Both the position numbers and the translations under genes were made by a program. From the NCBI GenBank assembly GCA_943329845.2, contig CALQFM020000006.1, positions 1 to 64,000 of the forward strand: a stretch of DNA of 64,000 nucleotides. Reading direction: 5' to 3'. Shown here one piece after another: positions 1 to 64,000 of the stretch (within the stretch, counting starts at the first letter, position 1; each line of letters begins with the position of its first letter). The notes below the pieces were generated by a model. The model had not been told where the DNA came from. It did no database searches and saw only the letters and a list, made by a program, of their open reading frames with translations. This DNA comes from Candidatus Kuenenia stuttgartensis. GTDB taxonomy: Bacteria > Pseudomonadota > Alphaproteobacteria > SMXS01.

Positions 1-174
1 ACAATGCACAGCGCCTCCACTCGGCGCTCGGATACAAGCCGCCGGTCGAGTTCGAAGAAGAACGCGGCCATTCCGTCAACAGCGCTAACCATGGCAATAT
101 CGCCAGGTCACTCAATTAGACGTGTCTCACAAACCGGGTGCAGTCCAGTACTGTCACCGAATTACACCGAAATA

Positions 175-567
175 ATGACTGACGGCGTATCCCTGGTCCT
201 GTGGACGCTCGCCGCGTTCCAGCTCAAGCACTTCCTCGGCGATTTCGTGCTGCAGACGAAGACTCAGGTCGTGAACAAGGGTTTCTACGGCCGGCGCGGC
301 GGCATCGCTCATGCCGCGACGCATGCGCTGCTGTCGGTTCCCGTTCTCGTCCTCCTGACGCGCGCACCGGTGCTGATCGCCGCGGCCGCCGCGGCGGAGT
401 TTCTGGTGCACTACCATATCGACTGGGCCAAGGCCCGTACCGACCGGGTGATGGGCTGGAGCGATCGGGACAGCATCTACTGGGCGGCGTTCGGCATCGA
501 CCAGCTGCTGCACCAGCTGACCTATCTCGCCATCGTCGCGGTCCTGTTGCCGCAGGCCGCCGGGTAA
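175..567 (+). CDS. DUF3307 family membrane protein
   Basis: This is a small integral membrane protein of about 130 residues with no known biochemical role. The frame stays open further upstream, but I start at the ATG at 175 because the preceding residues are polar, low-complexity and unlike the family. Near the N-terminus the order K-H-F-x-x-D-x-x-L-Q-T-K is visible, which I recognise from DUF3307 proteins. Later come hydrophobic stretches rich in Ala, Val and Leu and a conserved-looking H-Y-x-x-D-W-x-K segment. The gene converges on the channel gene that ends at 571, leaving only 3 bp between the two stops. The family call rests on motif recall. Confidence 0.72.
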   Translation: MTDGVSLVLWTLAAFQLKHFLGDFVLQTKTQVVNKGFYGRRGGIAHAATHALLSVPVLVLLTRAPVLIAAAAAAEFLVHYHIDWAKARTDRVMGWSDRDSIYWAAFGIDQLLHQLTYLAIVAVLLPQAAG

Positions 568-570
568 CGG

Positions 571-1995
571 CTACCCCAGGACCCGGCTGAAAAACGCCCT
601 CATGCGGGCGAGCAGGTCGACTTCGGCGGATTTGGGCACCGGCCGATTCGCCATCTCGGCCTGTTCCCGCTGGCGGCGCGCCAGCAGTTCGCCGAAGCGG
701 TTGAGCAACTCCGGCGACCGCTGCAGCAGTTCCTCGACCGATTCCTTGGTGATCTCGAGGGCGCGAATCCGCGTCATCGCCGTGACGCTCGCCGAGCGCG
801 GCGCGCCGGTCATCAGCGACATCTCGCCGACCACGTCGCCCGCGGCCAGCACCGCCAGTTCCTGCGGCACGCCCTGCGGCAGGGCGAGCGTGACGCGCGC
901 GGCGCCCTCGAGGATGATGAACATGGACGACGCCGAAGCGCCCTGTTCCATGATCACGGCGTCGCATGCGAACTCGGAGACGGCGCACCGGGTAGCCAGC
1001 AGCAGGATCTGCTCCTCGTTCAGGGTTTCCGCGAACAGGCTGGCATGGCGCAGCCCGTCGGGAATCGAGTCCGGTCCCAGGCCATAGCCGAGATCGGGCG
1101 GCTGGGCGATCTCGATCTGGGTGACCGGCAAGGGCATGCCGCTGTGCTGTAAAACCCGGAGCACGGCGCGGAAGACGGCCGACTTGGCGACGGTCGGCGT
1201 GACCTTGTCGGGATCGGCGTAGAAGCGCACCCGGTAATAGACGGCGTCGCCGTCGATCCGGTCGACGACGATGCTCGGCTCGGGGTTCGGCGACATGCCG
1301 GGGCCGGTGCGCACGGTCTTCATCACCTCGGCCAGCATCATGTCCACGGCGCGCTCGCAGGGCACGCGGACATCCACGCTGACCTCGATCTCGAACCGCT
1401 TCGCGTCGCCCGGGCGGCTGTGGTTCAGCACCGGATTGGCCGTGATGATGTGGTTGGGCACCATCAGCCGGCGGCCGTCCTCCAGCATCAGGAAGGTGGA
1501 GCGCCACGAAAGGTGGGTGACACAGCCATAGACCGGTTCCGGCAACTGGTCGGAGTACACGGTGAGCCAGTCGCCGAGGGCATAGGAGCCGTCCAGGTTG
1601 ATCGAAAGTCCGCTGAACAGATCCTGGATGACCGTCTGCAGCGCGATACCCAGGATCACCGCCGTCGCGCCCGACGCCGTGATCAGGCCGGTGAAGGACA
1701 TGCCTTCCTGCCACCAGAGGCCGATCGACAGGCCCAGCAGCAGCAGCGCGATGGTCAGGATGTCGCGAATCAGCGCCGGGGTTTCCCGGCCGCGGCGCCG
1801 CCGCCAGTAGCGGTGCCAGTAGAAGTACCGGATCAGGCCGTCGATGAAGAGCGTGACGGCCACGACCAGGACGACGGTCAATCCGCTGAGGATGTCGGCG
1901 GTCGCTTCCGGTGAGAAATACATCCCGATCGCTTCCCCGCCCCAGAGACGGGCGGCGAGCAGGACAGCGATCGCGAGAGCCGACCAGAAGATCAT
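571..1995 (-). CDS. MscS-family channel with C-terminal cyclic-nucleotide-binding domain
   Basis: A 474-residue inner-membrane channel. Hydrophobic helices lie at about residues 3-18, 35-56 and 77-97. The pore-lining MscS helix (about 102-130, rich in G and A) and the soluble beta domain (about 135-300) follow. Residues 325-445 form a cNMP-binding domain whose phosphate-binding cassette reads G-D-V-V-G-E-M-S-L with G-A-P-R-S after it (Glu391, Arg400, Ser401). Channels of this layout are known as bacterial cyclic-nucleotide-gated (bCNG) members of the MscS superfamily and open on ligand rather than tension. It is last in the operon, and its ATG overlaps the stop of the CHASE2 cyclase by 4 bp, which places a cAMP source directly upstream. 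That the cyclase gates this channel is inference. Confidence 0.9.
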   Translation of the reverse strand: MIFWSALAIAVLLAARLWGGEAIGMYFSPEATADILSGLTVVLVVAVTLFIDGLIRYFYWHRYWRRRRGRETPALIRDILTIALLLLGLSIGLWWQEGMSFTGLITASGATAVILGIALQTVIQDLFSGLSINLDGSYALGDWLTVYSDQLPEPVYGCVTHLSWRSTFLMLEDGRRLMVPNHIITANPVLNHSRPGDAKRFEIEVSVDVRVPCERAVDMMLAEVMKTVRTGPGMSPNPEPSIVVDRIDGDAVYYRVRFYADPDKVTPTVAKSAVFRAVLRVLQHSGMPLPVTQIEIAQPPDLGYGLGPDSIPDGLRHASLFAETLNEEQILLLATRCAVSEFACDAVIMEQGASASSMFIILEGAARVTLALPQGVPQELAVLAAGDVVGEMSLMTGAPRSASVTAMTRIRALEITKESVEELLQRSPELLNRFGELLARRQREQAEMANRPVPKSAEVDLLARMRAFFSRVLG

Positions 1996-3995
1996 TTTTC
2001 CGTCATCACCATTTCCACGCCGGTCTCACCCTCCGCCAGGCGCCTCATGTGCAGCGAAACGCATGGGTCGTCAGGCGCCTGGCCGTGCAGCGCCGCGAAC
2101 AGACCGGCCGCGTCGGGTTGCCGTTCCTTGAGCCGCTGATACGCCACGCCGTAGTCCCGGAGGAAGTCTGGCGAATAAGTATCGCCGTGCAAAGGCTCCC
2201 AAAGCTCCAGGGCTTCGGTTTTTCCCTTCAGCACCACTGAGGCCACCGGCCGGAACAGCACATCCGGGCACAGATCCCGCGTCGCGCCGCTGACGCACAG
2301 CCGCGTGCCAAGATATTTGTTGATGCCTTCCAGCCGCGCCGCCGTGTTCACCGCGTCGCCCTGCGCCGTGTAGGTGAAGCGCGCGCGGCTGCCGAAATTG
2401 CCGATCACCGACATGCCGGTATGCACGCCGATGCGGGTTACCCCGAGCGCGAAGCCGGCCTGGTTCTGCTCGACGCGGAAGCTTTCCGTGAAGCGGTCCA
2501 TCTCCAGCATGCACATCACCGCCTTCTGGGCATGATCGGGCAGGTCGACCGGCGCGTTGAAGATCGCGAACACCGCGTCGCCGATGAACTTGTCGACCAT
2601 GCCGTCATGTTTCAGGACGATGCTGGTCATGCCGTCGAGATAGGCGTTGACCAGCTGCGCCAGCGACTTTGAATCCATCCGCTCCGACATGGTGGTGAAG
2701 TTCTGGATGTCGGAGAACAGGTAGGTCATCTCGCGGCGCTCGCTCTCCAGCGACATGCGCGACGGGTCCTGCACCATCTGCTCGACCACCTTGGGCGAGA
2801 CATAGCGCGAAAACGCGCCCTGGATGAACTCGCGCTGGCGGCGGGCGTCCCGGCCGCCGAGGGAATCCAGCACGGTGAAGGCGCCGATGAACGACAGGGT
2901 AGGCGCGATCAGGCCGATCATCACGCCCTGGTAGTGGAACAGCGCGACGCCGCCCAGCCACAGCAGCACGATCACGCCGATACCGCCCAGGATGCGCGGC
3001 AGCAGCGCCGCGTTGGCCACGCCCAGCGCCGCGCCGGCCAGCGCGAGCAACAGGGCGATGGCGAAGTCTGTTCCCCAGCCCGCCACCGGAGACGGCTTCT
3101 GGTGCAGCAGCTGCGACAGGATATGCGCCTGGATCACCACGCCCGGCAACTGGCCTTCGTCGCCGGCCAGGGTGACCGAAAACGGCGTGCGGTGCCGGTC
3201 GACCAGGGTGACGTCGGAGCCGATCAGCACGATCTTGTCCTGGAACCACGCCGCCGGCATGAACCCGGCCACCGTGGCGGAAATCTGCCGGAACGGTTTG
3301 GGGTTGAGGTCGGTCGGCGTGGGCGGCGGGCGGCCGCGCCAGATGATCGGCACCTGGACGTCGGGCGTTTTCACGCTCGCGGCCTCGGCGAGGGCGCGCG
3401 CGAAGCCCATGACGTAGCGTCCGTCGTCCATGCGCCGGCCAGGGAATACACCGCGCGCGGTGTCGAACTGGTCGGTCGGCAAGTCCGCCATCCCGCGCTG
3501 GTGCGGCGCGATCATCGCGTCCTCGAACGCCTTCTGCTCGGGCGTCACGGTGGCGCCGGAGACGATGTAGCTGACGATCACCGGCAGCCTGATCGTCCGC
3601 AGCGTTTCCTTGAGCGCGGTGTCCTTGTCCGGTTCCGTCGGCTGGTCGAGCAGCAGATCGAGGCCGATCGCCTTGGGCTGGTGCGCGGCGAGGCGCTGGA
3701 GGAGGTCGCTGACGAACTTGCGGTCCACCGGCGAGCGGTAGGCGAAGCCGCGCAGCGTGTCCTCGTCGATGGCGACGATGATGATGTCCGGGTCCTGCTC
3801 CTCGCGCGGCGCGAACACCGAGGCGATCTGCCAGTCCTGGATGAACTGATTGATACGCGACATGAAGGACAGGTTGTTCGTCGCCAGGGTCGCCAGCACG
3901 GCGGTGAGCGCGGCGAGGCCGATGAACCGGGCGGCCGCCGCGATCCGCTTGCCGCGGCCTGGCGAGACCGCGCGGCTCGTGGCGGCGTCGCTCAT
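1992..3995 (-). CDS. CHASE2-domain class III adenylate cyclase
   Basis: A 667-residue membrane cyclase. A first membrane helix lies at about residues 23-40, and an extracytoplasmic CHASE2 sensor at about 45-320, where I-G-L-D-L-L-L-D is typical. Three clustered helices occupy about 330-400. The cytoplasmic class III cyclase domain starts with F-S-D-I-Q-N-F-T. The two metal-binding aspartates are Asp429 and Asp473, and the Lys before I-G-D favours ATP over GTP. The transition-state motif V-N-T-A-A-R-L-E is intact, so the enzyme should be active. Its ATG overlaps the previous stop and its own stop overlaps the start of the cNMP-gated channel. CHASE2 ligands are unknown, but the domain should sense something in the periplasm. 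Confidence 0.93.
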   Translation of the reverse strand: MSDAATSRAVSPGRGKRIAAAARFIGLAALTAVLATLATNNLSFMSRINQFIQDWQIASVFAPREEQDPDIIIVAIDEDTLRGFAYRSPVDRKFVSDLLQRLAAHQPKAIGLDLLLDQPTEPDKDTALKETLRTIRLPVIVSYIVSGATVTPEQKAFEDAMIAPHQRGMADLPTDQFDTARGVFPGRRMDDGRYVMGFARALAEAASVKTPDVQVPIIWRGRPPPTPTDLNPKPFRQISATVAGFMPAAWFQDKIVLIGSDVTLVDRHRTPFSVTLAGDEGQLPGVVIQAHILSQLLHQKPSPVAGWGTDFAIALLLALAGAALGVANAALLPRILGGIGVIVLLWLGGVALFHYQGVMIGLIAPTLSFIGAFTVLDSLGGRDARRQREFIQGAFSRYVSPKVVEQMVQDPSRMSLESERREMTYLFSDIQNFTTMSERMDSKSLAQLVNAYLDGMTSIVLKHDGMVDKFIGDAVFAIFNAPVDLPDHAQKAVMCMLEMDRFTESFRVEQNQAGFALGVTRIGVHTGMSVIGNFGSRARFTYTAQGDAVNTAARLEGINKYLGTRLCVSGATRDLCPDVLFRPVASVVLKGKTEALELWEPLHGDTYSPDFLRDYGVAYQRLKERQPDAAGLFAALHGQAPDDPCVSLHMRRLAEGETGVEMVMTEK

Positions 3996-4687
3996 TTTTG
4001 CCGGTTCAGCAGCGCCACGGCCTGTGCTTCGCAGCCCTTCTCGGCCATCCAGGCCGTGCGCATCGCGTCATTGGCCAGCGCGGCCGGCACCGACACCAGG
4101 GTGATGGCGGATTCCACGCCCGCCACGCTCACCACATAGGTTTCGCCGCCGCGCATCGGCACATCCGTGGTGATCGACAGGCGGTCCTGCCCGGCGGGCC
4201 ATTGCGCCTGCGCCTTCCAGCTGCGATCGGTCGGCGCCACGGTCAACGCGGACGCGCTGGCCGCGGCGGGACGCCAGAAGACGGGCTGGCGATTTTCCAG
4301 CATGCAGCCATTGCCGCCATGGGTCGCGTCCACCAGCCACGGATCCGGCAGCTTGGCCAGCACCGCGGCGCGGGTGGTGCCGAACTCGCCGCTGCGGGCC
4401 TCGCGTTGCGTCACCAGCGCCTTCAGCGTGGTCGAGAGATTGACGCCGCCGCCCTGCACGGCGACCGGCGGCTTGTCGTAGGGACCGTCGAGCTTCAGCG
4501 TCGATCCGGTCTCGGAGATCAGCGTCAGGTGCTGGCCCTGCTTCAGGTGCAGCACCGCGTCGGACTGCAGGAGGGTGCCCGGCTTGAGGCCGATGCCGCG
4601 CGCCTCGACCACCACCAGGGTCGCGGCGCCGGCTTCGCCGGTCACGAGCGCGGCTGCGAGCAGCGCAATAATGAACCGCCATGTCAT
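3992..4687 (-). CDS. secreted protein of the CHAT/CHASE2 operon, possibly FecR-like
   Basis: A 231-residue protein with a clean signal peptide (hydrophobic core about residues 4-16, likely cleavage after G-A-A near 22), so it should be periplasmic or exported. I use the ATG at 4687. It overlaps the CHAT gene stop as ATGA, whereas the longer frame upstream has no hydrophobic leader. The segment L-K-Q-G-Q-H-L-T-L followed by G-S-T-L-K-L-D-G resembles the beta-strand pattern of FecR-type domains, but the match is weak. Two cysteines (in N-G-C-M and K-G-C-E) could form a disulfide. Its stop overlaps the CHASE2 cyclase start. A plausible job is to pass a periplasmic signal to the CHASE2 domain, but this is inference from position only. 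Confidence 0.68.
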   Translation of the reverse strand: MTWRFIIALLAAALVTGEAGAATLVVVEARGIGLKPGTLLQSDAVLHLKQGQHLTLISETGSTLKLDGPYDKPPVAVQGGGVNLSTTLKALVTQREARSGEFGTTRAAVLAKLPDPWLVDATHGGNGCMLENRQPVFWRPAAASASALTVAPTDRSWKAQAQWPAGQDRLSITTDVPMRGGETYVVSVAGVESAITLVSVPAALANDAMRTAWMAEKGCEAQAVALLNRQK

Positions 4688-7662
4688 GATGCACCCCCGC
4701 CACGCTTCGCGCCGTCGCCGATCAGCGTGAACGCCGCCCAGTAGAATGGATGGGACGACGCGGGCTGGGCGAGCAGCGCCAGTTGCGATTGCCGCAAGGC
4801 CTCGGCCACGTCGCCGGTCGGATCGCGCGCCAGGCCAGCAAAAACCGCCGTCATCAGGCGCGTTGTCTCCGTCGACGGTACTTCCCAATGGCTGGCCAGA
4901 ACCTCGTGCGCGCCGGCGTTGAAGAAGGCGTCGGCAAGGCCGTGAAGGGCGCCGCCGCCAAAATGCGCGCCGCCAGCCGCCGCCGTGTTGCAGGCGGACA
5001 GCACGACCAGATCGGCGTTGAGCTTGAATCCGGCGATTTCGCTGGCGGTCAGCAGCCCGTCGCCGCTCGCCGAACTGGCGATGCTCGCCGGCGGCGACAG
5101 CACCAGGGCAGGCTCGGATTCGCAGTGCAGCTCGCCCGGCAGCAGGCCATGGGTAGCGAAATAGATCACGCCGTAGCTGTCGAGCGGCCGGGCGCGCAGC
5201 GCGGCCTCCGTTGCCTGGACGCCGAGCAGCACGTCCTCGGGGGCGGCGCGCAGGCTCTGTGCCACGGCGCGCACCTCGCCTTCCGTATCCGGCAGCAGCG
5301 GCAGCCCGCGCAGCAGCGCCGGATCGATGGGGCCGCCCCGCTGGCAGACCTGGGCGAGATTGCTCAAGGCCTTGCCGGAGGCGGCGCCGCCGCCGGCGAA
5401 GGACGGATCGCCGATGCCCAGAAAGGGCCGCGGCGCGGCGGCGCGATTTGCCGTGCGCAGCGCCACGAAGGCGCGGGGTGACGGAATCTGGCTGATCGCT
5501 GCGCGGCGGATCAGCCAGGCGGCGGCGCCGTAATTATCGCCGTCGCCGGGATCGGTCGTGACCAGCAGCGACAGGGGCAGGCTTGCCAGGTCGCCGGCGG
5601 ACGCGACGACCAGATGATCCGCGCCGGCGAGTTCGGTCTCGATGGGGCCGAGCAACTGTCTGTAGAGGGCGAAGGACGATTTCAGGCTGAACGCCGGCGG
5701 TTTGCCCAGACGCAGCGTGAAGGCGGTGCGAAGGTCGCCGATGTCCGCCGCCAGGCTGGTCGCGGTCGCCTGGACGGGACGCACGGTCAGGCCGTCCCGC
5801 GTGACCAGCAGGACGTAGCTGCGGTGCACCCCGATGACGAAACTGACGAAGGCCTCGCGCGGCCGCAGCCGCCCTTGAACGTCGCTCAGCGCGACGGTGT
5901 TGGGTTCGGCCAGCCTGGTATATTCGGGGAACTTTTCGCGCACGGTCGCGAGCAGGGCTTCGGCCTCTCTGGCGGATGTCTCCAGCTCGGCCGCCAGAAT
6001 CTTTTCGTGCGCCGCGTCACGGTCGCTGTCGGGCTTGGCATGCTCCGTGGCCAGCCCGATTCGCAGGCTGTCCACCTTGCGCTGCGCATCCTGGGCCTGG
6101 CGGATCTGGTCGGCGAGGGCGGGATCGGCGGCGGCCTCGCGCGCCGCCACATGGGCGATCGTCTGGTCAGCCACGCCCGCGCTAACCAGCTGGCTGGCGG
6201 TGAACATCTCGGCGTCGAGCTGCTGCCGCTCGCCCGTGGTGTCGCCCAACGCCGAGGCGGCGGCGAGGAACGGCGTGATCTGATCGGCGACGATCTGCGA
6301 GCGCGCGACCGGGTCGCCGGCCAGGATCTTGAATGCATCGCGGTAGGCCGCGACGGATGCGGTATAGAGCTGCTGGTCGGCGTAGAACTGTCCCAGCCGC
6401 AGTTCAGCCATGGCAGTCGGTGCGCGGTCGCCGAACAGCTTCAGGTTCATCGCCACCGAGTCGGTGAAATTCTGCTCGGCCGCCACGACTCGGCCCTGGC
6501 GGACGTTGATCTCGCCCATCAGCGCCACGATGTCGGGCCGCCACCACAGCGGCAGGGCCGGCTGCTGGCTGATGATGTACAGCGCCTCTTCCGCCGCGGC
6601 CTGCGCCGCCGGGATGTCGTCCAGCCGGACCGCCATCTCCGCCTCGATCCGCAGGCCGTGGGCCAGCTCGCCCTGCAGCGCGGCGGGGATCGGCGGCGGG
6701 GCGCTGCCGTTCATGTCCATGGCGGTGGCCTTGACCGCGTCGACCTCGGTCCGGCGCGCGGCGGTGGCGGCGCGGGCATATTTGAGGGCGTCGACATAAT
6801 TGCGCTGATTGGCGGCATTCAGCGCCCGATAGGCATTGAAACGGGCCCTGCCGGCCTCGCTCGAGGCGCTTTCGATGATCGGCGTGGCGCGCTGGAACAG
6901 CGCCGCCGCTTCGTCGAAACGGCCCTGGTTGCTGACCTGCAGCGCGAGTTCGATCAAGGCCTGGCCCACGGCGGCCGAATTCGGCCCGAACACTTTCGTC
7001 TGCACATCCAGCGCCGTGCGGTACGCCCCTTCCGACGCCACGAAGTTGCCGCCGCTGCTGTACAGCCGTCCCAGCTCGGTGGATTGCTGGTAAAGCGCCA
7101 GGTCGGCCGCGCGCAGTTCCAGCACGCTGGCCGGGTATTTGGCGCGCAGGATGGCGAGCGCCGCCGCCGTCTGGTCGGCGCCGCCGGATTGCGCGCGGAT
7201 CGCGGCGCTCATGACCGGCAGCATGCCGGGCAGGCCCTCGGCTTCGAAAACGCCGGTTTTGGCCGCCGAGAGCAGTACGATGCGCGGCCAGCTGTTGCTG
7301 CGCGTCTCGCATGTCAGCAGGACGTCGTCGGCGCCCAGTGGCTGACCGGCGTCGCAGCGGAGGCGGTCGATGGCGTTGAGCGCGCTTTCGGGGTTCGTCC
7401 GCGCCGCCCTGATGATCGCGGTCCGGCGCGCGGCGGCATCCTCGGGCAGTGCCGCCTTCAGGGTGGTGACGTGCAGGGCGCCCGCGGGCGACTGGCCTGC
7501 GCCGCACAGGATGGCCTTGCTCAGCGCCGGCGTGGCGACGCCCTCGGCCTGGCAGGCTTCGCCGCCGAGATTGTTGACGGGAGCGCTCGCCGCCCAGGCG
7601 GGGTTGCCGGCGGCGATGAGCAGGACCGCCAGGATGAAAGCGTGGGGTTTCTTGTGTCGCAT
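4684..7662 (-). CDS. secreted TPR-CHAT putative protease
   Basis: A 992-residue exported protein. The signal peptide is at residues 1-24 (ends A-W-A-A). A helical region with TPR-like repeats covers about 150-480 and is followed by coiled-coil-like sequence to about 570. The C-terminal CHAT domain covers about 680-985. The caspase-type His-Cys dyad is visible: His838 in F-A-T-H-G and Cys891 in L-S-A-C-N-T. CHAT domains are clan CD peptidase relatives. The start is the ATG at 7662, because the 215 residues upstream are an Arg-rich shadow of the transporter gene. It lies 14 bp after the TpsB stop and overlaps the next gene by ATGA. With a TpsA partner in the same operon, processing of the exoprotein or of a surface ligand is a reasonable guess, but the substrate is unknown. 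Confidence 0.9.
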   Translation of the reverse strand: MRHKKPHAFILAVLLIAAGNPAWAASAPVNNLGGEACQAEGVATPALSKAILCGAGQSPAGALHVTTLKAALPEDAAARRTAIIRAARTNPESALNAIDRLRCDAGQPLGADDVLLTCETRSNSWPRIVLLSAAKTGVFEAEGLPGMLPVMSAAIRAQSGGADQTAAALAILRAKYPASVLELRAADLALYQQSTELGRLYSSGGNFVASEGAYRTALDVQTKVFGPNSAAVGQALIELALQVSNQGRFDEAAALFQRATPIIESASSEAGRARFNAYRALNAANQRNYVDALKYARAATAARRTEVDAVKATAMDMNGSAPPPIPAALQGELAHGLRIEAEMAVRLDDIPAAQAAAEEALYIISQQPALPLWWRPDIVALMGEINVRQGRVVAAEQNFTDSVAMNLKLFGDRAPTAMAELRLGQFYADQQLYTASVAAYRDAFKILAGDPVARSQIVADQITPFLAAASALGDTTGERQQLDAEMFTASQLVSAGVADQTIAHVAAREAAADPALADQIRQAQDAQRKVDSLRIGLATEHAKPDSDRDAAHEKILAAELETSAREAEALLATVREKFPEYTRLAEPNTVALSDVQGRLRPREAFVSFVIGVHRSYVLLVTRDGLTVRPVQATATSLAADIGDLRTAFTLRLGKPPAFSLKSSFALYRQLLGPIETELAGADHLVVASAGDLASLPLSLLVTTDPGDGDNYGAAAWLIRRAAISQIPSPRAFVALRTANRAAAPRPFLGIGDPSFAGGGAASGKALSNLAQVCQRGGPIDPALLRGLPLLPDTEGEVRAVAQSLRAAPEDVLLGVQATEAALRARPLDSYGVIYFATHGLLPGELHCESEPALVLSPPASIASSASGDGLLTASEIAGFKLNADLVVLSACNTAAAGGAHFGGGALHGLADAFFNAGAHEVLASHWEVPSTETTRLMTAVFAGLARDPTGDVAEALRQSQLALLAQPASSHPFYWAAFTLIGDGAKRGGGAS

Positions 7663-7676
7663 CGCGCCGCCGCCCC

Positions 7677-9437
7677 TCAAAATCGCACGCCGGCGGTGAC
7701 GAACAGCGTCGTCCGCTGTTTGCCGCCATCGCTGCCCGCGACGGCGTTCAGCGTCCGCGCGACTTCCAGGGCGCCGGTCAGATTGTGCGGAAACGACGCC
7801 CGCAGGCCGCCGCCCACGGAAACGATGTACTGGTTGATCAGGTCCGGATCGGCGGCGGCGCCGCGCTGGATGTACCAGGTGCGCGCGCCGTCGACATAAA
7901 GGTAGGGCTCCAGGTTCACGACCATCGAACCAAGCGGGCCGGTGTCGTAGCGCAACTCGGCGGATCCGCCGATGCCGTGGTCGCCGGTGATGCCGCCCGG
8001 ATCGTAGCCCCGGCCGATCTGCAGGCCGCCAAACGCGATCTGCTCGCCGGTGATCAGTGGCGTGAAGGCGTATTGCCCCTGCGCCGTCAGGACGCCCGAG
8101 AAGCGGTCCCCCAGCAGGGCGCTGTACCGCATGAAGCCGGTGATCTTGGTAAAGTCGGTGATGCCGCCCTTGCGCGACAGCTCCGGCGAGCCGTTCGGCG
8201 TCGCCCCGAAGATCGGCAGGCCCTGGGCGATGTCGATGCTGGTCGCCCACGAGCCGCCCAGAAAGTTGTTGTGAAGATAGGTGACGCTGACGTCGGCGAC
8301 GCGCCACTGGTCGTGGCTCAACCCTGTACCAAGGATGTCCACGTCCGCGTTCTGCGCGGCGAATCCGCCATCGAGCTGCAATGTCTGGCGCCGCGACCGG
8401 ATGATCGGATAGGTCAGCCTGAAGCCCGCGGCCCAGCTGTCGGTCAGCACCTCGAACGCTTTCAGCGTCGAGCCGGGCTGGCCGTGCGTGATGGTGCCGA
8501 ACGTGCTCAAGGCCAGGCCGTCGTCGCCGATGGCGCTGCGGTAGCGGAGCTGGCCGGCGACCTGCTTGCTCGCGTCGGGCGACATGGTCACCGAGCCGGA
8601 GAGCTGGTCGTTGCCGAGCAGCGAGTTGACCTGGATGTCGCCCGCCAGCGTCCAGTTGCCGGAAAAGCGCGAGCCGCGATTGTCCACGCCCAGCCCGCCG
8701 GTGACGCGCGGCTGCAGGATATCCACCACCACGTCCGACGCGCCGGGAATGTCCTGGGCGGGCGTCAGCACCCCGGTGGCGACCACTCCGGGCAGGTCGT
8801 TCGACAGCAGCAGGCCGCGCTCCATGGCCGTCAGCGGCAGCGGCGTTACCCCGACGGTTTTGTCGAGATAGGTCTTCACCTGCTCCTGGGTCGCGGGGAA
8901 GCCGCCGCGCACGGTGATGTTGGCGATCTTGCCTTCGACGATGTTGATCGCGAACACGCCGTCGCTGACCTGCTGCGGCGGCACGTAGGCGCGCACCAGG
9001 ATATAGCCTTTGTCGCGGTAAAGTTTTTCGATCCTGTCGGCGACGTCGAGGATGTCCGGCAGCGTGACGTCCTTGCCCAGGAGGTCCTGGTAAAGGGCGC
9101 GCAGCACGGTGTCCGGAAATACCGTTCCGCCGCTGACATTGATCTCCCGCAGCGTGAAGTGCACCTGATCAACGGCGCGCGGCACGGGCGACCGGTGCGG
9201 CGCCTCGATGCGGAAATCGAACTCCGGCTGGCTTGGCACCTCCGGAGCTGGACGGTCGCGGCCCGGCTGAACCGAGCCCGGCAGCGTCTGGCCGGCGGCC
9301 ATGGGGCATCCGCCGGCCATGGCCAATACCGCGACCGCCGGCATCCATGAAAGGGGCCGCCGCTTCGCTCTCGTCGTCAGGCGCCGCCAACTCAACGCAT
9401 TATCCCCCGTCACTGCCAAAGCGCCGTGTTGCCCCAA
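7677..9437 (-). CDS. TpsB/FhaC-type outer-membrane transporter (ShlB family)
   Basis: Outer-membrane pore that exports the upstream TpsA. A hydrophobic leader (M-P-A-V-A-V-L-A-M-A) is near residues 32-45. A POTRA region with V-H-F-T-L-R-E-I and D-K-G-Y-I-L-V-R-A-Y covers about 85-225. A beta-barrel runs to the terminal Phe (G-V-R-F), with the conserved barrel motif G-R-G-Y-D-P-G followed by G-D. The start is uncertain: the ATG at 9437 lies inside the TpsA 3' end, while a GTG at 9413 overlaps the TpsA stop and would give 578 residues with a more usual leader. Length fits the family. Confidence 0.92.
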   Translation of the reverse strand: MGQHGALAVTGDNALSWRRLTTRAKRRPLSWMPAVAVLAMAGGCPMAAGQTLPGSVQPGRDRPAPEVPSQPEFDFRIEAPHRSPVPRAVDQVHFTLREINVSGGTVFPDTVLRALYQDLLGKDVTLPDILDVADRIEKLYRDKGYILVRAYVPPQQVSDGVFAINIVEGKIANITVRGGFPATQEQVKTYLDKTVGVTPLPLTAMERGLLLSNDLPGVVATGVLTPAQDIPGASDVVVDILQPRVTGGLGVDNRGSRFSGNWTLAGDIQVNSLLGNDQLSGSVTMSPDASKQVAGQLRYRSAIGDDGLALSTFGTITHGQPGSTLKAFEVLTDSWAAGFRLTYPIIRSRRQTLQLDGGFAAQNADVDILGTGLSHDQWRVADVSVTYLHNNFLGGSWATSIDIAQGLPIFGATPNGSPELSRKGGITDFTKITGFMRYSALLGDRFSGVLTAQGQYAFTPLITGEQIAFGGLQIGRGYDPGGITGDHGIGGSAELRYDTGPLGSMVVNLEPYLYVDGARTWYIQRGAAADPDLINQYIVSVGGGLRASFPHNLTGALEVARTLNAVAGSDGGKQRTTLFVTAGVRF

Positions 9438-12400
9438 CCGGGAATGCTGCCGTAACTCAGCGGCCCGCCTTGCGTGCCGCCGTTCGACGACGAGTGCAGA
9501 AGGTTCGGGATAATGGCGTTGGGATCGCCGCTTCCCGAGTTCGGTGGCGGGCCATTGTCGAAGGTCTCGACGAGATAGGCGATCGCTGAATCCGATACCG
9601 TGGGCGGATCGCCCTTGTTCTGTCCGCCTGGGCCCGACGCCACCAAGCCCGCGAGCGGGTTGACCGTGTTGTTGGGTGGGGGAGGCGGATTATTGGGCGG
9701 CCCGCCGGCACCCTGACCGGGAGGTTCATTGCCCGCCGCCTGGTTCAGGGCGTCGATGATGGTGCCGGGGTGCGGATCGAACAGCTGGGTCGTCGTCACC
9801 GTCACGCCGGTCAGCACCGGTCCCAGGCCGCCGGTGTCCGGCTGATCGGGGGTGATGACGCCGACCGGCCCACTGGCTTCGCTCGCGATGACGTAATTGC
9901 CGGCCTTGGCACCCGTCAGCGTCAGGCCCGCAACGGTGACCAGCTTGTCCGTGCCGACGTCCGGCGTGTCGTAGAAGCCGGTTGTCGGCAGGCCGACCAG
10001 CGAGACGTCGTCGCCAAAGAGGATGCCGTCCAGCGACGAATAGTTGCCCGCATCCAGGGTCGCCGTCGTTGTGCCGTCGAAGACCTTCTGGACGGTGCCG
10101 ATCAGCGTGATCGTCAGGGTCGCCGGGCTGATGGTAAAGGCCGTGGCGTTCGCGCCGGCCTGGACGAACACGTAGTTCTGGGCCGCGAGCCCGGAACCGT
10201 TGATGGCATAGGTGCCGACATTGCTCGTGCTCGTGGCAAGCGACGCGAACACGAGCGTCCCGGTGGTGGCCGAACCCTGCGTATCGCCGTTGACGAAGCC
10301 TGTCACGGTGCCGCCGAAGGACGGGTTGGCCGAGCCGTAAACCCGGCTCGCCGCGTTGGCGGCATAGGTCAGCGTCGCCGGATCGATCGTCAGCGCCGTT
10401 CCGTTGCCCGCCGCCTGCACGAACACGTAGTTCTGGGCCGCCAGGCCCGAGCCGTTGATCGCATAGCTGCCCACGCTGCTGGACGACGTGGCGAGCGACG
10501 TGAACGCCAGCGTCCCCGTGGTCGCCGAACCCTGCGTGTCGCCGTTGACGAAGCCGGTGACGGTGCCGCCGAACGCCGGGTTGGCCGCGCCGTAGATGCG
10601 GCTTGCCGCATTGGCCAGGTAGGTCAGGGTCGCCGGGTCGACGGTCAGCGCGCTGCTGTTGGCCTCGGCCTGGACGAACACATAGTCCTGCGCCGACAGG
10701 CCCGACCCGTCGATGGCGTAACTGCCCACGCTGCTACCCGCCGTGGCGGGCGAGGTAAAGACCAGCGTGCCGGTCGTTGCCGAGCCCTGCGTGTCGCCGT
10801 TGACGAAGCCGGTCACGGTGCCGGTGAACGCCGGGTTTTCCGCGCCATAGATGCGGCTTGCCGCGTCGGCCAGATAGGTCAGCGTTGCCGGGTCGACGGT
10901 CAGCGCGCTGCTGTTGGCCTCGGCCTGGACGAAAACGTAATCTTGTGCCGACAGGCCCGACCCGTCGATGGCGTAACTGCCCACATGGCTCGCCGCCGTG
11001 GCGGGCGAGGTGAAGACCAACGTTCCCGTGGTGGCGGACCCCTGCGTGTCGCCGTTGACGAAGCCGGTGACGATGCCGGTGAAGGCCGTGTTATCCTCGC
11101 CATAGAGGCGGCTCGCCGCGTCGGCCAGATAGGTCAGCGTTGCCGGGTCGACGGTCAGCGCCGAGGTATTGCCCCCGGCCTGGACGAAGTCGTAGTTGTC
11201 TGCGCTCAGGCCTGAGCCGTCGATGGCGTACTTGCCTACGCCGCTGGACTTGGTGGCTTCGGACGTAAAGGCCAGCGTCCCCTTGGTTACCGTTGCATTC
11301 TCGCCATTGACGAAGCCGGTCACGGTGCCCGTGAAGGCCGGGTTGGCGTCGCCGTAGGTCCGGCTGACCGCGTCGGCGATATAGGTCAGCGTCGCCTTGG
11401 TGACGGTCAGCGCCGAGGCGTTGTTCTCCGCCTGGACGAAGTCGTAGTTGTCGGCCGCCAGGCCGGAGCCATCAATGGCGTAGTGGCCCACGCCGCTGGA
11501 CTTGGTGGCGCCGGACGTAAAGGCCAGCGTCCCCTTGGTTACCGAGGCATTCTCGCCGTTGACGAAGCCGGTCACCGTGCCGGTGAAGGCCGGGTTCGCA
11601 TCGCCGTAGGTGCGGCTGACCGCGTCGGCGATATAGGTCAGCGTCGCCTTGTTGACGGTCAGCGCCGAGGCGTTGTTCTCCGCCTGGACGAAGTCATAGT
11701 TCTGTGCCGACAGGCCCGAGCCGTCGATGGCATAGCTGCCGACCGAACTCGTCTTCGTCGCGGTCGAGGTGAAGGCGAGCGTGCCCTTGGTGTCGAGCTT
11801 CAGCGTGTCGTCGTTGACGAAGCCGGTCACGGTGCCGGTGAACGCCGGGTTGGCGTCGCCATAGAGGCGTTCGGCCTTGTCGGCCACATAGGTCAGCGTC
11901 GCCTTGGTGACGGTCAGCGCCGAGGCGTTGCCCTTGTCCTGGACGAAGACGTAGTTCTTCGCCGACAGGCCCGACCCGTCGATGGCGTAGCTGCCCACGT
12001 CGCTCGCCGCGGTGGCCTTCGAGGTGAAGACGAGCGTTCCGCTGGTATCCGATACCAGCGTGTCTTTATTGACGAACCCGGTCACGGTCCCGTCGAAGGC
12101 CGGGTTGCCCTGGCCATAGGTACGGCTCGCGGTGTTGGCGATGTAGGTCAGCGTCGCCGGATCGATGGTCAGGGCGTTGGCGTTGCCCTTGGCCTGGACG
12201 AACACGTAGTTGTCGGCGCTCAGGCCAGAGCCATCGATGGCGTACTTGCCCACGTCGTCCGCCGAGGTGGCCGCCGACGTGAAACTCAGCGTTCCCTTGG
12301 TCGCCGATATGTTCTCGCCGTTGACGAAGCCGGTGACCGTGCCGGTAAGAGCCGGGTTGTCCTGGCCGTAGGTGCGGTTCTTGGCATCGGCAACGTAGGT

Positions 12401-15400
12401 CAGCGTCGCGGGATCGATGGTCAGGGCGGAGGCATTGCTCTTGTCCTGGACAAACACGTAGTTGTTGGCCGTCAGGCCCGAGCCGTCGATGGCGTATTTG
12501 CCGACACTGTCGGACTTGGTGGCTGTGGTGGAGAAGGTCAGCGTCCCTGTGGTCGCCGACATGTTCTCGCCATTGACGAAACCAGTGACGGTGCCGGTGA
12601 GGGACGGGTTGGCGGCGCCATAGGTACGGTTCTTGGCATCCGCGGTATAGGTCAGTGTCGCCGGGTCGACGGTCAGCGCGGTGGCGTTGCCCGGATCCTG
12701 CGCGAACGCGTAGTTCTGCGAACTCAGGCCCGATCCGACGATGGCATATTGGCCGACCGAGCTTGTCTTGGTTGCGTCCGACATGAAGATCATCGTGCCG
12801 GTGGTCGAGGATTCCTGCGTGTCGTCGCCCAGGAAGCCGTAGATCGTGCCGGTGAAGGTCGGATTGTCCTGGCCGTACAGGCGGGTCGCCGGATCCGCCA
12901 GATAGTACAGCGTCGCGGCCGGATCGACGGTAAGCAGGCCGGTGCTCACCAGGCTGACCCCGTAGCCGCTGCCGATCACCAGGAAGCTGCCCGTCTTCAC
13001 ATCGATGGAATAGGGGCTGCCCTCCACGTTCGCGTCGGACTTCGAACCTTCGGAGGTCACCGTCGGCGTGCCGCTATAGACGCTTTCCACCGTGTCGCCG
13101 AGGAACGCGTTCGCCACGCCCTCTTGCACACCGGTGACGGTATAGGCGGCGGCGACCTCGGCGGTCACATCCTTGCCGAATGTCTTCTCCACGTCGGTCG
13201 AGGTGACGGTGATCACCGGCTGGTAGGCGAACACGTAGCGGTTGCCGGCTTCGCCGATGGTGTTCTCGCCGTTGTAGACGGTGTTCCAGACAGCGGTGTT
13301 CCCGCTGTCCAGGTCGCCGTAGGTGTTGTCGGCGGGATTGTTCGAGTAGACCAGCCAGCGGGAGCCATCCACCACCTTGATCGCATCGCTGCCGGCGTTG
13401 TTGTGGAAGTTCCCCTTCGCGGACAAAAGGACCGAAGTCCCATCTTCGCCACCCGAGCCGCCGGTGATCGCCGCGTCCGCATCAATATCGAGGTCGCCGT
13501 CCGAGATGATGGTGAACCACAGGCCGGATTGCGATGTGCCCACGGTCGTATCGACCGAGTTCCGGATGAACACCTCGCCGGTGGCATCCGCCCGGATCGT
13601 CCCGGTGATGGCGTTGTTGCCCGGCAGGGAGATGCTGTAGAGGAAACCCTCGTCAAACGTGTCGCGGGTGCTGACGGTCAGGTCGTTGGCGAAGATCGCC
13701 CCGTTCTGGTACACGTCGGAATCGTTGATGCTCAGCACGACGTTGCCGGCGCCAGCGTCGATCCCGTTGATCCCAAGATAGCTCGATGGCGAATACGCCG
13801 TGATCCTGACGTCCTTGTCTTCCGTCGTCGCGGTCAGCGCGTAGAAGCCGTTGTCGGGATTCTGCAGCCAGATCTCGTCGAAGGCGGAGGTAACGGTCAA
13901 TGTGTCGGCCACCACATGGCCGGCGTCCGCCCAGCTGTCGCCGTTGTCAGGGTCGTAGCCGTCGCTGACGATGCCGCCAGCGAGCAGGACCACCGCGCCT
14001 GTGGCGTCGATGCTCGAGTTGACCTTGTTGTCACCTTCGTCGACGAACGAGGTGTTGCCGAGCGTCAGCCAAGGGTTGGTGTTGCCTGTGGGATCGGCGA
14101 CGAGAATGGTGACGTCGCCCGCATACTCGATATAGGTGCCGAACTTCTCGCCGCCGTTGGCACGGACGAGGGTCGTGTTCACCGAATTGGCGAAAGTGAT
14201 GTCGCTGTAGATCGGGTCTTCGATATCGTAGGTTGGCCCGGCCGTCAGGTCGACCTCGCCCTCCACGGCATTGACCGGATTGGCGAGCGAGATATCGCCC
14301 GCGCCAGCGATTACCGTCAGGCTGCCGCTGGCGCTGACATGGCCAGCGGATGCGGCACTGCCGATGTTGTTGGCGTCGTAGCCATCGCTGATGCCGCCAT
14401 CGGCCTGCAGCACCACGTCACCATAGGAGTCGATGCTGGAGTAGACCGTGGCGTCGTTTTTGTCCGTGTATTCACGGTTGCCGATCTTCAGTGATGGCGT
14501 GGTTTCGCCGCTTGGATCGCGCACCGTGATGGTGACGTTGCCGGCGCGCAGCGACGTGCCATTCAGATCCACGTCCGACCCGCTGGCTCTGGTAATGGTG
14601 GTGTCGACCGAATTGTGGAACGAGATGTCGCTGGCGACATTCTCCTGCATTTCACTGTCGTAATGATCGGCAACGTAGAAATCCGCGCTGCCCGACACGG
14701 CGTTGTAGTCATTGTCCAGCGTGACGTTATTCCTGGAGTGGACATCCAGGTTCGTGGTGGTAATGACGCCGGTAACGTCGGCGCTCTGGGTCACGACGCC
14801 ATTGCCGAAGATCAGCACGTAATTGCTGTCAACGCCGCCTGTCAGGCCGTCGACGCCGATATTCAGGTCTCCCGGATTGATGATGATGGAGCCGTTCTTG
14901 GCCTGGGCGTGAAGGTTCAATGTCCCGTTTTCGGCGCCCAGTCCAAAAGTCCAGCTGGTGCCGTCATTGCCGCCGACGCTGCCAAAGTCGCTGATCAGGC
15001 TCAGATCGTTATGCTCACCATCGCCGGTGCCGACGATGATCGTGCCGGCGCCATTGTTATTGGCGATGTCGCCGGACGCCTGCAGCGCCGAATAGCCGCC
15101 CTGGCTGTTCTCGGCGTGAATACGGCCGGCGATGACCAGTACCGGATTGTTCTCGGGCGCTGCAAAGTCGGCGACCCGCACCTTCAGGTTGCCGCCGATA
15201 TAGGAATGCGGCGATTCATATTTGTCCGGCGGCGCCATCGGCGTCCCGGCGAAATCATACAGCGGCGTTACCGGTTCGCCGGTCTCGGGATCGATGGGAT
15301 AGTAGGCGTGCCCGCCCATGATGGTGTTGACGGTATTGCTGAAGTATGCGTCGCCGGCGGCGTTCAGGATGACGTAGCCGTTGATGTCGCCGCCCACCTT

Positions 15401-18178
15401 GTTGCCCAGGTCGGTGTCGCCGTTGCCGAGGTCGTCGAGATAGAGCGAGCCGTTGTCGCTGGTGGCGATCAATCCGATACCCTGCAGATGAGCGTCGCCG
15501 TTCGAGCTGTACATCTGCCGGATGTCGCCCGACGCGTGCAGAGTGATGAAGTCATCCGCGACGACCGGATTGAAGATGCGGATCTGGTTCTCGACGGTCT
15601 GCGGCTGGTCGAATTGGTCGTTGACGACGTAGTTGCCGAAAGCCGCTATCGAGATCGAGCCGCCGCTGAATGCGGCATAGACATCCACGGGCGTGATGAA
15701 ATTGAATGTCGCATCGCCCCCGCTCACGAAGGCAAGCTGGCCGGGGTTGAGTGTCTCCCCCGGTCCGTCGCAGCCGCTGACGGTGCAGACGATGGCCGGC
15801 ACCAGGGCGTTGGCATTCGGCAGCGAGATGATGCCGCCGCTGTTGAGCGCAAGGCTTCCACCGTAGAAGCCGTCGCCGGGACCGTGGGCTATTACAAGTC
15901 CGTTGGCGAGTTCGACTATGTCGGTTTCGGCGTTCAACGTTATCCCGCCGCCTTCGATCGTGCCGGCGATCGTTACTCCGCCCTTGAGGGCGGTGATCTG
16001 GATAGCGCCGTAGTCGCCGTAGTCGCCCTCGCCGAATGGGTCGGCGAACACGGTGATGTCACCGAGGGTGATCGCCTGTGAATTCGTGATCTCGATCTGG
16101 TTGTCGCCGCCGAAGGCGCCGCCGACGGATGTAGCCGTCACCTTGCCCGAGATCGCGTTATCCTTGTTCGTAAGGCTGATTGGATTGGCGCTGTTGACGT
16201 CGCCGACGAGGCCGATGGTGAGGTCGTTGACAGCGATCGCTCCGGTTTGCGTCAGCCCCGTCACTGTCAGGGTGAGGTTGCCCCCATTCAGGTCCACGGC
16301 TTGCGTATGGCCGGAATTGCCGAGCTGCACGTCGAAGCCGTCTATGAACGCGTCATAGCCCGCCGTTTCGACATAGAGCTTGCCGTCCACCGTCACCGTT
16401 TTGTCGATGGCGCCGATGCCGCCGCCGTCATCGTGCTTGCCAACGATCAGGTCGATCTCGTCGGCGTGGATGGAGTTGGATCCTTCCATCGCGATGACGC
16501 CTGCGCCGGTGCCGCGCTTGGATGCGTTGGCGTTCGGATCGTTGGCGGACAGGACGATCCTGCTGCCGGTGCCGATGTTGCTGAGTGAGACATTCTTGTC
16601 GAAGGTGATCGAGCGTCCTGCGTCCAGCTCTAGCGTGTTGGCGGTCTCCACGTTGACCGAGCCCTGGACCTTGATGTCGTTGTTGGCCTGCAGGGTGACA
16701 TTGCCGCTGAGCAGCGCACCCTCGATGGTATCGGTCAGGATGATCGAGCCGCCGTCGCCGAACGCCAGGACCCCGCCGCTCAGCGTGGTGTCTTCCGAGC
16801 CGGTATCGACGATGGAAAGATCGTCCGGATCCAGCAACCAGTTGCCTGCCTCACCCGCAGGCGCACTGGTGACGACCGTGGCGCCCGCATCTATGCCCAG
16901 CGTGGCGCCCGACGTTTCCACCCGTCCGCCATCCCCGGAAAGGGCGCCGCCCCTGGCGCTGATCGTGCCGGCGAACCGGGTCAGGCCGTCCGACCAGACC
17001 ACGACGTCGCCGCCATCGCCCCTGGTGATTGCATCGGCGGTGATCGTGGCCTTGCCGACCGTCGTGGTCTGGGCGTTGGCCTGCAGGCCGGCACCGTGGA
17101 AATTGCCGCCGATCAGCGCCCTGCCGCCGCCCGCGTCGCCGGAGACATCGATGCGCGCGCCATCGGCGACATCGACCGTCTTGCCCAGGACTTTCACCGA
17201 GCCGCCGGTTTCGCCCGGCGCCTTGCCGGACGCGTCGAGGATGCCGCTTGTACGGGCGGTGCCGTTACCGGCATCGAGAATGATCCGGCCATCCACCTCG
17301 CGGGCGCTGACCGCCTCGATAATGCCGGTATTGTTGATGACGCCACCGGCGACGCTGGCCGCAGCGCGAGCGGTCAGCAGGACCTTTCCGCCGGCCGAGG
17401 CGATCTTCCCCGAATTGGAAACCTCGGGGCCCGCCCCGCCCGTGGAGGGATCGGAAGGCATGACCGCGTAACGCAACAGGTTGTCGCCGGTGAAATCGAG
17501 CGTAAAGGCGGTGGCGCCCCCGAGCACGACGGATCCGGCGTCGGCCTGGATGAGGCCGGCATTCGAGACTCGTGATCCCGAGAGCACGACGGAGCCGCCA
17601 TTGGCGGCGCGGATGGTGCCGCGGTTGGTGATGGCCGCGTCGGTCCCGTCGGCGAAGACATAGCCGCCCGCCACGAAAGCGTCGTCCGTGATGTCGGCGG
17701 TGGTGGCGAGCAGCCCGCCGACATTCACCTGGGAGCCCTGGCCGAACAGCACGCCGTTCGGATTGAGGATCCAGACCTGTCCATTCGCGCTCAGTGTTCC
17801 GTCAATGACCGACGCGCCGCTGCCGATCACGCGGTTGAGGGCGATCGACTGTTTGTCGGGCTGCGCGAACTGAACGGTGCCGCCAGCGGCGACCGAGAAG
17901 TCCTGCCAGTTGATGACCGCTTTTGGGGTCGACTGGGTGATGACGGTTGTATTGCCGCTGGTGGTGATCCCGGCCTGGCCGGAAACAACAGCGCCTCCGG
18001 CGGGCTGCGCGGAGGCGGAAGAAAGCGCCCCACTCATCAGGGCAAAAACGCAGGTGCAGCCAAACAGATATGTATATCTGTGGCTTGCGACCACATCGCG
18101 GCACGCACGCCGCAGTTCTATTGCGTCCAATGCCTTGCCCCTCAAATGCCGACGTTCGGAGGCGCCCAATCCCCTCAT
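9410..18178 (-). CDS. TpsA exoprotein (filamentous haemagglutinin family) with tandem MBG repeats
   Basis: A 2922-residue secreted surface protein and first gene of the operon. An extended signal peptide has its hydrophobic part at about residues 38-58, ending A-S-A-Q. The TPS secretion domain (about 60-330) carries the hallmark N-P-N-G-V after G-Q-V-W-I-L and repeated short beta-helix strands. A long irregular beta-helix follows to about 1720. Eleven MBG-type repeats cover about 1755-2686. Next is a YDG-like module (K-V-F-D-G-T-T-T-A) and a Pro/Asn-rich tail with no obvious toxin domain or cysteine release module. TpsA proteins act in adhesion, aggregation or biofilm. The partner TpsB is directly downstream. 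The promoter must lie in the short region shared with the LuxR-type gene. Confidence 0.95.
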   Translation of the reverse strand: MRGLGASERRHLRGKALDAIELRRACRDVVASHRYTYLFGCTCVFALMSGALSSASAQPAGGAVVSGQAGITTSGNTTVITQSTPKAVINWQDFSVAAGGTVQFAQPDKQSIALNRVIGSGASVIDGTLSANGQVWILNPNGVLFGQGSQVNVGGLLATTADITDDAFVAGGYVFADGTDAAITNRGTIRAANGGSVVLSGSRVSNAGLIQADAGSVVLGGATAFTLDFTGDNLLRYAVMPSDPSTGGAGPEVSNSGKIASAGGKVLLTARAAASVAGGVINNTGIIEAVSAREVDGRIILDAGNGTARTSGILDASGKAPGETGGSVKVLGKTVDVADGARIDVSGDAGGGRALIGGNFHGAGLQANAQTTTVGKATITADAITRGDGGDVVVWSDGLTRFAGTISARGGALSGDGGRVETSGATLGIDAGATVVTSAPAGEAGNWLLDPDDLSIVDTGSEDTTLSGGVLAFGDGGSIILTDTIEGALLSGNVTLQANNDIKVQGSVNVETANTLELDAGRSITFDKNVSLSNIGTGSRIVLSANDPNANASKRGTGAGVIAMEGSNSIHADEIDLIVGKHDDGGGIGAIDKTVTVDGKLYVETAGYDAFIDGFDVQLGNSGHTQAVDLNGGNLTLTVTGLTQTGAIAVNDLTIGLVGDVNSANPISLTNKDNAISGKVTATSVGGAFGGDNQIEITNSQAITLGDITVFADPFGEGDYGDYGAIQITALKGGVTIAGTIEGGGITLNAETDIVELANGLVIAHGPGDGFYGGSLALNSGGIISLPNANALVPAIVCTVSGCDGPGETLNPGQLAFVSGGDATFNFITPVDVYAAFSGGSISIAAFGNYVVNDQFDQPQTVENQIRIFNPVVADDFITLHASGDIRQMYSSNGDAHLQGIGLIATSDNGSLYLDDLGNGDTDLGNKVGGDINGYVILNAAGDAYFSNTVNTIMGGHAYYPIDPETGEPVTPLYDFAGTPMAPPDKYESPHSYIGGNLKVRVADFAAPENNPVLVIAGRIHAENSQGGYSALQASGDIANNNGAGTIIVGTGDGEHNDLSLISDFGSVGGNDGTSWTFGLGAENGTLNLHAQAKNGSIIINPGDLNIGVDGLTGGVDSNYVLIFGNGVVTQSADVTGVITTTNLDVHSRNNVTLDNDYNAVSGSADFYVADHYDSEMQENVASDISFHNSVDTTITRASGSDVDLNGTSLRAGNVTITVRDPSGETTPSLKIGNREYTDKNDATVYSSIDSYGDVVLQADGGISDGYDANNIGSAASAGHVSASGSLTVIAGAGDISLANPVNAVEGEVDLTAGPTYDIEDPIYSDITFANSVNTTLVRANGGEKFGTYIEYAGDVTILVADPTGNTNPWLTLGNTSFVDEGDNKVNSSIDATGAVVLLAGGIVSDGYDPDNGDSWADAGHVVADTLTVTSAFDEIWLQNPDNGFYALTATTEDKDVRITAYSPSSYLGINGIDAGAGNVVLSINDSDVYQNGAIFANDLTVSTRDTFDEGFLYSISLPGNNAITGTIRADATGEVFIRNSVDTTVGTSQSGLWFTIISDGDLDIDADAAITGGSGGEDGTSVLLSAKGNFHNNAGSDAIKVVDGSRWLVYSNNPADNTYGDLDSGNTAVWNTVYNGENTIGEAGNRYVFAYQPVITVTSTDVEKTFGKDVTAEVAAAYTVTGVQEGVANAFLGDTVESVYSGTPTVTSEGSKSDANVEGSPYSIDVKTGSFLVIGSGYGVSLVSTGLLTVDPAATLYYLADPATRLYGQDNPTFTGTIYGFLGDDTQESSTTGTMIFMSDATKTSSVGQYAIVGSGLSSQNYAFAQDPGNATALTVDPATLTYTADAKNRTYGAANPSLTGTVTGFVNGENMSATTGTLTFSTTATKSDSVGKYAIDGSGLTANNYVFVQDKSNASALTIDPATLTYVADAKNRTYGQDNPALTGTVTGFVNGENISATKGTLSFTSAATSADDVGKYAIDGSGLSADNYVFVQAKGNANALTIDPATLTYIANTASRTYGQGNPAFDGTVTGFVNKDTLVSDTSGTLVFTSKATAASDVGSYAIDGSGLSAKNYVFVQDKGNASALTVTKATLTYVADKAERLYGDANPAFTGTVTGFVNDDTLKLDTKGTLAFTSTATKTSSVGSYAIDGSGLSAQNYDFVQAENNASALTVNKATLTYIADAVSRTYGDANPAFTGTVTGFVNGENASVTKGTLAFTSGATKSSGVGHYAIDGSGLAADNYDFVQAENNASALTVTKATLTYIADAVSRTYGDANPAFTGTVTGFVNGENATVTKGTLAFTSEATKSSGVGKYAIDGSGLSADNYDFVQAGGNTSALTVDPATLTYLADAASRLYGEDNTAFTGIVTGFVNGDTQGSATTGTLVFTSPATAASHVGSYAIDGSGLSAQDYVFVQAEANSSALTVDPATLTYLADAASRIYGAENPAFTGTVTGFVNGDTQGSATTGTLVFTSPATAGSSVGSYAIDGSGLSAQDYVFVQAEANSSALTVDPATLTYLANAASRIYGAANPAFGGTVTGFVNGDTQGSATTGTLAFTSLATSSSSVGSYAINGSGLAAQNYVFVQAAGNGTALTIDPATLTYAANAASRVYGSANPSFGGTVTGFVNGDTQGSATTGTLVFASLATSTSNVGTYAINGSGLAAQNYVFVQAGANATAFTISPATLTITLIGTVQKVFDGTTTATLDAGNYSSLDGILFGDDVSLVGLPTTGFYDTPDVGTDKLVTVAGLTLTGAKAGNYVIASEASGPVGVITPDQPDTGGLGPVLTGVTVTTTQLFDPHPGTIIDALNQAAGNEPPGQGAGGPPNNPPPPPNNTVNPLAGLVASGPGGQNKGDPPTVSDSAIAYLVETFDNGPPPNSGSGDPNAIIPNLLHSSSNGGTQGGPLSYGSIPGWGNTALWQ
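10120..12915 (-). repeat. eleven tandem 252/255-bp repeats (MBG, YGX type) inside tpsA
   Basis: Reading the minus strand, a unit of 84 or 85 codons is repeated eleven times. Each unit has T-L-T-Y, a Y-G-x-x-N-P step, G-T-V-T-G-F-V-N, a S-Y-A-I-x-G-S-G-L step and N-Y-x-F-V-Q. On the plus strand the anchor tgacgaagcc recurs at 10291, 10546, 10801, 11056, 11308, 11560, 11815, 12070, 12322 and 12574, which gives spacings of 255 or 252. The first N-terminal unit is the most diverged. Units around 10641-11150 are close to identical at the DNA level, which points to recent duplication or gene conversion. The repeats are in frame and coding, and match the MBG_2 domain type found in long adhesins. Confidence 0.93.
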
Positions 18179-18328
18179 TGGCCGCCTTACCGACTCCGTG
18201 TAAGTTATCTAGCAGCATTTTGTGGCACAATCGCGCCCTTTGCAGAGGGGCATTGCGTGATCCGATGAGGCCACACGCGCCGCCCGCCGGCCTGGCCGCC
18301 GTTCTCCCCGCGGGAATTCCTCTCCGGC
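18179..18328. promoter_or_regulatory. divergent promoter region between tpsA operon and luxR-like gene
   Basis: The 150 bp between the two divergent starts must hold the promoters of the six-gene TPS operon and of the LuxR-type gene. The left half is relatively AT-rich and includes a perfect 11-bp palindrome, TTGTGGCACAA, at 18220-18230, which could be an operator. I found no convincing lux box (20-bp dyad of the ACCTGT type) and no clear -35/-10 pair. Confidence 0.35.
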
Positions 18329-19009
18329 ATGCCGCATGGCCCAGGCGGGGTATTGAACGGTCTCGCGCGGCTGCGTTATCCTCAAGGCCGGCTAAAGCAG
18401 GGGGCTGCGGTGCGTCAGGTCGTAGAGGCGTCTCTTGACGCCCTGTTGAAGGCGGAAACCTACGCGGACGTCCACACGGTGATCGTCCGGGCGGGTGTCG
18501 CGCTGGGGTACGACTATTTCGGCTATCAGTATTGGCCGGGCGCCGAGGAGTATGGCGACCGCGACTTCGCCGGCGTGGTGCAGTGCAACTATCCGCAGGC
18601 CTGGATGTCGCGCTATGTCGAACAGAACTACTACGACTGTGATCCGGTCCGGCTATTCGGATTGTCCCAGGATGGCGTGTCGGAGTGGCGTTTGCTCGAC
18701 AGGACCGATGTGTCGCAGGAGCGGTTCATGCAGGAAGCCGCCCGATTTGGTATCGAGGACGGGGTGATCGGCAGTTTCCATGATTCGGAGGGCAGCCGCC
18801 TGCAGCTCGCCTATGCCGGCCCGTCCGGCCGGGGCGATCCGCGGCAGGCGCTGGAAGCCCTTCAGATCATTGGACCGATGATGACGGTCTGCCTGCGCAA
18901 GGCGTATCTGCTGGAAAGCCGGATCAGGTGGCTGACCGAGCGCCAGCGCGACGCGTTCTTCCTGCTGCGCCGAAGCGCCATGCGGGAAAGGTTCGAGAGC
19001 TATCAGTAA
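18329..19009 (+). CDS. LuxR-family autoinducer-binding protein lacking the HTH domain
   Basis: A 226-residue cytoplasmic protein made almost only of the autoinducer-binding domain of LuxR-type regulators. Five positions that contact the acyl-homoserine lactone in TraR/LasR-type proteins are all present at the right spacing: Trp92, Tyr96, Asp105 (followed by Pro), Trp120 and Gly148. The C-terminal GerE helix-turn-helix of about 60 residues is missing. The sequence starts the usual linker W-L-T-E-R-Q-R-D and stops about 20 residues later, just 11 bp before the neighbouring gene ends. It may be a natural ligand-binding antagonist or a truncated gene. A GTG at 18410, preceded by a G-rich stretch, is an alternative start (199 residues). 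Confidence 0.8.
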   Translation: MPHGPGGVLNGLARLRYPQGRLKQGAAVRQVVEASLDALLKAETYADVHTVIVRAGVALGYDYFGYQYWPGAEEYGDRDFAGVVQCNYPQAWMSRYVEQNYYDCDPVRLFGLSQDGVSEWRLLDRTDVSQERFMQEAARFGIEDGVIGSFHDSEGSRLQLAYAGPSGRGDPRQALEALQIIGPMMTVCLRKAYLLESRIRWLTERQRDAFFLLRRSAMRERFESYQ

Positions 19010-19020
19010 TCCGTCCTGCC

Positions 19021-19488
19021 TCAGGACGCTTCACGGTACAGGCGTCCCGGGTGCCCGGGGTGGATGAAATCGCCATCGGGAAAATTGATGCTGCCCACGC
19101 GCCTGACTTCGCGCCTCGCGAAAAACCACTCGCCATCGAGACGCACGAGATCGTCCAGCCAGCGGCCATAGGTGAACATGGTCTCCTTGTTCTTCATCCG
19201 GTGGAAGGTCTGGATGTAGGACATCGCCGTCGCACGGTCGCCATCGACCTTGATGCTGACATTGGAGAGGTAGTGGCTGGTGGCGAGGTACTTCAGCAGG
19301 ATGGTGCCAAGCAGGTCACCGATCGCCTTGCGTCCCTTGCACTCGGTGCCGTAGGCGCCGACGCCGTCCGGGGCGAAACACGACGCCGCGCCGACCGGAT
19401 CGTTCGCGTCGATCCGGTCGGTGTACTTGACCATCAGTTCGTAGATTTCCTGCTTGTCGAGCAGCGTCTGCAGCCTGGCATCCATCAT
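19021..19488 (-). CDS. SnoaL/NTF2-like protein
   Basis: A 155-residue cytoplasmic protein with the cone-shaped NTF2-like fold pattern. It has an N-terminal helix L-L-D-K-Q-E-I-Y-E-L, then Y-T-D-R-I-D-A-N-D, then strands with S-H-Y-L-S-N-V and Y-G-R-W-L-D-D-L and a closing R-R-E-V. This group (SnoaL_4-like) includes isomerases, dehydratases and many unassigned members beside degradation genes. I start at the first of two adjacent ATG codons (19488), which is preceded by GGGAGAGA. It is transcribed away from the P450 gene across a region that carries the cluster A motif. Two further proteins of this fold occur at 36423 and 41805. Substrate unknown. Confidence 0.82.
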   Translation of the reverse strand: MMDARLQTLLDKQEIYELMVKYTDRIDANDPVGAASCFAPDGVGAYGTECKGRKAIGDLLGTILLKYLATSHYLSNVSIKVDGDRATAMSYIQTFHRMKNKETMFTYGRWLDDLVRLDGEWFFARREVRRVGSINFPDGDFIHPGHPGRLYREAS

Positions 19489-19513
19489 CTGGTCTCTCCC
19501 GTTGTTTCCCCAA

Positions 19514-19536
19514 TTTATCAAAACTATAGTCATAAA
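19514..19536. promoter_or_regulatory. candidate cluster A operator, copy 1
   Basis: An interrupted inverted repeat, TTTAT-N13-ATAAA, lies between the divergent SnoaL-like and P450 genes. Its right part, ACTATAGTCATAAAT at 19523-19537, recurs with one change at 24418-24432 in another divergent promoter region of the same cluster. The AT-rich sequence stands out in a GC-rich background. It could be a regulator site or part of a shared promoter. Confidence 0.45.
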
Positions 19537-19598
19537 TTAGGCACCGAACCAGCGGGACCACCGCCGAATTGGGGCCTCGCGGAAGGGGAGAACGGGGC

Positions 19599-20852
19599 AT
19601 GAATCATCCGAAGCATGTGGGCGATTTCAGCCTCCTCGATCCGGCGGTGCAGCAGTGTCCATTCGAGTTCTACAGGCACCTCCGGCAAGAGTCGCCGGTC
19701 TACTGGGCCGAGGACATACGCTGCTTCATCGTGTCGACCTACGCGCTGGCCAAGACCGTCTTCGAGGACACGGCGACCTTTTCGAGCCGCAACGTCAACC
19801 GGCGGATCGTCAACGCGGATGCGGTCGAGCGTGTCCAGGCGCTGCGCGCCAGCGGCTATCCGCCGGTGCCGTTTCTCGCCACCAACGATCCGCCGACCCA
19901 CTCGGCCTATCGCCAGCTCTCCGCAAAGATTTTCACCTCCAAGCGAATCTTCGACATGCGCAAGAAGGTGGAGCCGATCGTCTCGGAACTGTTCGAACCG
20001 TTTGTGACGAAGGGCGGCGGCGACTTCATGCGGGACTTCGCCATCCCGCTGCCGCTGATGACCGTGGCCGACCTTCTGGGGATTCCGCGCGACCCTGAAA
20101 CCGTCGCCAAATACAGGCTCTGGTCGGACGCCACGATCGGCCCGCTCAACGGCGTCATCTCGGCGGAGCAGGAGATCGGATACGCGGAAGACATTCTCGA
20201 ATACCAGGCGTTCTTCATCGACATCATCAACGACCGGATCAAGCGCCCGCGAGAAGACCTGATCACCGAGATGATCAACGCCGAAGTGCCGGGCGAAGGC
20301 CGCAGGATGGACATGGCCGAGCTGCTGTCCGCCATCCAGCAATGGCTCGTGGCCGGCGGCGAGACGACGACCTACACGCTGGGCAGCGGCATGCTGCTGC
20401 TGGCGCAGCAGCCCGAACTGCTGGAGGCGCTGCGCGAGAGCGACGACCGGGTGAAGAATTTCGCCGAGGAGGTGCTGCGCACCCAGTCACCGTCGCAAGG
20501 GCTGTTGCGTGTTGTGCTGAAGGACACGGTGCTCGACGGCGTCGCTATTCCCGCTGGATCGCTGGTCAGCGTCCGGATCGGCGCGGCCAACCGGGACGAA
20601 CGCATCTTCGCCGACGGCGAGGCGCTGGACGTTTGCCGCGCCAACGCCAAGGCGCACCTCTCGTTCGGCGTCGGCATCCATTTCTGCATGGGGGCGCCGC
20701 TGGCGCGCATGGAGCTGTTCTCCGCGTTCCGCCGGTTCGCCGACAGTGGCCTGCGCATCGAGGTCGACGAGGAGAGCGGCGGCTTCGGCTATGTGCCGAG
20801 CCTATTCTTCCTGGCGCTGAACCGCCTGCACCTCAAGCTGGCCAGGGTTTAG
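19599..20852 (+). CDS. cytochrome P450
   Basis: A 417-residue soluble bacterial P450 monooxygenase. The haem-binding loop F-G-V-G-I-H-F-C-M-G contains the axial ligand Cys363. The ExxR pair is Glu291-Arg294 (E-V-L-R). The I-helix oxygen-activation motif reads A-G-G-E-T-T, with Glu in place of the more common Asp. The start is the ATG at 19599 after GGAAGGGGAG; the ATG 30 bp upstream lacks such a site. The stop overlaps the convergent YCII gene stop. No ferredoxin or ferredoxin reductase is encoded in the window, so electrons must come from elsewhere. Neighbours point to a hydroxylation step in degradation of a cyclic or terpenoid compound; the substrate cannot be read from sequence. Confidence 0.95.
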   Translation: MNHPKHVGDFSLLDPAVQQCPFEFYRHLRQESPVYWAEDIRCFIVSTYALAKTVFEDTATFSSRNVNRRIVNADAVERVQALRASGYPPVPFLATNDPPTHSAYRQLSAKIFTSKRIFDMRKKVEPIVSELFEPFVTKGGGDFMRDFAIPLPLMTVADLLGIPRDPETVAKYRLWSDATIGPLNGVISAEQEIGYAEDILEYQAFFIDIINDRIKRPREDLITEMINAEVPGEGRRMDMAELLSAIQQWLVAGGETTTYTLGSGMLLLAQQPELLEALRESDDRVKNFAEEVLRTQSPSQGLLRVVLKDTVLDGVAIPAGSLVSVRIGAANRDERIFADGEALDVCRANAKAHLSFGVGIHFCMGAPLARMELFSAFRRFADSGLRIEVDEESGGFGYVPSLFFLALNRLHLKLARV

Positions 20853-21154
20853 GCGGCGGACTCGGGCCGCACGATTTCGCCGACGACCAGGTTCCAAAGC
20901 CTGACTTCCAGCTGGCGGTAGATTCCGTTGCTGCAGAAGGGTTCGTCCCTGATCCAGTCCCAGACGGTCTGCTCGTCGTCGGCCTCGAAGACGATCATCG
21001 TGCCGATCTGCCTGCCGTTCTCGTCGTTGAAGGCGCCCGCGAGCCGGACCCGGTCGATGTTGGCGCGGAAATAGGCCCGGTGTTCGGCGCGGATCGTCTC
21101 GCGGCGGGCGATGGAGTCGGGATGGTCGTATCCGATCATGGCGTAGAGCGGCAT
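20849..21154 (-). CDS. YCII-related (YciI-like) protein
   Basis: A 101-residue protein with the ferredoxin-like YCII pattern: a first strand Y-A-M-I-G-Y-D-H-P, then R-x-x-x-R-A-E-H-R-A-Y-F, then G-A-F-N-D-E-N-G-R and a run of D-E-Q-T-V-W-D-W. Family members act as small dehydrohalogenase- or lactonase-like enzymes in degradation operons, though most are unassigned. The start is the ATG at 21154 with GGAGAGGAAG just before it. It is the last gene of a minus-strand operon (SDR, FAD dehydrogenase, NmrA-like, YCII) and lies 20 bp after the NmrA-like gene. Confidence 0.82.
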   Translation of the reverse strand: MPLYAMIGYDHPDSIARRETIRAEHRAYFRANIDRVRLAGAFNDENGRQIGTMIVFEADDEQTVWDWIRDEPFCSNGIYRQLEVRLWNLVVGEIVRPESAA

Positions 21155-21174
21155 GGCTTCCTCTCCTCGATTCG

Positions 21175-22107
21175 TCAGGCCGAGACCGAGCCGACTTCCT
21201 CGGCCGGGTTCTCCGTCCAGTCCTGCTGGCGCAGCCATTCGCGCATGGTCGTCAGCCTGATCGGAATCCGCTCCAGCATCGCCGCCATGGGCACGTTGAA
21301 GGGGTTTGTCTCGTTCTTGTACAGGTAATGCTTTTCCAGATTGCCGACATACTCTTCGCGGGTCAGGCCGGACACGTCCTTGAACACCTCGTACATGCGT
21401 TCGCCGAATTCGCGAGGCGTGAGCAGGCGGTAGGTGATCTTGCGGCCCAGCGCATCGCTCAGCAGGTCCGCGACCATCGTTGGGCGAAGCGTCTCCGGTC
21501 CGCCGACGTCGATGATCTTGCCCTCGAATTCGTCGCGCACCGCGGCCTCGATCATGAACCGCGCCACGTCGTCGAGGCAGATCCAGGAAACGTCGAGGTC
21601 GAGCTTGTGCGGATAGGCGAATTCACCGTCCCGCAGCAGATAGGGCTTCACCCACCGGGTGAGCAGATTGTCCATGAACAGCGAAGGCCGGACCACGCTG
21701 AGCTTGACGCCGCTGGCGAACAGCGCCGCCGTCTTGTTGTAGCCCACATCCATGGTCGGCACGCCGATGGGTTTGTCCGGGTGCCAGGTCGTGGTGTTGT
21801 AGACCAGCCGCTTGACCCCGGCCTCCCTGGCCGCCGCGCCGACCCGGGCGATGTGGACCAGGGCCTTGCCGCGCTGGGTGAACGAGGGAGAGGTGAAGAA
21901 CACCGCGTCCATGCCGCGGCAGGCGGCGAGCAGCGAGTCCGGGTCGTCCAGGTCGGCGGGCATGGTCTCGACGCCGTCGAGCGTGGAGTTGCGCAGCTTC
22001 TGCCGGGTGATCGCCCGCACCTGAAACCCGGCCCGCTTCAACTGGCGTACCTGGGCAAGGCCCGGCCGGGCGCTCGCGCTGAACACGGCGACCTTTTCGA
22101 TCTTCAT
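21175..22107 (-). CDS. NmrA-like NAD(P)-binding protein
   Basis: A 310-residue atypical SDR. The N-terminal Rossmann strand reads V-A-V-F-S-A-S-A-R-P-G, with the usual glycine motif degraded to S-A-S-A-R-P-G. R-A-I-T-R-Q follows and then the D-L-D-D-P-D-S-L signature of NmrA-like proteins. Central Y-N-T-T-T-W-H and the motif S-V-V-R-P-S-L-F-M-D-N also fit. Some members are enzymes; others are redox-sensing regulators without activity. The start is the ATG at 22107. It sits 13 bp after the FAD dehydrogenase and is probably co-transcribed with it, so it may reduce or isomerise the same intermediate. Function is not resolved. Confidence 0.85.
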   Translation of the reverse strand: MKIEKVAVFSASARPGLAQVRQLKRAGFQVRAITRQKLRNSTLDGVETMPADLDDPDSLLAACRGMDAVFFTSPSFTQRGKALVHIARVGAAAREAGVKRLVYNTTTWHPDKPIGVPTMDVGYNKTAALFASGVKLSVVRPSLFMDNLLTRWVKPYLLRDGEFAYPHKLDLDVSWICLDDVARFMIEAAVRDEFEGKIIDVGGPETLRPTMVADLLSDALGRKITYRLLTPREFGERMYEVFKDVSGLTREEYVGNLEKHYLYKNETNPFNVPMAAMLERIPIRLTTMREWLRQQDWTENPAEEVGSVSA

Positions 22108-22120
22108 GATGTGGTCCTTC

Positions 22121-23584
22121 TCACTGCGTCGCGCCCGCGGCGGCGCGGCCGGCGAGCCGGCCGAAATAGGATCCGGGCGCCAGGCTGAGGCCGCTCGCAT
22201 AGCCCTTGCCGTCCAGCGGGATCGACGAAACGCAGGCGCCGGCGGCGAACAGGCCGGGGATCACATGGCCGTCCTCGTGCAGCACCTCGCCGCGCACCGT
22301 CGCCTTCAATCCGCCCAGGGTCAGGAAGGCATAGACCGAGCTGTCGAAGGAGACGTCGAAGGCGGCGAACGGCCCCGCCGTCAACGGCTTCAGCCAGTCT
22401 TTGTGCTTGAAGAACAGCGGATCGCTCCCGGTCTCGGCGTGGCGGTTGTAGGCCGCGAGCGTCGCCTGCAGCGAGCCTTCCGGCAGCTTGAGGCCGGCCT
22501 CCATCTCGGCGACGGTCTCCCAGCCGTCGACCAGCCGGTGCTTGGCGGCCGTCATCTCCGGATAGGCGAAGATCTCCGAATCGACGATCAGGTACGCCTT
22601 GCCGCCCGGCTGCTCCATGACGAAGTCCGCCGTGCGGCCGTGATAGGAATCCTCGGCGACGAAGCGCGCGCCGCGCGCGTTCACCAGGATGCCCTTGACG
22701 AGCTGCCCCGGCGGATAGAACGAGGCGGTGGCGATGACCCCGTCCATCGCCTGGGTCGCCGCGCCGGCCGACTGGCCCAGCCGGATGCCCGCGCCGTCAT
22801 TGTAGGGCGTGCCCAGCGGCCGGACCGGACCCTTGGTCACCTGCGGCGCATATTCGAGCAGCATCTCGTTGTTCATGGTGAACCCGCCGCAGGCGACGAT
22901 GACGCCGCGCCGCGCTTTCACGGCAAATGTCTCGCCCAGCCGGCGCGCCAGCACGCCGACGATCCTGCCGTCCGCGTCGGCGACCAGCGCGGTGACGTTG
23001 GTGTCGCACAGCGGGACGATGCCCGCCTCGTCGCAGCGCGCCAGCAGCGCCTGCATCATCACCGCGCCTGCGCCGTCGCCAGCGCACGCCACCTTGTGGC
23101 CGCGCGGCATGGGTTCGGCAATTTCGCTGTAGGGCCACAGCTTCTCGTTGCCGGTGGAGCAGAGGCATTCGCTGGTGGTAGGCCTCACGACCTTTTCCTT
23201 GTGATAGGTGCGCTCGAACGGCACGCCCTGCGCTTCGAGCCAGCCGAAATGCGCCACCGCGTTGTCGCAGAACTCGCGCACCAGCACCGGATCGCGCGCG
23301 CCGGTGCTGGCCATCAGGAACTTGAACATGTCCTCGGCCTTGTCGTCATAGCCGAAGGCCTTCTGCACCGGCGTGCCGCCGCCGAGATAGAAGATGCCGG
23401 TCGACAGCGCGCTCGCGCCGCCGCCGCCGCTTGCCCGTTCCAGCACCAGCACTTCCGCGCCGGTCCCCTGCGCCTCCAGCGCCGCGCAGGCGCCCGCGAT
23501 ACCGTAGCCGACAATGACCACGTCGGCGGACCGCGCCCACTCTGTCACGTCAGCCGCTCGGGCCAGTTCGGGTATCGCACTCAT
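22121..23584 (-). CDS. FAD-dependent oxidoreductase (FAD_binding_2, 3-ketosteroid dehydrogenase-like)
   Basis: A 487-residue flavoprotein. The dinucleotide-binding motif is V-V-I-V-G-Y-G-I-A-G at about residues 21-30, followed by the acidic end of strand two (L-V-L-E-R). G-G-G-G-A-S-A-L-S and F-Y-L-G-G-G-T-P-V-Q-K are typical of a group often labelled 3-oxosteroid 1-dehydrogenase or fumarate-reductase-like. The C-terminal part L-F-A-A-G-A-C-V-S-S closes the FAD site. The true start is the ATG at 23584. Genes on either side encode an SDR and an NmrA-like protein, which suits a ring-desaturation or alpha,beta-dehydrogenation step. Steroid specificity is not proven. Confidence 0.88.
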   Translation of the reverse strand: MSAIPELARAADVTEWARSADVVIVGYGIAGACAALEAQGTGAEVLVLERASGGGGASALSTGIFYLGGGTPVQKAFGYDDKAEDMFKFLMASTGARDPVLVREFCDNAVAHFGWLEAQGVPFERTYHKEKVVRPTTSECLCSTGNEKLWPYSEIAEPMPRGHKVACAGDGAGAVMMQALLARCDEAGIVPLCDTNVTALVADADGRIVGVLARRLGETFAVKARRGVIVACGGFTMNNEMLLEYAPQVTKGPVRPLGTPYNDGAGIRLGQSAGAATQAMDGVIATASFYPPGQLVKGILVNARGARFVAEDSYHGRTADFVMEQPGGKAYLIVDSEIFAYPEMTAAKHRLVDGWETVAEMEAGLKLPEGSLQATLAAYNRHAETGSDPLFFKHKDWLKPLTAGPFAAFDVSFDSSVYAFLTLGGLKATVRGEVLHEDGHVIPGLFAAGACVSSIPLDGKGYASGLSLAPGSYFGRLAGRAAAGATQ

Positions 23585-23607
23585 CTGCCAATCATCCTTT
23601 CGCGCCT

Positions 23608-24372
23608 TCAGGTGAGGTGGGAACCGCCATCGACCGGCAGCACGGCGCCGGTGACGAAGGGCGACCCGTCGCTGGCCAGATAGAGGATGGCTTCCGCCAC
23701 CTCCTCGACCGTGACGAGACGGCCCATGGGCTGGTTTGCCGCCAGCCGCGCCAGGGTTTCCTCGCGGTCCGGCAGGGTTTCCAGGAAGCGCTCCATCATG
23801 GCCGTGTGCACGGCGCCGGGGATGACGGCGTTGCAGCGGATGCCGGTGCCCTGCTGGGCGCAATAGAGCGCGACCGATTTGGTCAGGTTGAGTACCGCCG
23901 CCTTCGACGCGCTGTAGGCGATCAGCGTCGCCCACGGCTTCACGCCCATGGGCGAGCTGACATTCACGATCGCGCCCGCCACGTTGGTCTCGATCATCAG
24001 GCGCACGCCGTATTTGCAGCCCAGGAAGACACCGTCGGCGTTCACCGAGAAGGCGCGCCGCCAGTCCTCGATGCTCGTGTCGACGATATTTGTGCTGGGA
24101 TTGATGGCCGCGGCGTTGACCAGCACATCGAGCTTGCCGAAGCGTTCTCTGACCGTGGAGAGCACTGCCTGCCAGGCAGCGTCGGACGAGACATCAAGCT
24201 CCAGGAAAAGCGCATTGTTCCCGATCTCCCCGGCGATCTCAGTGCCGCGCCGCACGTCGCGATCAGCCAGGACCACGCGCGCACCGCGCGCGGCGGCCAG
24301 CCGCGCCGTCGCCGCGCCGATACCCGAGGCGGCGCCGGTGATGAACACGACCTTGCCCGGAATTTCATGCAT
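23608..24372 (-). CDS. classical SDR oxidoreductase
   Basis: A 254-residue NAD(P)-dependent dehydrogenase and first gene of the minus-strand operon. The cofactor motif T-G-A-A-S-G-I-G lies at about residues 12-19, and an Asp at the end of strand two (L-A-D-R-D) suggests NAD preference. The N-A-A-A-I motif, catalytic Ser in V-S-S-P-M and Y-S-A-S-K catalytic pair are all present, and the C-terminus G-A-V-L-P-V-D-G-G is standard. It is likely transcribed from the divergent promoter that holds the second cluster A motif. A dehydrogenase acting on the alcohol made by the P450 is a plausible but unproven role. Confidence 0.92.
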   Translation of the reverse strand: MHEIPGKVVFITGAASGIGAATARLAAARGARVVLADRDVRRGTEIAGEIGNNALFLELDVSSDAAWQAVLSTVRERFGKLDVLVNAAAINPSTNIVDTSIEDWRRAFSVNADGVFLGCKYGVRLMIETNVAGAIVNVSSPMGVKPWATLIAYSASKAAVLNLTKSVALYCAQQGTGIRCNAVIPGAVHTAMMERFLETLPDREETLARLAANQPMGRLVTVEEVAEAILYLASDGSPFVTGAVLPVDGGSHLT

Positions 24373-24408
24373 TCCCGTCCGCTCCCCCCCGTCCGGTTGT
24401 GTTCGGAA

Positions 24409-24431
24409 TCTATATGGACGATAGTCATAAA
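24409..24431. promoter_or_regulatory. candidate cluster A operator, copy 2
   Basis: TCTAT-N13-ATAAA between the divergent SDR and cupin genes has the same spacing as the copy at 19514-19536. ACGATAGTCATAAAT at 24418-24432 differs by one base from the first copy. Both lie in short regions that must hold promoters for both directions, so a common regulator or common promoter element is likely. No regulator gene for it is seen in the window. Confidence 0.45.
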
Positions 24432-24474
24432 TCGAACCGAAAAGCGGGCGACACGGGGAAAACGGGGAGCGGAA

Positions 24475-25008
24475 ATGAGCAACATCGACTTGTTCAAGGA
24501 TATTCGCCGCGTGGTGAGCGCCGAGCGTCCCGACGGGAGTTCCTACGTCGCCTCCGACGGTCCGCCGACGCGGATCGAGGGCGGGCGGGTGGCGTCCATG
24601 TGGGCGACCGACTACGCATCACCCCGGCTTCCGGTCCGCGACATGGGCGACGATCCGACGGGCGCGCTGGAGACGTTCATCGGCGGCCCCGGCGACACGC
24701 GCCTGAACGCCATGTGGGTGATGCCGGAAGGTACGCCGGCATCGGAGCTGAAGCAGAAAAGCGGCCAGACCATGGTGCCGTTCCGGCCTTCGGGCAGGAA
24801 CAAGGGACCCGGCTGGCACGCGACCTATTCCATCGACTACATGATCGTGATCCGCGGCGAGGTAATCTGCGGCCTCGACGAGGGCGACGTGCTGCTGAAG
24901 GCCGGCGACGTGATCGTGCAGGGCGGCGGCAACCATGTCTGGCGCAATCCGGGCACCGAACCGGCGCTGGTCTACGGCATCACCGTCGGGGTTCCGGAAA
25001 CCAAATAA
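24475..25008 (+). CDS. cupin-domain protein
   Basis: A 177-residue protein with a single C-terminal cupin. The first motif region reads W-H-A-T-Y-S-I-D-Y-M-I-V-I-R-G-E-V, and the second reads G-D-V-I-V-Q-G-G-G-N-H-V-W-R-N. The metal set is partial: the HxH of motif one is replaced by H-A-T-Y-S, although His in G-N-H remains. The N-terminal half is a cap-like extension. The start is the ATG at 24475 after GGGGAGCGGAA. It diverges from the SDR and leads into a second SDR 95 bp downstream. A ring-cleaving dioxygenase or isomerase role is possible, but the incomplete metal site argues for caution. Confidence 0.82.
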   Translation: MSNIDLFKDIRRVVSAERPDGSSYVASDGPPTRIEGGRVASMWATDYASPRLPVRDMGDDPTGALETFIGGPGDTRLNAMWVMPEGTPASELKQKSGQTMVPFRPSGRNKGPGWHATYSIDYMIVIRGEVICGLDEGDVLLKAGDVIVQGGGNHVWRNPGTEPALVYGITVGVPETK

Positions 25009-25103
25009 CAACTATCGGCTGGCATCGAACCCACGGCGCCGATAAGAGGGAGCACCGGCCGTTTGCCGGTCGCACTCATGCTGTATCAAACGGGAGAAAA
25101 CCG

Positions 25104-25883
25104 ATGGATCTGGGCATTCGTGGCCGCACCGCGATCGTCAACGCCGCCTCCAAGGGACTGGGCCGCGCCTGCGCCTTCTCGCTGGCGCGCGAGGGCGTCG
25201 TCCTGACCATCTCGGCGCGGGGCGAGGAAGCCCTGCAGGCGACCGCCGCGGCGATCCGCGCCGAAACCGGCGCCGAGGTGACCGCCGTGGTCGCCGACGT
25301 GGCGACGGAAGCGGGCCGCGCCGCCGTGCTGGCCGCGTGCCCCGACCCCGATATCCTGGTCAACAATTGCGGCGGTCCGAAAGCCGGCAATTTCCGCGAC
25401 TGGACCCGCGACGACTGGATCGCCGCGCTCGACGCCAACATGCTGAGCGCCATCGACCTGATCAAGTCGACCGTCGACGCCATGATCGCGCGCAGGTTCG
25501 GGCGCATCGTCAACATCACGTCGGGCGCGGTGAAGGCGCCGATCGCGCCGCTGGGCCTGTCGAACGGCGCGCGCGCCGGCCTCACCGGCTTCGTCGCCGG
25601 CACCTCGCGCCAGCTCGCCGAGCACAACGTGACCATCAACAATCTGCTGCCCGGCGCCTTCGACACCGACCGCATCCGCGTGCCGGTCCGCGCCAACGCG
25701 CAGGCGCAGGGCAAGACCGAGGACGAAGTCATGGCGGCGATGATCGGGCAGATTCCCGCGCGGCGCCTTGGCATCCCGCACGAGTTCGGCGAGGCCTGCG
25801 CCTTTCTGTGTTCGGCGCAGGCCGGCTACATCGTCGGCCAGAACTTCCTGATCGACGGCGGGCAGATCAACTCGACGATGTAG
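25104..25883 (+). CDS. non-canonical SDR (BKR-like subgroup) without the Tyr-Lys pair
   Basis: A 259-residue SDR-fold protein. The cofactor motif is N-A-A-S-K-G-L-G instead of T-G-x-x-x-G-I-G. The N-N-A-G motif is N-N-C-G, and the catalytic Y-x-x-x-K is replaced by S-N-G-A-R-A-G. The active-site Ser (I-T-S-G-A-V) remains and the C-terminus Q-N-F-L-I-D-G-G is normal. A conserved-domain subgroup with these same changes exists, so this is a defined branch rather than a damaged gene. Its chemistry is not established. It follows the cupin gene and probably shares its transcript. Confidence 0.88.
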   Translation: MDLGIRGRTAIVNAASKGLGRACAFSLAREGVVLTISARGEEALQATAAAIRAETGAEVTAVVADVATEAGRAAVLAACPDPDILVNNCGGPKAGNFRDWTRDDWIAALDANMLSAIDLIKSTVDAMIARRFGRIVNITSGAVKAPIAPLGLSNGARAGLTGFVAGTSRQLAEHNVTINNLLPGAFDTDRIRVPVRANAQAQGKTEDEVMAAMIGQIPARRLGIPHEFGEACAFLCSAQAGYIVGQNFLIDGGQINSTM

Positions 25884-25909
25884 GCGAGGCCTGTCTTGCG
25901 AACCAGGCC

Positions 25910-26266
25910 TTAAGCGTCCTCGAAGAACGTCTTGCGGATGACGCCGCCGGGTTCGTAAACCGACGAATCCCTGCCGATCTCATACATGCGGTTCCACGAA
26001 CCGGTGGGCTTCAGCGGGCCGAAGATCTGGCGCATCTGGTTGTAATAGTGATGGGCGAAATGGGCGTGCAGCGAGGCATGGTCCTCCCACAGCTCGTGGA
26101 TCGTGACGCGGGTCGGCACGCAGGGGTCGGCGGCGAAGCAGTATTCCAGGCAGCCGGGCTCCTCGGTGCGGGTTTTCCACTGCACCGGCGCGCACAGCCG
26201 AACGGCCTCGTCGCGCGTGGCCTCGTCGGCGAATTCGATGTGGGCGTGAATGATGATCTGCGGCAT
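25910..26266 (-). CDS. antibiotic biosynthesis monooxygenase (ABM)-like protein
   Basis: A 118-residue dimeric alpha-beta barrel type protein. It has an opening strand I-I-I-H-A-H-I-E-F, then R-D-E-A-V-R-L-C, then E-E-P-G-C-L-E-Y and a strand with I-H-E-L-W-E-D-H-A-S-L-H-A-H-F, the usual ABM pattern. Members include cofactor-free quinol monooxygenases and many small unassigned proteins. The start is the ATG at 26266; GGGGAGC lies upstream at normal distance. It is probably co-transcribed with the beta-propeller gene upstream of it, although 97 bp separate them. Confidence 0.8.
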   Translation of the reverse strand: MPQIIIHAHIEFADEATRDEAVRLCAPVQWKTRTEEPGCLEYCFAADPCVPTRVTIHELWEDHASLHAHFAHHYYNQMRQIFGPLKPTGSWNRMYEIGRDSSVYEPGGVIRKTFFEDA

Positions 26267-26363
26267 CTGGTCGGCTCCCCGAGTTTCTTGGAACATTCAG
26301 TGGATTAAGCGCACGGCGGCCCAACGCGCAACAGTTTTGCGCGATGGTCCGCCGTCAAGTGTG

Positions 26364-27392
26364 TCAGGCGTGCTCGGAAACCGGCTTGCGGGTCGAAGCA
26401 CGCTCGTCGGCCGGATCGCGGGTCCAGCGGTTGTGCGACGGACCCTCGCGGCCACGCGCCGCGCCCTTGTGCTCGGGATAGACCGTCGCGGTATAGAAGT
26501 CGCCGTGATCGTCGACCGCGAGCTGGTGAATGTAGATCGCCAGGTTCTCGTGCCGCTCGAGGATCTCGAACGTGGTGGCGTCCATCACCACCAGGTCGTG
26601 GTACTCGTCGCTGGCATAGATGCGGTTGCCCTTGACCAGCAGGCTGAGCGGCGTGATGTGCGTCCACTCCTCGAGGAAATTGCCATCCGGGTCGAACACC
26701 TGGATGCGGCTCTTGCGATCCGGATCCTTCACCTTGCGTTCCTCGGCGATCTGGCCGGGCACGGTCATGTAGGCATGCATGTCGCCGCCCCGGAAATCGA
26801 CCACCAGAAGCCGTCCGTCCGGCGTCTGCGCCACGGCATGCGGCGAGTTGAACTGGCCCGGCGCGTTGCCCCAGCCACCGATCTCCTTGATGTACTCGCC
26901 TTCGGGCGTGTACCAGATCATGCGGGCGTTCCAGTAGCCGTCGGTGACGACGATGTTGCCGTTCTTCTGCACCTCGACGCCGGTCGGGCCGTTGAACAGG
27001 TAGGGCTCGTTGCCCGGCTTGCCCAGCGTGCCCAGGCTCAGCACCAGCTTGCCGTCCTTGGTGTACTTCTTGACCATGTGGCCGTCGCGGTCGACGGTCC
27101 AGATATGGCCGTCGATGAAATAGATGGTGTGCGCGCCCAGCGCGAAGCCCGGCTCGTCCGACGGCCCCCATTTTCCCAGGTAGTTGCCGTCCCGGTCGAA
27201 CATGGAGACGCTGCTCTTGCCCATCTTGGCGGTCATCGCCAGCGGGTGCGCGGCCCAGTGCTCCAGGTCGCGGGTGAACAGATAGATGACGCCGTCGTCG
27301 TCGACGGTCACGCCCGAGCCCATCTCGAAGATCATGTCCTCGGGATATTTCGGCCATTCCGGCACCCGCCGGTAGAACTTGTTGTCGCTCAT
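26364..27392 (-). CDS. NHL-type six-bladed beta-propeller protein
   Basis: A 342-residue protein of repeated blades. Each has a D-x-D-G turn followed by strands, for example F-D-R-D-G-N-Y-L-G-K-W, Y-T-K-D-G-K-L-V, and F-D-P-D-G-N-F-L-E-E-W. The blade F-N-S-P-H-A-V-A-Q-T-P-D-G-R-L-L-V-V-D matches NHL repeats of peptidylglycine-lyase-like or 6-bladed propeller proteins. No signal peptide is seen, so it is likely cytoplasmic. The start is the ATG at 27392. Such proteins sit in degradation clusters as hydrolases or lyases, and the substrate is unknown. It diverges from the cupin gene at 27656. Confidence 0.85.
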   Translation of the reverse strand: MSDNKFYRRVPEWPKYPEDMIFEMGSGVTVDDDGVIYLFTRDLEHWAAHPLAMTAKMGKSSVSMFDRDGNYLGKWGPSDEPGFALGAHTIYFIDGHIWTVDRDGHMVKKYTKDGKLVLSLGTLGKPGNEPYLFNGPTGVEVQKNGNIVVTDGYWNARMIWYTPEGEYIKEIGGWGNAPGQFNSPHAVAQTPDGRLLVVDFRGGDMHAYMTVPGQIAEERKVKDPDRKSRIQVFDPDGNFLEEWTHITPLSLLVKGNRIYASDEYHDLVVMDATTFEILERHENLAIYIHQLAVDDHGDFYTATVYPEHKGAARGREGPSHNRWTRDPADERASTRKPVSEHA

Positions 27393-27611
27393 TTCGCTTC
27401 CCCGTTTTCTGGCGTCCGGTCGCTCGCTCGCGGCTGTCCGGCCACGGCGGTTTCCTGACGGTTCGTCCCCATTGTAACGTGTCTGTGCATTCCGCGACAG
27501 ACACTGCATTCACCGGTGCTGAATCCTCCCGACACCTCCGAACGGCAAGAAGCCTATCGCGAATCTTGACCGCGGGCACAGACGGATCGAGCGGGCGCTT
27601 TATTAAATTCC

Positions 27612-27633
27612 CGAACCGGCGGATGCTGGTTCG
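27612..27633. promoter_or_regulatory. inverted repeat upstream of cupin gene
   Basis: CGAACC and GGTTCG face each other across 10 bases, directly before the ribosome-binding site of the cupin gene and after an AT-rich stretch (tttattaaatt, from 27600). The position fits an operator for the divergent pair propeller/cupin. It is not related to the cluster A motif. Confidence 0.3.
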
Positions 27634-27655
27634 TCAGGATTGATGGGAGGCGGGG

Positions 27656-27976
27656 ATGGCCGACGTTGCGACGAAGAAGCTGCTGGAGAACGACAAGGTC
27701 ATTGTCTGGGAACTGCTGCTCGAGCCCGGCGAAAGCACCGGCGTCCATCGCCACGAGATGGACTACATCATCCACGTGATCGAGGGATCGACGCTGCGGG
27801 CGACCGACGGCAATGGCGGAAACCCGGCCGAAGTGACCCTCAAGGCGGACGACACCTATTTTTTCGAGGTCAGCGACGGCATCGCCACATCCGGCCCGTT
27901 GCGCACCACGGCCACCCATGACGCAATGAATGTCGGCACCGGCCGCTACCGGGAAATCATGGTCGAACTCAAGTAG
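27656..27976 (+). CDS. small cupin protein
   Basis: A 106-residue single-cupin protein. The sequence G-V-H-R-H-E-M-D-Y-I-I-H-V-I-E-G gives the H-x-H-x(3)-Y/E metal-site pattern, and a later T-A-T-H-D-A supplies the last histidine, so a metal site is likely here, unlike in the larger cupin at 24475. GGGAGG precedes the ATG. It is followed after 76 bp by a VOC-fold protein, and the two may form a small operon. Role unknown; small cupins of this type occur as isomerases or sensors. Confidence 0.8.
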   Translation: MADVATKKLLENDKVIVWELLLEPGESTGVHRHEMDYIIHVIEGSTLRATDGNGGNPAEVTLKADDTYFFEVSDGIATSGPLRTTATHDAMNVGTGRYREIMVELK

Positions 27977-28052
27977 ATGTCATCCGCCATCCGTTGACAT
28001 CGACCGCGGCGATGCCGATGCTCCGCGAGGCAATTCAGGGAGGATTCACATC

Positions 28053-28424
28053 ATGGCCAAGCTCGGCTACTGCACCGTCGGCTCGAACCGTCTGGAGGAC
28101 GCCAAGGCGTTCTACGATGCGCTGCTCGGCACCATCGGCATGAAGCCGCGATTCGAGCATCCGTCGGGCGGGCGGCTCTATGCGGGCGAAGCCGGCATGT
28201 TCGGCGTGCTCGGGCCGTTCGACAAGCAGCCGGCGACGGTAGGCAACGGCTCCATGGTGGGCTTCAGCTTCGATTCGCCCGCCGAGGTGGATGCGTTCTA
28301 CGCCAAGGCCATCGAACTGGGCGCCACCGACGAGGGCGCGCCCGGCGAACGTGCGCCCGGCGTCTACTTCTCCTATTTCCGCGACCTCGACGGCAACAAG
28401 TTCTGCGCTTTCAAGTTCGGCTGA
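28053..28424 (+). CDS. VOC-fold (glyoxalase/dioxygenase superfamily) protein
   Basis: A 123-residue protein with two beta-alpha-beta-beta-beta units: V-G-S-N-R-L-E-D-A-K-A-F-Y-D-A-L-L, and later V-D-A-F-Y-A-K-A-I-E-L-G-A followed by Y-F-S-Y-F-R-D-L-D-G-N-K-F-C-A-F. The D-L-D-G-N-K step is diagnostic. The usual N-terminal metal His is replaced (C-T-V-G), so it may not be a classical metalloenzyme. The ATG at 28053 follows AGGGAGGA at good spacing. It is the last gene of cluster A in the plus direction. Confidence 0.85.
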   Translation: MAKLGYCTVGSNRLEDAKAFYDALLGTIGMKPRFEHPSGGRLYAGEAGMFGVLGPFDKQPATVGNGSMVGFSFDSPAEVDAFYAKAIELGATDEGAPGERAPGVYFSYFRDLDGNKFCAFKFG

Positions 28425-28652
28425 TCCAACCCGGCGCCTGATCCGCCGGTCATTTGGCGGTCTTTGATCGACCATGCTTGGCGCGTGGCATGACGGCATG
28501 CCGGGCCAAGAAATTTAAATTTGTGTAAAATTAAAAATATAAATTGTGCGAACTCAGAATTAATTGCATAAAGGTCGCCGAGGCCACCACGGTGGCGCCT
28601 GTGCGGACCACCCGGACAGGGCTGAGGGGGAAGTTTATCGTTCCGGCTGACC
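28425..28652. other. intergenic region with AT-rich patch
   Basis: No gene is seen here. Bases 28511-28577 are almost entirely A and T in an otherwise GC-rich window and begin with the palindrome AAATTTAAATTT (28511-28522). This is probably a promoter or protein-bound region for the transpeptidase-like gene that follows. No clear operator or terminator was identified. Confidence 0.4.
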
Positions 28653-29546
28653 ATGTCAGGCGGCCAATACCGGGCGGCCATGCCGGGCGCCCTGACAGCT
28701 GACCCGCACTTAAAGGACATCCTCATCTTCATCGCATCCACTGCCCTCTTGGCGGGACGGCCTTCTGCTGCCCATGGTGCAGAGCCGCCCGACCAACGCA
28801 CTGTCAAATGGACCAGGACGCTGCTTGCGACCCTCTGCCTTGTCGTGCTGGCCGCGGGCCTGCCGTCCGGCCCGGTAGTCGCCAGGGAGGCGGAGGCGTC
28901 AGGACACGCCGGGATCCGATCGTTTCCGAGGCTCCCCAGCGCCGGATCGTTGCCGGGCCGACATCGGCGGGAGGCGGATTTCGCCGGTGCCGGCGCGTCC
29001 TCGGATGTACGGAGCATGGCGGACTGGGTCATGGCGTCGGGCGACAGCGAAGCCCTGCCTTTCGCCATCGTCGACAAGGTAACCGCCCTGCTGTTCGTGT
29101 TCGACAGCCGCGGGTCGCTGCAGGGGTCATCGCCAGTGCTGATCGGTCTTGCGCGGGGCGATGTGGAGGTTCCCGGCCTGGGCGACCGCAAGCTGTCCGA
29201 GATCCGCCCGCAAGAGCGAATTACGCCGGCCGGCCGCTTCGTAGCGTCGATCGGCCGGAACCTGACAGGTGACGTGCTCTGGGTGGACTACGACGCCGCT
29301 CTTTCGGTGCATCAGGTCGCCGCGAACGATCCGGGCGCCAGCCGCCTCCGACGCCTCGCGAGTGAGACCCCGCTGGACAACCGGGTGTCCCATGGCTGCG
29401 TGGTTGTGCCGGCGGGCTTCTTCGACAACGTCGTGAAGCCGGCCTTCAGCGGGACCGACGGTCTCGTCTACATTCTGCCGGAGGTCAAATCCATCGGTGA
29501 GGTTTTCACCGGCTATGACGGCGAGCGGCAGGCCGGGCTGAGATAG
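28653..29546 (+). CDS. L,D-transpeptidase (YkuD)-like protein
   Basis: A 297-residue, probably exported protein. Two hydrophobic stretches near the N-terminus (about residues 23-36 and 54-72) make the true start and leader uncertain. The catalytic part lies in the C-terminal half: H-Q-V-A-A at about residue 220, and S-H-G-C-V-V-V-P with the nucleophile Cys near residue 250. In classical YkuD enzymes an Arg or Asn stands two residues after the Cys; here it is Val. L,D-transpeptidases link peptidoglycan stems or attach lipoproteins in the periplasm. The gene stands alone, preceded by the AT-rich patch. Confidence 0.75.
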   Translation: MSGGQYRAAMPGALTADPHLKDILIFIASTALLAGRPSAAHGAEPPDQRTVKWTRTLLATLCLVVLAAGLPSGPVVAREAEASGHAGIRSFPRLPSAGSLPGRHRREADFAGAGASSDVRSMADWVMASGDSEALPFAIVDKVTALLFVFDSRGSLQGSSPVLIGLARGDVEVPGLGDRKLSEIRPQERITPAGRFVASIGRNLTGDVLWVDYDAALSVHQVAANDPGASRLRRLASETPLDNRVSHGCVVVPAGFFDNVVKPAFSGTDGLVYILPEVKSIGEVFTGYDGERQAGLR

Positions 29547-29617
29547 GCACAGGCCACGGCGCCGATTGCCGCACTCGCCGTGGCGGTCTAGGCTGATGCC
29601 AAACCGGGGAGGGTTAC

Positions 29618-30553
29618 ATGAGCCGTGTGGATTTCGATCGTCTTGCGGAAAGGCTTCGCAACTGGGGGCGATGGGGCGACGACGACCAGCGCGGCACGCT
29701 CAACCATATCGGGCCCGAGGCGCTGAAGAACGCCGCGGCAACCGTGCAGTCGGGCAAGCTGTTCAATCTGGGCCTGAACTTCGACAAGGACGGGCCGCAG
29801 CTCGGCGCCGGGCGCTTCAACCCGAAGCTCTATCCCACCGACCTGTTCACGCCGCTCAACCCGGCCCATCCCAGCGCCCGCTATTCGGACGACGTCATCC
29901 ACATGCCGTTGCAGGCGGCGACCCAGTGGGATGCGCTCGCCCATGTCCACTATGACGGCGTGCTGTACAACAACTGCAAGGCCTGCGACACGCTTAGCGT
30001 GAAGGGCGCGTCGCGCCTCGGCATCGAGCACCTGGCAACGCCGGGTATCATGTCGCGCGGCGTCCTGCTGGACATCCTGCGCCTGAAGCGCGCCGAGCGG
30101 CTGCCGGACGACTACGCCATCACCGTCGACGACTTGAATGCCGCCTGCGCGGCGCAGGGCGTGACGATGATGCAAGGCGACATCGTCCTGATCCGTACCG
30201 GCCACATCCAGCGCTTCACACTGGAGCGCGACCGGGCGGCGTTCAACGGCACCCAGCCGGGCCTTAGCCCGGCCTGCGCCGAATGGGTGCACGACCATTC
30301 GCTGGCAGCGGTCTGCGCCGACAACCTGGCCGTGGAGGTGATGTCGCCGGCGGCCTGGCAGTCGGAGATGCCGCTCCAGTTCCACATGCTTTGCCTGCGG
30401 GACATGGGTTGCCCGTTGGGCGAGATGTTCAACCTGGACGCGCTGGCAGCCGACTGCGCCGATGACGGCCGCTACACCTTCCTGCTGTCGGCGCCGCCGA
30501 TCCCGTTCACCAACGCGGTCGGCTCGCCGGTCAATCCGCTGGCGCTCAAGTAG
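29618..30553 (+). CDS. cyclase-family metal-dependent hydrolase
   Basis: A 311-residue protein of the cyclase family (kynurenine-formamidase-like fold, PF04199). The N-terminal region W-G-R-W-G-D-D-D-Q-R-G-T-L-N is typical of the longer members. Instead of the short H-x-G-T-H-x-D motif it has T-Q-W-D-A-L-A-H-V, the variant usual in this branch, with later G-D-I-V-L-I-R-T-G-H. Acidic and His residues there should bind the metal. These enzymes hydrolyse amides or lactones in aromatic degradation; the substrate is not known here. A possible stem-loop lies directly after the stop. Confidence 0.87.
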   Translation: MSRVDFDRLAERLRNWGRWGDDDQRGTLNHIGPEALKNAAATVQSGKLFNLGLNFDKDGPQLGAGRFNPKLYPTDLFTPLNPAHPSARYSDDVIHMPLQAATQWDALAHVHYDGVLYNNCKACDTLSVKGASRLGIEHLATPGIMSRGVLLDILRLKRAERLPDDYAITVDDLNAACAAQGVTMMQGDIVLIRTGHIQRFTLERDRAAFNGTQPGLSPACAEWVHDHSLAAVCADNLAVEVMSPAAWQSEMPLQFHMLCLRDMGCPLGEMFNLDALAADCADDGRYTFLLSAPPIPFTNAVGSPVNPLALK

Positions 30554-30560
30554 GGTATAG

Positions 30561-30589
30561 CCCGCAGACCACCATCTGGTCTCCACGGG
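30561..30589 (+). terminator. possible stem-loop after the cyclase-family gene
   Basis: AGACCA and TGGTCT pair across a 5-base loop, and CCCG/CGGG extend the stem with a small bulge. It begins 8 bp after the stop codon. There is no T-run, so it is only a weak intrinsic terminator candidate. Confidence 0.35.
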
Positions 30590-30785
30590 CATGGCGGGGT
30601 TGCGCAACCGGCTGGAAGATTTCTGTCTCGGCGCTGTATCATGTACAAGACTTGGCGGCCGACAAGTCCGGGCCAACTTCCGGCATACTCATGGTAACCT
30701 TGTGGGTGAGCGGGTTGGCGCAGGCCAGGTCGGCATCTTCAACCTGCGTCCCCCGGGCGCGTACAGGCACCTTTAGGGACGCTCC

Positions 30786-31754
30786 ATGGCTTCTGGTCTT
30801 GCCGCATTGCTGGATGATATCGCGGGAATCGCCAAGATCGCCGCCGCCTCGATCGACGACGTGGGCATGGCCGCCGGCAAGGCCGGCAGCAAGGCCGTCG
30901 GCGTGGTGGTCGACGACACCGCCGTCACCCCCGGCTACGCCATGGGCTTCACCCCGGACCGCGAGCTGCCGATCATCTGGAAGATCGCCCGCGGGTCGTT
31001 CCGCAACAAGCTGCTGTTCCTGCTGCCGGGCGCGATTGCGCTCAGCGCCTTCGCCCCGTGGGCGGTGACGCCGCTGCTGATGACCGGCGGCGCCTATCTG
31101 TGCTTCGAGGCCACCGAGAAGATCATCGAGGCCTTGGGGCAGCATGACGAGCACGAGGATCTGGAGGAGCTGGCGCTCAGCTCGGCCGACCTGGAGGCCG
31201 CGAAGGTAGCGGGCGCGGTTCGCACCGATTTCATCCTGTCGGCCGAGATCATGGCCATCGCGCTGGCCGACGTGTCAGACCAGCCGCTCGCCATCCAGGC
31301 GGCGGCGCTGGCCGTGGTGGGCGTGCTGATCACGGTTGCGGTCTACGGGGTGGTGGGGCTCATCGTGAAGATGGACGACATCGGCCTGCATCTGGCGCGA
31401 CAGGGCCAGCCGTTGCTGCGCCGGCTGGGCCGCATGCTGCTGCATGCCATGCCGCCGCTGCTGCGTGGGCTTACCATCGTCGGCACTGCCGCCATGCTGT
31501 GGGTCGGCGGCGGCATTTTGGTCCACGGTCTGGAGCACTTCCACCTGGACGCGGTCCCGAGCCTGGTGGAAGGGTTCTCCCACTGGGCAGGGCGGGTTCC
31601 GGTGGTCGGCGCGGTCACCGAATGGCTGGGCTTCGCGGTCGGCTCGGCCGTCGTCGGCTTTCTGATCGGCGGCGTGATCGTTGCCGTGGTGCATTTTCTC
31701 CCGCGCCGCGGCAAAAAGGATCATGCCGCACCGCAGCCGCCCGACGCTACCTGA
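30786..31754 (+). CDS. DUF808 (YedI-like) inner-membrane protein
   Basis: A 322-residue membrane protein that matches the DUF808 family over its full length. It starts with S-G-L-A-A-L-L-D-D-I-A and continues D-D-V-G-M-A-A-G-K-A and V-D-D-T-A-V-T-P. P-E-x-x-I-I-W-K-I-A-R-G-S is also typical. At least five hydrophobic helices follow, ending near residue 310. No biochemical role is known for the family. Its 3' end overlaps the convergent small secreted protein gene by 8 bp. Confidence 0.9.
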   Translation: MASGLAALLDDIAGIAKIAAASIDDVGMAAGKAGSKAVGVVVDDTAVTPGYAMGFTPDRELPIIWKIARGSFRNKLLFLLPGAIALSAFAPWAVTPLLMTGGAYLCFEATEKIIEALGQHDEHEDLEELALSSADLEAAKVAGAVRTDFILSAEIMAIALADVSDQPLAIQAAALAVVGVLITVAVYGVVGLIVKMDDIGLHLARQGQPLLRRLGRMLLHAMPPLLRGLTIVGTAAMLWVGGGILVHGLEHFHLDAVPSLVEGFSHWAGRVPVVGAVTEWLGFAVGSAVVGFLIGGVIVAVVHFLPRRGKKDHAAPQPPDAT

Positions 31755-32052
31755 GCGTCGCGGGCCGGCCGGTGACGTTGGTATAGGCCGCCGGCACGAT
31801 GGGGGTGGGTGGGCCACCCGCGTCGCGAGCCGTCTCCGAGTATTCGTCCGTCGGCTCGTTGGGCGAAGTCCAGGGTGGGGTCGAAGAATTGGCAGGTGCG
31901 GACGCGCTGGCCGTTGGCACCGGATCGACCGCCGCTTCTTCCGAATTCCCGAGGGTGTCCTGCGCGATGGCTGGTGCCGCCGCCGCAAGCGCCATGGCCA
32001 GCGAAAATGCAATTCCGGTCGTTTTCAAGTTTCTCTCCCAAGCCCGGGGCAT
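31747..32052 (-). CDS. small secreted protein of unknown function
   Basis: An up to 101-residue product with a clear signal peptide: L-K-T-T-G-I-A-F, then a Leu/Ala-rich core ending A-P-A-I-A-Q. The mature part is short, disordered-looking and rich in Pro, Ser, Thr and Glu. The ATG at 32052 has no good ribosome site, while a TTG at 32028 follows GGGAGAG and would start the protein right at the signal peptide; I consider that start likely. No family was recognised. It may be a periplasmic linker or a lineage-specific protein. Confidence 0.5.
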   Translation of the reverse strand: MPRAWERNLKTTGIAFSLAMALAAAAPAIAQDTLGNSEEAAVDPVPTASASAPANSSTPPWTSPNEPTDEYSETARDAGGPPTPIVPAAYTNVTGRPATLR

Positions 32053-32118
32053 TGCGCCCCTTCCACGATCAACGCGCCGCGCGTCATTTCATTCCCGCGC
32101 CAACGCGTTTTGCGGCGA

Positions 32119-33261
32119 TCAGTTGATGACGGCGCGCCGCCGGGGCGTGCCGCTGATGTATTCGTGCAGCGGGTTGAGCGACGGGATGTGGCTGAAGATG
32201 ACGTTCATCACCACCGTCATCGGCACTGCCATCAGCGCGCCGGGTATGCCCCATAGCCAGGTCCAGATCACCACCGAGAAGAACATGATGATCGGGTTGA
32301 TGGTGAAACGGCGGCCCAGCAGGCTGGGCGTGATGAAGCTGCCTTCCAGCACGTGCGAGACGAAGTAGACCAGCGGCACCAGCAGCGTTTGCTCGGCGTC
32401 CGGGAATTGCATCAGCGCGGCGGCGGTGGTCAGCGCGATGCCGACCACGGCGCCGATATAGGGGATGAAGTTGAGCACCGCGACGACCATGGCCCAGAAC
32501 AGGGCGTTCTCCAGCCCCAGGAGGTACAGGCCGGCGCCCACCACCGCGCCCATCGCCACATTGATGGCGGTGATGGTGAGCAGATAGGACGAGACCTCGC
32601 GCTCGATGGTGCTGATGATCGAGACAACGGCGCGCTTGTCGCGGAACGTCGGCATGAGCCGGACGGTCTTCTCCTTGAACATGTCGCCGGCGGCCAGCAG
32701 GAAATACAGCAGCACCAGCATCATGAACAGGCTGACGCCGATGTGCTGGATGCCGGTGAGCAGGCGGCCCATCACCGGCGTGGCGGCCGGCGCGAAGGTG
32801 GTGCGCGGTTTCTTCTCGATGGTTGCGATCCGGGCTACCTCGTTGGAGGCCTTCTCGAGACTGGCGAAGGAGTCGATCACCGGCCTGAACTTGTCGCGAA
32901 CCTGGCTGCTGACGGACGGCGCCCGGTCGATCCATTGCAGCGCCGGCGTGCTGAAGGCGACCACCGCCAGCGCGGCGACCGATACGAGCGCGACCAGCGC
33001 CAGCGCCGCCATCAGCGGCGCCGGCACGCCCTTCCGGACCAGCGAACGCTGCAGCGGCGCGAGCGCGAAGCCAACGAGCAGCGCGGCGGCCAGCGGAATG
33101 AGGACGGTCGAGGCGAAATAGAGGCAGACGATCAGCAGGATGATGAACATCCCGACCATGCTCGCATGCGCCCAGGTCCGCAGCTTGTCGGGCGGCGGTG
33201 GCTCGACCGATTCGACCATAACGACCGGCTGGGTGTCGTTCACTTGAAGGAAGGTTTGCAT
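32119..33261 (-). CDS. AI-2E family transporter (PF01594)
   Basis: A 380-residue polytopic membrane protein. A pair of N-terminal helices covers about residues 33-75, a third is at about 83-107, and a soluble segment rich in charged residues runs to about 185. Helices then follow to the C-terminus. V-L-N-F-I-P-Y-I-G-A-V-V-G and F-I-T-P-S-L-L-G-R are the family signature in the second half. Members include autoinducer-2 exporters and sodium-proton antiporters, so the name does not fix the substrate. The gene is monocistronic and diverges from the reductase gene at 33441. Confidence 0.92.
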   Translation of the reverse strand: MQTFLQVNDTQPVVMVESVEPPPPDKLRTWAHASMVGMFIILLIVCLYFASTVLIPLAAALLVGFALAPLQRSLVRKGVPAPLMAALALVALVSVAALAVVAFSTPALQWIDRAPSVSSQVRDKFRPVIDSFASLEKASNEVARIATIEKKPRTTFAPAATPVMGRLLTGIQHIGVSLFMMLVLLYFLLAAGDMFKEKTVRLMPTFRDKRAVVSIISTIEREVSSYLLTITAINVAMGAVVGAGLYLLGLENALFWAMVVAVLNFIPYIGAVVGIALTTAAALMQFPDAEQTLLVPLVYFVSHVLEGSFITPSLLGRRFTINPIIMFFSVVIWTWLWGIPGALMAVPMTVVMNVIFSHIPSLNPLHEYISGTPRRRAVIN

Positions 33262-33440
33262 GGAGCCACCTTGACGCGACGCTGCGGTAACGGAACGCAG
33301 GGCGCCGAGTTCCTGTGTGGTTGGCGCGATTGCCTAGTATTTTCGGGCACTGTGGCTTTGCCGCCACCGGCATTCCCCATTAACACCCGCCAAACCAGCG
33401 CCTATGCTGAATCGGCGTTGGTGAAGCGGGAGGAAATGTC

Positions 33441-35402
33441 ATGGGGATCTACGACAAACTGTTCGAGCCGATCCGGGTAGGCGGCATCACCATTCCCAAC
33501 CGGATCGTGCGCACCGCGCACGGCATGCCCTATGACGAGGAGGCGCTGACCGCCTATCTGGTGGCGCGGGCGAAGGGCGGCGTGGGCATGTCGACCATCT
33601 CGGCGTCGAGCGTGCATCCCAGCGCGCGGTTCAGCCCGCATCGGCTGTGGGACGACGACTACATGCCGACGCTGGAGCGGGTCGGCAAGGCGGTGCACGC
33701 CCACGGCATGAAACTGCTGCATCAGATCTTTCATCCCGGCGCGGGCCACTATCCGGGCGCCGAGGAGCCGGAATACTGGTCGGCCAGCGAGATCGCCAAT
33801 CCGATGACCGGCATCGTCCCGGTCGAGATCACCAAGGCCCAGATCGACGACCTAGTGGCGCATTTCGCCGCGGCGGCGCGGCGCCTGCGCGACGCGGGAC
33901 TCGACGGCGTCGACATTCACGCGTCGTCCGGCTACCTGCTGCACGAGTTCCTGTCGCCCGCGCTCAACCAGCGAACGGACAACTATGGCGGATCGCCCGA
34001 GAACCGCATGCGGCTGCTGATGGAGGTGATTCACGCCATCCGCGCCGAGGTGGGCGGCAGCGACTTCGCCGTCGGCGTGCGGCTGCCCAACGAGGACTAT
34101 GTGCCCGGCGGCATCACCGCCGAACTCAGCCGGCAGATCGCCGAGGCGGTCGATCCGTTCGTGGACTACGTTTCGCTGCACATGGGATCCTACTGGCGCT
34201 TCCACAAGCTGATCGCGCCGGCCGACGATCCGCTGGGTGTCGAGATGGAGTTCAATGACGTGATCACGCCGGCGCTGACCAAGCCGGTGATCGTGGTCGG
34301 CCGAATCGCCACCATGGACCATGCCAACTACCTGGTGACCTCCGGCAAGGCCGACATGGTGTCCATGGTGCGGGCGCTGATGGCCGATCCGGAACTGGTC
34401 AATAAGGCGCGGCGCGGCGAGGAGGGGCGCATCCGCCCCTGCATCGGCACCAACCAGGGCTGCGTCGGCCGGTCGTTCCAGAAGCTGGGCCTGAGCTGCG
34501 TCGTCAACATGGCGAACGGCCGCGAAGCCAGGGTCGCGCTGGAGCCCGAGAACCCCACCGACACGCCGAAGAACATCCTGGTGGTCGGCGGCGGGCCGGC
34601 CGGCATGGAATTCGCCCGGGCCGCCGCCCTGCGCGGCCACAAGGTGCAGATCCACGAGGCGACCAAATGGCTGGGCGGGCAGGTGACCATGGCCGCCGCC
34701 GCGCCGAAACGGGCCGATCTCGGCGCCATCACCCGCTGGCTGGCCGACGAGCTGGAGCACCTGCAGGTGCCGATCCGGCTCAACTCGCTGGTCGATATGG
34801 ACCTGGTGCGCGAGCTCGCGCCCGACGAGGTGGTGATCGCCACCGGCAGCACGCCGCGGATCGACGGCTTCCAGGTGTCGACGCCCGGCGCGCCGATTCC
34901 CGGTCACGACCTGCCGCATGTCCACTCGTCGTGGGACCTGTTCGGCTTCGGGGAGAAATTCACCATCGAAGGGCCGGCGCTGATCTATGACGACAGCGGC
35001 TCGTTCGAGGGAATCTCCGCGGCCGAGGTGCTGCTGCGGGCCGGGGTGCATGTCACGGCCGTGTCGCGCTTCAACGACGTGGGCGGCAACCTGCCGTTCC
35101 CGGCGGTGACGGCGGGCGCGGCGCGCGAGCGGCTGATGTCCGGCGATTTCGACTTCATCGGCGGCCATTACGTCAGGGCGATCCGCGAGGGCGAGGTGGA
35201 ACTGGGCGTGCTGCACACCGACCGGGTGCGCATCGTCCCGGCGCGGACGGTCATTCTGGTCACCATCAACCAGCCCAACCGATCGCTCGCCAACGAGCTC
35301 CGGGCGGCGGGCTACACGCCGCACGTGATCGGCGACGCCCAGGGCAAGGACTCTCTGCTCAATGCTATCCACACTGGCGAGACGCTGGGCCGAACCATCT
35401 GA
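33441..35402 (+). CDS. NADH:flavin oxidoreductase / dienoyl-CoA reductase-like flavoprotein
   Basis: A 653-residue enzyme. An FMN-binding TIM barrel like Old Yellow Enzyme covers residues 1-330; it contains H-A-S-S-G-Y-L-L-H-E-F-L-S-P and N-x-R-T-D-x-Y-G-G-S-P-E-N-R. A cysteine-rich linker and an FAD/NAD(P) domain with V-V-G-G-G-P-A-G-M-E follow. The layout equals that of E. coli FadH. In FadH four Cys (334, 337, 341, 353) hold a 4Fe-4S cluster; here positions 334, 341 and 353 are Cys but 337 is Thr. The enzyme reduces activated double bonds of cyclic or acyl substrates. It is followed by the SMP-30-like gene after 13 bp, so the two are likely one operon. Confidence 0.92.
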   Translation: MGIYDKLFEPIRVGGITIPNRIVRTAHGMPYDEEALTAYLVARAKGGVGMSTISASSVHPSARFSPHRLWDDDYMPTLERVGKAVHAHGMKLLHQIFHPGAGHYPGAEEPEYWSASEIANPMTGIVPVEITKAQIDDLVAHFAAAARRLRDAGLDGVDIHASSGYLLHEFLSPALNQRTDNYGGSPENRMRLLMEVIHAIRAEVGGSDFAVGVRLPNEDYVPGGITAELSRQIAEAVDPFVDYVSLHMGSYWRFHKLIAPADDPLGVEMEFNDVITPALTKPVIVVGRIATMDHANYLVTSGKADMVSMVRALMADPELVNKARRGEEGRIRPCIGTNQGCVGRSFQKLGLSCVVNMANGREARVALEPENPTDTPKNILVVGGGPAGMEFARAAALRGHKVQIHEATKWLGGQVTMAAAAPKRADLGAITRWLADELEHLQVPIRLNSLVDMDLVRELAPDEVVIATGSTPRIDGFQVSTPGAPIPGHDLPHVHSSWDLFGFGEKFTIEGPALIYDDSGSFEGISAAEVLLRAGVHVTAVSRFNDVGGNLPFPAVTAGAARERLMSGDFDFIGGHYVRAIREGEVELGVLHTDRVRIVPARTVILVTINQPNRSLANELRAAGYTPHVIGDAQGKDSLLNAIHTGETLGRTI

Positions 35403-35415
35403 GAGGGTCAGACGA

Positions 35416-36426
35416 ATGAACCGAACGAAACGCACGCCGTTCCCGGCCGCCGTCATCGCCGTCGCCAAGCCCGCGCCGGTCTATTCACCGCAGAACCGGA
35501 TCGTGCCGCCGGTCAACCTGAGGGTGATCGCCGAGGGCCTGCGCTTTCCCGAAGGGCCGGTGGTGATGGCCGACGGCAGCGTCCTCGTCGTCGAGATCGA
35601 GGGCCAGACCCTGGCGCGCTGTCATCCGGACGGATCGGTCGAGGTGGTGGCGGAAATCCCCGGCGGGCCGAACGGCGCGGCGATCGGGCCGGACGGGGCG
35701 TGCTACGTCACCAACAACGGCGGCATCCATTTCAACCGCACGGCCGAGGGCATGCTGCTGCCCCACGGCGCGCCTTCGTCCTATGCGGGCGGCGGCATCG
35801 ACCGGATCGACCTGAAGACTGGCGAGGTTAAGCGGCTCTACGATTCGTGCAACGGCCACAAGCTGCGCGGACCCAACGACCTGGTGTTCGACGAGAATGG
35901 CGGCTTCTGGTTCACCGATGCGGGCAAGTCCCAGGACCGCGAGATGCTGCGCGGCGGCGTCTACTATGCGCGCATCGATGGTTCGCTGATCACCGAGGCG
36001 GTGTTTCCCATGCTGACGCCGAATGGCTGCGGTCTGTCGCCCGACGGCAAGACGCTCTACGTGGCCGAGACGGTCCCGGGCCGGCTGGTCGCGTTCGATA
36101 TCATCGGCGAGGGCAAGGTCGCGCCCTCATCCGGTTGGAGCGCCGGCCGGCTGGTCGGGGCGCCCGGCGGCAATACGCTGTTCGATTCGCTCGCCGTCGA
36201 AGCGGGAGGCGCGATCGTCATCGCCACCGTCACGCGCGGCGGCCTGACCCGCATCGCAGCGGACGGCGGGACCGTCGAGCACATACCGCTCGACGACATC
36301 TTCACCACCAACGTCGCGTTCGGCGGCCCGGGGATGAAGACGGCCTATGTGACCATGTCGGCCGGCGGCCGGCTCGTCGCGCTAGACTGGCCGGAGCCCG
36401 GGCTTGTGCTGAACTACAACGGTTAG
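35416..36426 (+). CDS. SMP-30/gluconolactonase-like protein
   Basis: A 336-residue six-bladed propeller hydrolase. L-R-F-P-E-G-P-V-V provides the metal-binding Glu, G-P-N-D-L-V-F-D the Asn/Asp pair, and N-G-C-G-L-S-P-D-G-K-T-L-Y-V-A-E the later ligands, all standard for the SMP-30/lactonase family. It is likely to hydrolyse a lactone made by oxidation of the pathway substrate. The ATG at 35416 is placed after GAGAGGGTCAG. It runs as second gene with the flavoprotein and its stop overlaps the convergent SnoaL-like gene stop by 3 bp. Confidence 0.88.
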   Translation: MNRTKRTPFPAAVIAVAKPAPVYSPQNRIVPPVNLRVIAEGLRFPEGPVVMADGSVLVVEIEGQTLARCHPDGSVEVVAEIPGGPNGAAIGPDGACYVTNNGGIHFNRTAEGMLLPHGAPSSYAGGGIDRIDLKTGEVKRLYDSCNGHKLRGPNDLVFDENGGFWFTDAGKSQDREMLRGGVYYARIDGSLITEAVFPMLTPNGCGLSPDGKTLYVAETVPGRLVAFDIIGEGKVAPSSGWSAGRLVGAPGGNTLFDSLAVEAGGAIVIATVTRGGLTRIAADGGTVEHIPLDDIFTTNVAFGGPGMKTAYVTMSAGGRLVALDWPEPGLVLNYNG

Positions 36427-37112
36427 GGCGTGCCGTAGACTTCCTTGCGGCGATAGACGAAGTCGTCCCTGCTCTGGAGCGAGCGCAGCTCGGGCGGCAC
36501 ATTCGCGTAGCTGGACGTCGACGGCGGTTCCAGGCGCTCCCAGTCGGTGGTGGCGGTGCGGCGGGCGATCTTCCAGACGCCGTTCCGCTTCTCCATGCGG
36601 TCCATGTATCGGCCGGACACGAACAGGTCCATTTCGGTGTCGTAGGCGTTGGGTCCGGCCTTCGGGTCACCCTTGGCGCGCATCCGGTGATAGGCGGTGA
36701 AGTAGGCCTCCGTATGGGCCACGGTGCCGCCCGGTTGAATCTCGATGAAGATGTTGCCCAGCTGGTGGTGGGTCCGGGTCATGCCTCTCAGCACCCCCAG
36801 GGCATATGCGACGAAGTCGCCCGGCTTACCCGGTTCGGACTTGGCCTTCGGGTCCGAGCTTGGGCCCTTGAAACCGTGATTGTGCTGCGAATCCGGGAAG
36901 AACACCGAGCGCAGCAGCGGCTCGTCCAGGTGATCGATCGCCCGGCAATAGGTCATCATCACTTCGGCGATGGCCTGCTTGTCGAGCAGCTCCTGAACCG
37001 CCTGCGGGCTGGGCACCTCGTCCGCGACGGTTGGCCTGGCGGCGAAGGTTAAGATCGCCAGTGCGATCGCCAGCGCAGCCCGATGCGGCCGCATCGTCGA
37101 AGCTGATGCCAT
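36423..37112 (-). CDS. exported SnoaL/NTF2-like protein
   Basis: A 229-residue protein with a signal peptide (core A-L-A-I-A-L-A-I-L-T-F, likely cleavage after T-V-A) and an NTF2-like domain: L-L-D-K-Q-A-I-A-E-V-M-M-T-Y-C-R-A-I-D and later W-K-I-A-R-R-T. Periplasmic location is unusual for this group, whose other members here (19021, 41805) are cytoplasmic. I start at the ATG at 37112 because it gives a proper signal peptide; the longer frame adds an unrelated lead. The C-terminal 40 residues are variable. Function unknown, though the neighbouring lactonase and reductase suggest the same pathway. Confidence 0.78.
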   Translation of the reverse strand: MASASTMRPHRAALAIALAILTFAARPTVADEVPSPQAVQELLDKQAIAEVMMTYCRAIDHLDEPLLRSVFFPDSQHNHGFKGPSSDPKAKSEPGKPGDFVAYALGVLRGMTRTHHQLGNIFIEIQPGGTVAHTEAYFTAYHRMRAKGDPKAGPNAYDTEMDLFVSGRYMDRMEKRNGVWKIARRTATTDWERLEPPSTSSYANVPPELRSLQSRDDFVYRRKEVYGTP

Positions 37113-37225
37113 CCTGGTGGTTCCCGTTGTGCTGTTTCCCCCCGCAACACTGACGCAAACCGAAAGCCGGGGCCAGCCGATCCGTGCCGTTGACACGGGT
37201 CGCGCGCCGGCGGCACCATCGCGCC

Positions 37226-37402
37226 ATGACCAAGGTCGTCAATCTCCGGCTGGCCCGCAAGGCCAGGGGGCGCAGCGAGGCGGAGGCACAAGCCGCCGCC
37301 AACCGTGCGCAACACGGCCGGACCAAGGCGCAGAAGCATGCGGAAAAGGCCGATCGTGAAAAGCGCGACCGGCTGCTGGACGGCATCAAGCGCGACGACT
37401 GA
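37226..37402 (+). CDS. DUF4169 family small protein
   Basis: A 58-residue, highly charged helical protein. The opening K-V-V-N-L-R-L-A-R-K-A-R-G-R and then A-A-N-R-A-Q-H-G-R-T-K-A-Q-K are the signature of DUF4169, a small alphaproteobacterial family of unknown role. The ATG at 37226 gives the family length; an upstream ATG at 37184 would add an unrelated Arg/His stretch. It is the strongest single pointer in the window to an alphaproteobacterial host. Confidence 0.8.
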   Translation: MTKVVNLRLARKARGRSEAEAQAAANRAQHGRTKAQKHAEKADREKRDRLLDGIKRDD

Positions 37403-37508
37403 CGCGGCCCTGGCCGGGGTGCGAAATCTTCAATTGGACTGACAGTTTAGTTGCCGGTACAACCGGTGTGAGGGCCGGCGGTGGGGCGGGCGCTGGGGGG
37501 CGCGGAAA

Positions 37509-39761
37509 GTGCGGATCGGGCAGATTGTTTTCGGAGCATTGGCGCTGCTCGCGGTGGCGCTCGCCGGCTGCGGCGAGGAGCGGCCCGCCATCGAGAAGGT
37601 CGATGACGCCAAGCATGCCCGCATCGGCGTGATGACCGGCTCGACCGGTGAGGTCTATGCCAAGAACGCCTTTCCCGAAGCCGACATCAAGAGCTTCGAC
37701 GACATCATGGACGCCGTCGCCGCGGTCAAGTCCAGGCAGATCGACGGTATCGTCACCGCCCTGTCGACGGCGATCCAGGTCACCAAGACCAACGCCGAGT
37801 TCCGCTACCTCGAGGAGCGCCTCACCAACGAGAACACCGCCATCGCCGTCCGCAAGGACCAGGTCAAGCTGCTCGAGGACGTCAACCGGATCATCTCCGA
37901 CCTGCGCAACGAGGGCGTCTTCGAGGACATGAAGCGCCGTTGGTTCAAGGACGACCTCAGCCCGTACGACGAACCCGACATCAAGCTTCCCGAGACCGGC
38001 GAGCCTCTGCGCATCGGCGTCGCGGCCACCCGCGAGCCGTTCAGCTTCGTCGACAAGGACGGCAGGGTGACCGGCCACGACGGCGAGCTGGCGCGGCTGA
38101 TCGCGCACCGGCTGAACCGGCCGATCGAGTTCCACGACATGAAGTTCATGGCGCTGATCCCGTCGCTGGCGTCGGGCAAGATCGACATGATCGTCACCGG
38201 CATGACGGCGACCGACGAACGGCGCAAATCCGTGAACTTCACCCAGTCCTATTTCGCCAACGCCCAAGTGCTGCTGACCCGCAAGCCCGGCGCCGCCGCG
38301 TCCGGCCCGGTGGCGGGAGGCGGGCTGGAGCTGCGCTCGCTGGACGACCTGGCCGACAAGCGGCTCGGCGTGATGATGGGCACGGTCTATGACGGCTACG
38401 CGCTGGAGAAGTGGCCAAAGGCCGACATCCAGCATTACCAGTCGTTTCCCGACGTGGTGCTGGCGCTCAACACCGGGAAGGTCGATGCCATCCTGTACGA
38501 TGCCGAGCCGCTGCGCGAAATCCTGCGCGAGCGGCCGGACCTCACCCGGTTCGGGCCGCCGCTTTTCACCCTGCCCATGGGTGTGGGGTTCAGGAAGGGC
38601 AATCCGCTGCGCGGCGAATTCGATGCGTTCCTGACCGAGATCCGCAGCAACGGCGTCTATGACGGCATGACGGTGCGCTGGATCGACCACCGCGAATGGA
38701 CCATGCCCGAAATCAAGGCGGCCACGTCCGACGGCAAGATCGTGCTCGGCACCACGGGCGGCAGCATGCCGTTCTCGGGTGTGCAGGATGGCCAGATGAT
38801 CGGTTTCGACATCGAACTGGCCCGCCGTTTTGCGGCCTTCGAGGGCAAGGAGCTGGAGATCGCGGACATGGAGTTCGGCGCGCTGATTGCCGCCGTCGCC
38901 GCCGGCAAGGTCGACATGATCGCGGCCTCGATCTACATCACCGACGAGCGGAAGCAGCAGATCGACTTCTCCAATCCCTACTTCGCCATGGAAAGCTGGG
39001 CCGCCGTGCGCAAGGCCGACGTGGCCGGCGTCGCTGCCGCCGGCGCCGAGCCGGAGCGGTCTTTCTTCCAGCGGACCGCCGACAGCTTCCAAAGCAACAT
39101 CATCCACGAGAAGCGCTACCTGCTGCTGTGGGAGGGCCTGAAGGTCACGGTTTTGATCTCGATCCTGGCGACGCTGTTCGGCACCGCGCTTGGCGGCGTG
39201 ATCTGCTTCATGCGCATGTCGCGCAGCGTGCTGCTGTCCGTACCGGCGAAGATCTATATATCGCTGCTGCGCGGCATTCCGGTGCTGGTGCTGCTGATGC
39301 TGATTTTCTACGTCGTGTTCGCGTCGGTGAACATCAGCCCGATCCTGGTTGCCGTCATCGCCTTCGGCATGAACTTCGCCGCCTACGGGGCCGAGATCTA
39401 CCGCAGCGGCATCGAGAGCGTCGACAGGGGCCAGTCCGAGGCCGGTGTCGCCATGGGCTTCACCAAGGTGCAGGCGTTCATCCACATCGTGTTGCCGCAG
39501 ACCGTCCGGCGCATCCTGCCGGTCTACAAGGGCGAGGTCATCTCCATGGTGAAGATGACCTCCATCGTCGGCTACATCGCGGTGCAGGACCTGACCAAGG
39601 CCAGCGACATCATCCGCAGCCGGACCTTCGACGCGTTCTTCCCGCTGATCATGGTGGCGATACTCTACTTCCTGATCTCCTGGGTGCTGATCCAGTCGCT
39701 GGGCTACCTGGAGCGCAAGACCGATCCCAAATACACGCGCCGGAAGGCAGGTGCCGCATGA
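37509..39761 (+). CDS. fused amino-acid ABC transporter: permuted binding domains plus permease
   Basis: A 750-residue lipoprotein fusion for uptake of a polar amino acid or similar solute. The signal ends at L-A-G-C, so Cys21 should be acylated. Three bacterial type-3 binding modules follow. The first (about 37-147) matches only the second lobe and C-terminal tail. The second (about 167-397) is a full domain starting L-R-I-G-V and ending with the R-W-I-D tail. The third (about 408-505) matches only the first lobe ([22 protein letters not shown]). The permease part (about 540-740) has the loop E[21 protein letters not shown] typical of HisMQ/GlnP. The next gene encodes the ATPase, overlapping by ATGA. 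Confidence 0.9.
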
Positions 39762-40849
39762 TCCGCGTCGAACACCTGTCGAAACGCTTCGGCGACCTGG
39801 TCGTTCTCGCCGACATCAATGTGGAGATCGCCAAGGGCGAGGTGGTCTCGGTCATCGGGCCGTCCGGCACCGGCAAGAGCACCTTCCTGCGTTGCCTGAA
39901 CCTGCTGGATCAGCCCAGCGGCGGCGCCATATGGATCGACGACGAGGATATCCTGGCGCCGAAGGCCAACGTCGCCGGGGTGCGCCAGAAGATGAACATG
40001 GTGTTCCAGCAGTTCAACCTGTTCGCTCACCTGTCGGTGCTCGACAATTTGACGCTGGCGCCGGTCAAGCTGAAGGGCGAGGACAAGAATGCGGCCGAAC
40101 GCCGGGCGCTCGACCTGCTGCGGCTCGTCGGCCTGGGCGAGAAGGCATACGCCTTCCCCGACGAGCTTTCCGGCGGCCAGAAGCAGCGCGTCGCCATCGC
40201 CCGCTGCCTGGCCATGGAGCCGGAAGTCATCCTGTTCGACGAGCCCACCTCGGCGCTCGATCCCACCATGGTCTCCGAGGTGCTGTCGGTGATCCGGCGC
40301 CTTGCCAAGGAAGGCATGACCATGGTGATCGTCACCCACGAGATGGATTTCGCCCGGGACGTGTCGAACCGGGTGTTCTACATGGACGAGGGGCTGATCT
40401 ACGAGCAGGGACCGCCGTCGCAGATATTCGACAATCCTCAGCGCGAGAAGACCTCGGCGTTCATCAACCGCATCCGCAGCTATGCGTCCGAGATCACGTC
40501 GCCTGACTTCGACCTTTATGCACTCAACGCCGAAATCGAGGCATTCTGCGAGAAGCACCTCGTGCCCCGCGAGGCGCGGGGGAACCTCATGCTGCTGGTC
40601 GAGGAGGTGCTGCAGCTCCACAAGCCGTGGCTCAAGCAAGGCACGCTCGACCTGACGGTCTCCTATTCGGAGAAGAACGGCCAACTCGAACTGGACTGCG
40701 AATGCAGCGGTGACGCCGGCAACCAGCTCAACCCCGACGAAGGCGAGGATGGTCTCGAGGCCATGATCATCCAGGCGCAGTGCGAGCGGATCGACTACCG
40801 GCTGGTGGACGGCAGGAGCCGGCTGGAATTTCTCGTGAAGAAGGACTGA
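39758..40849 (+). CDS. amino-acid ABC transporter ATPase with extra C-terminal domain
   Basis: A 363-residue protein. Residues 1-245 are a standard polar-amino-acid ATPase: Walker [10 protein letters not shown] at about 34-42, Q-loop V-F-Q-Q-F-N-L-F, signature L-S-G-G-Q-K-Q-R, Walker B V-I-L-F-D-E-P and the switch His in V-T-H-E-M. Normal members end near 245. Here about 115 residues follow, and their pattern resembles the ATP-binding fold of anti-sigma kinases: L-L-V-E-E-V-L-Q-L, then [12 protein letters not shown], then G-L-E-A-M-I-I-Q-A. The N-box Asn is not seen, so ATP binding by this part is doubtful. It forms a two-gene operon with the fused permease. Confidence 0.92.
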
Positions 40850-40941
40850 GTTAGCCGCCGGATTGTCGTGGTGCGACCTCGATTTTGGTCAATTAACGTG
40901 CAGCGGCGGCCTCGCGGCGCAGTCCCGCCCGACTGGATGGT

Positions 40942-41805
40942 TCATCCCTTTTCCCAGCCCAGCACCGTTCGCACGGTGCGGCCCATGAGCCAGCTCTTCT
41001 CGTCGGCGCTGAGGTCCGGGCTGTCGCGGATGTAGTGCACTAGTTCGCCCCAGGTCTCGCCGGTCTGGTTGCCGCCGTGGTCGCTGGCCCACATGACCCG
41101 GTTGGCGCCGAAGGCGTCGATCGCCCGGCGCAGATAGGGCCGCAGACCGATGGACGGGTAGTCGCGCATGCCGAACATGCCCTGGGCGTGGCTCCATTTC
41201 AGCGCCACGTTGGGATGAACCGCCAGCTTCAGCACCTCGTCGAAATACGCGACGTCCGGGCCGCTGTGCTGCTGGTCCGGCGTCGCCGCGTCGAGGAAGC
41301 TGATGTTCGCCTCCATGGGCATGCCGCAATGGTCGACGATGAACTGGAGCCGGGGGAACTGCGCCAGATAGCGCGGCATCAGCTCCACATGTCCGGCGAT
41401 GAACAGGAATACGGGCATCCCGATCCGCTCGGCCAGCGTGAAAATCGGGTCGTAGGCGCCGGACGCGAATGCCTCCAGCTCCGCGGCGGTCAGCGCCGGC
41501 AGCATGCGGATGGCGCGGCAATGGGGGGCATCCTTCGCCATGCGCACGAGGCTTTCCGCCTCCGGGTCGAGCCGGTCGATGCGCAGCACATAGGAAAACC
41601 GGTCGGGATGCAGCCAGGCCGCAAGTTCGGCGGTGGGGCTGGTCACCCGGTAGGCGCCGTTCGGCAGGGTACAGCCGGGCCCCCAATTGTCGAGGCCCCA
41701 GAACTCGTCGGCCAGCACCGCGTCAACGCCCACCGCGTCCATGGCGGCGAGCGTCTTGTCGATGCCGCCTGGGCCGAAATGAATCTGCGAGTCCACGATC
41801 TCCAT
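40942..41805 (-). CDS. amidohydrolase family protein (amidohydro-rel, ACMSD-like)
   Basis: A 287-residue metal-dependent hydrolase or decarboxylase with a TIM barrel. It starts M-E-I-V-D-S-Q-I-H-F-G, where only one His of the usual H-x-H remains. I-V-D-H-C-G-M-P supplies a later metal His and W-A-S-D-H-G-G the catalytic Asp. Many such proteins act late in aromatic degradation as decarboxylases or lactone hydrolases. It is the last gene of the minus-strand Rieske operon, and its ATG overlaps the stop of the SnoaL-like gene (TGATG). Confidence 0.87.
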   Translation of the reverse strand: MEIVDSQIHFGPGGIDKTLAAMDAVGVDAVLADEFWGLDNWGPGCTLPNGAYRVTSPTAELAAWLHPDRFSYVLRIDRLDPEAESLVRMAKDAPHCRAIRMLPALTAAELEAFASGAYDPIFTLAERIGMPVFLFIAGHVELMPRYLAQFPRLQFIVDHCGMPMEANISFLDAATPDQQHSGPDVAYFDEVLKLAVHPNVALKWSHAQGMFGMRDYPSIGLRPYLRRAIDAFGANRVMWASDHGGNQTGETWGELVHYIRDSPDLSADEKSWLMGRTVRTVLGWEKG

Positions 41806-42368
41806 CAGCGCCCCAACAGCTTCGAGACGACAGCGAAGGACGGGTCGGAGTCGTCCCATTTGCCCAGCGCCTGGGACGGGCTGCGCGACAGGCCGCCATC
41901 GGTGTAGGGCAGGTCCTGGATCCAGTCGTAGAGCCCGGTGCGCCAGGCGATGCGCCAGCCCGGTCCGCGTTTCTCGAACCGGTCGATGTAGCGGCCGCCG
42001 ACCATGGAGACGTAACGCTCGCCGGGGCGGGCGTAGTAGAGGCCGTTGGTGTTCAGGCCGGGCGGATAGTCCGCCGGCACCACGTGATAGCCAATCAGGT
42101 AGGTCTCGACCCGGGCGCTGTCGCCGTCCAGGTTGATCAGGATATTGGAGACCGTGTGGTGGCACGGGCCCAGCGGATCGACGATGGACCGGGCCGCCTT
42201 GACGAAATCCCGCCAGTCGCCGCCGATGTCGCCGAAGCCGTAGCGGGCATCATCGTGGAACACATGGTCCATCAGTTCCCAGCGCCGCCGGTCTAGGGCG
42301 TGGCAGTAGAGGTTGATGATCCGTGTGATGTCGGATTCGGCCTCGAGGCGGGCGATGGTTTCCATCAC
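41805..42368 (-). CDS. SnoaL/NTF2-like protein
   Basis: A 187-residue cytoplasmic protein with the NTF2-like pattern: D-I-T-R-I-I-N-L-Y-C-H-A-L-D-R-R-R-W-E-L, then H-T-V-S-N-I-L-I-N-L-D-G-D and G-R-Y-I-D-R-F-E-K-R-G-P-G-W-R-I. A C-terminal tail of about 30 residues follows. It lies third in the Rieske operon, 4 bp after the SDR and overlapping the amidohydrolase by one base, which makes co-translation likely. Small proteins of this fold can resemble the beta subunit of ring-hydroxylating dioxygenases, but position and size here do not prove that. Confidence 0.85.
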   Translation of the reverse strand: MMETIARLEAESDITRIINLYCHALDRRRWELMDHVFHDDARYGFGDIGGDWRDFVKAARSIVDPLGPCHHTVSNILINLDGDSARVETYLIGYHVVPADYPPGLNTNGLYYARPGERYVSMVGGRYIDRFEKRGPGWRIAWRTGLYDWIQDLPYTDGGLSRSPSQALGKWDDSDPSFAVVSKLLGR

Positions 42369-42372
42369 CAGG

Positions 42373-43065
42373 TCACCACGGGTGCTCGTCGCCGGTCCAT
42401 TTCAGCCATTTGCCGTTGTCCGCCGGGGTCAGACCGATGATCAGCTTGAGCACATCGGCGGCTGCGTCGGGCGGATCCAGGTCGGCGACCGCCCCGGCCA
42501 TTTCGGTGCGGATCCAGCCTGGATGGACCAGGGTCACGGTCACGCCCTGGTCCTTCAGCTCCTGCGCCAGGCCGGTCATCAGCCGGTTCAGTCCGGCCTT
42601 GGCGCTGGCATAGGAATAGCCGATCACATGGTCGTAGGCCGCCGCCGCCGTCTGGCTGGTCATGGTCGCGATGGTCTTGCGCCGGCTCGCCAGCACGTTG
42701 GGCAGGAACGCCTGGCAGACGCGGAACGGTCCCATGGCCATGATGTTGAACTCGTACGCCCAGTTGTCGTAGTCCATGTTCTGGAAGGTCTGGGTGTCGA
42801 GGCCGCCCCACACGCCGGCATTGTTGATCAGGATGTCGATGGGCTTGCCCGCCAGTTCAGCGGCGCAGGCTTTCACCGACTCCCCGTCGCCCACGTCCAT
42901 GCGGTGGACGGTGACCTTGCCGCCCGACGCGGCGGCCACCTTGGTCAGCGCGTCGGCCTTCTCGGGATTGCGGGTGGTGGCGTAGACGCGATGTCCTGCC
43001 TCGCCGGCCTGTTTCGCCAGCTCGTAGCCCAGCCCGCGGGCCGCGCCCGTGATCAGAATGTCCAT
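42373..43065 (-). CDS. classical SDR oxidoreductase
   Basis: A 230-residue NAD(P)-dependent dehydrogenase. It has cofactor motif T-G-A-A-R-G-L-G, the N-N-A-G step in I-N-N-A-G-V-W, and the catalytic pair in Y-A-S-A-K. An Arg after strand two (A-T-T-R-N) suggests NADP. The ending G-K-W-L-K-W-T-G replaces the usual D-G-G finish. It is second in the operon, 31 bp after the Rieske gene, and probably oxidises or reduces the product of that oxygenase. Confidence 0.92.
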   Translation of the reverse strand: MDILITGAARGLGYELAKQAGEAGHRVYATTRNPEKADALTKVAAASGGKVTVHRMDVGDGESVKACAAELAGKPIDILINNAGVWGGLDTQTFQNMDYDNWAYEFNIMAMGPFRVCQAFLPNVLASRRKTIATMTSQTAAAAYDHVIGYSYASAKAGLNRLMTGLAQELKDQGVTVTLVHPGWIRTEMAGAVADLDPPDAAADVLKLIIGLTPADNGKWLKWTGDEHPW

Positions 43066-43096
43066 GATGTCTCCCCGTGGTCGTCGCGGGCTCGGT

Positions 43097-44479
43097 TCAG
43101 CGGCCCAGATATTTCTCGAGCGTCCGGTGCATGTGCCGGATGCGGATTTCCTGGTAGTTGGCCAGCGTAGCGCCCCGACGCCCGCTGGTCATGGCGCCTT
43201 CCTGCGCCGCCTCCATGTTGCCGGTGTCCTGGTCGTAGATGTGGCCGATATAGGGGTCCATGCCCGGGACCGTCTCGTAGGAGACCTCCGACCTGATGCG
43301 CACCGGCACGGCGGTTTCGAATGGTTCGCCGTTGCGCGGCTTCGGCTTCAGGATGATCAGGTCGAACAGGGACTTGTCGTGCTGCATGCCCAGCGGCCGG
43401 AAGCGGTAGACGATGGGAAACGACACGCCCGAGAAGAACTGCTGGTTCGGGAACACGAAATAGGCGATCGAATCGACAATCTCGCTGTCGCAGACGCTGG
43501 ACAGGTCGGTGCCGCCCTGCGCAGCGACCATGTCGCGGTAATACTGGGCCATCACCTTGCGCGCCGTGCCGCCTTCCGGCACCAGCAGCTTGCTGTCCAC
43601 GTCCGACCGGTCGCCGATCAGGAAGCAGTCGAGAATCTCCTGCTCGGAAATCGGTTCCTCGAGGAAGGCGCTGGGCGAGCCGGCGACGTTGATCAACCGG
43701 TTCACATTGTCGCCGTAGAAGTCGTACTGGGTGTTGGCGTCGCCGCTCGCGCGCATCAGCTGGCTGTGGGTCTCCATGACATGATAGGCCTCGAGGAACG
43801 CTTCCGAGGCGATCTTCCAGTTGCAGTTCAGTTCCTTCTGCACATGCATGGCCACGTAGCGGTCCTCGAACACGGCGCTGTCGATGTGTTCGGGCAGCGG
43901 ATGCATGTAGTCGCGCAGTGGCGGCGCGTCCGGATCAAGGTTGACGAACACGAACCCGCCCCAGGTGTCGACCCGCACCTGACCGAGCCCGAATTCGGCA
44001 GGATCCACATGCGGGAAGTCCCATTCGCAGGGGAACGAGGCGAGGTTGCCTTCCAGGTCCCAGGTCCAGCCGTGATAGGGGCAGCGGATCTGGCTGCCGC
44101 TGCCCTCGCTGTAGGACGGCTTCAGCTTGGTGCCGCGGTGGGTGCAGGCGTTGCGGAAGGCCTTGATGGCGCCGGTGTCGGTGCGCTGCACGATCACCGA
44201 GTATGGGCCGAAATCATAGACGATGTAGTCGCCCGGCTCGGGGATGTGCTCCTCGCGGCAGGCCCATTGCCACACTTTCGGCCACAGCAGCTTCAGTTCC
44301 TGCTGGAAATAGTCGGCTGAGGTGTAGCGCTCGAAGGGGATGTCGTCGTCGCCCAGGAATTCGTAGGATTCGGTCGTCAGGTACGGGGGCGCCGTGCGGC
44401 TGTCCTGGCGCAGCAGATCCTGCACGCTGATGCCGGGGCACCGCGCCTTGCCTGGCTTCAGATCGGTCATACGGTTCAT
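43097..44479 (-). CDS. Rieske ring-hydroxylating oxygenase, alpha subunit (first copy)
   Basis: A 460-residue oxygenase. The Rieske 2Fe-2S site is C-T-H-R-G with C-P-Y-H-G-W-T-W 17 residues on. The mononuclear iron ligands lie in E-A-Y-H-V-M-E-T-H (two His), with Glu at the position that is Asp in naphthalene dioxygenase. The start is the ATG at 44479. It heads a four-gene operon (Rieske, SDR, SnoaL-like, amidohydrolase). No beta subunit, ferredoxin or reductase gene lies near, so electron donors must be shared. The protein closely resembles the second Rieske protein at 54254: both have L-G-D-x-D-I-P-F-E-R-Y-T-S and W-A-C-R-E-E-H-I-P-E-P-G-D-Y. The promoter carries the TetR-type palindrome. 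Confidence 0.94.
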   Translation of the reverse strand: MNRMTDLKPGKARCPGISVQDLLRQDSRTAPPYLTTESYEFLGDDDIPFERYTSADYFQQELKLLWPKVWQWACREEHIPEPGDYIVYDFGPYSVIVQRTDTGAIKAFRNACTHRGTKLKPSYSEGSGSQIRCPYHGWTWDLEGNLASFPCEWDFPHVDPAEFGLGQVRVDTWGGFVFVNLDPDAPPLRDYMHPLPEHIDSAVFEDRYVAMHVQKELNCNWKIASEAFLEAYHVMETHSQLMRASGDANTQYDFYGDNVNRLINVAGSPSAFLEEPISEQEILDCFLIGDRSDVDSKLLVPEGGTARKVMAQYYRDMVAAQGGTDLSSVCDSEIVDSIAYFVFPNQQFFSGVSFPIVYRFRPLGMQHDKSLFDLIILKPKPRNGEPFETAVPVRIRSEVSYETVPGMDPYIGHIYDQDTGNMEAAQEGAMTSGRRGATLANYQEIRIRHMHRTLEKYLGR

Positions 44480-44513
44480 GTCTGCCGGTCTCCCAACTCC
44501 CCAAGACCCTTTG

Positions 44514-44550
44514 TTATTCAACAGTCGTGTAATATAAGACGGATTGTCAA
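44514..44550 (-). promoter_or_regulatory. TetR-type operator and -35-like box of the Rieske operon
   Basis: Read on the minus strand: TTGACA (44550-44545), 12 bases, then TTACACG-ACTGT-TGAATAA (44532-44514). The right half and the central ACTGT are the same as in the operator before the SDR gene at 45498, apart from one base. The left half is degenerate. The distance from TTGACA to the dyad (18 bases start to start) equals that at 45437. Confidence 0.6.
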
Positions 44551-44674
44551 CCCTGATCGCGGAACGGCCGCTGCATTGCCCGTCCCGGAGCCTGGCCCCG
44601 TCCGATGGCAATCATAACAGGCATGACCCGGAAAGGCATGGGATTGAGCCGGCGCAACGCACCACCGTGCAAAT

Positions 44675-44695
44675 CCTTGTTCAATTATGACAAGG
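44675..44695 (+). promoter_or_regulatory. candidate autoregulatory operator of the tetR-like gene
   Basis: CCTTGT and ACAAGG pair across 9 bases, 48 bp before the regulator start. Inside is the half-site TTGTTCA (44677-44683) shared with the other operators; the second half reads TGACAA, one A short of TGAACAA. This fits autoregulation with weaker binding. Confidence 0.42.
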
Positions 44696-44743
44696 AATCG
44701 GTGACAAGATGACCAATAAGAGAATTCTGGAGGAACCAGTCGC

Positions 44744-45391
44744 ATGCCCATAGTCGTCGATCACGATGAGCGCCGGCATTACATTGCCCGCGTCGTGGAG
44801 CGCGTGATCGCCAAGCAGGGGATGGATGCCGTCACGATCCGGAACGTGGCGCGCGAGGCCGGCTTCCGGTCGACGCTGATCTCGCATTACTTCAAGGACA
44901 AGAAGGACATGCTGACCTTCACCCTGGACTCCATCCGGTCCCGGGCGGCGATCCGTGTCGACAAGGAGTTCCTGGACAAGCACGACCTGGCGGCCTGCCT
45001 GGAAACACTGCTCGCCACCAACGAGGACGAGTTGTCCGACTGGCAGGCGTGGTTCGGGTTCTGGGAGAAGGCGACCTTCGATCCCGAGCTCTCCGCCGTG
45101 CGGCTCGGCGTGGTCGAGGCCACCCACAATACCATCCGGCACCTGCTGGAACGGGCCAGAGACACGGGAGAACTGCCGAAGACGCTCGATTGCGAATTCC
45201 ATGCCCGCCGCCTGCAGATCATCATGAACGGCCTGGCCGCCCATGTGGTGATGAAGCCGAGCGACTGGCCGGCCGACGCGCAGCGCGGGCTGCTGAAGGT
45301 CGAGATCGAGTTCATGAAGAAGATGCCCAAGCCGCCGCCGGGCACCACGCTGCCCGACTTCCACGTACCGGCGTTCGCCTACACCCGCTGA
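44744..45391 (+). CDS. TetR/AcrR family transcriptional regulator
   Basis: A 215-residue DNA-binding protein. The N-terminal helix-turn-helix (about residues 12-56) reads V-I-A-K-Q-G-M-D-A-V-T-I-R-N-V-A-R-E-A-G, then the recognition helix with H-Y-F-K-D-K-K-D. The C-terminal part, with W-Q-A-W-F-G-F-W-E-K-A, resembles the ligand domain of BetI-like members. It probably represses the Rieske operon, the SDR and the TonB receptor through the palindrome TTRTTCA-N5-TGAACAA and is released by a pathway compound. The ATG at 44744 follows GGAGGAA. No other regulator gene lies in cluster C. Confidence 0.9.
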   Translation: MPIVVDHDERRHYIARVVERVIAKQGMDAVTIRNVAREAGFRSTLISHYFKDKKDMLTFTLDSIRSRAAIRVDKEFLDKHDLAACLETLLATNEDELSDWQAWFGFWEKATFDPELSAVRLGVVEATHNTIRHLLERARDTGELPKTLDCEFHARRLQIIMNGLAAHVVMKPSDWPADAQRGLLKVEIEFMKKMPKPPPGTTLPDFHVPAFAYTR

Positions 45392-45436
45392 TCCCGCCGA
45401 TCGCCGCCCGTCGAGGCGAAGGGGCCCAAATTCCCG

Positions 45437-45473
45437 TTGACAGCGTTTTGAGTGTTATTCAACTGTTGAACAA
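45437..45473 (+). promoter_or_regulatory. TetR-type operator and -35-like box of the SDR gene
   Basis: TTGACA at 45437-45442 is followed at 45455-45473 by the dyad TTATTCA-ACTGT-TGAACAA, whose core TTCAACTGTTGAA (45458-45470) is a perfect palindrome. Outer CGTTTTG (45444) and CAAAACG (45474) add a second pair. It lies 24 bp before the SDR start and overlaps the expected promoter, as repressor sites do. Confidence 0.65.
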
Positions 45474-45497
45474 CAAAACGCTGAAATGGGGAATTCG

Positions 45498-46256
45498 ATG
45501 AACGGAAAGCTTCTCGAGAACAAGATCGCCATCGTCACCGGCGGCGGCAGCGGCATCGGCAAGTCCGCGGCCATTGCCATGGCCCGCGAGGGCGCGACCA
45601 TCGTCATCGGCAACCGATCGGCCGAACAGGGCGAGGAAACCTGCCAGGTCATCGCCAAGGCCGGCGGCAAGGCCATCTTCCACCGCACCGATTGCGGCAA
45701 GCCCGAGGATTGCGAGGCGCTGGTCGCCCGCGCCGAGAAGGAATTCGGCCGCCTGGACCTCGCGTTCAACAACGCCGGCAAGTTCCACGACGTTCTGGCG
45801 CCGGTGCACGAGATGCCGATCGATGAATTCTCCAACGGCATCGACCTCAATTTGAAGGGCGTCTTCTACTGCATGAAGTATGAGCTGGCGGCCATGCTGC
45901 GGGCCGGCGGCGGCGCGGTCGTCAACAACGCCTCGATCTTCGGCATCAAGGGCATGCCCACGCTGAACTGGTACACCGCCGCCAAGCACGGGATCATCGG
46001 CCTCACCCAGGCGGCGGGCCTGGAATATGCCGAGCGCAACATCCGCATCAACGCGGTCGCCCCCGGCATGACCAAGACCCCGGCCCTGGACATCTCCACC
46101 GGCGGCAACGACGAGGCCTTCGCGGGCGTGGTGCCGATGAAACGCATCGCCCGGTCGGAGGAAATCGCCGAGGGCGTGGTGTTCCTGCTGTCCGACCGCG
46201 CCAGCTACATGACCGGCGCGGTGCTCAACATCGACGGCGGCATGATCGCCGCCTGA
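45498..46256 (+). CDS. classical SDR oxidoreductase
   Basis: A 252-residue NAD(P)-dependent dehydrogenase. Cofactor motif T-G-G-G-S-G-I-G, N-N-A-G-K step, catalytic Ser in N-A-S-I-F-G and Y-T-A-A-K pair are intact, and the finish is L-N-I-D-G-G. I use the ATG at 45498 after GGGGAA; an in-frame ATG at 45486 would add four residues. It is controlled by its own operator and followed, after a second operator, by the TonB receptor. A role in oxidising a hydroxylated ring compound fits the neighbours. Confidence 0.92.
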   Translation: MNGKLLENKIAIVTGGGSGIGKSAAIAMAREGATIVIGNRSAEQGEETCQVIAKAGGKAIFHRTDCGKPEDCEALVARAEKEFGRLDLAFNNAGKFHDVLAPVHEMPIDEFSNGIDLNLKGVFYCMKYELAAMLRAGGGAVVNNASIFGIKGMPTLNWYTAAKHGIIGLTQAAGLEYAERNIRINAVAPGMTKTPALDISTGGNDEAFAGVVPMKRIARSEEIAEGVVFLLSDRASYMTGAVLNIDGGMIAA

Positions 46257-46298
46257 CGTCGTTTCGGGTGAGCTGATCCGGGGACGCGAGCTAGCAGC

Positions 46299-46319
46299 GG
46301 CGGCGTCTCCGGAGCCGCC
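46299..46319 (+). terminator. possible stem-loop between SDR and TonB receptor genes
   Basis: GGCGGC and GCCGCC pair across nine bases that include the palindrome TCCGGA. No T-run follows. It could end the SDR transcript before the next promoter (TTGACA at 46329), which would make the receptor a separate unit. Confidence 0.35.
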
Positions 46320-46328
46320 AAATTCGAA

Positions 46329-46366
46329 TTGACAGGCGGTTTTTATTTTGTTCACCTGATGAACAA
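46329..46366 (+). promoter_or_regulatory. TetR-type operator and -35-like box of the TonB receptor gene
   Basis: TTGACA at 46329-46334 and the dyad TTGTTCA-CCTGA-TGAACAA at 46348-46366 repeat the arrangement seen at 45437 with one extra base between them. The site lies 23 bp before the receptor start. Confidence 0.65.
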
Positions 46367-46389
46367 TAAAGATACCCGGGGAGGATATC

Positions 46390-48852
46390 ATGGACATTCG
46401 CCGAACAATTCTGTCCGCGATCGGCGCCGGATGTCTGGCGCTCGCGGCCATCGTGCCACCGGCTTCCGCCCAGGAACCGGCCGCCGCCGCACCCGCCGCA
46501 CCACAGGCTGATCCAGCCGCGGCGCCTGGCCGCAAGGGCGGCCTGGAGACGGTCATGGTCACCGCCCGCAAGCAGGAGGAATCCGCCCAGGACGTCCCGG
46601 TCGCCGTCAGCGTCTACACGCCCGAGCAGATCGAGCGCTACAACATGACGTCGCTGGAAAGGATCGCCGCCTCCACGCCCCAGCTGGTGATCGGCCGCGG
46701 CGGCAACGGCTCGGGCGCGCAGCTCACCCTGCGCGGCATCGGCTCGATCCCGACGTCGATCGGCGTCGAGCAGTCGGTCGCCGTGGTCCTCGACGGCGTC
46801 TATTACGGCCAGGGCCGCACCATCAACGAATCCATGTTCGACGTGTCGCGGATCGAGGTACTGAAGGGCCCGCAGTCGCTGTTCTTCGGCAAGAACGCCA
46901 CGGCCGGCGTGATCTCGATCACCAGCAACGATCCGACCGACGAGTTCGAGGCCATGGCCCGCGTCGGCTTCGAGGCGCGGTCGCAGAACCTGATCACCGA
47001 GGGCTTCGTATCCGGCCCGCTGTCCGACAAGGTCAGCGCCCGGCTCGCGGTGCGGATCGGCGAGATGTTCGGCGGCTATTTCCACAACCGGGGCTTCGAC
47101 GTCACCAACTACACCTTCGACGCGGCCACCTTCAATCTCTACGCGCACGACGCGCCGAAGCTGGACCGCGACCTGCCCGGCACCAGCGAGAAATTCCTGC
47201 GCGGTACCATCAAGTTCACGCCCACCGATGCGCTGACCATCACCCTGAAGGGCAGCTTCATGCGCACGGTGGACGAGGCGAACGCCTGGAACTACGTGCC
47301 GTTCGCTTGTCCCTCGGGGTTCGTGTCGGTCAGTCCCACGGTTCCCTGCAAGCGCGACTTCAGCGCCTACATCAACTATTTCCCCGACGACATCGCCGGC
47401 AACATCCCCTATGGCCGCGACGACGGCTCGCCGTTCAACGCCTACCAGTCGTTCGCCATCACCGGCAACATCACCTACGAGGCGGACGCGTTCTCGGTCA
47501 CCTCGATCACCAACTACCAGCGCAACCGCAACAACTGGGGCTGCGAGTGCCAGAACGTGTCGACCTCCGCCTCGTTCATCTCGGCCACCGAGCTGTCGAT
47601 CTGGGAAGCGTTCTCCAACGAGACCCGGTTCCAGACCAGCTTCGACGGACCGTTCAATTTCCTGGTCGGCTTCCTCTACCAGAACACCAAGCGCGACCAT
47701 GACCAGGCCGGACAGTTCGGCGGCGTCGAGGACTCCAGCCAGCCGATCGAGACGCGCTATGTCGCCTACGACAAGTCGTCGATCACCGACGGCGAGACCA
47801 TAGCCGGCTTCGCCCAGGGCAAGCTGTCGCTGTTCGACGGCCTCGAGCTGGCGGGCGGCGTGCGCTACACGCACGAGACCAAGAAGAGCTTCCTGGAGAT
47901 GACCTACGTCAACGTGCTGTTGCAGGGTCTCTTCCCGGAGAACGCGCCGATCCTGGGCGACCAGACCTTCAACGACTGGTCGCCGGAAGCCACCGTCACC
48001 TACCGGGTCAACGAGGACGTGACCGTCTACGGCGCGTTCAAGACCGCCTACAAGTCGGGCGGCTTCTCCAACAGCGCGCTGGTCTCGATCAACACCATTC
48101 CCGACGACGTGGCGTTCGATCCGGAAACCGTGCTGGGCTTCGAGGGCGGCATCAAGACCATGCTGTTCGACCGCCAGCTGCGGCTCAACCTGGCGCTCTA
48201 CAGCTTCAAGTACAAGAACCTGCAGGTCGACTACTACAACTCCATCACCTTCCAGTTCATCACCACCAACGCCGGCTCGGCGCGCACCAAGGGCTTCGAA
48301 CTGGAGGCCGAATACGCGCCCAACGGCGTCGACGGCCTGACCTTCCACGGCACCTTCAACTACAACCGCGCCCGCTATCTCCAATACGTGGCGCCGTGCT
48401 ATGGCGGCCAGCCGATCTCGGAAGGCTGCACCACCGTGTTCCAGGACGGTCCGGGGCAGGACCTCAGCGGCAAGCCGACGGCGGTCGCGCCCAAGATCAC
48501 CGCGTCGATGGGCTTCAACTACGAGGTGCCGGTGGGCAGCGACTGGATGTTCGGCGTCTCGGCCGACGCCCGATACAGCAGCTCCTATTTCGGCTCCAGC
48601 TTCGCCGCGCCGCTGTCGCTGCAGCCGTCCTACGTCAACCTGGACGCCGCGCTGCGGTTCTTCTCGAACGACGACACCTGGGAGTTCGCCATCATCGGCC
48701 GCAACCTGACCAACCACTTCTACTTCGGCGGCGTGCAGGACATGCCCAACACCGGCGTCGGCACCGGCACCGCCGGCGGCATTCCGGCCGACCAGCTGGC
48801 GCTCGCCTCGCTGCCGCGGACCGTCCAGTTCCAGGTGACCTGGCGGTACTGA
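46390..48852 (+). CDS. TonB-dependent outer-membrane receptor
   Basis: An 820-residue receptor for energised uptake across the outer membrane. A signal peptide (residues 1-27, ends A-S-A-Q) is followed by an Ala/Pro-rich spacer. The plug domain covers about 52-165, with a TonB-box-like V-M-V-T-A-R-K and then Q-D-V-P-V-A-V-S-V-Y and I-E-V-L-K-G-P-Q-S-L. A 22-strand barrel ends at the aromatic residue Tyr820 (V-T-W-R-Y). Sphingomonads use large numbers of such receptors for hydrophobic or complex substrates, and control by the catabolic TetR site suggests that this one takes up the pathway substrate. No siderophore genes are near. Confidence 0.95.
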   Translation: MDIRRTILSAIGAGCLALAAIVPPASAQEPAAAAPAAPQADPAAAPGRKGGLETVMVTARKQEESAQDVPVAVSVYTPEQIERYNMTSLERIAASTPQLVIGRGGNGSGAQLTLRGIGSIPTSIGVEQSVAVVLDGVYYGQGRTINESMFDVSRIEVLKGPQSLFFGKNATAGVISITSNDPTDEFEAMARVGFEARSQNLITEGFVSGPLSDKVSARLAVRIGEMFGGYFHNRGFDVTNYTFDAATFNLYAHDAPKLDRDLPGTSEKFLRGTIKFTPTDALTITLKGSFMRTVDEANAWNYVPFACPSGFVSVSPTVPCKRDFSAYINYFPDDIAGNIPYGRDDGSPFNAYQSFAITGNITYEADAFSVTSITNYQRNRNNWGCECQNVSTSASFISATELSIWEAFSNETRFQTSFDGPFNFLVGFLYQNTKRDHDQAGQFGGVEDSSQPIETRYVAYDKSSITDGETIAGFAQGKLSLFDGLELAGGVRYTHETKKSFLEMTYVNVLLQGLFPENAPILGDQTFNDWSPEATVTYRVNEDVTVYGAFKTAYKSGGFSNSALVSINTIPDDVAFDPETVLGFEGGIKTMLFDRQLRLNLALYSFKYKNLQVDYYNSITFQFITTNAGSARTKGFELEAEYAPNGVDGLTFHGTFNYNRARYLQYVAPCYGGQPISEGCTTVFQDGPGQDLSGKPTAVAPKITASMGFNYEVPVGSDWMFGVSADARYSSSYFGSSFAAPLSLQPSYVNLDAALRFFSNDDTWEFAIIGRNLTNHFYFGGVQDMPNTGVGTGTAGGIPADQLALASLPRTVQFQVTWRY

Positions 48853-48881
48853 GCGACACACAGGATTTTGCCTGCGATAGT

Positions 48882-48917
48882 GTTGGCCGGCCGGACGCCA
48901 TGGTCCGGCCGGCCAAC
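48882..48917. terminator. perfect 15-bp hairpin between receptor and FMN-enzyme genes
   Basis: GTTGGCCGGCCGGAC (48882-48896) and its exact complement (48903-48917) flank a 6-base loop. The stem is very GC-rich and begins 30 bp after the receptor stop. No T-run follows, so it may be a transcription terminator of the non-classical kind or an RNA-stability element between co-transcribed genes. Confidence 0.6.
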
Positions 48918-48935
48918 TGATTCCTGGGGAGGACC

Positions 48936-50069
48936 ATGGACAAGATCGCCACCATCGCCGACTTGCGCGACGAAGCCCGCCGCAAGCTGCCCGCGCCGAT
49001 CTTCGATTTCGTCGACGGCGCCGCCTTCAGCGAGGTGACCCTGCGCGCCAACGTGCAGGACTTCGAGAAGATCCGCTTCCGCCAGCGGGTGGTGAAGGAC
49101 GTCTCGGTCCGCTCGCTCTCGACCGAACTGGTCGGCCAGCCCTGTGCGATTCCGGCGGCGATCTCGCCCACCGGGCTGAGCGGCATGCTGTGGGGCGGCA
49201 ATGGCGAGATCGCCGCCGCCCGCGCAGCCAAGGCGTTCGGCATTCCGTTCACCCTGGGCATGATGTCGGTCTCGACCCTGGAGGAAGTGACCAAAGCCGT
49301 CGGCCCGGTCTGGTTCCAGATGTGCATGCTGAAGGACCGGGGCCTGGTGCAGGACTTCGTCGACCGGGCGAAGGCCGCCGGATCGCCGGTGCTGATCCTC
49401 ACCGTCACCTGGGTTGTCTCGGGCCTGCAAAGCCGCATGACCCGCCACGGCGTCGACCTGCCGCCGCCGCTCACCCCCAGCTTCATCGCCAAGTTCGCCA
49501 CAAGGCCCATGTGGGTGTGGCGCGCGCTCCGGGGCAAGCCAGTGGCGTTCCACAACTTCACCGGCCGGATGAAGGAAGAGGCGACCATTCCGGCGGTCAT
49601 CGGCCAGCTCGATTCCTCCGTCACCTGGAAGGACATCGAGTGGCTGCGCTCGATCTGGCCGGGCAAGCTGATCATCAAGGGCGTCTGCGACCGCGAGGAC
49701 GCGCGCCTCGCCATGGACGCCGGCGCCGACGCGGTCAGCGTATCCAATCACGGGGGCAACCATCTGGACAGCTCGGCCTCGACCATCTCCATGCTGCCCG
49801 ACGTGGTCGAGGGCGTCGCCGGCCGCGGCGAGGTGCTGCTCGACGGCGGCGTACGCTCGGGCCAGGACATCCTGAAAGCCATGGCGCTGGGCGCGAAAGG
49901 CGTGCTGCTGGGCCGCGCCCATCTCTATGGGTTAGGCGCCGCGGGGCAGAAGGGCGTCGCCAAGGCGCTCGACATCCTGAAGTATGAGCTGGACGTGTCC
50001 GTGGGCCTCACCGGCCTCACCGACGTCCGCCAGGCATCGCCGGAGATATTGTTCAAGCCGAGGGATTAA
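48936..50069 (+). CDS. FMN-dependent alpha-hydroxyacid oxidase/dehydrogenase family, altered active site
   Basis: A 377-residue FMN TIM-barrel protein related overall to LldD: F-D-F-V-D-G-A-A, A-I-S-P-T-G-L, I-I-K-G-V, S-N-H-G-G and L-L-D-G-G-V-R-S-G. The flavin-side Lys (I-K-G) and the catalytic His (N-H-G-G) are present. Using spinach glycolate oxidase numbering, however, Tyr24 is Phe, Tyr129 is Cys (F-Q-M-C), Asp157 is Thr (L-T-V-T), Arg164 is Leu and Arg257 is Asn (H-G-G-N). Both carboxylate-binding arginines are thus lost. The mycofactocin enzyme MftD also has H-G-G-N, as far as I recall. The substrate is therefore probably not a simple 2-hydroxyacid. It may be co-transcribed with the receptor. 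Confidence 0.88.
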   Translation: MDKIATIADLRDEARRKLPAPIFDFVDGAAFSEVTLRANVQDFEKIRFRQRVVKDVSVRSLSTELVGQPCAIPAAISPTGLSGMLWGGNGEIAAARAAKAFGIPFTLGMMSVSTLEEVTKAVGPVWFQMCMLKDRGLVQDFVDRAKAAGSPVLILTVTWVVSGLQSRMTRHGVDLPPPLTPSFIAKFATRPMWVWRALRGKPVAFHNFTGRMKEEATIPAVIGQLDSSVTWKDIEWLRSIWPGKLIIKGVCDREDARLAMDAGADAVSVSNHGGNHLDSSASTISMLPDVVEGVAGRGEVLLDGGVRSGQDILKAMALGAKGVLLGRAHLYGLGAAGQKGVAKALDILKYELDVSVGLTGLTDVRQASPEILFKPRD

Positions 50070-50479
50070 GCTCTCATCGACATCGCGGAGGATACGTGGC
50101 GAGCCAGTCCGGATACGGAGGAGCAACCCTATCCGCATGGAGTATGTTTGGGCGATCGTAGTTCGCAAACCCATGCGCGGACGTCGGCTAGGGATGGAAA
50201 GCGGTCTATCCGCTTGCAAGCCAGGAAGTGAGAGATCGGACATTCGGCCAAAGACCGGGTCTGGCCGTTTGCAGACCGACAGGGTTCTGACGGGGAATGT
50301 GCAATATCCGACGTCCAGCACCTGAGTATATTCCGACCCTGCGGGGTGCCCCGGACCTGGCCTATCTTGTTTTCCCTCCGCCATCCCGAAGCTTGGTGAG
50401 CGCGCCCCACCCGTAGCGCAATTATCATATTGTCCCTGTCGACCTGTCGGTTGGCAGGTTGATCGTCGAGGACAAAAAC
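50070..50479. other. 410-bp gene-free stretch before the cytochrome block
   Basis: No convincing gene is seen; short frames on both strands lack ribosome sites and family features. Composition shifts here from strongly GC-rich to more mixed sequence. Near 50450 ACCTG and CAGGT form a small dyad just before the peroxidase gene. This could be a junction of acquired DNA. Confidence 0.45.
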
Positions 50480-51646
50480 ATGACCAACCCGTCACTCCAT
50501 GTCACAGGCCTTGCCGGTTTGCGCCGTGATCCGCGCCTGATCGTGAACGGCAGGTCCATATTTTTGGCGGCAAGCCTCTGCATGCTGGCTGCGGCCTGTG
50601 ACAGGGCGCCGGAGGCGGGCAATGGCTCGACCGAGTCCGCCGCCGTTGCTGCACCGGAGATGAGCGCCTCAACCGATCCGCTCATACTTCAGGCCCGGGA
50701 GGTCTTCAAACCCATTCCGATTAAGGCGCCCGACTTGCCAGGCAACCCAGCCACGGAGGACAAGGTCGCACTTGGCGAGATGCTTTATTTCGAGCCACGA
50801 CTTTCAGCGACCCATTCGATCAGTTGTGCGACCTGCCACAATATCGGTTTGGGCGGCGCCGATAATTCCCCAATGTCGGCTGGCTTCCATGGAACCCGTG
50901 GCGCAAGGAACTCGCCAACGGTCTTCAATTCGGTCTTCAACTTCGTTCAATTCTGGGATGGCCGGGCAAAGGACCTGGAAGAACAGGCCGGCGGCCCGAT
51001 GGTCAACCCGGTTGAAATGGCGTCTCCGAAGCAGCATATCGCATCCCAACTGGCGGCGCTGCCCCAATATCGCACCGAATTCGCACGGGCATTTCCGGGC
51101 GAAGGCGCTCCGCTTTCCTTGGACAATGCACAAAAGGCCTTAGCGGTATTCGAGGCGACACTCATCACGCCGAACGCGCCTTTCGATCGTTTTTTGCGGG
51201 GTGATCCGGCGGCTCTGGATGCGACCCAAAAAGCCGGCCTGACCCTGTTTATGAACAAGGGCTGCACCGCATGCCACTCCGGGGTAAATATTGGCGGATC
51301 CATGTACGCCAAGTTCGGCTTGGTCGCAGCGCCGGATGCCAAATATCTCCCTGCCGGCGACAAGGGGCGCGGGGCGATAACAGGCGACGCCGCCGACGAC
51401 TATTTCTTCAAGGTCCCCACTCTGCGAAATATTGCGCTGACCGCACCCTATTTCCATACCGGTTCAGAGCAGGATCTGGCGAAGGTCGTCAACGTCATGG
51501 CGACGGCGCAGCTGGGACAGACCCTGAGCCAGCCCGAGACGGCCCAACTGGTGGCCTTTCTCGCGGCGCTGACGGGCGATCAACCCAGAATCGTGCAGCC
51601 GCAATTGCCCACGAGCGATGCCAATTCGCCTCTGCCTGACAAATAG
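50480..51646 (+). CDS. di-haem cytochrome c peroxidase (CcpA/MauG superfamily)
   Basis: A 388-residue periplasmic protein. The N-terminal hydrophobic stretch ends L-A-A-A-C-D, which may be a lipoprotein box (Cys near residue 40) or a cleaved signal. Two haem-binding motifs are present, C-A-T-C-H and C-T-A-C-H, spaced as in bacterial di-haem peroxidases. Conserved F-F-K-V-P-T-L-R-N-I and P-Y-F-H-T-G surround the second haem. It reduces hydrogen peroxide with electrons from small cytochromes. The ATG at 50480 has GAGG before it. Codon use and GC are visibly lower than in the catabolic genes. The next gene, a cytochrome b561, may pass electrons to it. Confidence 0.92.
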   Translation: MTNPSLHVTGLAGLRRDPRLIVNGRSIFLAASLCMLAAACDRAPEAGNGSTESAAVAAPEMSASTDPLILQAREVFKPIPIKAPDLPGNPATEDKVALGEMLYFEPRLSATHSISCATCHNIGLGGADNSPMSAGFHGTRGARNSPTVFNSVFNFVQFWDGRAKDLEEQAGGPMVNPVEMASPKQHIASQLAALPQYRTEFARAFPGEGAPLSLDNAQKALAVFEATLITPNAPFDRFLRGDPAALDATQKAGLTLFMNKGCTACHSGVNIGGSMYAKFGLVAAPDAKYLPAGDKGRGAITGDAADDYFFKVPTLRNIALTAPYFHTGSEQDLAKVVNVMATAQLGQTLSQPETAQLVAFLAALTGDQPRIVQPQLPTSDANSPLPDK

Positions 51647-51860
51647 AAATGATCAGTCGAATAACACACGCGCCGGGGCGCTGTGCCCGATGAGCCAGAT
51701 CTACGGTGCATTCGGCCACCGCGATCCTGATCGCCATTCCTGCGGCGTCTGAGAGAGCTCCAACGTCCACGCAGGATACCGGCCTTGGGCATTTTGATGT
51801 GAAACAATGCACTCCTGGCCGTGGTGAATAATATCCAGTGCCAAGGGGAAGAGGTTCGCT

Positions 51861-52409
51861 ATGAATTCAGCCGTTCTTCGTCAGCGTTTCGCCGCTGTTT
51901 CGATGGCCCTACACTGGGTCATGGTGCTGCTGGTTGCCGCAGTTTACGCGTGCATCCTGCTGCGTGGAAACTATCCCAAGGGAAGCGACCTGCGCGAAGG
52001 CCTGAAAACCTGGCATTTCATGCTTGGTCTTTCGGTCCTGGCGCTTGTTATCATCCGGGTCGTCGCACGTCTGATGAGCGCCAAGCCGCCGATTACGCCA
52101 GCGCCTCCTGCATGGCAAATGCTGTTCGCCAAGGTGGTGCATATTGCGCTCTACGGATTCATGCTGGCGATGCCGATCGCGGGTTGGATCATCCTGAGCG
52201 CCTCGGGCAAAGTCGTTCCCTTCTTCGGGCTCGAATTCCCCGCGCTTGTTGGCCAAAGCAAGGATATCGCGAAGCAAGTGCAGGAGGTGCACGAGACGGT
52301 CGGCACGATCGGCTACTTTCTGATCGGCCTGCATGCCATTGCCGCGCTTTTCCACCACTACATTGTCAAGGACGATACGCTGCGGCGGATGTTGCCGGGC
52401 GGGCACTGA
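51861..52409 (+). CDS. cytochrome b561
   Basis: A 182-residue inner-membrane cytochrome with four helices. The likely haem ligands are His in A-L-H-W-V, T-W-H-F, V-V-H-I-A-L-Y and the C-terminal L-H-A-I-A-A-L-F-H-H. The motif M-L-A-M-P-I-A-G-W-I is standard for bacterial b561. It moves electrons between quinol or another donor and periplasmic acceptors, possibly the neighbouring peroxidase. GGGAAGAGG precedes the start. Its stop overlaps the following broken gene as TGATG. Confidence 0.93.
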   Translation: MNSAVLRQRFAAVSMALHWVMVLLVAAVYACILLRGNYPKGSDLREGLKTWHFMLGLSVLALVIIRVVARLMSAKPPITPAPPAWQMLFAKVVHIALYGFMLAMPIAGWIILSASGKVVPFFGLEFPALVGQSKDIAKQVQEVHETVGTIGYFLIGLHAIAALFHHYIVKDDTLRRMLPGGH

Positions 52410-52698
52410 TGTCGGCAGGCACATCGCACAGTCTTCTGAGCCGCGAGGTTTCGCCCGTCTACGCGTCGCTGCTGGCGTTGATTGGCGTAGCGCGCTTGCT
52501 TGATGCCCTCTTGCACCTAGTTGGCGCGGTCTGGATTGGGCGCTATCTGGGCATCCCCGGCAGCATCCTGATCATGGCCTCGACCCGATATTCCCTGCGT
52601 AAGCGCAAAATCATCAGTCGGAAAAGCCGGCCAGGCTGCTCAAGGAGCAGCAATGGCTGACCTGGCTTCGATCCCCTCGCCGTCCGTTGGGTAGCTGA
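52409..52698 (+). pseudogene. frameshifted, truncated membrane-protein remnant
   Basis: The frame opens at the ATG at 52409, translationally coupled to b561, and encodes S-L-L-A-L-I-G-V-A-R-L-L-D-A-L plus a second hydrophobic helix and Y-S-L-R-K-R-K-I-I-S. It then runs into a Ser/Arg-rich tail and stops at 52660. In another frame the sequence continues from about 52619 as S-E-K-P-A-R-L-L-K-E-Q-Q-W-L-T-W-L and stops at 52698. This looks like the same gene after a frameshift, cut off before its later helices. From memory it resembles haem-type membrane proteins with H-E-W-L-T-W-x-G-S-L after R-K-R-K-I-I. The next gene starts 3 bp later. Confidence 0.5.
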
Positions 52699-52701
52699 GC
52701 C

Positions 52702-53943
52702 GTGATCGCGGGCCCGTGGATCAACTTTGCCATCGCCATTGGGGTCGGGCTGATGATCGGGCTGGAGCGCGAACGGTCGAAAGGTGTTGGCTCGACCCGC
52801 CGCCCGGCTGGCATCCGGACATTCACACTCGCGGCGCTGATGGGAGCAGTCGCTTACCATCTCGGCGGTATTCCGCTTCTGATGATTGCAACCGCCGGCG
52901 TCATGGGGCTCACAGCCCTGTCCTATGCAGGGAGACGCGATGACGATCCGGGCCTTACGACCGAAATCGGCTTGATCGCGACACCGCTACTTGGCGGCCT
53001 CGCGATGTTGGACACTGGCCTCGCTGCCGGGCTGGGCGCCGCAATTGCGGTTATCTTCGCGGTGAAGGAGGCGCTGCATGGCTTCGTGATGCGCGTCCTG
53101 ACCGGAGCTGAAGTCACGGACGGCCTCATCTTTGCGGTCGCCACCCTGGTCATCTGGCCACAGCTCCCTGATCGCTACTTGGGGCCTCTTGAGGCGTTGA
53201 ACCCGCACAGCATCTGGTTCCTTGTCATCCTTGTGATGGCGCTTGGGGGATGCGGGCATCTCGCGACACGGGCGCTCGGAGCCCGCTTCGGGCTGCCCGT
53301 CGCCGGCCTTGCATCCGGCTTCGTCTCCAGCACGGCAACAATCGGATCAATGGCAGGCCAAGCGGCCAAGAACCCGGCGAGCATAACGGCGGCGGTTGCG
53401 GGAGCCATATTTTCGACAGTTGCAACCTTTGTTCAGCTTGGCCTGTTGCTCGTGATGGTCAGCCGCGCGACCCTAGTCCTAATGGCGCCAGCCCTGGGGG
53501 CAGGCGCACTCACCGCGACCCTGTATGGACTCGTCTTTGCGCTGCGCGCGGTGAAGCCAGAGGGTGGGGCTGACAGCGCACCGGGACGTGCGTTCAGCGT
53601 TGGCACCGCCCTCGGTCTCGCGGCGATGATGGCCGTCATGTTGGTGATTTCCGCGGCGTTGAGAAACTGGCTCGGGGAAGCCGGTGTCGCCGTAGGGGCA
53701 GTTGTCGCCGGCTTCGTCGACACTCATGCCGCAGCAATATCAGTCGCATCCTTGGTTGCAGCAGCGAAGATGACTCCGCAGGAGGCGGTATTGCCGATCC
53801 TGGCGGCGATGACGAGCAACGCAGCGGCAAAGATTACGATGGCAATTGGCGCCGGCTCGCGTGGTTTTGCGCTAAGGGTAACGCCGGGATTGATCGTGCC
53901 CGTCGCGGCAGCTTGGGTTGTCGCATTGCCAACGGCGTTCTGA
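52702..53943 (+). CDS. MgtC/SapB-DUF4010 membrane protein
   Basis: A 413-residue membrane protein starting with GTG at 52702. The N-terminal third is MgtC-like: G-V-G-L-M-I-G-L-E-R-E-R, then G-I-R-T-F-T-L-A-A-L-M-G-A. The rest matches DUF4010 with about eight helices, including S-G-F-V-S-S-T-A-T-I and A-I-T/I-S-V-A-S-L. The family is conserved but without a proven transport substrate. It may be expressed with the cytochrome genes or from its own promoter inside the remnant. Its composition matches the peroxidase block rather than the catabolic genes. Confidence 0.88.
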   Translation: MIAGPWINFAIAIGVGLMIGLERERSKGVGSTRRPAGIRTFTLAALMGAVAYHLGGIPLLMIATAGVMGLTALSYAGRRDDDPGLTTEIGLIATPLLGGLAMLDTGLAAGLGAAIAVIFAVKEALHGFVMRVLTGAEVTDGLIFAVATLVIWPQLPDRYLGPLEALNPHSIWFLVILVMALGGCGHLATRALGARFGLPVAGLASGFVSSTATIGSMAGQAAKNPASITAAVAGAIFSTVATFVQLGLLLVMVSRATLVLMAPALGAGALTATLYGLVFALRAVKPEGGADSAPGRAFSVGTALGLAAMMAVMLVISAALRNWLGEAGVAVGAVVAGFVDTHAAAISVASLVAAAKMTPQEAVLPILAAMTSNAAAKITMAIGAGSRGFALRVTPGLIVPVAAAWVVALPTAF

Positions 53944-54253
53944 TGATCGGAATCGATTCTGTAGCGCGGGCCGCACATGCACGGCACGACCTATGGCGCT
54001 CTCTGCGACGTTAGCCCGTTGCTCGGCTCCCGAAGCGACCTGAGCACTGCCGAAGAATCGATTGCAGACGTCACGGCAATCGACCGATTCTAGCTTCGTT
54101 GATGAACGTCGGCTATGGGTTGGAAGCAGGCTCCTGCCGAGCAAGAGGCATGAGGGTGCATAGTCACTCATATTCGAGCATTGCGCGAACAACTCGATTG
54201 CCGCGTGGCTGCGCTCCTCGCAACGACGGAGTCGGGCGGGGCGCTGACGGCCC
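53944..54253. other. 310-bp gene-free stretch with repeat-like sequence
   Basis: No real gene is seen between the MgtC-like gene and the second Rieske gene; both end into this region. It contains several near-palindromic pieces (for example gaatcgatt at 53949 and 54053) and a REP-like unit at 54196-54229. The mixed composition and lack of open frames look like decayed or repeat-derived DNA. Confidence 0.4.
54196..54229. repeat. REP-like intergenic repeat unit
   Basis: The sequence opens gattgccgcg and runs on to gctcctcgcaacgacgg. It resembles, on the opposite strand, a short repeat with cgt-x-att-gcgaggagcgcagc common in alphaproteobacterial intergenic DNA. Only one copy was noticed in the window, so its status as a dispersed repeat rests on recall. 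Confidence 0.35.
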
Positions 54254-55633
54254 TCAGTCGTCCAGATACTTGTCCAGCGTCTGGTGCATCAGCCTGACAC
54301 GGACCTCCTGGTAGTTCAGCAGGGTCTCGCCCTTCTTGCGCGCCGCGCGCATGCCTTCCTGCTGGGCACGGAGGTTGTTGGTGTCCTGGTCGTAGACGTG
54401 GCCGAGGATCGGGTCGAAGCCGGGCACGGTGGTGAAGCTGTCTGCCTCGGTCAGCCGGTACGGCGCGGCGGGCTCGGGGCACGGGCCGTTTTCCGGCATG
54501 GGCCGCAGGATCAACAGCTCGAACAGGGTGCGGTGCGGGTCGTCGCCGATGGGCCGGAAGCGGTAGACCATGGGCAGTGACAGCTGCGGGAACAGGATCA
54601 TGTTGGGGAAGATGCCGTATTGCGACACGTCGACCATCTCGGTGTCGGTGTAGCGGCCGAGGTCGACGCCATACGCTTCGCCGAGAGTCTGCCGCAGCAC
54701 CCGCGCCATCACCATGCGCGCCGTCTCGCCTTCGCCCACGGTCATGGCGTCGCCCAGGATGGTGCGGTCGCCGACCAGCATGTCGTCGATCAGCTGCTGC
54801 TCGGTCGGGCGCGGCTCGATCAGCTGGCTCGGGATGCCGAAGGCGCAGAAGAAGCGCGAGACGTTATCGGTGAACACGTCGTACTGGGTGCCCTCGTCGT
54901 CGGCGCCCAGCAGCAGCTGCGGATGGGTTTCCTGGGTGTGGTAGTTCTCGACGAAGGCTTCCTTGCCGGCCTTCCAGTTGCAGTACAGCTCCTTCTCGAT
55001 ATGCAGCTCGACGAAGCGGCGTTCCATGTCGAAATTGGCGAAGTGCTCGGGCACCGGCGCGATGTAGTCCACCAGCGGCGCGGCGTCCGGATCAAAGTTC
55101 ACGAACACGAAGCCGCCCCACAGGCCGATGCTCACCCGCGGCATGGTGAAGTCGCGCTCCATCACGTGCGGCGCGTCCCAGCCATAGGGCACCCGCTGCA
55201 GTTCGCCGGCCAGCGACCAGGTCCAGCCGTGGAACGGGCAGCGCAGCGCCGTCACGCTGCCCGACATGCCGCCGAGCGCGAACTTGGTGCCGCGGTGCAT
55301 GCAGGAATTGACGAAGCCGGCGACCGATCCGTCCTCCTGCCGCACGATCAGCGCCGAATGGCGGCCAACCTCGTAGACGTAGTAGTCGCCCGGCTCGGGG
55401 ATGTGCTCCTCGCGGCACGCCCATTGCCAGGCGCGCGGCCACATGCGCTCCATCTCGCGGTCGAAGAAAGCCTGGCTGGTGTAGCGCTCGAACGGGATGT
55501 CCTCGTCGCCGAGGAAGCGCGGGCTTTCAAGCTCGAACACGGCGGGCACCGGCCGGCCGTCGCGGTGCACCAGCGCCTGCATGGAGGGCGTCGCGCGGCC
55601 CCTGGTCAGCGACTTCAGGACGTCATCGTTCAT
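54254..55633 (-). CDS. Rieske ring-hydroxylating oxygenase, alpha subunit (second copy)
   Basis: A 459-residue oxygenase. The Rieske site is C-M-H-R-G with C-P-F-H-G-W-T-W 17 residues on, and the iron site is E-N-Y-H-T-Q-E-T-H. It is a clear paralogue of the protein at 43097, sharing the N-terminal L-G-D-E-D-I-P-F-E-R-Y and the C-terminal G-H-V-Y-D-Q-D-T and L-N-Y-Q-E-V-R-V-R. Differences in the central region (residues about 255-340) suggest another substrate. The ATG at 55633 gives the family length. Like its paralogue it diverges from an SDR gene, here across a 28-bp palindrome. No electron-transfer partner genes are near. Confidence 0.94.
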   Translation of the reverse strand: MNDDVLKSLTRGRATPSMQALVHRDGRPVPAVFELESPRFLGDEDIPFERYTSQAFFDREMERMWPRAWQWACREEHIPEPGDYYVYEVGRHSALIVRQEDGSVAGFVNSCMHRGTKFALGGMSGSVTALRCPFHGWTWSLAGELQRVPYGWDAPHVMERDFTMPRVSIGLWGGFVFVNFDPDAAPLVDYIAPVPEHFANFDMERRFVELHIEKELYCNWKAGKEAFVENYHTQETHPQLLLGADDEGTQYDVFTDNVSRFFCAFGIPSQLIEPRPTEQQLIDDMLVGDRTILGDAMTVGEGETARMVMARVLRQTLGEAYGVDLGRYTDTEMVDVSQYGIFPNMILFPQLSLPMVYRFRPIGDDPHRTLFELLILRPMPENGPCPEPAAPYRLTEADSFTTVPGFDPILGHVYDQDTNNLRAQQEGMRAARKKGETLLNYQEVRVRLMHQTLDKYLDD

Positions 55634-55665
55634 CTGCGTCTTCCCCGTATTCAAGGGAAGTATAT

Positions 55666-55693
55666 TTTTTATTGCACAATTGCACAATAAAAA
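55666..55693. promoter_or_regulatory. 28-bp palindrome between Rieske and SDR genes
   Basis: TTTTTATTG and CAATAAAAA form 9-base arms, with CAATTG at the centre and CA dinucleotides between. Only four of 28 positions break the symmetry. The centre can also be read as two direct copies of ATTGCACA. It lies 32 bp from the Rieske start and 77 bp from the SDR start, and is the only AT-rich element there. It differs in spacing from the cluster C operator, so another regulator may bind. Confidence 0.6.
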
Positions 55694-55770
55694 GCGATGG
55701 TAGGATGAGCGCGCGGGCCTCTCGGGAAGGAGCGCCCGCCGCAGACGCAAACGGGAAACGGGAGACAGTC

Positions 55771-56580
55771 ATGGGTCAGCTCGATGGCAAGGCCGCCGTC
55801 ATCATCGGCGCGTCCGAAACCGGCAACATGGGGCAGGCCATCGCCCGGCGCTACCGCAAGGAGGGCGCCCAGGTCGTCGTCGCCAGCCGCAAGGCCGAGA
55901 AGTCGGCGGCGTTCGCGAAGGAGATCGGCGCGTTCTCGACCGCCTGCGACATCACGAAGAAGGACGACCTGTTCGCGCTGGCCGACTTCGCCAAGGAGAA
56001 GATGGGCAAGGTGGACATCGCCGTGAACTCGTCGGGCCTGGCGCTGGGCGGCCCGTTCCTCGAGTTCGGCGAGAAGGACCTGGACACGCTGATCGCGCTG
56101 CAGTTCAAGGGCTCGTTCTTCTTCCTGCAGGCCATGGTCGCCGCCATGCTGGATACAGGCGGCTCGATCATCCAGCTCAGTTCGGCGGTGGCGCAGCGCT
56201 CGACCACGGTCGATGGCGGGTTCGACGCCTATATGGGCACCAAGGCGGGCATCGACCACGTGGTGCGCGCCGTCGCCAACCAGTTCGGCCGGCGCGGCAT
56301 CAGGGTCAACACCATCGCCGCCGGCCACACCGACACGCCGATGCATCACGGCGCCTATGAAGGCGACATCCCGGACTGGATGAAGGCCTGCTTCGCCGAT
56401 GCGACGCCCATGGGCCGCTACGGCACCTGCGAGGACATCGCCGCCGCCGCCGTCTGGCTGGCCAGCGACGAATGCTTCATGACCGGCGAGGACATGCAGG
56501 TGAATGGCGGCCTCACCCTGCGCCGCAACCCGCTGAAGGACGACCTGGAGCGCTACGAGCGCGAGTGGAAACCGGCCTGA
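55771..56580 (+). CDS. SDR oxidoreductase
   Basis: A 269-residue dehydrogenase. The cofactor motif is G-A-S-E-T-G-N-M-G, a longer loop than in classical members. The N-A-G step is replaced by N-S-S-G, the catalytic Ser lies in Q-L-S-S-A-V and Y-M-G-T-K supplies the pair. An Arg after strand two (V-A-S-R-K) suggests NADP. The C-terminus is extended by about 20 charged residues. It is first in a three-gene operon with MBL-fold and ABM-type genes and overlaps the former by TGATG. Confidence 0.9.
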   Translation: MGQLDGKAAVIIGASETGNMGQAIARRYRKEGAQVVVASRKAEKSAAFAKEIGAFSTACDITKKDDLFALADFAKEKMGKVDIAVNSSGLALGGPFLEFGEKDLDTLIALQFKGSFFFLQAMVAAMLDTGGSIIQLSSAVAQRSTTVDGGFDAYMGTKAGIDHVVRAVANQFGRRGIRVNTIAAGHTDTPMHHGAYEGDIPDWMKACFADATPMGRYGTCEDIAAAAVWLASDECFMTGEDMQVNGGLTLRRNPLKDDLERYEREWKPA

Positions 56581-57473
56581 TGGGGTCCTCGACGGAGGAC
56601 ATGATGCACTGGCGCATCGGCGACGTCACCGTCACCCGGATCGTCGAATCGACGTTCGAGGGGCTGGAAGCCTTCCTGCCGGACGCGACGCCCGAGGTGG
56701 TGCTGAAATATGACTGGCTGCGCCCGTTCCTGACGGACGAGGGCGTGCTGAAGTTCAGCATCCACGCGCTGGTGATCGAGACGCCGTCGCGCCGCATCAT
56801 CGTCGACACCTGCGTCGGCAACGAAAAGCCGCGCGAGGTCTTTCCCATCTGGCACATGCTGCAGACCGGTTTCCTGGACGACCTGGCGAAAGCCGGCTTT
56901 CCGCCGGAAACCTTCGACACCGTGCTGTGCACCCATCTGCATCTCGACCACGTGGGCTGGAACACCATGCTGGTCGGCGGCGAATGGGTGCCGACCTTTC
57001 CCAACGCCCGCTACCTGATCGAGCGCAGCGAGTTCGCCTTCCTCGACACCGAGGGCGCCGACGACGGCCAGGACCAGTGGGCGCGCGACATGAACGCGGC
57101 GGTCATGGCCGATTCGGTCCGCCCCGTCGTCGCGGCCGGACTGGTCGACCTGGTGTCGGCCGACCACGTGGTCTGCGACGAGGTGCGGCTGGTGCCGACC
57201 CCGGGCCATACGCCCGGGCACGTCAGCATCCGCATCGACTCGCGGGGCGAAAGCGCCCTGATCACCGGCGACTTCATCCATCATCCCTGCCAGCTCGCCC
57301 ATCCTGAATGGTCGCTGACGTCGGATTTCGACCCGACGCAGTCGGCGCAGACCCGCGAGGGCGTGTTCTCCGGCCTGGCCGGCACGCCGACGCTGGTCAT
57401 CGGCACCCATTGGCCCGATCCCACCGCCGGCCGCATCGCCCGCGACGCCGGCGCCTTTCGCCTCGACATCTGA
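56580..57473 (+). CDS. MBL-fold metallohydrolase
   Basis: A 297-residue metallo-beta-lactamase-fold hydrolase. The metal motif T-H-L-H-L-D-H-V-G-W, the later P-G-H-T-P-G-H and G-D-F-I-H-H are all intact, so it should hold two metal ions. The C-terminal I-G-T-H-W-P-D adds the last His. This subgroup, with N-T/W after H-V-G, includes lactone and ester hydrolases. The ATG at 56580 overlaps the SDR stop; a second ATG 7 codons later (M-M-H-W-R-I-G) is an alternative. It may open a lactone formed by the upstream oxygenase and SDR. Confidence 0.9.
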   Translation: MGSSTEDMMHWRIGDVTVTRIVESTFEGLEAFLPDATPEVVLKYDWLRPFLTDEGVLKFSIHALVIETPSRRIIVDTCVGNEKPREVFPIWHMLQTGFLDDLAKAGFPPETFDTVLCTHLHLDHVGWNTMLVGGEWVPTFPNARYLIERSEFAFLDTEGADDGQDQWARDMNAAVMADSVRPVVAAGLVDLVSADHVVCDEVRLVPTPGHTPGHVSIRIDSRGESALITGDFIHHPCQLAHPEWSLTSDFDPTQSAQTREGVFSGLAGTPTLVIGTHWPDPTAGRIARDAGAFRLDI

Positions 57474-57484
57474 CGGAGACCCGA

Positions 57485-57832
57485 ATGCTGATCGCCACCG
57501 GCCGCCTGGAGACCGATCCCCCGCTGGTTCACGAACTCCTCGCCGACCTGCGCGCGGGCATCGACCGGTCGCTCGCCGAGGACGGTTGCCAGTTCTATTC
57601 CTTCGCGCTGGAAGACGAAGCCTCCGGCCGGATCATCACCCTGCAGATCTGGCGCGACGAGGAGGCGCTGGCGGCCCATCTGTGTGCGCCCGAGCTGGGC
57701 GGCCTGATCGCGCGCTGGACGGGGCGCTACACCGTCCATACGAAGTTCTACGATGCCGAGAACGAACGGCCGGTCGGCCAATGGCACAATCCGGCGCTCG
57801 CCCGGATGATCGAGGACAGCCGGCGCTCCTAG
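57485..57832 (+). CDS. ABM-type small protein (putative quinol monooxygenase)
   Basis: A 115-residue protein with the ABM ferredoxin-like pattern: I-A-T-G-R-L-E-T, then E-D-G-C-Q-F-Y-S-F-A-L-E-D, then I-T-L-Q-I-W-R-D-E-E-A-L-A-A-H-L. The W-R-D-E-E-A-L-x-x-H motif is typical. It ends the operon 11 bp after the MBL-fold gene. With the ABM-like protein at 25910 it is the second of this type in the window. Confidence 0.8.
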   Translation: MLIATGRLETDPPLVHELLADLRAGIDRSLAEDGCQFYSFALEDEASGRIITLQIWRDEEALAAHLCAPELGGLIARWTGRYTVHTKFYDAENERPVGQWHNPALARMIEDSRRS

Positions 57833-57907
57833 CACCCCTGCCGACAATCCGGATAGGCGCGGCGCGAGATGTGCTAGGGTGTCACAACGGATGAAATTGT
57901 TTGGGCC

Positions 57908-60094
57908 ATGAAGCGGATTTCCACGTGGGAGCTTTGGGTTGGCGCGGCGCTGGTGGCGATCACCGCGCTGCTGGTCGTCGGCGCGGGCTATTACGGCCAA
58001 CGAATTGAGGAACGCCGGCTGCGCGACCTCGCCATCACCGCTGCCGCGTCGCTGGATGCCCATGACGTCGCGGCGCTGGCTACCGACACCAACTACGACG
58101 CGTTCGCCGGCAAGGCCGAGTTCGCCGGCATTCGCGAGACCTTGGCGCGCATGCGCAAATCGATTCCCGACGCGCGGTTCATCTACCTGATCGCAAAGCC
58201 GTCCGGCGACTGGCGGTTCCTGGCCGATGCCGAGCCTGCGGGATCCAGGGACTACTCGCCTCCCGGCCAGGTCTATGAGGATGATCCGTCCGGCTTCGAG
58301 ACCGTGCTGCGTACAGGGCAGCCCTTCGTCGAGCCCATGTCGCAGGATCAATGGGGCGTCTGGGTGTCCGGCGAGGCGCCGGTCAGGGACCCGGAAACCG
58401 GCAAGACCGTCGCGGTGCTGGGCATCGACGTCGACGCCAGCAACTGGGTTTCCCATGTCTGGGGTTATCGCTGGGCCGGTTTCGGCGTCGCCATGCTGAT
58501 CGTCGTCATTGCCGGCCTGTTCTCCTACGGGCGGCGCCGTCAGGAGCGCGACATGGACGCGCTCGCCGCCGAGGAGGATCGCACCCGCACCATCATGAGC
58601 GCAGCCGCCGTCGGCCTAGTCACCATCGATGAGAACGGCGTGATCCAGTCGTTCAACCCGGAAGCCGAGAAGATCTTCGGCTACGGCGCCGAAGAGGCCA
58701 TCGGTCTCAACGTGTCGGCGCTGATGCCCGAGGCCGAGCAGGACGAGCATGGTGGGCACATCGCCCGCTACCTGACCGGCGGATCCAGCAGGATCGTCGG
58801 CAAGGGGGCTCGTGAGGTGCTGGGGCGGCGCAAGAACGGCAAGATGTTTGCGCTCGAGCTCGCGGTCGCGCGGATGTCTGCCGGCGGCCGCACAAGCTTC
58901 GTCGGCAGCATCCAGGACATCTCCGAGCGCAAGGCCGCCGAGGAAAATCTGCGCCAGGCGCAGAAGATGGAGACGCTCGGCCAGCTCACCGGCGGCGTGG
59001 CGCACGACATCAACAACATGCTGATGTCCATGCAGCTCAACATGCAGGTGGTCGAGGACAGGATCGCCGACGATCCGGAGGCCGTGGAATGCATGCAGGC
59101 GGCGCTGGGCGCACTCAAGCGCGGCGCCGAACTCACCGACCGCCTGCTGGCGTTCTCGCGCAAGCAGCCGCTGCAGCCCAAGGTGACCAATGTCAACGGG
59201 CTGGTGGGCGAGACGCTGCAGCTGCTGCAGCGGACCCTGCAGGCGTCGGTCGGCGTGAACACGTCGCTCGCCGCCGGCACTTGGTCCATCGAGGTCGATC
59301 CCAGCCAGCTGACCAACGCCATCGTCAATCTGGCGATCAATGCCCGCGACGCCATGCCGGACGGCGGCACGCTGACCATCGAGACGTCGAACATGGAACT
59401 CGACGACGATTATGTGGCCCAGCTCGAGGGGATGAAGCCGGGCGACTATGTGCTGATCGCCGTCAGCGACACCGGCACCGGCATGCCGCGGGCCGTGGCG
59501 GAACGGGCGTTCGACCCGTTCTTCACCACCAAGCCGGTGGGCAAGGGCAGCGGCCTTGGCCTGTCGATGGTCTACGGCTTCGTCAAGCAGTCGGGCGGCC
59601 ACGTCAAGATCTACAGCGAGGAGGGCAAGGGAACGACGGTGAAGATGTTCTTCCCGCGCACCGGCGCGCAGTCGCTGGCGCAGCTGCGGCCACGGTCGCA
59701 GCGTCCGCCGGGCGCGCGTGGCGAGACCATCCTGCTGGTCGAGGACGACATGGACGTGCAGGTCAGCATCTCCCGCATCCTGAACACCTTCGGCTACAAG
59801 GTGCATGCCTCGTCAAGCGGTCCCGACGCGCTCAGGCTGATCGACGGCGGCCTGCGCCCGGACCTGATCCTTGCCGACGTGGTGCTGCCCCACGGCATGA
59901 GTGGCCCCCAGGTAGCCGAAGCGGTGCTCGAACGGGTGCCGGCCTGCAGGGCCCTGTTCATGTCGGGCTACACCGACAACGTGCTGATCCACGAGGGCCG
60001 GATCGATCCCGGCATTGTCCTGCTGTCGAAGCCCTTCCCGCGCGAGACGGTGGCTACCAAGATCCGCCAGATTCTCGACGCGCCCGCCGCCTGA
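57908..60094 (+). CDS. hybrid sensor histidine kinase with periplasmic sensor, PAS and receiver
   Basis: A 728-residue membrane kinase. TM1 covers about residues 11-30, a periplasmic PDC/Cache-like sensor about 32-188, and TM2 about 189-207. A PAS domain covers about 225-340, then HisKA with the phospho-accepting His366 (G-G-V-A-H-D-I-N-N). The ATPase domain has N-box N-L-A-I-N-A-R-D-A, D-T-G-T-G-M and G-S-G-L-G-L-S. The receiver has its Asp at 657 (L-I-L-A-D-V-V-L-P). No partner response regulator with an output domain is adjacent, so it is an orphan. It may sense a compound of the neighbouring pathways; control of these genes is inference. Confidence 0.95.
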   Translation: MKRISTWELWVGAALVAITALLVVGAGYYGQRIEERRLRDLAITAAASLDAHDVAALATDTNYDAFAGKAEFAGIRETLARMRKSIPDARFIYLIAKPSGDWRFLADAEPAGSRDYSPPGQVYEDDPSGFETVLRTGQPFVEPMSQDQWGVWVSGEAPVRDPETGKTVAVLGIDVDASNWVSHVWGYRWAGFGVAMLIVVIAGLFSYGRRRQERDMDALAAEEDRTRTIMSAAAVGLVTIDENGVIQSFNPEAEKIFGYGAEEAIGLNVSALMPEAEQDEHGGHIARYLTGGSSRIVGKGAREVLGRRKNGKMFALELAVARMSAGGRTSFVGSIQDISERKAAEENLRQAQKMETLGQLTGGVAHDINNMLMSMQLNMQVVEDRIADDPEAVECMQAALGALKRGAELTDRLLAFSRKQPLQPKVTNVNGLVGETLQLLQRTLQASVGVNTSLAAGTWSIEVDPSQLTNAIVNLAINARDAMPDGGTLTIETSNMELDDDYVAQLEGMKPGDYVLIAVSDTGTGMPRAVAERAFDPFFTTKPVGKGSGLGLSMVYGFVKQSGGHVKIYSEEGKGTTVKMFFPRTGAQSLAQLRPRSQRPPGARGETILLVEDDMDVQVSISRILNTFGYKVHASSSGPDALRLIDGGLRPDLILADVVLPHGMSGPQVAEAVLERVPACRALFMSGYTDNVLIHEGRIDPGIVLLSKPFPRETVATKIRQILDAPAA

Positions 60095-60161
60095 CCAGCA
60101 ACCACGCCCCGCCGCCGTTCGCGCACATCGGTAAGTGCCTGCTTTGTAATTGCAGGTTGGA

Positions 60162-60179
60162 ACCGGCAATCTTGCCGGT
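60162..60179. other. 18-bp inverted repeat after the kinase gene
   Basis: ACCGGCAA and TTGCCGGT are exact complements with two bases between. It lies midway in the 206-bp gap before the ligase genes, so it could be an operator or a short terminator stem. No T-run follows. Confidence 0.35.
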
Positions 60180-60300
60180 AAAGGCCGGCCATCGGGGGAT
60201 CCGGCCCGCGGTCGACGCCCGGCGCGCCGGGCGCAATTTCCAGGCATGACATGCAGGCATCGACCACCAGGCAGCATGCGCGAAGAGGCGTTCTTTCCGC

Positions 60301-61620
60301 ATGAACGCAGACCCTCGTCCCGGCCTGGTGTCCCCGGTTTCCGCCGAAGTGATCTCGGTGGCGGCGCAGCTTCGCGAAATGGAGACGTTGCCGGCCGAGC
60401 GGCGCGATGCGGTTCTCAACCGACAGCTCGCCGCGCTGCTCGATCATGCCTGGACGCACTCGCCGTTCTGGCGCGACCGGCTTCCGCCGCGCACCGATAT
60501 GCTGAACTTCGAGGATCTGCCGGTACTGTCGCGCGCCGACCTGCGCGACCATGCCGCCGAGATGCGCAGCGCCCACGTCACCGGCGGCGTCCGCGTGGCG
60601 CGCACGTCGGGATCGACGGGCATGCCCGTCGAGATCGTCAATAACGAGCCGCTGTTTGGCATCCTGTTTGCCGCGCAGTACCTCCGTCATCACGCATGGC
60701 ATGGCTTCGACGCCGACAGGGACATCCTCAGCATCGTCGATACGGACGAGGGCGTTCAGGAGGCGGGATGGAGCCATACTCTGGCGGAGCTGTGCCAGAC
60801 CGGCCGCCGCTTCCGCAGGAACATGGCGCGGCACTCTCCCGAGGCGCTCCTCGCCTGGCTGCTCGACCAGACGGCGCCGTACCTGATCACCACAGCGAGC
60901 ATGGCGCTGCGCCTCGCCCGCCTAGCGCTCGACGGCCCGCGCCGGCCGCCGCGGCTGGAAGCCATCCTGACATTCGGGGAGGTGGTGCGCGACGAGCACC
61001 GGGACGCGGTGCGCCAGGCCTTCGGCGCCCGGATCGTCGACAGCTATTCGTGCGAGGAGGCGGGATGGCTGGCGTTCCAGTGCCCCAGGCACGCGCACTA
61101 TCACAGCCTTTCCTCCACTGTCCATGTGGAGATCGTCGACGACGATAACCGGCCGGTCCGGGCCGGCGAGGAGGGCAAGGTGCTGGTGACGGCGCTGCAC
61201 AACTACGCCATGCCGCTGATCCGCTACGACATCGGCGACCGCGCCGTCGCCGGGGCGCCGTGCGATTGCGGCCTGACCTTGCCGGTGATCGGCGAAATCC
61301 TGGGACGCGAGCGCAGCTTCATCGTTCTGCCCGACGGGTCGCGGCGACTGGCCCGGCTGACCGGCGAGTATTGGCGGACGATCGCGCCGGTTACCGAATA
61401 CCGCGTGGTGCAGTATCCCGACACCGGTCTGGAGGCTTTCGTGTGCGCCGACCGGCCGCTGGCGGCAGGTGAGGTCGCCGGCCTGGCGGACATGCTCCGA
61501 CGCGTCCTGCATCCCGGCCTCGACATCCGCGTCACCCAGATCGACAGCATCCCGTGGGAGTCCCGCTGGAAGCGCATCGACGTCGTCCGCACCGATCGCC
61601 CGCGCGAGGATCGCCCGTGA
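60301..61620 (+). CDS. PaaK-like adenylate-forming ligase
   Basis: A 439-residue enzyme of the phenylacetate-CoA-ligase branch. The ATP loop is T-S-G-S-T-G-M-P-V at about residues 102-110, and later Y-S-C-E-E-A-G and Y-D-I-G-D-R-A-V supply the A5/A7-type motifs. L-G-R-E-R-S-F fits A8 and the catalytic Lys region is near the C-terminus (W-K-R-I-D). It activates a carboxylic acid with ATP for transfer to CoA. The stop overlaps the GTG start of the next ligase, so the two are made together. Aromatic acid as substrate is likely but not proven. Confidence 0.88.
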   Translation: MNADPRPGLVSPVSAEVISVAAQLREMETLPAERRDAVLNRQLAALLDHAWTHSPFWRDRLPPRTDMLNFEDLPVLSRADLRDHAAEMRSAHVTGGVRVARTSGSTGMPVEIVNNEPLFGILFAAQYLRHHAWHGFDADRDILSIVDTDEGVQEAGWSHTLAELCQTGRRFRRNMARHSPEALLAWLLDQTAPYLITTASMALRLARLALDGPRRPPRLEAILTFGEVVRDEHRDAVRQAFGARIVDSYSCEEAGWLAFQCPRHAHYHSLSSTVHVEIVDDDNRPVRAGEEGKVLVTALHNYAMPLIRYDIGDRAVAGAPCDCGLTLPVIGEILGRERSFIVLPDGSRRLARLTGEYWRTIAPVTEYRVVQYPDTGLEAFVCADRPLAAGEVAGLADMLRRVLHPGLDIRVTQIDSIPWESRWKRIDVVRTDRPREDRP

Positions 61621-63095
61621 ATCTGACTGCCGCCATTAGCACCCATACCGCCGAACGGCCGCGCGCGACGGCGCTGATCACCCAGAGCCTGACCCTGGAC
61701 TACGCGGCGCTCGACGCCGCCATCTGGCGCATGGCCGGATACCTGACGAGCCAGGGGGTCAAGCGTGGCGACCGGCTCGGCGTGGTCATCGACCGCTGCG
61801 CGGTCGGCGCGATCGTTGCCCTGGCGATCACTCGGCTGGGCGCCGCCCAGTACTGGTTCGCGCCGGCCGACGGGCGCGAGGTGCATGCGCTGGCGGTCCG
61901 CGTATTCGGGCTCGGCCGGCTGGTCACCGATTGCGGCGCCGACGGCGCGGCGTTCTTGGGCACCATCGCGCTTGCCCCCACGCTCGACGCCTATGCCGGC
62001 CTGCCCGCCGATCCCTTCGAGTTGGCCGATGATTCTGACATGCCGTGGCTCGGCCTGATGTCGTCGGGCACCACCGGCAATCCCAAGGCGCTGTTCCAGA
62101 CCCATGACCAGACGGCGAAGCGCTACCTGACCTGCCGGTCCACCCTGCCGATGTTGGTTTATGACCGGGTGTTCAGCCTGCCGGCGATGCATTTCGCCAC
62201 CACCATGCAGCGCCTGCACTGGTCGGGCCTGAGCGGCGGCGCCTTCGTGCTGCCTGACACCTACGCGGTGCCGGTGCCGGTCGACTTCATCAACAGCAGC
62301 CGGACCAGCGTGCTGTGGGTGACGCCGTTCCATCTCCAGTCGCTGATCGCCGTGGCCAAGCACCGGCAGGTGGATGGAGCGCTGCTGCCCCATGTGCGCG
62401 ACCTGCTTTGCTCCACCGCCGCCACCGACGACGACCTGCGCGATGTAGCGCGGCGCTGGATCGCACCCAACATGATCAACGCCTATGGCGCGACCGAGAT
62501 CGGCTTTCTCAGCGCGTCCGGGTCGTTCGGCACGGGCACGGCTCCGGGCAGCATCGGCTATCCGGTGCCGGGCGTGGAAATTCAGGTGGTGGACGAGGGC
62601 GGCGGCGTGATCGAGCAATCGGGACGGATCGGCGTGATCCGCGCTCGCTCGTCCACCATGACCACGGAATATCTGGGCGATCCGGAGATGACCGCGCGCT
62701 ACTTCCGCGGCGGCTGGTTCTACCCGGGCGACCTGGCGGCGTGGAACGACGACGGCCAGCTCATCTTCCATGGCCGCATGGACGACATGATGATCCATGA
62801 CGGCATCAACATCTATCCGGCCGAGATCGAGACCGTGCTGCTGAAGCATCCCGCGGTGGCCGAGGCGGTGGCGTTCCCGCTCAAGTCCCGCGAGCACCAG
62901 GACACGCCGGCCGCCGCCATCATCGTCCGCCAGGCCTTCGACAACGCCGAGCTGATGGCGTTCTGCCGCGACCGGCTGGGTCTCAAGGCGCCGCGCTCGG
63001 TGCTGGTGGTCGAGGAGTTTCCGCGCAATCCGGCCGGCAAGATCCTGACCAGCGTCCTCGCCGAGCGGCTGCAGAAGGTTGCCAGGCGCAACTAG
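61617..63095 (+). CDS. acyl-CoA synthetase-like adenylate-forming enzyme
   Basis: A 492-residue ANL-superfamily enzyme. The ATP loop is S-S-G-T-T-G-N-P-K, the A5 motif is Y-G-A-T-E-I, A7 is Y-P-G-D-L and A8 is G-R-M-D-D-M-M-I-H-D-G-I-N-I-Y-P-A-E-I-E. The catalytic Lys stands in N-P-A-G-K-I-L. The start is GTG at 61617, which overlaps the stop of the PaaK-like gene as GTGA; the longer ATG frame reads an Arg/His-rich shadow. It ends in convergence with the GMC gene, sharing CTAG. Having two different ligases as a coupled pair is notable. Confidence 0.9.
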   Translation: MNLTAAISTHTAERPRATALITQSLTLDYAALDAAIWRMAGYLTSQGVKRGDRLGVVIDRCAVGAIVALAITRLGAAQYWFAPADGREVHALAVRVFGLGRLVTDCGADGAAFLGTIALAPTLDAYAGLPADPFELADDSDMPWLGLMSSGTTGNPKALFQTHDQTAKRYLTCRSTLPMLVYDRVFSLPAMHFATTMQRLHWSGLSGGAFVLPDTYAVPVPVDFINSSRTSVLWVTPFHLQSLIAVAKHRQVDGALLPHVRDLLCSTAATDDDLRDVARRWIAPNMINAYGATEIGFLSASGSFGTGTAPGSIGYPVPGVEIQVVDEGGGVIEQSGRIGVIRARSSTMTTEYLGDPEMTARYFRGGWFYPGDLAAWNDDGQLIFHGRMDDMMIHDGINIYPAEIETVLLKHPAVAEAVAFPLKSREHQDTPAAAIIVRQAFDNAELMAFCRDRLGLKAPRSVLVVEEFPRNPAGKILTSVLAERLQKVARRN

Positions 63096-64000
63096 GCCCG
63101 GCGATCTTCGCGGATCATGTCCGACGCTTTCTCGGCGATCATGATCACCGGCGAGTTGGTGTTGCCCGAGACGATGGTCGGCATCACCGACGCATCGACC
63201 ACGCGCAGGCCGGTCAGGCCATGCACCCGCAGCCGGACATCGACCACCGCGTCCGGCCCGTCGCCCATTTTCGCGGTGCCGACCGGGTGGAAGATGGTTG
63301 TGGAGATGTCGCCGATCTTCGCCAGCAGCTCGGCGTCCGACGCCACCTGCGGCCCCGGCAGCACTTCCGTGGGATCGAATTGTGAAATCGCCTTCGCCGC
63401 CATCAGCTGGCGGGTCAGCTTGATCGACCGCAGCGCCACCTGCCGGTCGTTCTCGGCCGACAAATAGTTGGGCCGGATGGCCGGCGCTTGGCGCGGATCG
63501 GTCGAGCGGATGTGGATCGTTCCCCGGCTTTCCGGCCGCAAATTGCACACCGACGCGGTCACCGCCGGAAACGTGTGCAGCGGCTCGCCCAGCTTGTTCG
63601 TCGACAGCGGCTGCACGTGATATTCCAGGTCGGGCGTCTCCAGCCGCGGATCGCTGCGCGCGAAGATGCCGAGCTGGCTGGGCGCCATGGACAGCGGCCC
63701 CGACTGGGTCAGCAGATATTGCAGCCCCAGCCTGCCCTTGCCCCAGAGGCTGCCGGCCAGCTGGTTAAGGGTGATGGTGTTCGACACCTGGTAGACGGTG
63801 CGGATCTGCAGATGGTCCTGCAGATTGCCGCCGACGCCGGCCATCGCGTGGGCCACCGGAATGCCGAAACCGCCCAGCACCGCCGGATCGCCGATGCCCG
63901 ATAGTTCCAGGATCTTGGGCGAGTTGACGGCGCCGGCCGACAGGATCACCTCGCCGTCGGCGCGGGCCTGCTTGAGCACGCCGTTCTGGCGGAAGCGCAC
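63092..64000 (-). CDS. GMC-family oxidoreductase (choline-dehydrogenase-like), 3' part
   Basis: The visible 302 residues are the C-terminal part of an FAD-dependent alcohol dehydrogenase; the N-terminal FAD-binding portion lies beyond base 64000. The GMC signature [15 protein letters not shown] is present. Near the end, H-P-V-G-T-A-K-M-G holds the active-site His and [13 protein letters not shown] the second catalytic Asn. It should oxidise a primary or secondary alcohol. It converges with the acyl-CoA synthetase and shares the CTAG stop with it. Confidence 0.92.

Follow-up and report, generated by a model that had tools for sequence, protein, structure and literature searches.

A recurrent gene cluster joining two-partner secretion, a TPR-CHAT protein, a CHASE2 cyclase and cyclic-nucleotide-binding proteins: a possible link between adhesin state and cAMP

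A two-partner-secretion (TPS) pair, a caspase-like TPR-CHAT protein, a small exported protein (SMALL), a CHASE2 adenylate cyclase, and an MscS-type channel with a cyclic-nucleotide-binding domain (CNBD) are encoded side by side at one end of a contig, and most of this set is found again, in other gene orders, in other families. Known families account for five of the six parts, while SMALL is unnamed; the combination, which would amount to messenger-coupled periplasmic proteolysis of a TPS adhesin, seems to be undescribed. Exoproteins encoded beside CHAT genes often share a short C-terminal tail with the consensus GNExLW. A reading in which the state of the exoprotein is passed through this tail, CHAT, SMALL, and the CHASE2 cyclase to cAMP, and from there to a channel or other CNBD protein, is a plausible one, which we would place just short of an even balance.

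The six-gene operon

The window (the whole stretch of DNA analyzed, 64,000 nt) covers the first 64 kb of a contig 89 kb long, its position 1 being the contig start. The original prediction of six genes in a row at 571–18178 was confirmed: all six ORFs are open, on the minus strand, with families assigned by Pfam (Table 1). For the TPS pair, PF05860 matches TpsA with 127.7 bits, and both PF08479 and PF03865 are over cut-off on TpsB. The CHAT domain (PF12770, 197.5 bits) is accompanied by TPR repeats, the cyclase matches CHASE2 and Guanylate_cyc (PF05226 and PF00211), and the channel matches cNMP_binding and MS_channel_2nd.

Table 1. Features of the operon region, in order of transcription.
Feature	Position	Strand	Basis
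150-bp region between operon and divergent LuxR-like ORF; presumed promoter region	18179..18328	-	position
TpsA exoprotein, 2922 aa: TPS domain aa 57-308, 11 MBG_2 stretches, YDG domain	9410..18178	-	Pfam
Codons of TpsA C-terminal tail motif GNTALW, followed by Q and stop	9416..9433	-	counted from stop codon
TpsB outer-membrane transporter, POTRA_2 and ShlB barrel; start TTG 9395 or ATG 9344	7677..9395	-	Pfam
TPR-CHAT caspase-like protein, 992 aa, signal peptide; His838 at 5149-5151, Cys891 at 4990-4992	4684..7662	-	Pfam, alignment
SMALL, 231-aa exported protein, no Pfam family	3992..4687	-	alignment, predicted structure
CHASE2 adenylate cyclase, 667 aa; class III cyclase domain aa 421-593	1992..3995	-	Pfam, alignment
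MscS-type channel, C-terminal cyclic-nucleotide-binding domain, 474 aa	571..1995	-	Pfam

All five junctions had been described as overlapping or within 15 bp. Three are 4-bp ATGA overlaps (CHAT/SMALL, SMALL/cyclase, and cyclase/channel), and the ATG of CHAT follows the TpsB stop codon by 14 bp. The remaining one depends on where TpsB begins: its distance from the TpsA stop is likewise 14 bp if the non-ATG start TTG is used, but 65 bp with the ATG, so the description holds for the former start only. No consensus promoter was found in the 150-bp region upstream, and a scan of positions 1–19000 gave 0 sigma70-like sites where 2.0 would be expected by chance, a result uninformative either way on co-transcription. 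A phmmer scan of other CHAT and SMALL loci gave no relative of the divergent LuxR-like ORF. At the other end, a convergent ORF lies 4 bp from the end of the operon.

The TPR-CHAT protein has its predicted His838/Cys891 pair at just these positions, and the His-Cys dyad is kept in 30 of 30 aligned loci, the window included. Judged by domain and dyad, it is a putative protease of the CHAT/caspase-hemoglobinase fold. It had been called secreted, which is right as to export but probably not as to release: a Sec signal peptide is obvious on inspection (MRHKKPHAFILAVLLIAAGNPAWA) and makes a periplasmic location more probable. Under a lenient rule, signal-peptide-like starts were found in 28 of 29 CHAT proteins, the single miss being that of the window, which falls outside the rule's search range.

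Recurrence in other genomes

A class-wide sample of 289 genomes was searched with single parts, yielding CHAT in 58 genomes, CHASE2 in 137, POTRA_2 in 85, and SMALL in 30. The SMALL search gave 36 rows, four of which, weak or fragmentary, were dropped, leaving 32 whose surroundings were examined. Of these 32 SMALL genes, 24 have a CHASE2 cyclase within ~10 kb and 12 a CHAT gene nearby; all 12 also have the cyclase (in L148 as two ORFs). The chance expectation per place is 0.8% for CHASE2 and 0.3% for CHAT, assuming 2.5-Mb genomes (which is conservative) and independent places. The SMALL-CHASE2 neighborhood is not due to chance. With CHAT as the point of departure, our own models found TpsB in 20 and a CHASE2 protein in 22 of 98 neighborhoods, the window excluded (97 from the class sample and one from a genus-mate; 7 of 104 CHAT rows, being weak or inside stretches already fetched, were not taken separately).

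An independent search of named genomes with SMALL alone gave 21 loci, which rules out that the six-gene set is a one-off of this genome. Our own profile models found a CHASE2 cyclase in all 21 and CHAT in 20, the sole exception (L180) starting inside SMALL at a contig end. TPS genes are present in 16: TpsB or TpsA was found in 13, and in three more (L165, L167, L170) TpsA lies directly upstream, past the stretch first covered. In L173–L178 the TpsB gene is on the opposite strand. All six genes are together in the window, L071/L164, and L166, and five in L163, L165, and L167, where the place of the sixth is beyond the contig or the stretch covered. In one of the 21 loci, L182, the CHAT match is weak and on the other strand, and a 53-bit CNBD match was set aside.

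The order of the genes varies. It is TpsA-TpsB-CHAT-SMALL-cyclase-channel in the window, TpsB-TpsA-CHAT-SMALL-cyclase-channel in L071/L164 and L166, CHAT-SMALL-cyclase-TpsB-TpsA in the sphingomonad loci L179, L181, and L214, and CHAT-cyclase-SMALL-TpsB-large protein on plasmid pMSHV of Sphingobium herbicidovorans MH and four further Sphingobium plasmids. The first four genes were recognized by model in all five of these plasmids; the large protein is taken to be TpsA by its place and size. In S. herbicidovorans it matches the TPS domain only weakly (E 2e-9), and default settings give no match. That the parts stay together despite rearrangement points to a joint function, and the grouping looks selected. 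The co-occurrence in other genomes that the original prediction proposed to look for is there, in different orders and in other families. Within its own genus the operon is patchy, being present in 2 of 7 genomes (two of the seven less than 90% complete). A TPS domain was not found in 3 of the 12 genomes searched for it (those of L169, L172, and L178, all drafts).

A shared C-terminal tail on CHAT-linked exoproteins

The bodies of the CHAT-linked exoproteins differ, but many of their C-termini are alike. The window protein ends in PGWGNTALWQ, those of L164 and L165 in SSWGNEALWQ, and that of L166 in SSWGNEALWRW; close to the end, SGNEGLW is found in L141/L142, SGNEALW in L147, NTGKDxLW in L089/L100/L120, and NQGNEDLF in L092. 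The pattern G[NK][EDT]x[LF][WFI] in the last 100 residues occurs in 13 of 18 CHAT-linked TpsA proteins, against 1 of 430 other 100-residue segments taken from these proteins; it was defined on the same 18 in which it was counted, some of which are near-copies (L141/L142, L105/L183). The five lacking the strict pattern are L105/L183, L098, L171, and L067, and three of them end in Trp or Phe. Fragments (L151, the N-terminal part of L144, L246, L255) and edge-cut proteins (L179, L181, L214) were left out of the counts, and L253, which ends in GNDSGW with no strict match, came after the set had been fixed and stands outside the 18.

The genome of L167 allows an internal comparison. Its single CHAT gene adjoins a TPS protein that has the tail, which is found in none of the eight TPS proteins with complete ends on other contigs than the CHAT gene; a further TPS protein of the same genome outside these eight (L248) is also without it. 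Only the eight serve as clean controls; the TPS proteins L251 and L252, which lie 6–10 kb from another CHAT gene, do not. A scan of the fetched loci (chiefly surroundings of CHAT or SMALL genes; 21,811 ORFs) for a stricter C-terminal form gave 15 matches, all of them exoprotein ORFs in CHAT loci, representing 12 distinct genes. Among the matching ORFs, L072 has no N-terminus on its contig, and L144 comes from a split gene, of which it is the latter half. The five Sphingobium exoproteins, from plasmid records outside the definition of the pattern, all have GNEDLW 15–18 residues from the end, although they are close relatives; one of these tails came from the second of two annotated ORFs. Filamentous-haemagglutinin-type exoproteins of Azospirillum argentinense and Thalassospira marina, with no CHAT gene in the stretch, are without the tail. 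The genomes of L173 and L175 each yielded a single TPS protein, which is on another contig than the SMALL cluster, has no tail, and lies 6–10 kb from a second CHAT gene that is of a different type.

The tail is also present in CHAT-TPS pairs with no cyclase found nearby (L089, L092, L100, L104, L120, L141, L142, L147), and so argues for contact between CHAT and TpsA, not for cAMP. It should lie in the periplasm, where CHAT probably is. The proposal that the state of the exoprotein is sensed in the periplasm thereby gains a specific candidate, one kept in the 13 strict cases and not in the remaining five. Another C-terminal feature, a cysteine pair (C-x4-8-C in the last 160 residues), is absent from the five TpsA proteins of the window clade; it occurs in L098 and in 8 of the 9 CHAT-TPS loci that have no cyclase.

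The small exported protein

SMALL had no convincing relative among Pfam families (best E 0.004, below cut-off), NCBIfam (no match), or PDB sequences (best E 0.02). A FecR-like identity was considered and dropped, there being no Pfam FecR match. Cys128 and Cys219 are among the residues invariant in an alignment of 21 sequences. Structure prediction (mean pLDDT 81) gives a mostly beta fold, with one helix in the middle, two at the C-terminus, and a C-terminal part that looks Ig/FN3-like; Foldseek gave only partial matches to PDB structures, of the Ig/FN3 kind.

Where no CHAT gene is near, 12 of 20 SMALL genes of the class adjoin a CHASE2 cyclase, two of them with TpsB near and 10 without TPS genes. 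Outside the class, 9 of 18 do so, at places where no CHAT or TPS genes were seen. There is no CHASE2 gene near SMALL at 8 of the 32 places of the class sample. Histidine kinases adjoin it in two loci, and elsewhere no partner is evident. SMALL is thus an unnamed exported family most often found beside CHASE2 cyclases, and may be a periplasmic partner of membrane receptors, chiefly of the CHASE2 type. Since such pairs occur without CHAT or TPS genes, the signal that SMALL receives need not come from an adhesin. Eight other loci have a second exported family between CHAT and the CHASE2 cyclase; its seven aligned members (A3) and SMALL align over 55 columns only, signal peptide included, with 81% probability.

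The cyclase and its cyclic-nucleotide-binding neighbors

The window cyclase contains the motifs FSDI, KFIGD, and YTAQGD, in which we take the key residues to be the metal Asp pair and an adenine-type Lys/Thr. The Asp pair, predicted to be intact, is kept in 30 of 30 aligned cyclases. The adenine-type Lys is kept in 22 of 30; in six related loci Gln takes its place, with Lys at the other position. The phosphate-binding cassette likewise proved as intact as predicted, with its Glu and Arg kept in all 19 rows aligned, although the membership of two rows is doubtful.

By Pfam, the channel has an MscS beta domain and a CNBD in one chain. The bCNG channels (reportedly the subject of Caldwell 2010 and Malcolm 2012) are said to belong to the MscS superfamily and to carry a CNBD, and the operon channel is like them in its MscS core and C-terminal CNBD but unlike them in forming a separate subfamily beside a CHASE2 cyclase. 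This subfamily is private to the operon: with scores of 837 and 898 bits, the window and G013 proteins are its only two members in 289 genomes, the next match scoring 233. An MscS-CNBD channel follows the cyclase in 6 of the 21 SMALL loci (L163–L168), and the operon type is beside a CHASE2 cyclase in all seven loci where it was seen. In a tree of 69 SMALL sequences, these seven loci form one fully supported clade, together with an eighth that is cut by a contig end; with its restriction to one clade, the channel was probably acquired once.

Elsewhere the CNBD comes in another form. A CNBD-only protein of ~120–170 residues, with no DNA-binding domain by eye, is encoded ahead of CHAT in 6 of the 21 loci (L173–L178), and one is downstream of the cyclase in L066, L105, L112, and a Niveispirillum plasmid record (L183). 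No CNBD protein was found in 14 of 31 loci with CHAT and SMALL, some of them cut by contig ends, or in any of the five Sphingobium loci. A Crp/Fnr gene beside the S. herbicidovorans cluster was considered as a third effector type and rejected (CNBD match E 0.14; no CNBD match in the five Sphingobium stretches). The recurrence of cNMP-binding proteins in the cluster, in varied positions, supports the predicted coupling of cyclase and channel, with a channel as partner in one clade and CNBD-only proteins in others; the loci with neither count against it.

A possible signaling route and its alternatives

In the route proposed, TpsB would export TpsA, the last residues of which, with the GNExLW-type tail, would remain in the periplasm. 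There the TPR-CHAT protein, whose TPR repeats are of a kind suited to C-terminal peptides, would recognize the tail and read or cut it according to the state of the exoprotein, be it fully exported, bound, or pulled. SMALL, as a periplasmic partner of CHASE2 receptors, would relay this event to the inner-membrane cyclase via the latter's CHASE2 domain; cAMP would then rise near the membrane and open the dedicated MscS-CNBD channel, or in sister loci act on a free CNBD protein instead. A contact between CHAT and the tail is suggested because the two co-occur, one between SMALL and CHASE2 by their neighborhood, and an action of cAMP on the channel or CNBD protein by the recurrence of CNBD partners. 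The direction, from outside to inside, is suggested by the cyclase carrying a receptor domain of extracytoplasmic type. A broader claim, that this is an undescribed and widespread outside-in system in which a periplasmic TPR-CHAT protein reads a GNExLW tag and a new adaptor family together with a CHASE2 cyclase turns adhesin state into cAMP gating a dedicated channel, is offered more tentatively. If true, a caspase-like checkpoint would tell the cell whether a long surface adhesin is anchored, engaged, or lost, and the cell would respond within the membrane through cAMP and a flow of ions. One physiological job would then be common to exported CHAT proteins, CHASE2 receptors, and MscS-type cyclic-nucleotide channels, and a named short peptide and a cultured Sphingobium carrier would make the system testable.

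The genes could instead be two modules on a shared promoter, with CHAT a dedicated maturation or release protease for TpsA that reads the GNExLW tail, much as LapG does for CdrA, and with SMALL, the CHASE2 cyclase, and the channel sensing some other envelope cue (stress or a small ligand) and merely co-expressed. This we consider unlikely, but it fits both the tailed CHAT-TPS pairs that have no cyclase nearby and the SMALL-CHASE2 pairs that have neither CHAT nor TPS genes. On the other hand, the two modules occur together in several families and at least four gene orders, and CHAT, SMALL, and the cyclase overlap by 4 bp in the window; simple co-expression seems less likely to outlast such reshuffling. 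Less probable again is an outer-membrane sensor of an outside ligand, in which the TpsB barrel or TpsA binds the ligand, the CHASE2 cyclase answers, and CHAT only turns over the exoprotein. NsrA of Sinorhizobium is a precedent for an outer-membrane barrel upstream of CHASE2 cyclases, but it is called a beta-barrel protein and the accessible text names no TPS partner for it (PMC13001267). CHAT is moreover commoner than the TPS genes in the SMALL loci (20 against 16 of 21) and does not look optional.

The original prediction had also suggested a contact or conflict response. Pycsar anti-phage systems pair a pyrimidine-specific cyclase that answers phage infection with a CNBD effector of TIR or transmembrane type, and a comparable contact-triggered self-sacrifice, in which activation of the cyclase opens the channel and kills or stalls the cell, could be imagined here. 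PADLOC matches the cyclase domain to a Pycsar cyclase model (90.5 bits) and the CNBD to a PycTIR effector model (58.5 bits), and the patchy presence in the genus would agree with such a role. These matches are to widespread cyclase and CNBD domains, however; no link to phage or pyrimidine nucleotides is shown, and in other loci the cluster has CNBD-only proteins, with no membrane or toxic domain. The window cyclase has letters of the adenylate type, and its putative effector is an MscS-CNBD protein. The suggestion has gained no support beyond the domain matches, and we regard it as very improbable.

Relation to known systems

The nearest likeness is to the adhesin CdrA of Pseudomonas aeruginosa, a TPS protein whose C-terminal tail is cut by periplasmic LapG (the accessible parts of PMC5422565 and PMC4694147). 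Both that system, as far as these sources describe it, and the operon, as proposed here, would combine a TPS adhesin, a periplasmic cysteine protease acting on a periplasmic C-terminal tail, and an inner-membrane protein of a cyclic-nucleotide messenger. A periplasmic TPR-CHAT protein facing a conserved exoprotein tail would be the LapG/CdrA geometry with other parts: the protease is a CHAT protein with TPR, not the transglutaminase-like LapG; the messenger protein is a CHASE2 class III cyclase, presumably making cAMP, not a receptor of c-di-GMP; the signal likely runs from outside to inside; and SMALL and the channel are added. A LapG-family protease and a degenerate GGDEF-EAL protein like LapD are not in the operon, where Pfam gives CHAT and the CHASE2-cyclase, and the likeness is one of working only.

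The precedent for a signal from the outer membrane to CHASE2 is the Clr pathway of Sinorhizobium meliloti, in which NsrA acts upstream of the cyclases CyaD1, CyaD2, and CyaK (PMC13001267, accessible part). It shares with the operon an outer-membrane beta-barrel protein upstream of CHASE2 cyclases and a cNMP-binding effector, but that effector is a transcription regulator, and on the NsrA side this text names neither a TPS exoprotein nor a CHAT protease. The Craspase TPR-CHAT protein (Csx29) of type III-E CRISPR systems is similar in its TPR and CHAT architecture and, reportedly, in being a protease triggered by a partner; the operon protein differs in being exported, in its neighbors, and in having a TPS exoprotein as its likely substrate. 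In those systems TPR-CHAT stands beside gRAMP/Cas7-11; the six genes of the operon, to which this comparison extended, belong to other families.

A literature search, thin on subscription journals, found no paper joining the CHAT domain with CHASE2, two-partner secretion, or hemagglutinin, none joining CHASE2 with two-partner secretion, and none joining bCNG with adenylate cyclase and operon; CHAT is absent from the main text of a TPS review (PMC5422565). A partial counterpart lies on a plasmid of the cyanobacterium Tolypothrix PCC 7601. Although its CHASE2 protein has no cyclase match, its small protein is not SMALL (E 0.32), and there is no TPS pair in the stretch, a CHASE2 protein, a small exported protein of 222 aa, and TPR/CHAT proteins are encoded there side by side.

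Flanks of the operon

The LuxR-type ORF upstream of the operon has an autoinducer-binding domain (76.8 bits). Its stop codon falls at about the expected start of the DNA-binding helix-turn-helix (HTH), and visual inspection of the other frames showed no continuation. The ORF appears to be a truncated or HTH-less LuxR solo adjoining the operon's presumed promoter.

At the other end, the contig begins within a sequence that resembles the end of an IS3-type transposase (motif HSALGYKPP). There are five further copies elsewhere in the genome, two of them at contig starts and the other three about 15 bases or less from contig ends, judging from locus lengths. Downstream of the operon, the assembly breaks off at a repeat.

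Features flanking the operon and in comparison loci
Feature	Location	Strand	Description
LuxR-type ORF	window 18329-19009	+	divergent to operon; autoinducer-binding domain (PF03472)
IS3-type transposase-end-like sequence	window 1-160		contig end
L274	Azospirillum sp. B510 plasmid, locus 15112-19701		consecutive small hypothetical protein, CHASE2 cyclase and TpsB
Second exported family	L103, L108, L115, L126, L127, L101, L134, L093		next to CHAT and CHASE2 cyclase, or between the two

Variation among comparison loci

The position held by SMALL, the 231-aa exported protein of the operon, is occupied in eight of the loci fetched for comparison by a second family of exported proteins adjoining CHAT and a CHASE2 cyclase. 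These are 212-230 aa long with two conserved Cys residues, and have no Pfam family. The small protein encoded in L274 was not recognized as SMALL, and no CHAT gene is annotated near this row of genes.

The cyclases of loci L099/L173 and L174-L178 have Gln at the adenine-type Lys position and Lys at the Thr position (QFTGD / YKALGD), residues which suggest that their product specificity may differ. Alongside these cyclases, the loci encode a CNBD-only protein that is extended at its C-terminus.

In Azospirillum and Thalassospira (L268, L269), the gene immediately after the TPS exoprotein gene belongs to the SapC family. SapC-family genes also follow the CHASE2 cyclase in L171, and in L175 the distance to the cyclase is about 0.9 kb. 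CHAT matches were found in 46 Pseudosulfitobacter plasmid records. On one Pseudosulfitobacter plasmid (L257), CHAT genes are a few kb from caspase-family and trypsin-like protease genes, and on a Tolypothrix plasmid (L261) a few kb from caspase-family protease genes.

Follow-up and report, generated by a model that had tools for sequence, protein, structure and literature searches.

The window, by which we mean the whole 64,000-nucleotide stretch of DNA that was analysed (G000:C6:1-64000), comes from a 3.68-Mb genome (G000) and carries a cluster in which a gene for a TetR-family regulator lies between a leftward four-gene operon, headed by a Rieske oxygenase alpha subunit gene, and rightward genes for an SDR dehydrogenase (SDR1), a TonB-dependent outer-membrane receptor and an FMN-dependent 2-hydroxyacid dehydrogenase (Table 1). 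NCBIfam gives no substrate-specific name for any of the cluster enzymes, and the solved 3-phenylpropionate/biphenyl dioxygenases are no more than distant relatives of the Rieske protein; the compound that the cluster takes up and oxidises is probably ring-shaped. The alphaproteobacterial genus to which the cluster belongs is apparently uncultured, and Rieske oxygenases number in the dozens in its genomes. G000 has 58 matches to Ring_hydroxyl_A (the Rieske oxygenase alpha domain) in its 3.68 Mb, and first-look candidates number 41 in G003 and 52 in G005, both congeners, and 62 in the distant genome G096; in most of the alphaproteobacterial genomes sampled the number is zero or about 1-10.

Table 1. 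Genes, putative promoter elements and other features of the cluster (window coordinates)
Feature	Position	Strand	Remarks
Amidohydrolase-2 family hydrolase gene	40942-41805	-	fourth gene of the minus operon; overlaps SnoaL gene
SnoaL_4/NTF2-like protein gene	41805-42368	-	third gene of the minus operon; 4-bp gap
SDR2 gene	42373-43065	-	second gene of the minus operon; 31-bp gap
Rieske oxygenase alpha subunit gene	43097-44479	-	first gene of the minus operon; Pfam Rieske, Ring_hydroxyl_A
Operator 3, Rieske operon promoter	44514-44532	-	TTACACGACTGTTGAATAA; right half perfect, left degenerate
TTGACA, putative -35 of Rieske operon promoter	44545-44550	-	exact hexamer; kept in 5 genomes
TetR-family regulator gene, proposed repressor	44744-45391	+	215 aa; TetR_N and BetI-type C-terminal domain
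Outer stem around operator 1	45429-45495	+	45429-45438 pairs with 45485-45495; operator in loop
TTGACA, putative -35 of SDR promoter	45437-45442	+	invariant in 5 genomes
Operator 1, SDR promoter	45455-45473	+	TTATTCAACTGTTGAACAA, conserved flank CAAA to 45477; exact pattern match, top-scoring site genome-wide
SDR1 dehydrogenase gene	45498-46256	+	own operator upstream
TTGACA, putative -35 of TonB receptor promoter	46329-46334	+	exact hexamer
Operator 2, TonB receptor promoter	46348-46366	+	TTGTTCACCTGATGAACAA, flank TAAA; exact pattern match
TonB-dependent outer-membrane receptor gene	46390-48852	+	own operator upstream
GC-rich hairpin, 15 bp, between TonB receptor and FMN dehydrogenase genes	48882-48917	+	kept in G002, G005; without T-run
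FMN-dependent 2-hydroxyacid dehydrogenase gene	48936-50069	+	without own site; regulon membership uncertain
Candidate weak fourth operator	55669-55687		TTATTGCACAATTGCACAA; between second Rieske gene (-) and SDR gene (+)

The regulator matches the Pfam families TetR_N (PF00440; 38.3 bits against a cut-off of 24, E=1.2e-9, residues 20-57) and TetR_C_6 (PF13977; 62 bits, E=7.7e-17), its AlphaFold model has nine helices (pLDDT 87.9), and the best PDB match found for that model by Foldseek is the TetR structure 2nx4 (E 9e-10). PF13977 is the type of C-terminal domain present in BetI, the choline-responsive TetR repressor, but the protein scores only 55.4 bits against the curated TIGR03384 equivalog cut-off of 201.3, by which it is not BetI, and no choline or betaine genes are seen beside it.

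An earlier note on this DNA had described TTGACA followed 18-19 bases later by a dyad before the Rieske operon, the SDR gene and the TonB receptor gene. The SDR and TonB promoters indeed carry exact copies of a 19-bp palindrome with the consensus TTRTTCA-N5-TGAAYAA, and at the Rieske site one half, GTTGAATAA, is perfect and the other, TTACACGA, is degenerate. The spacing is correct as a start-to-start distance (18, 19 and 18 bp for the SDR, TonB and Rieske promoters, respectively) but the gap between the two elements, so counted, is 12-13 nt; across the sites read from five genomes the start-to-start distance stays at 17-19 bp. The window has only 10 copies of TTGACA, counted on both strands, and the pairing of this hexamer with all three dyads would arise by chance with a probability of about 1e-11. 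No TATAAT-like -10 hexamer lies 16-18 bp after TTGACA at any of the three promoters, which would therefore be weak or unusual and may be activated. The degenerate dyad that the note had also placed before the tetR gene (at about 44681) did not hold up: its score is that of background, the sequence survives in G002 and G004 but not in G005 and G006, and nothing in the tetR upstream region (44560-44743) rises above background (best score -0.8, rank 69; the real sites score 28-37). The site was rejected on these grounds, and autoregulation of tetR through a dyad is not supported; such autoregulation is common in local catabolic TetR systems and is not strictly one of their defining features.

Orthologues of the regulator, 80-93% identical and set in the same gene order as in G000, are present in four congeners (G002, G004, G005 and G006), and in all five genomes tetR is embedded between the regulated units. 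Fourteen sites could be read in these genomes, and a site is kept wherever the sequence exists: operators 1 and 3 in all five, and operator 2 in the four with a readable TonB promoter, since the G004 contig stops short of it. In the intergenic alignments TTGACA and the dyad stand out as conserved islands amid diverged DNA, with 23/28, 28/30 and 28/29 columns invariant inside the boxes versus 51/236, 9/76 and 19/104 outside them (Fisher p 4e-10 to 4e-15; five genomes, four at the TonB promoter), though all sites come from one genus and the comparisons are not fully independent. The helix-turn-helix residues (32-53) are identical in the five orthologues, and among the genomes searched the orthologue is confined to the five that bear the sites. 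The dyad tracks it, being absent from two congeners and two more distant relatives that lack it. The congeners, G001 and G003, have just 38-39% identical TetR paralogues, whose recognition helix is different (GFRSTLISHYF versus GYSTAIVSHYF); the relatives, G007 and G008, have a Rieske gene (72-74% identical) followed by SDR2, without a TetR neighbour. Nor is the same dyad found near the paralogous TetR genes on C4, C8 and C19 or those in G001 and G003.

Within the 3.68-Mb genome, only the SDR and TonB sites match the pattern of the earlier note, TTRTTCA-N5-TGAACAA, with 0-1 mismatch, and with up to two mismatches to the 19-bp consensus only the three cluster sites are found; in the regulator-less genomes the consensus has scattered one- or two-mismatch matches. 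A 23-bp profile, trained on the cluster sites themselves, was run over ten genomes with 150 first-look candidates scored per genome, a limit that weaker sites could escape. Among the candidates scored, full sites (E<0.003) occur solely in the cluster, three per TetR-bearing genome and two in G004, and the remaining matches either read a site on its reverse strand or are noise, with E no better than 0.13; noise of this kind is all that the candidates from G001, G003 and G007-G009 contain. The additional sites for which the note had proposed a genome scan were thus not found at the level of full sites, and a loose search for TTGACA plus a half-site gave noise only. When each promoter was left out in turn, the held-out site was the best remaining place in the window, and a profile built from the SDR and TonB sites alone gives the Rieske site the top rank in the window once the training sites are set aside. 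Genome-wide, the latter profile finds the Rieske site as the best untrained site in four of the five genomes, at a weak E of 0.07-0.39. The cross-promoter test works genome-wide in this direction only, because a profile from the SDR and Rieske sites fails to recover the TonB site of G000 at E<=10 and recovers that site only in G006.

These observations argue well for a shared local TetR regulon over three promoters, those of the four-gene Rieske operon, SDR1 and the TonB receptor. It is likely that the local TetR protein is a ligand-released repressor that binds the 19-bp palindrome at these neighbouring promoters. The sequence itself shows the three sites, their conservation and their uniqueness in the genome, the conserved promoter spacing, the TetR fold and the co-occurrence of site and regulator; the role of the adjacent TetR as the binding protein, its repressing action, its release by a compound of the pathway and the kind of substrate are inferred. 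The centre of the dyad is 27-28 bp downstream of the start of TTGACA in all three promoters, so that, if TTGACA is the -35 element, a bound TetR dimer would cover the -10 region and the start site and block RNA polymerase, and repression by such occlusion is the most likely mode of action. The compound or an early metabolite would then bind the regulator, which would leave the DNA, and joint induction would follow for uptake (the TonB receptor), oxygenation and hydrolysis (the Rieske/SDR2/SnoaL/amidohydrolase operon) and dehydrogenation (SDR1). Uptake and breakdown are most likely switched on jointly, because the three promoters share a tag found nowhere else in the genome.

It is distinctly unlikely that the dyads are real operators read by another regulator, a different TetR or an IclR-type protein, with the adjacent TetR controlling something else. 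G000 does hold six other related TetR-family matches, in Sphingobium the IclR repressor PheR governs TonB receptors as well as a dioxygenase operon (PMC13273656), and tetR itself has no good dyad before it; but the motif accompanies this TetR and not the paralogues of G001 and G003, the gene keeps its place between the regulated units, and the DNA-binding domain is as unvarying as most of the operator. The same protein might instead activate, or both activate and repress, promoters that lack a proper -10 box, as the missing consensus hexamer and the constant distance from TTGACA to the dyad would allow. We regard this as very unlikely, since a dyad over the expected -10 region and start site is in the position of a repressor site and TetR-family proteins are mostly repressors (PMC4424350). 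A chance likeness of AT-rich promoter DNA with no shared regulator, to which the imperfect Rieske dyad might be thought to point, is exceedingly improbable, being contradicted by the genome-wide uniqueness of the sites, their conservation in five genomes and their coincidence with TTGACA.

Compatible with the three-promoter repressor model, although unlikely, is a wider regulon with a weaker fourth operator at the candidate site listed last in Table 1. This site has the best score in the window after the three operators (14.5 versus 28-37) and is kept in G002 and G005, and the second Rieske gene and its SDR neighbour come directly downstream of the TonB gene in G006. On the other hand, three to four of its positions do not fit the consensus, and the genome profile does not pick it up at E<=10; the site also contains TTGCACAA twice, and this direct-repeat character suggests another regulator.

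The earlier note had put all the genes from 40942 to 50069 under one repressor. This is well supported for the three promoters (40942-44479, SDR1 and the TonB receptor) and is not supported for the tetR dyad; the membership of the FMN dehydrogenase gene is uncertain, because it has no site of its own, lies behind a conserved hairpin, and did not turn up at the corresponding position in G006. We note that in G005 roughly 800 bp (L049:12114-12927) are inserted between the TonB receptor and FMN dehydrogenase genes; judged by eye, the insert apparently holds an AhpD/carboxymuconolactone-decarboxylase-like gene, and a copy of the last codons of the TonB receptor gene is left beyond it.

Control of this kind is familiar, and the three-promoter regulon is a well-supported example of it. 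The actinobacterial KstR and KstR2 proteins are TetR repressors of catabolic clusters with Rieske oxygenases and are released by pathway intermediates, but theirs are large steroid regulons with other operators, and the present regulon is small, local and alphaproteobacterial. MbdR of Azoarcus sp. CIB, a TetR repressor of 3-methylbenzoate degradation, has operators over the -10 region and start site at several local promoters (PMC4424350). As with MbdR, the regulator gene lies inside a catabolic cluster and the same palindrome, over the -10 region and start (the start sites here being putative), is found at several local promoters, in this case three. The MbdR operator is ATAC-N10-GTAT rather than TTRTTCA-N5-TGAAYAA (PMC4424350), its pathway is anaerobic and CoA-based, unlike the present cluster, and it has operators in its own promoter, whereas no site before tetR is supported here. 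In Sphingobium sp. SHPJ-2 the single repressor PheR couples a ring-hydroxylating dioxygenase operon to TonB-dependent receptors (PMC13273656), the same coupling of uptake and oxygenation that we propose, but PheR is of the IclR family and is described as a wider regulator, in contrast to a TetR protein with three local promoters only. A literature search with the half-site sequence and TetR found no matching operator; the string occurs in the MbdR paper as a primer sequence (PMC4424350). The literature searched, which covered few subscription journals, yielded no description of the operator, the cluster or the genus. With one regulator, three operators and no other full site found genome-wide, the regulon is ready for experiment, and identification of the TetR ligand would point to the substrate of the cluster. 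A private regulator and operator for one cluster among many similar oxygenases suggests how substrate specificity is wired.

The junction between tetR and SDR1 differs among the five genomes. G004, G005 and G006 have an extra SDR gene between the two, with the operator before the extra gene, so that it stays at the tetR-proximal promoter. G002 retains a remnant of the extra gene that has lost its start codon; in G000 the gene is gone, and the first codons of SDR1 (MNGK) apparently derive from it, which is consistent with an in-frame deletion/fusion that retained the promoter (45486-45560; L049:7600-9210). Operator 1 is enclosed by a predicted outer stem whose right arm contains the SDR ribosome-binding site. 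Folded as RNA, the region has a z of -4.25 in G000 and of -1.0 to -1.9 in G002, G004 and G005; all 10 of 10 pairs form in these four genomes with two compensatory changes, a result that 33 of 500 shuffles equal because there are only four sequences. G006 lacks the stem, and in G002 it is the start codon behind the stem that is lost. In G000 and G004 the ribosome-binding site is computed to be less accessible in read-through than in short transcripts; G005 gives a mixed picture and G002 shows no difference. It is possible, if doubtful, that the SDR operator element both represses initiation and insulates SDR translation from tetR read-through: read-through RNA would fold the left arm onto the right and hide the ribosome-binding site, and RNA initiated from the SDR promoter itself, close to the dyad's right edge, would be missing the left arm and remain translatable. 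No close precedent for such insulation was found in the literature, and no known RNA families were found within 40000-57000.

Several related elements lie elsewhere. The candidate fourth site is enclosed by a conserved element (55666-55693, TTTTTATTGCACAATTGCACAATAAAAA) that is nearly identical in G002 and G005; this is probably another operator, perhaps one that the same TetR uses as a weak fourth site. Another TonB receptor gene is preceded by TTACACGATCGTTGAGTAA (L052:16287-16305), which is identical to the Rieske operator at 16/19 positions and partly conserved in G005; its cluster, on C19, has its own Rieske, SnoaL and divergent TetR genes. On C8 (L053:4733-4877) a gene for an FMN dehydrogenase, 57% identical to that in the window, is divergent from a TetR paralogue gene, and the short intergenic region between them contains ATGTTGTATAACAT and a 15-mer, TAATATAAGACGGAT, that is also present in the Rieske promoter.
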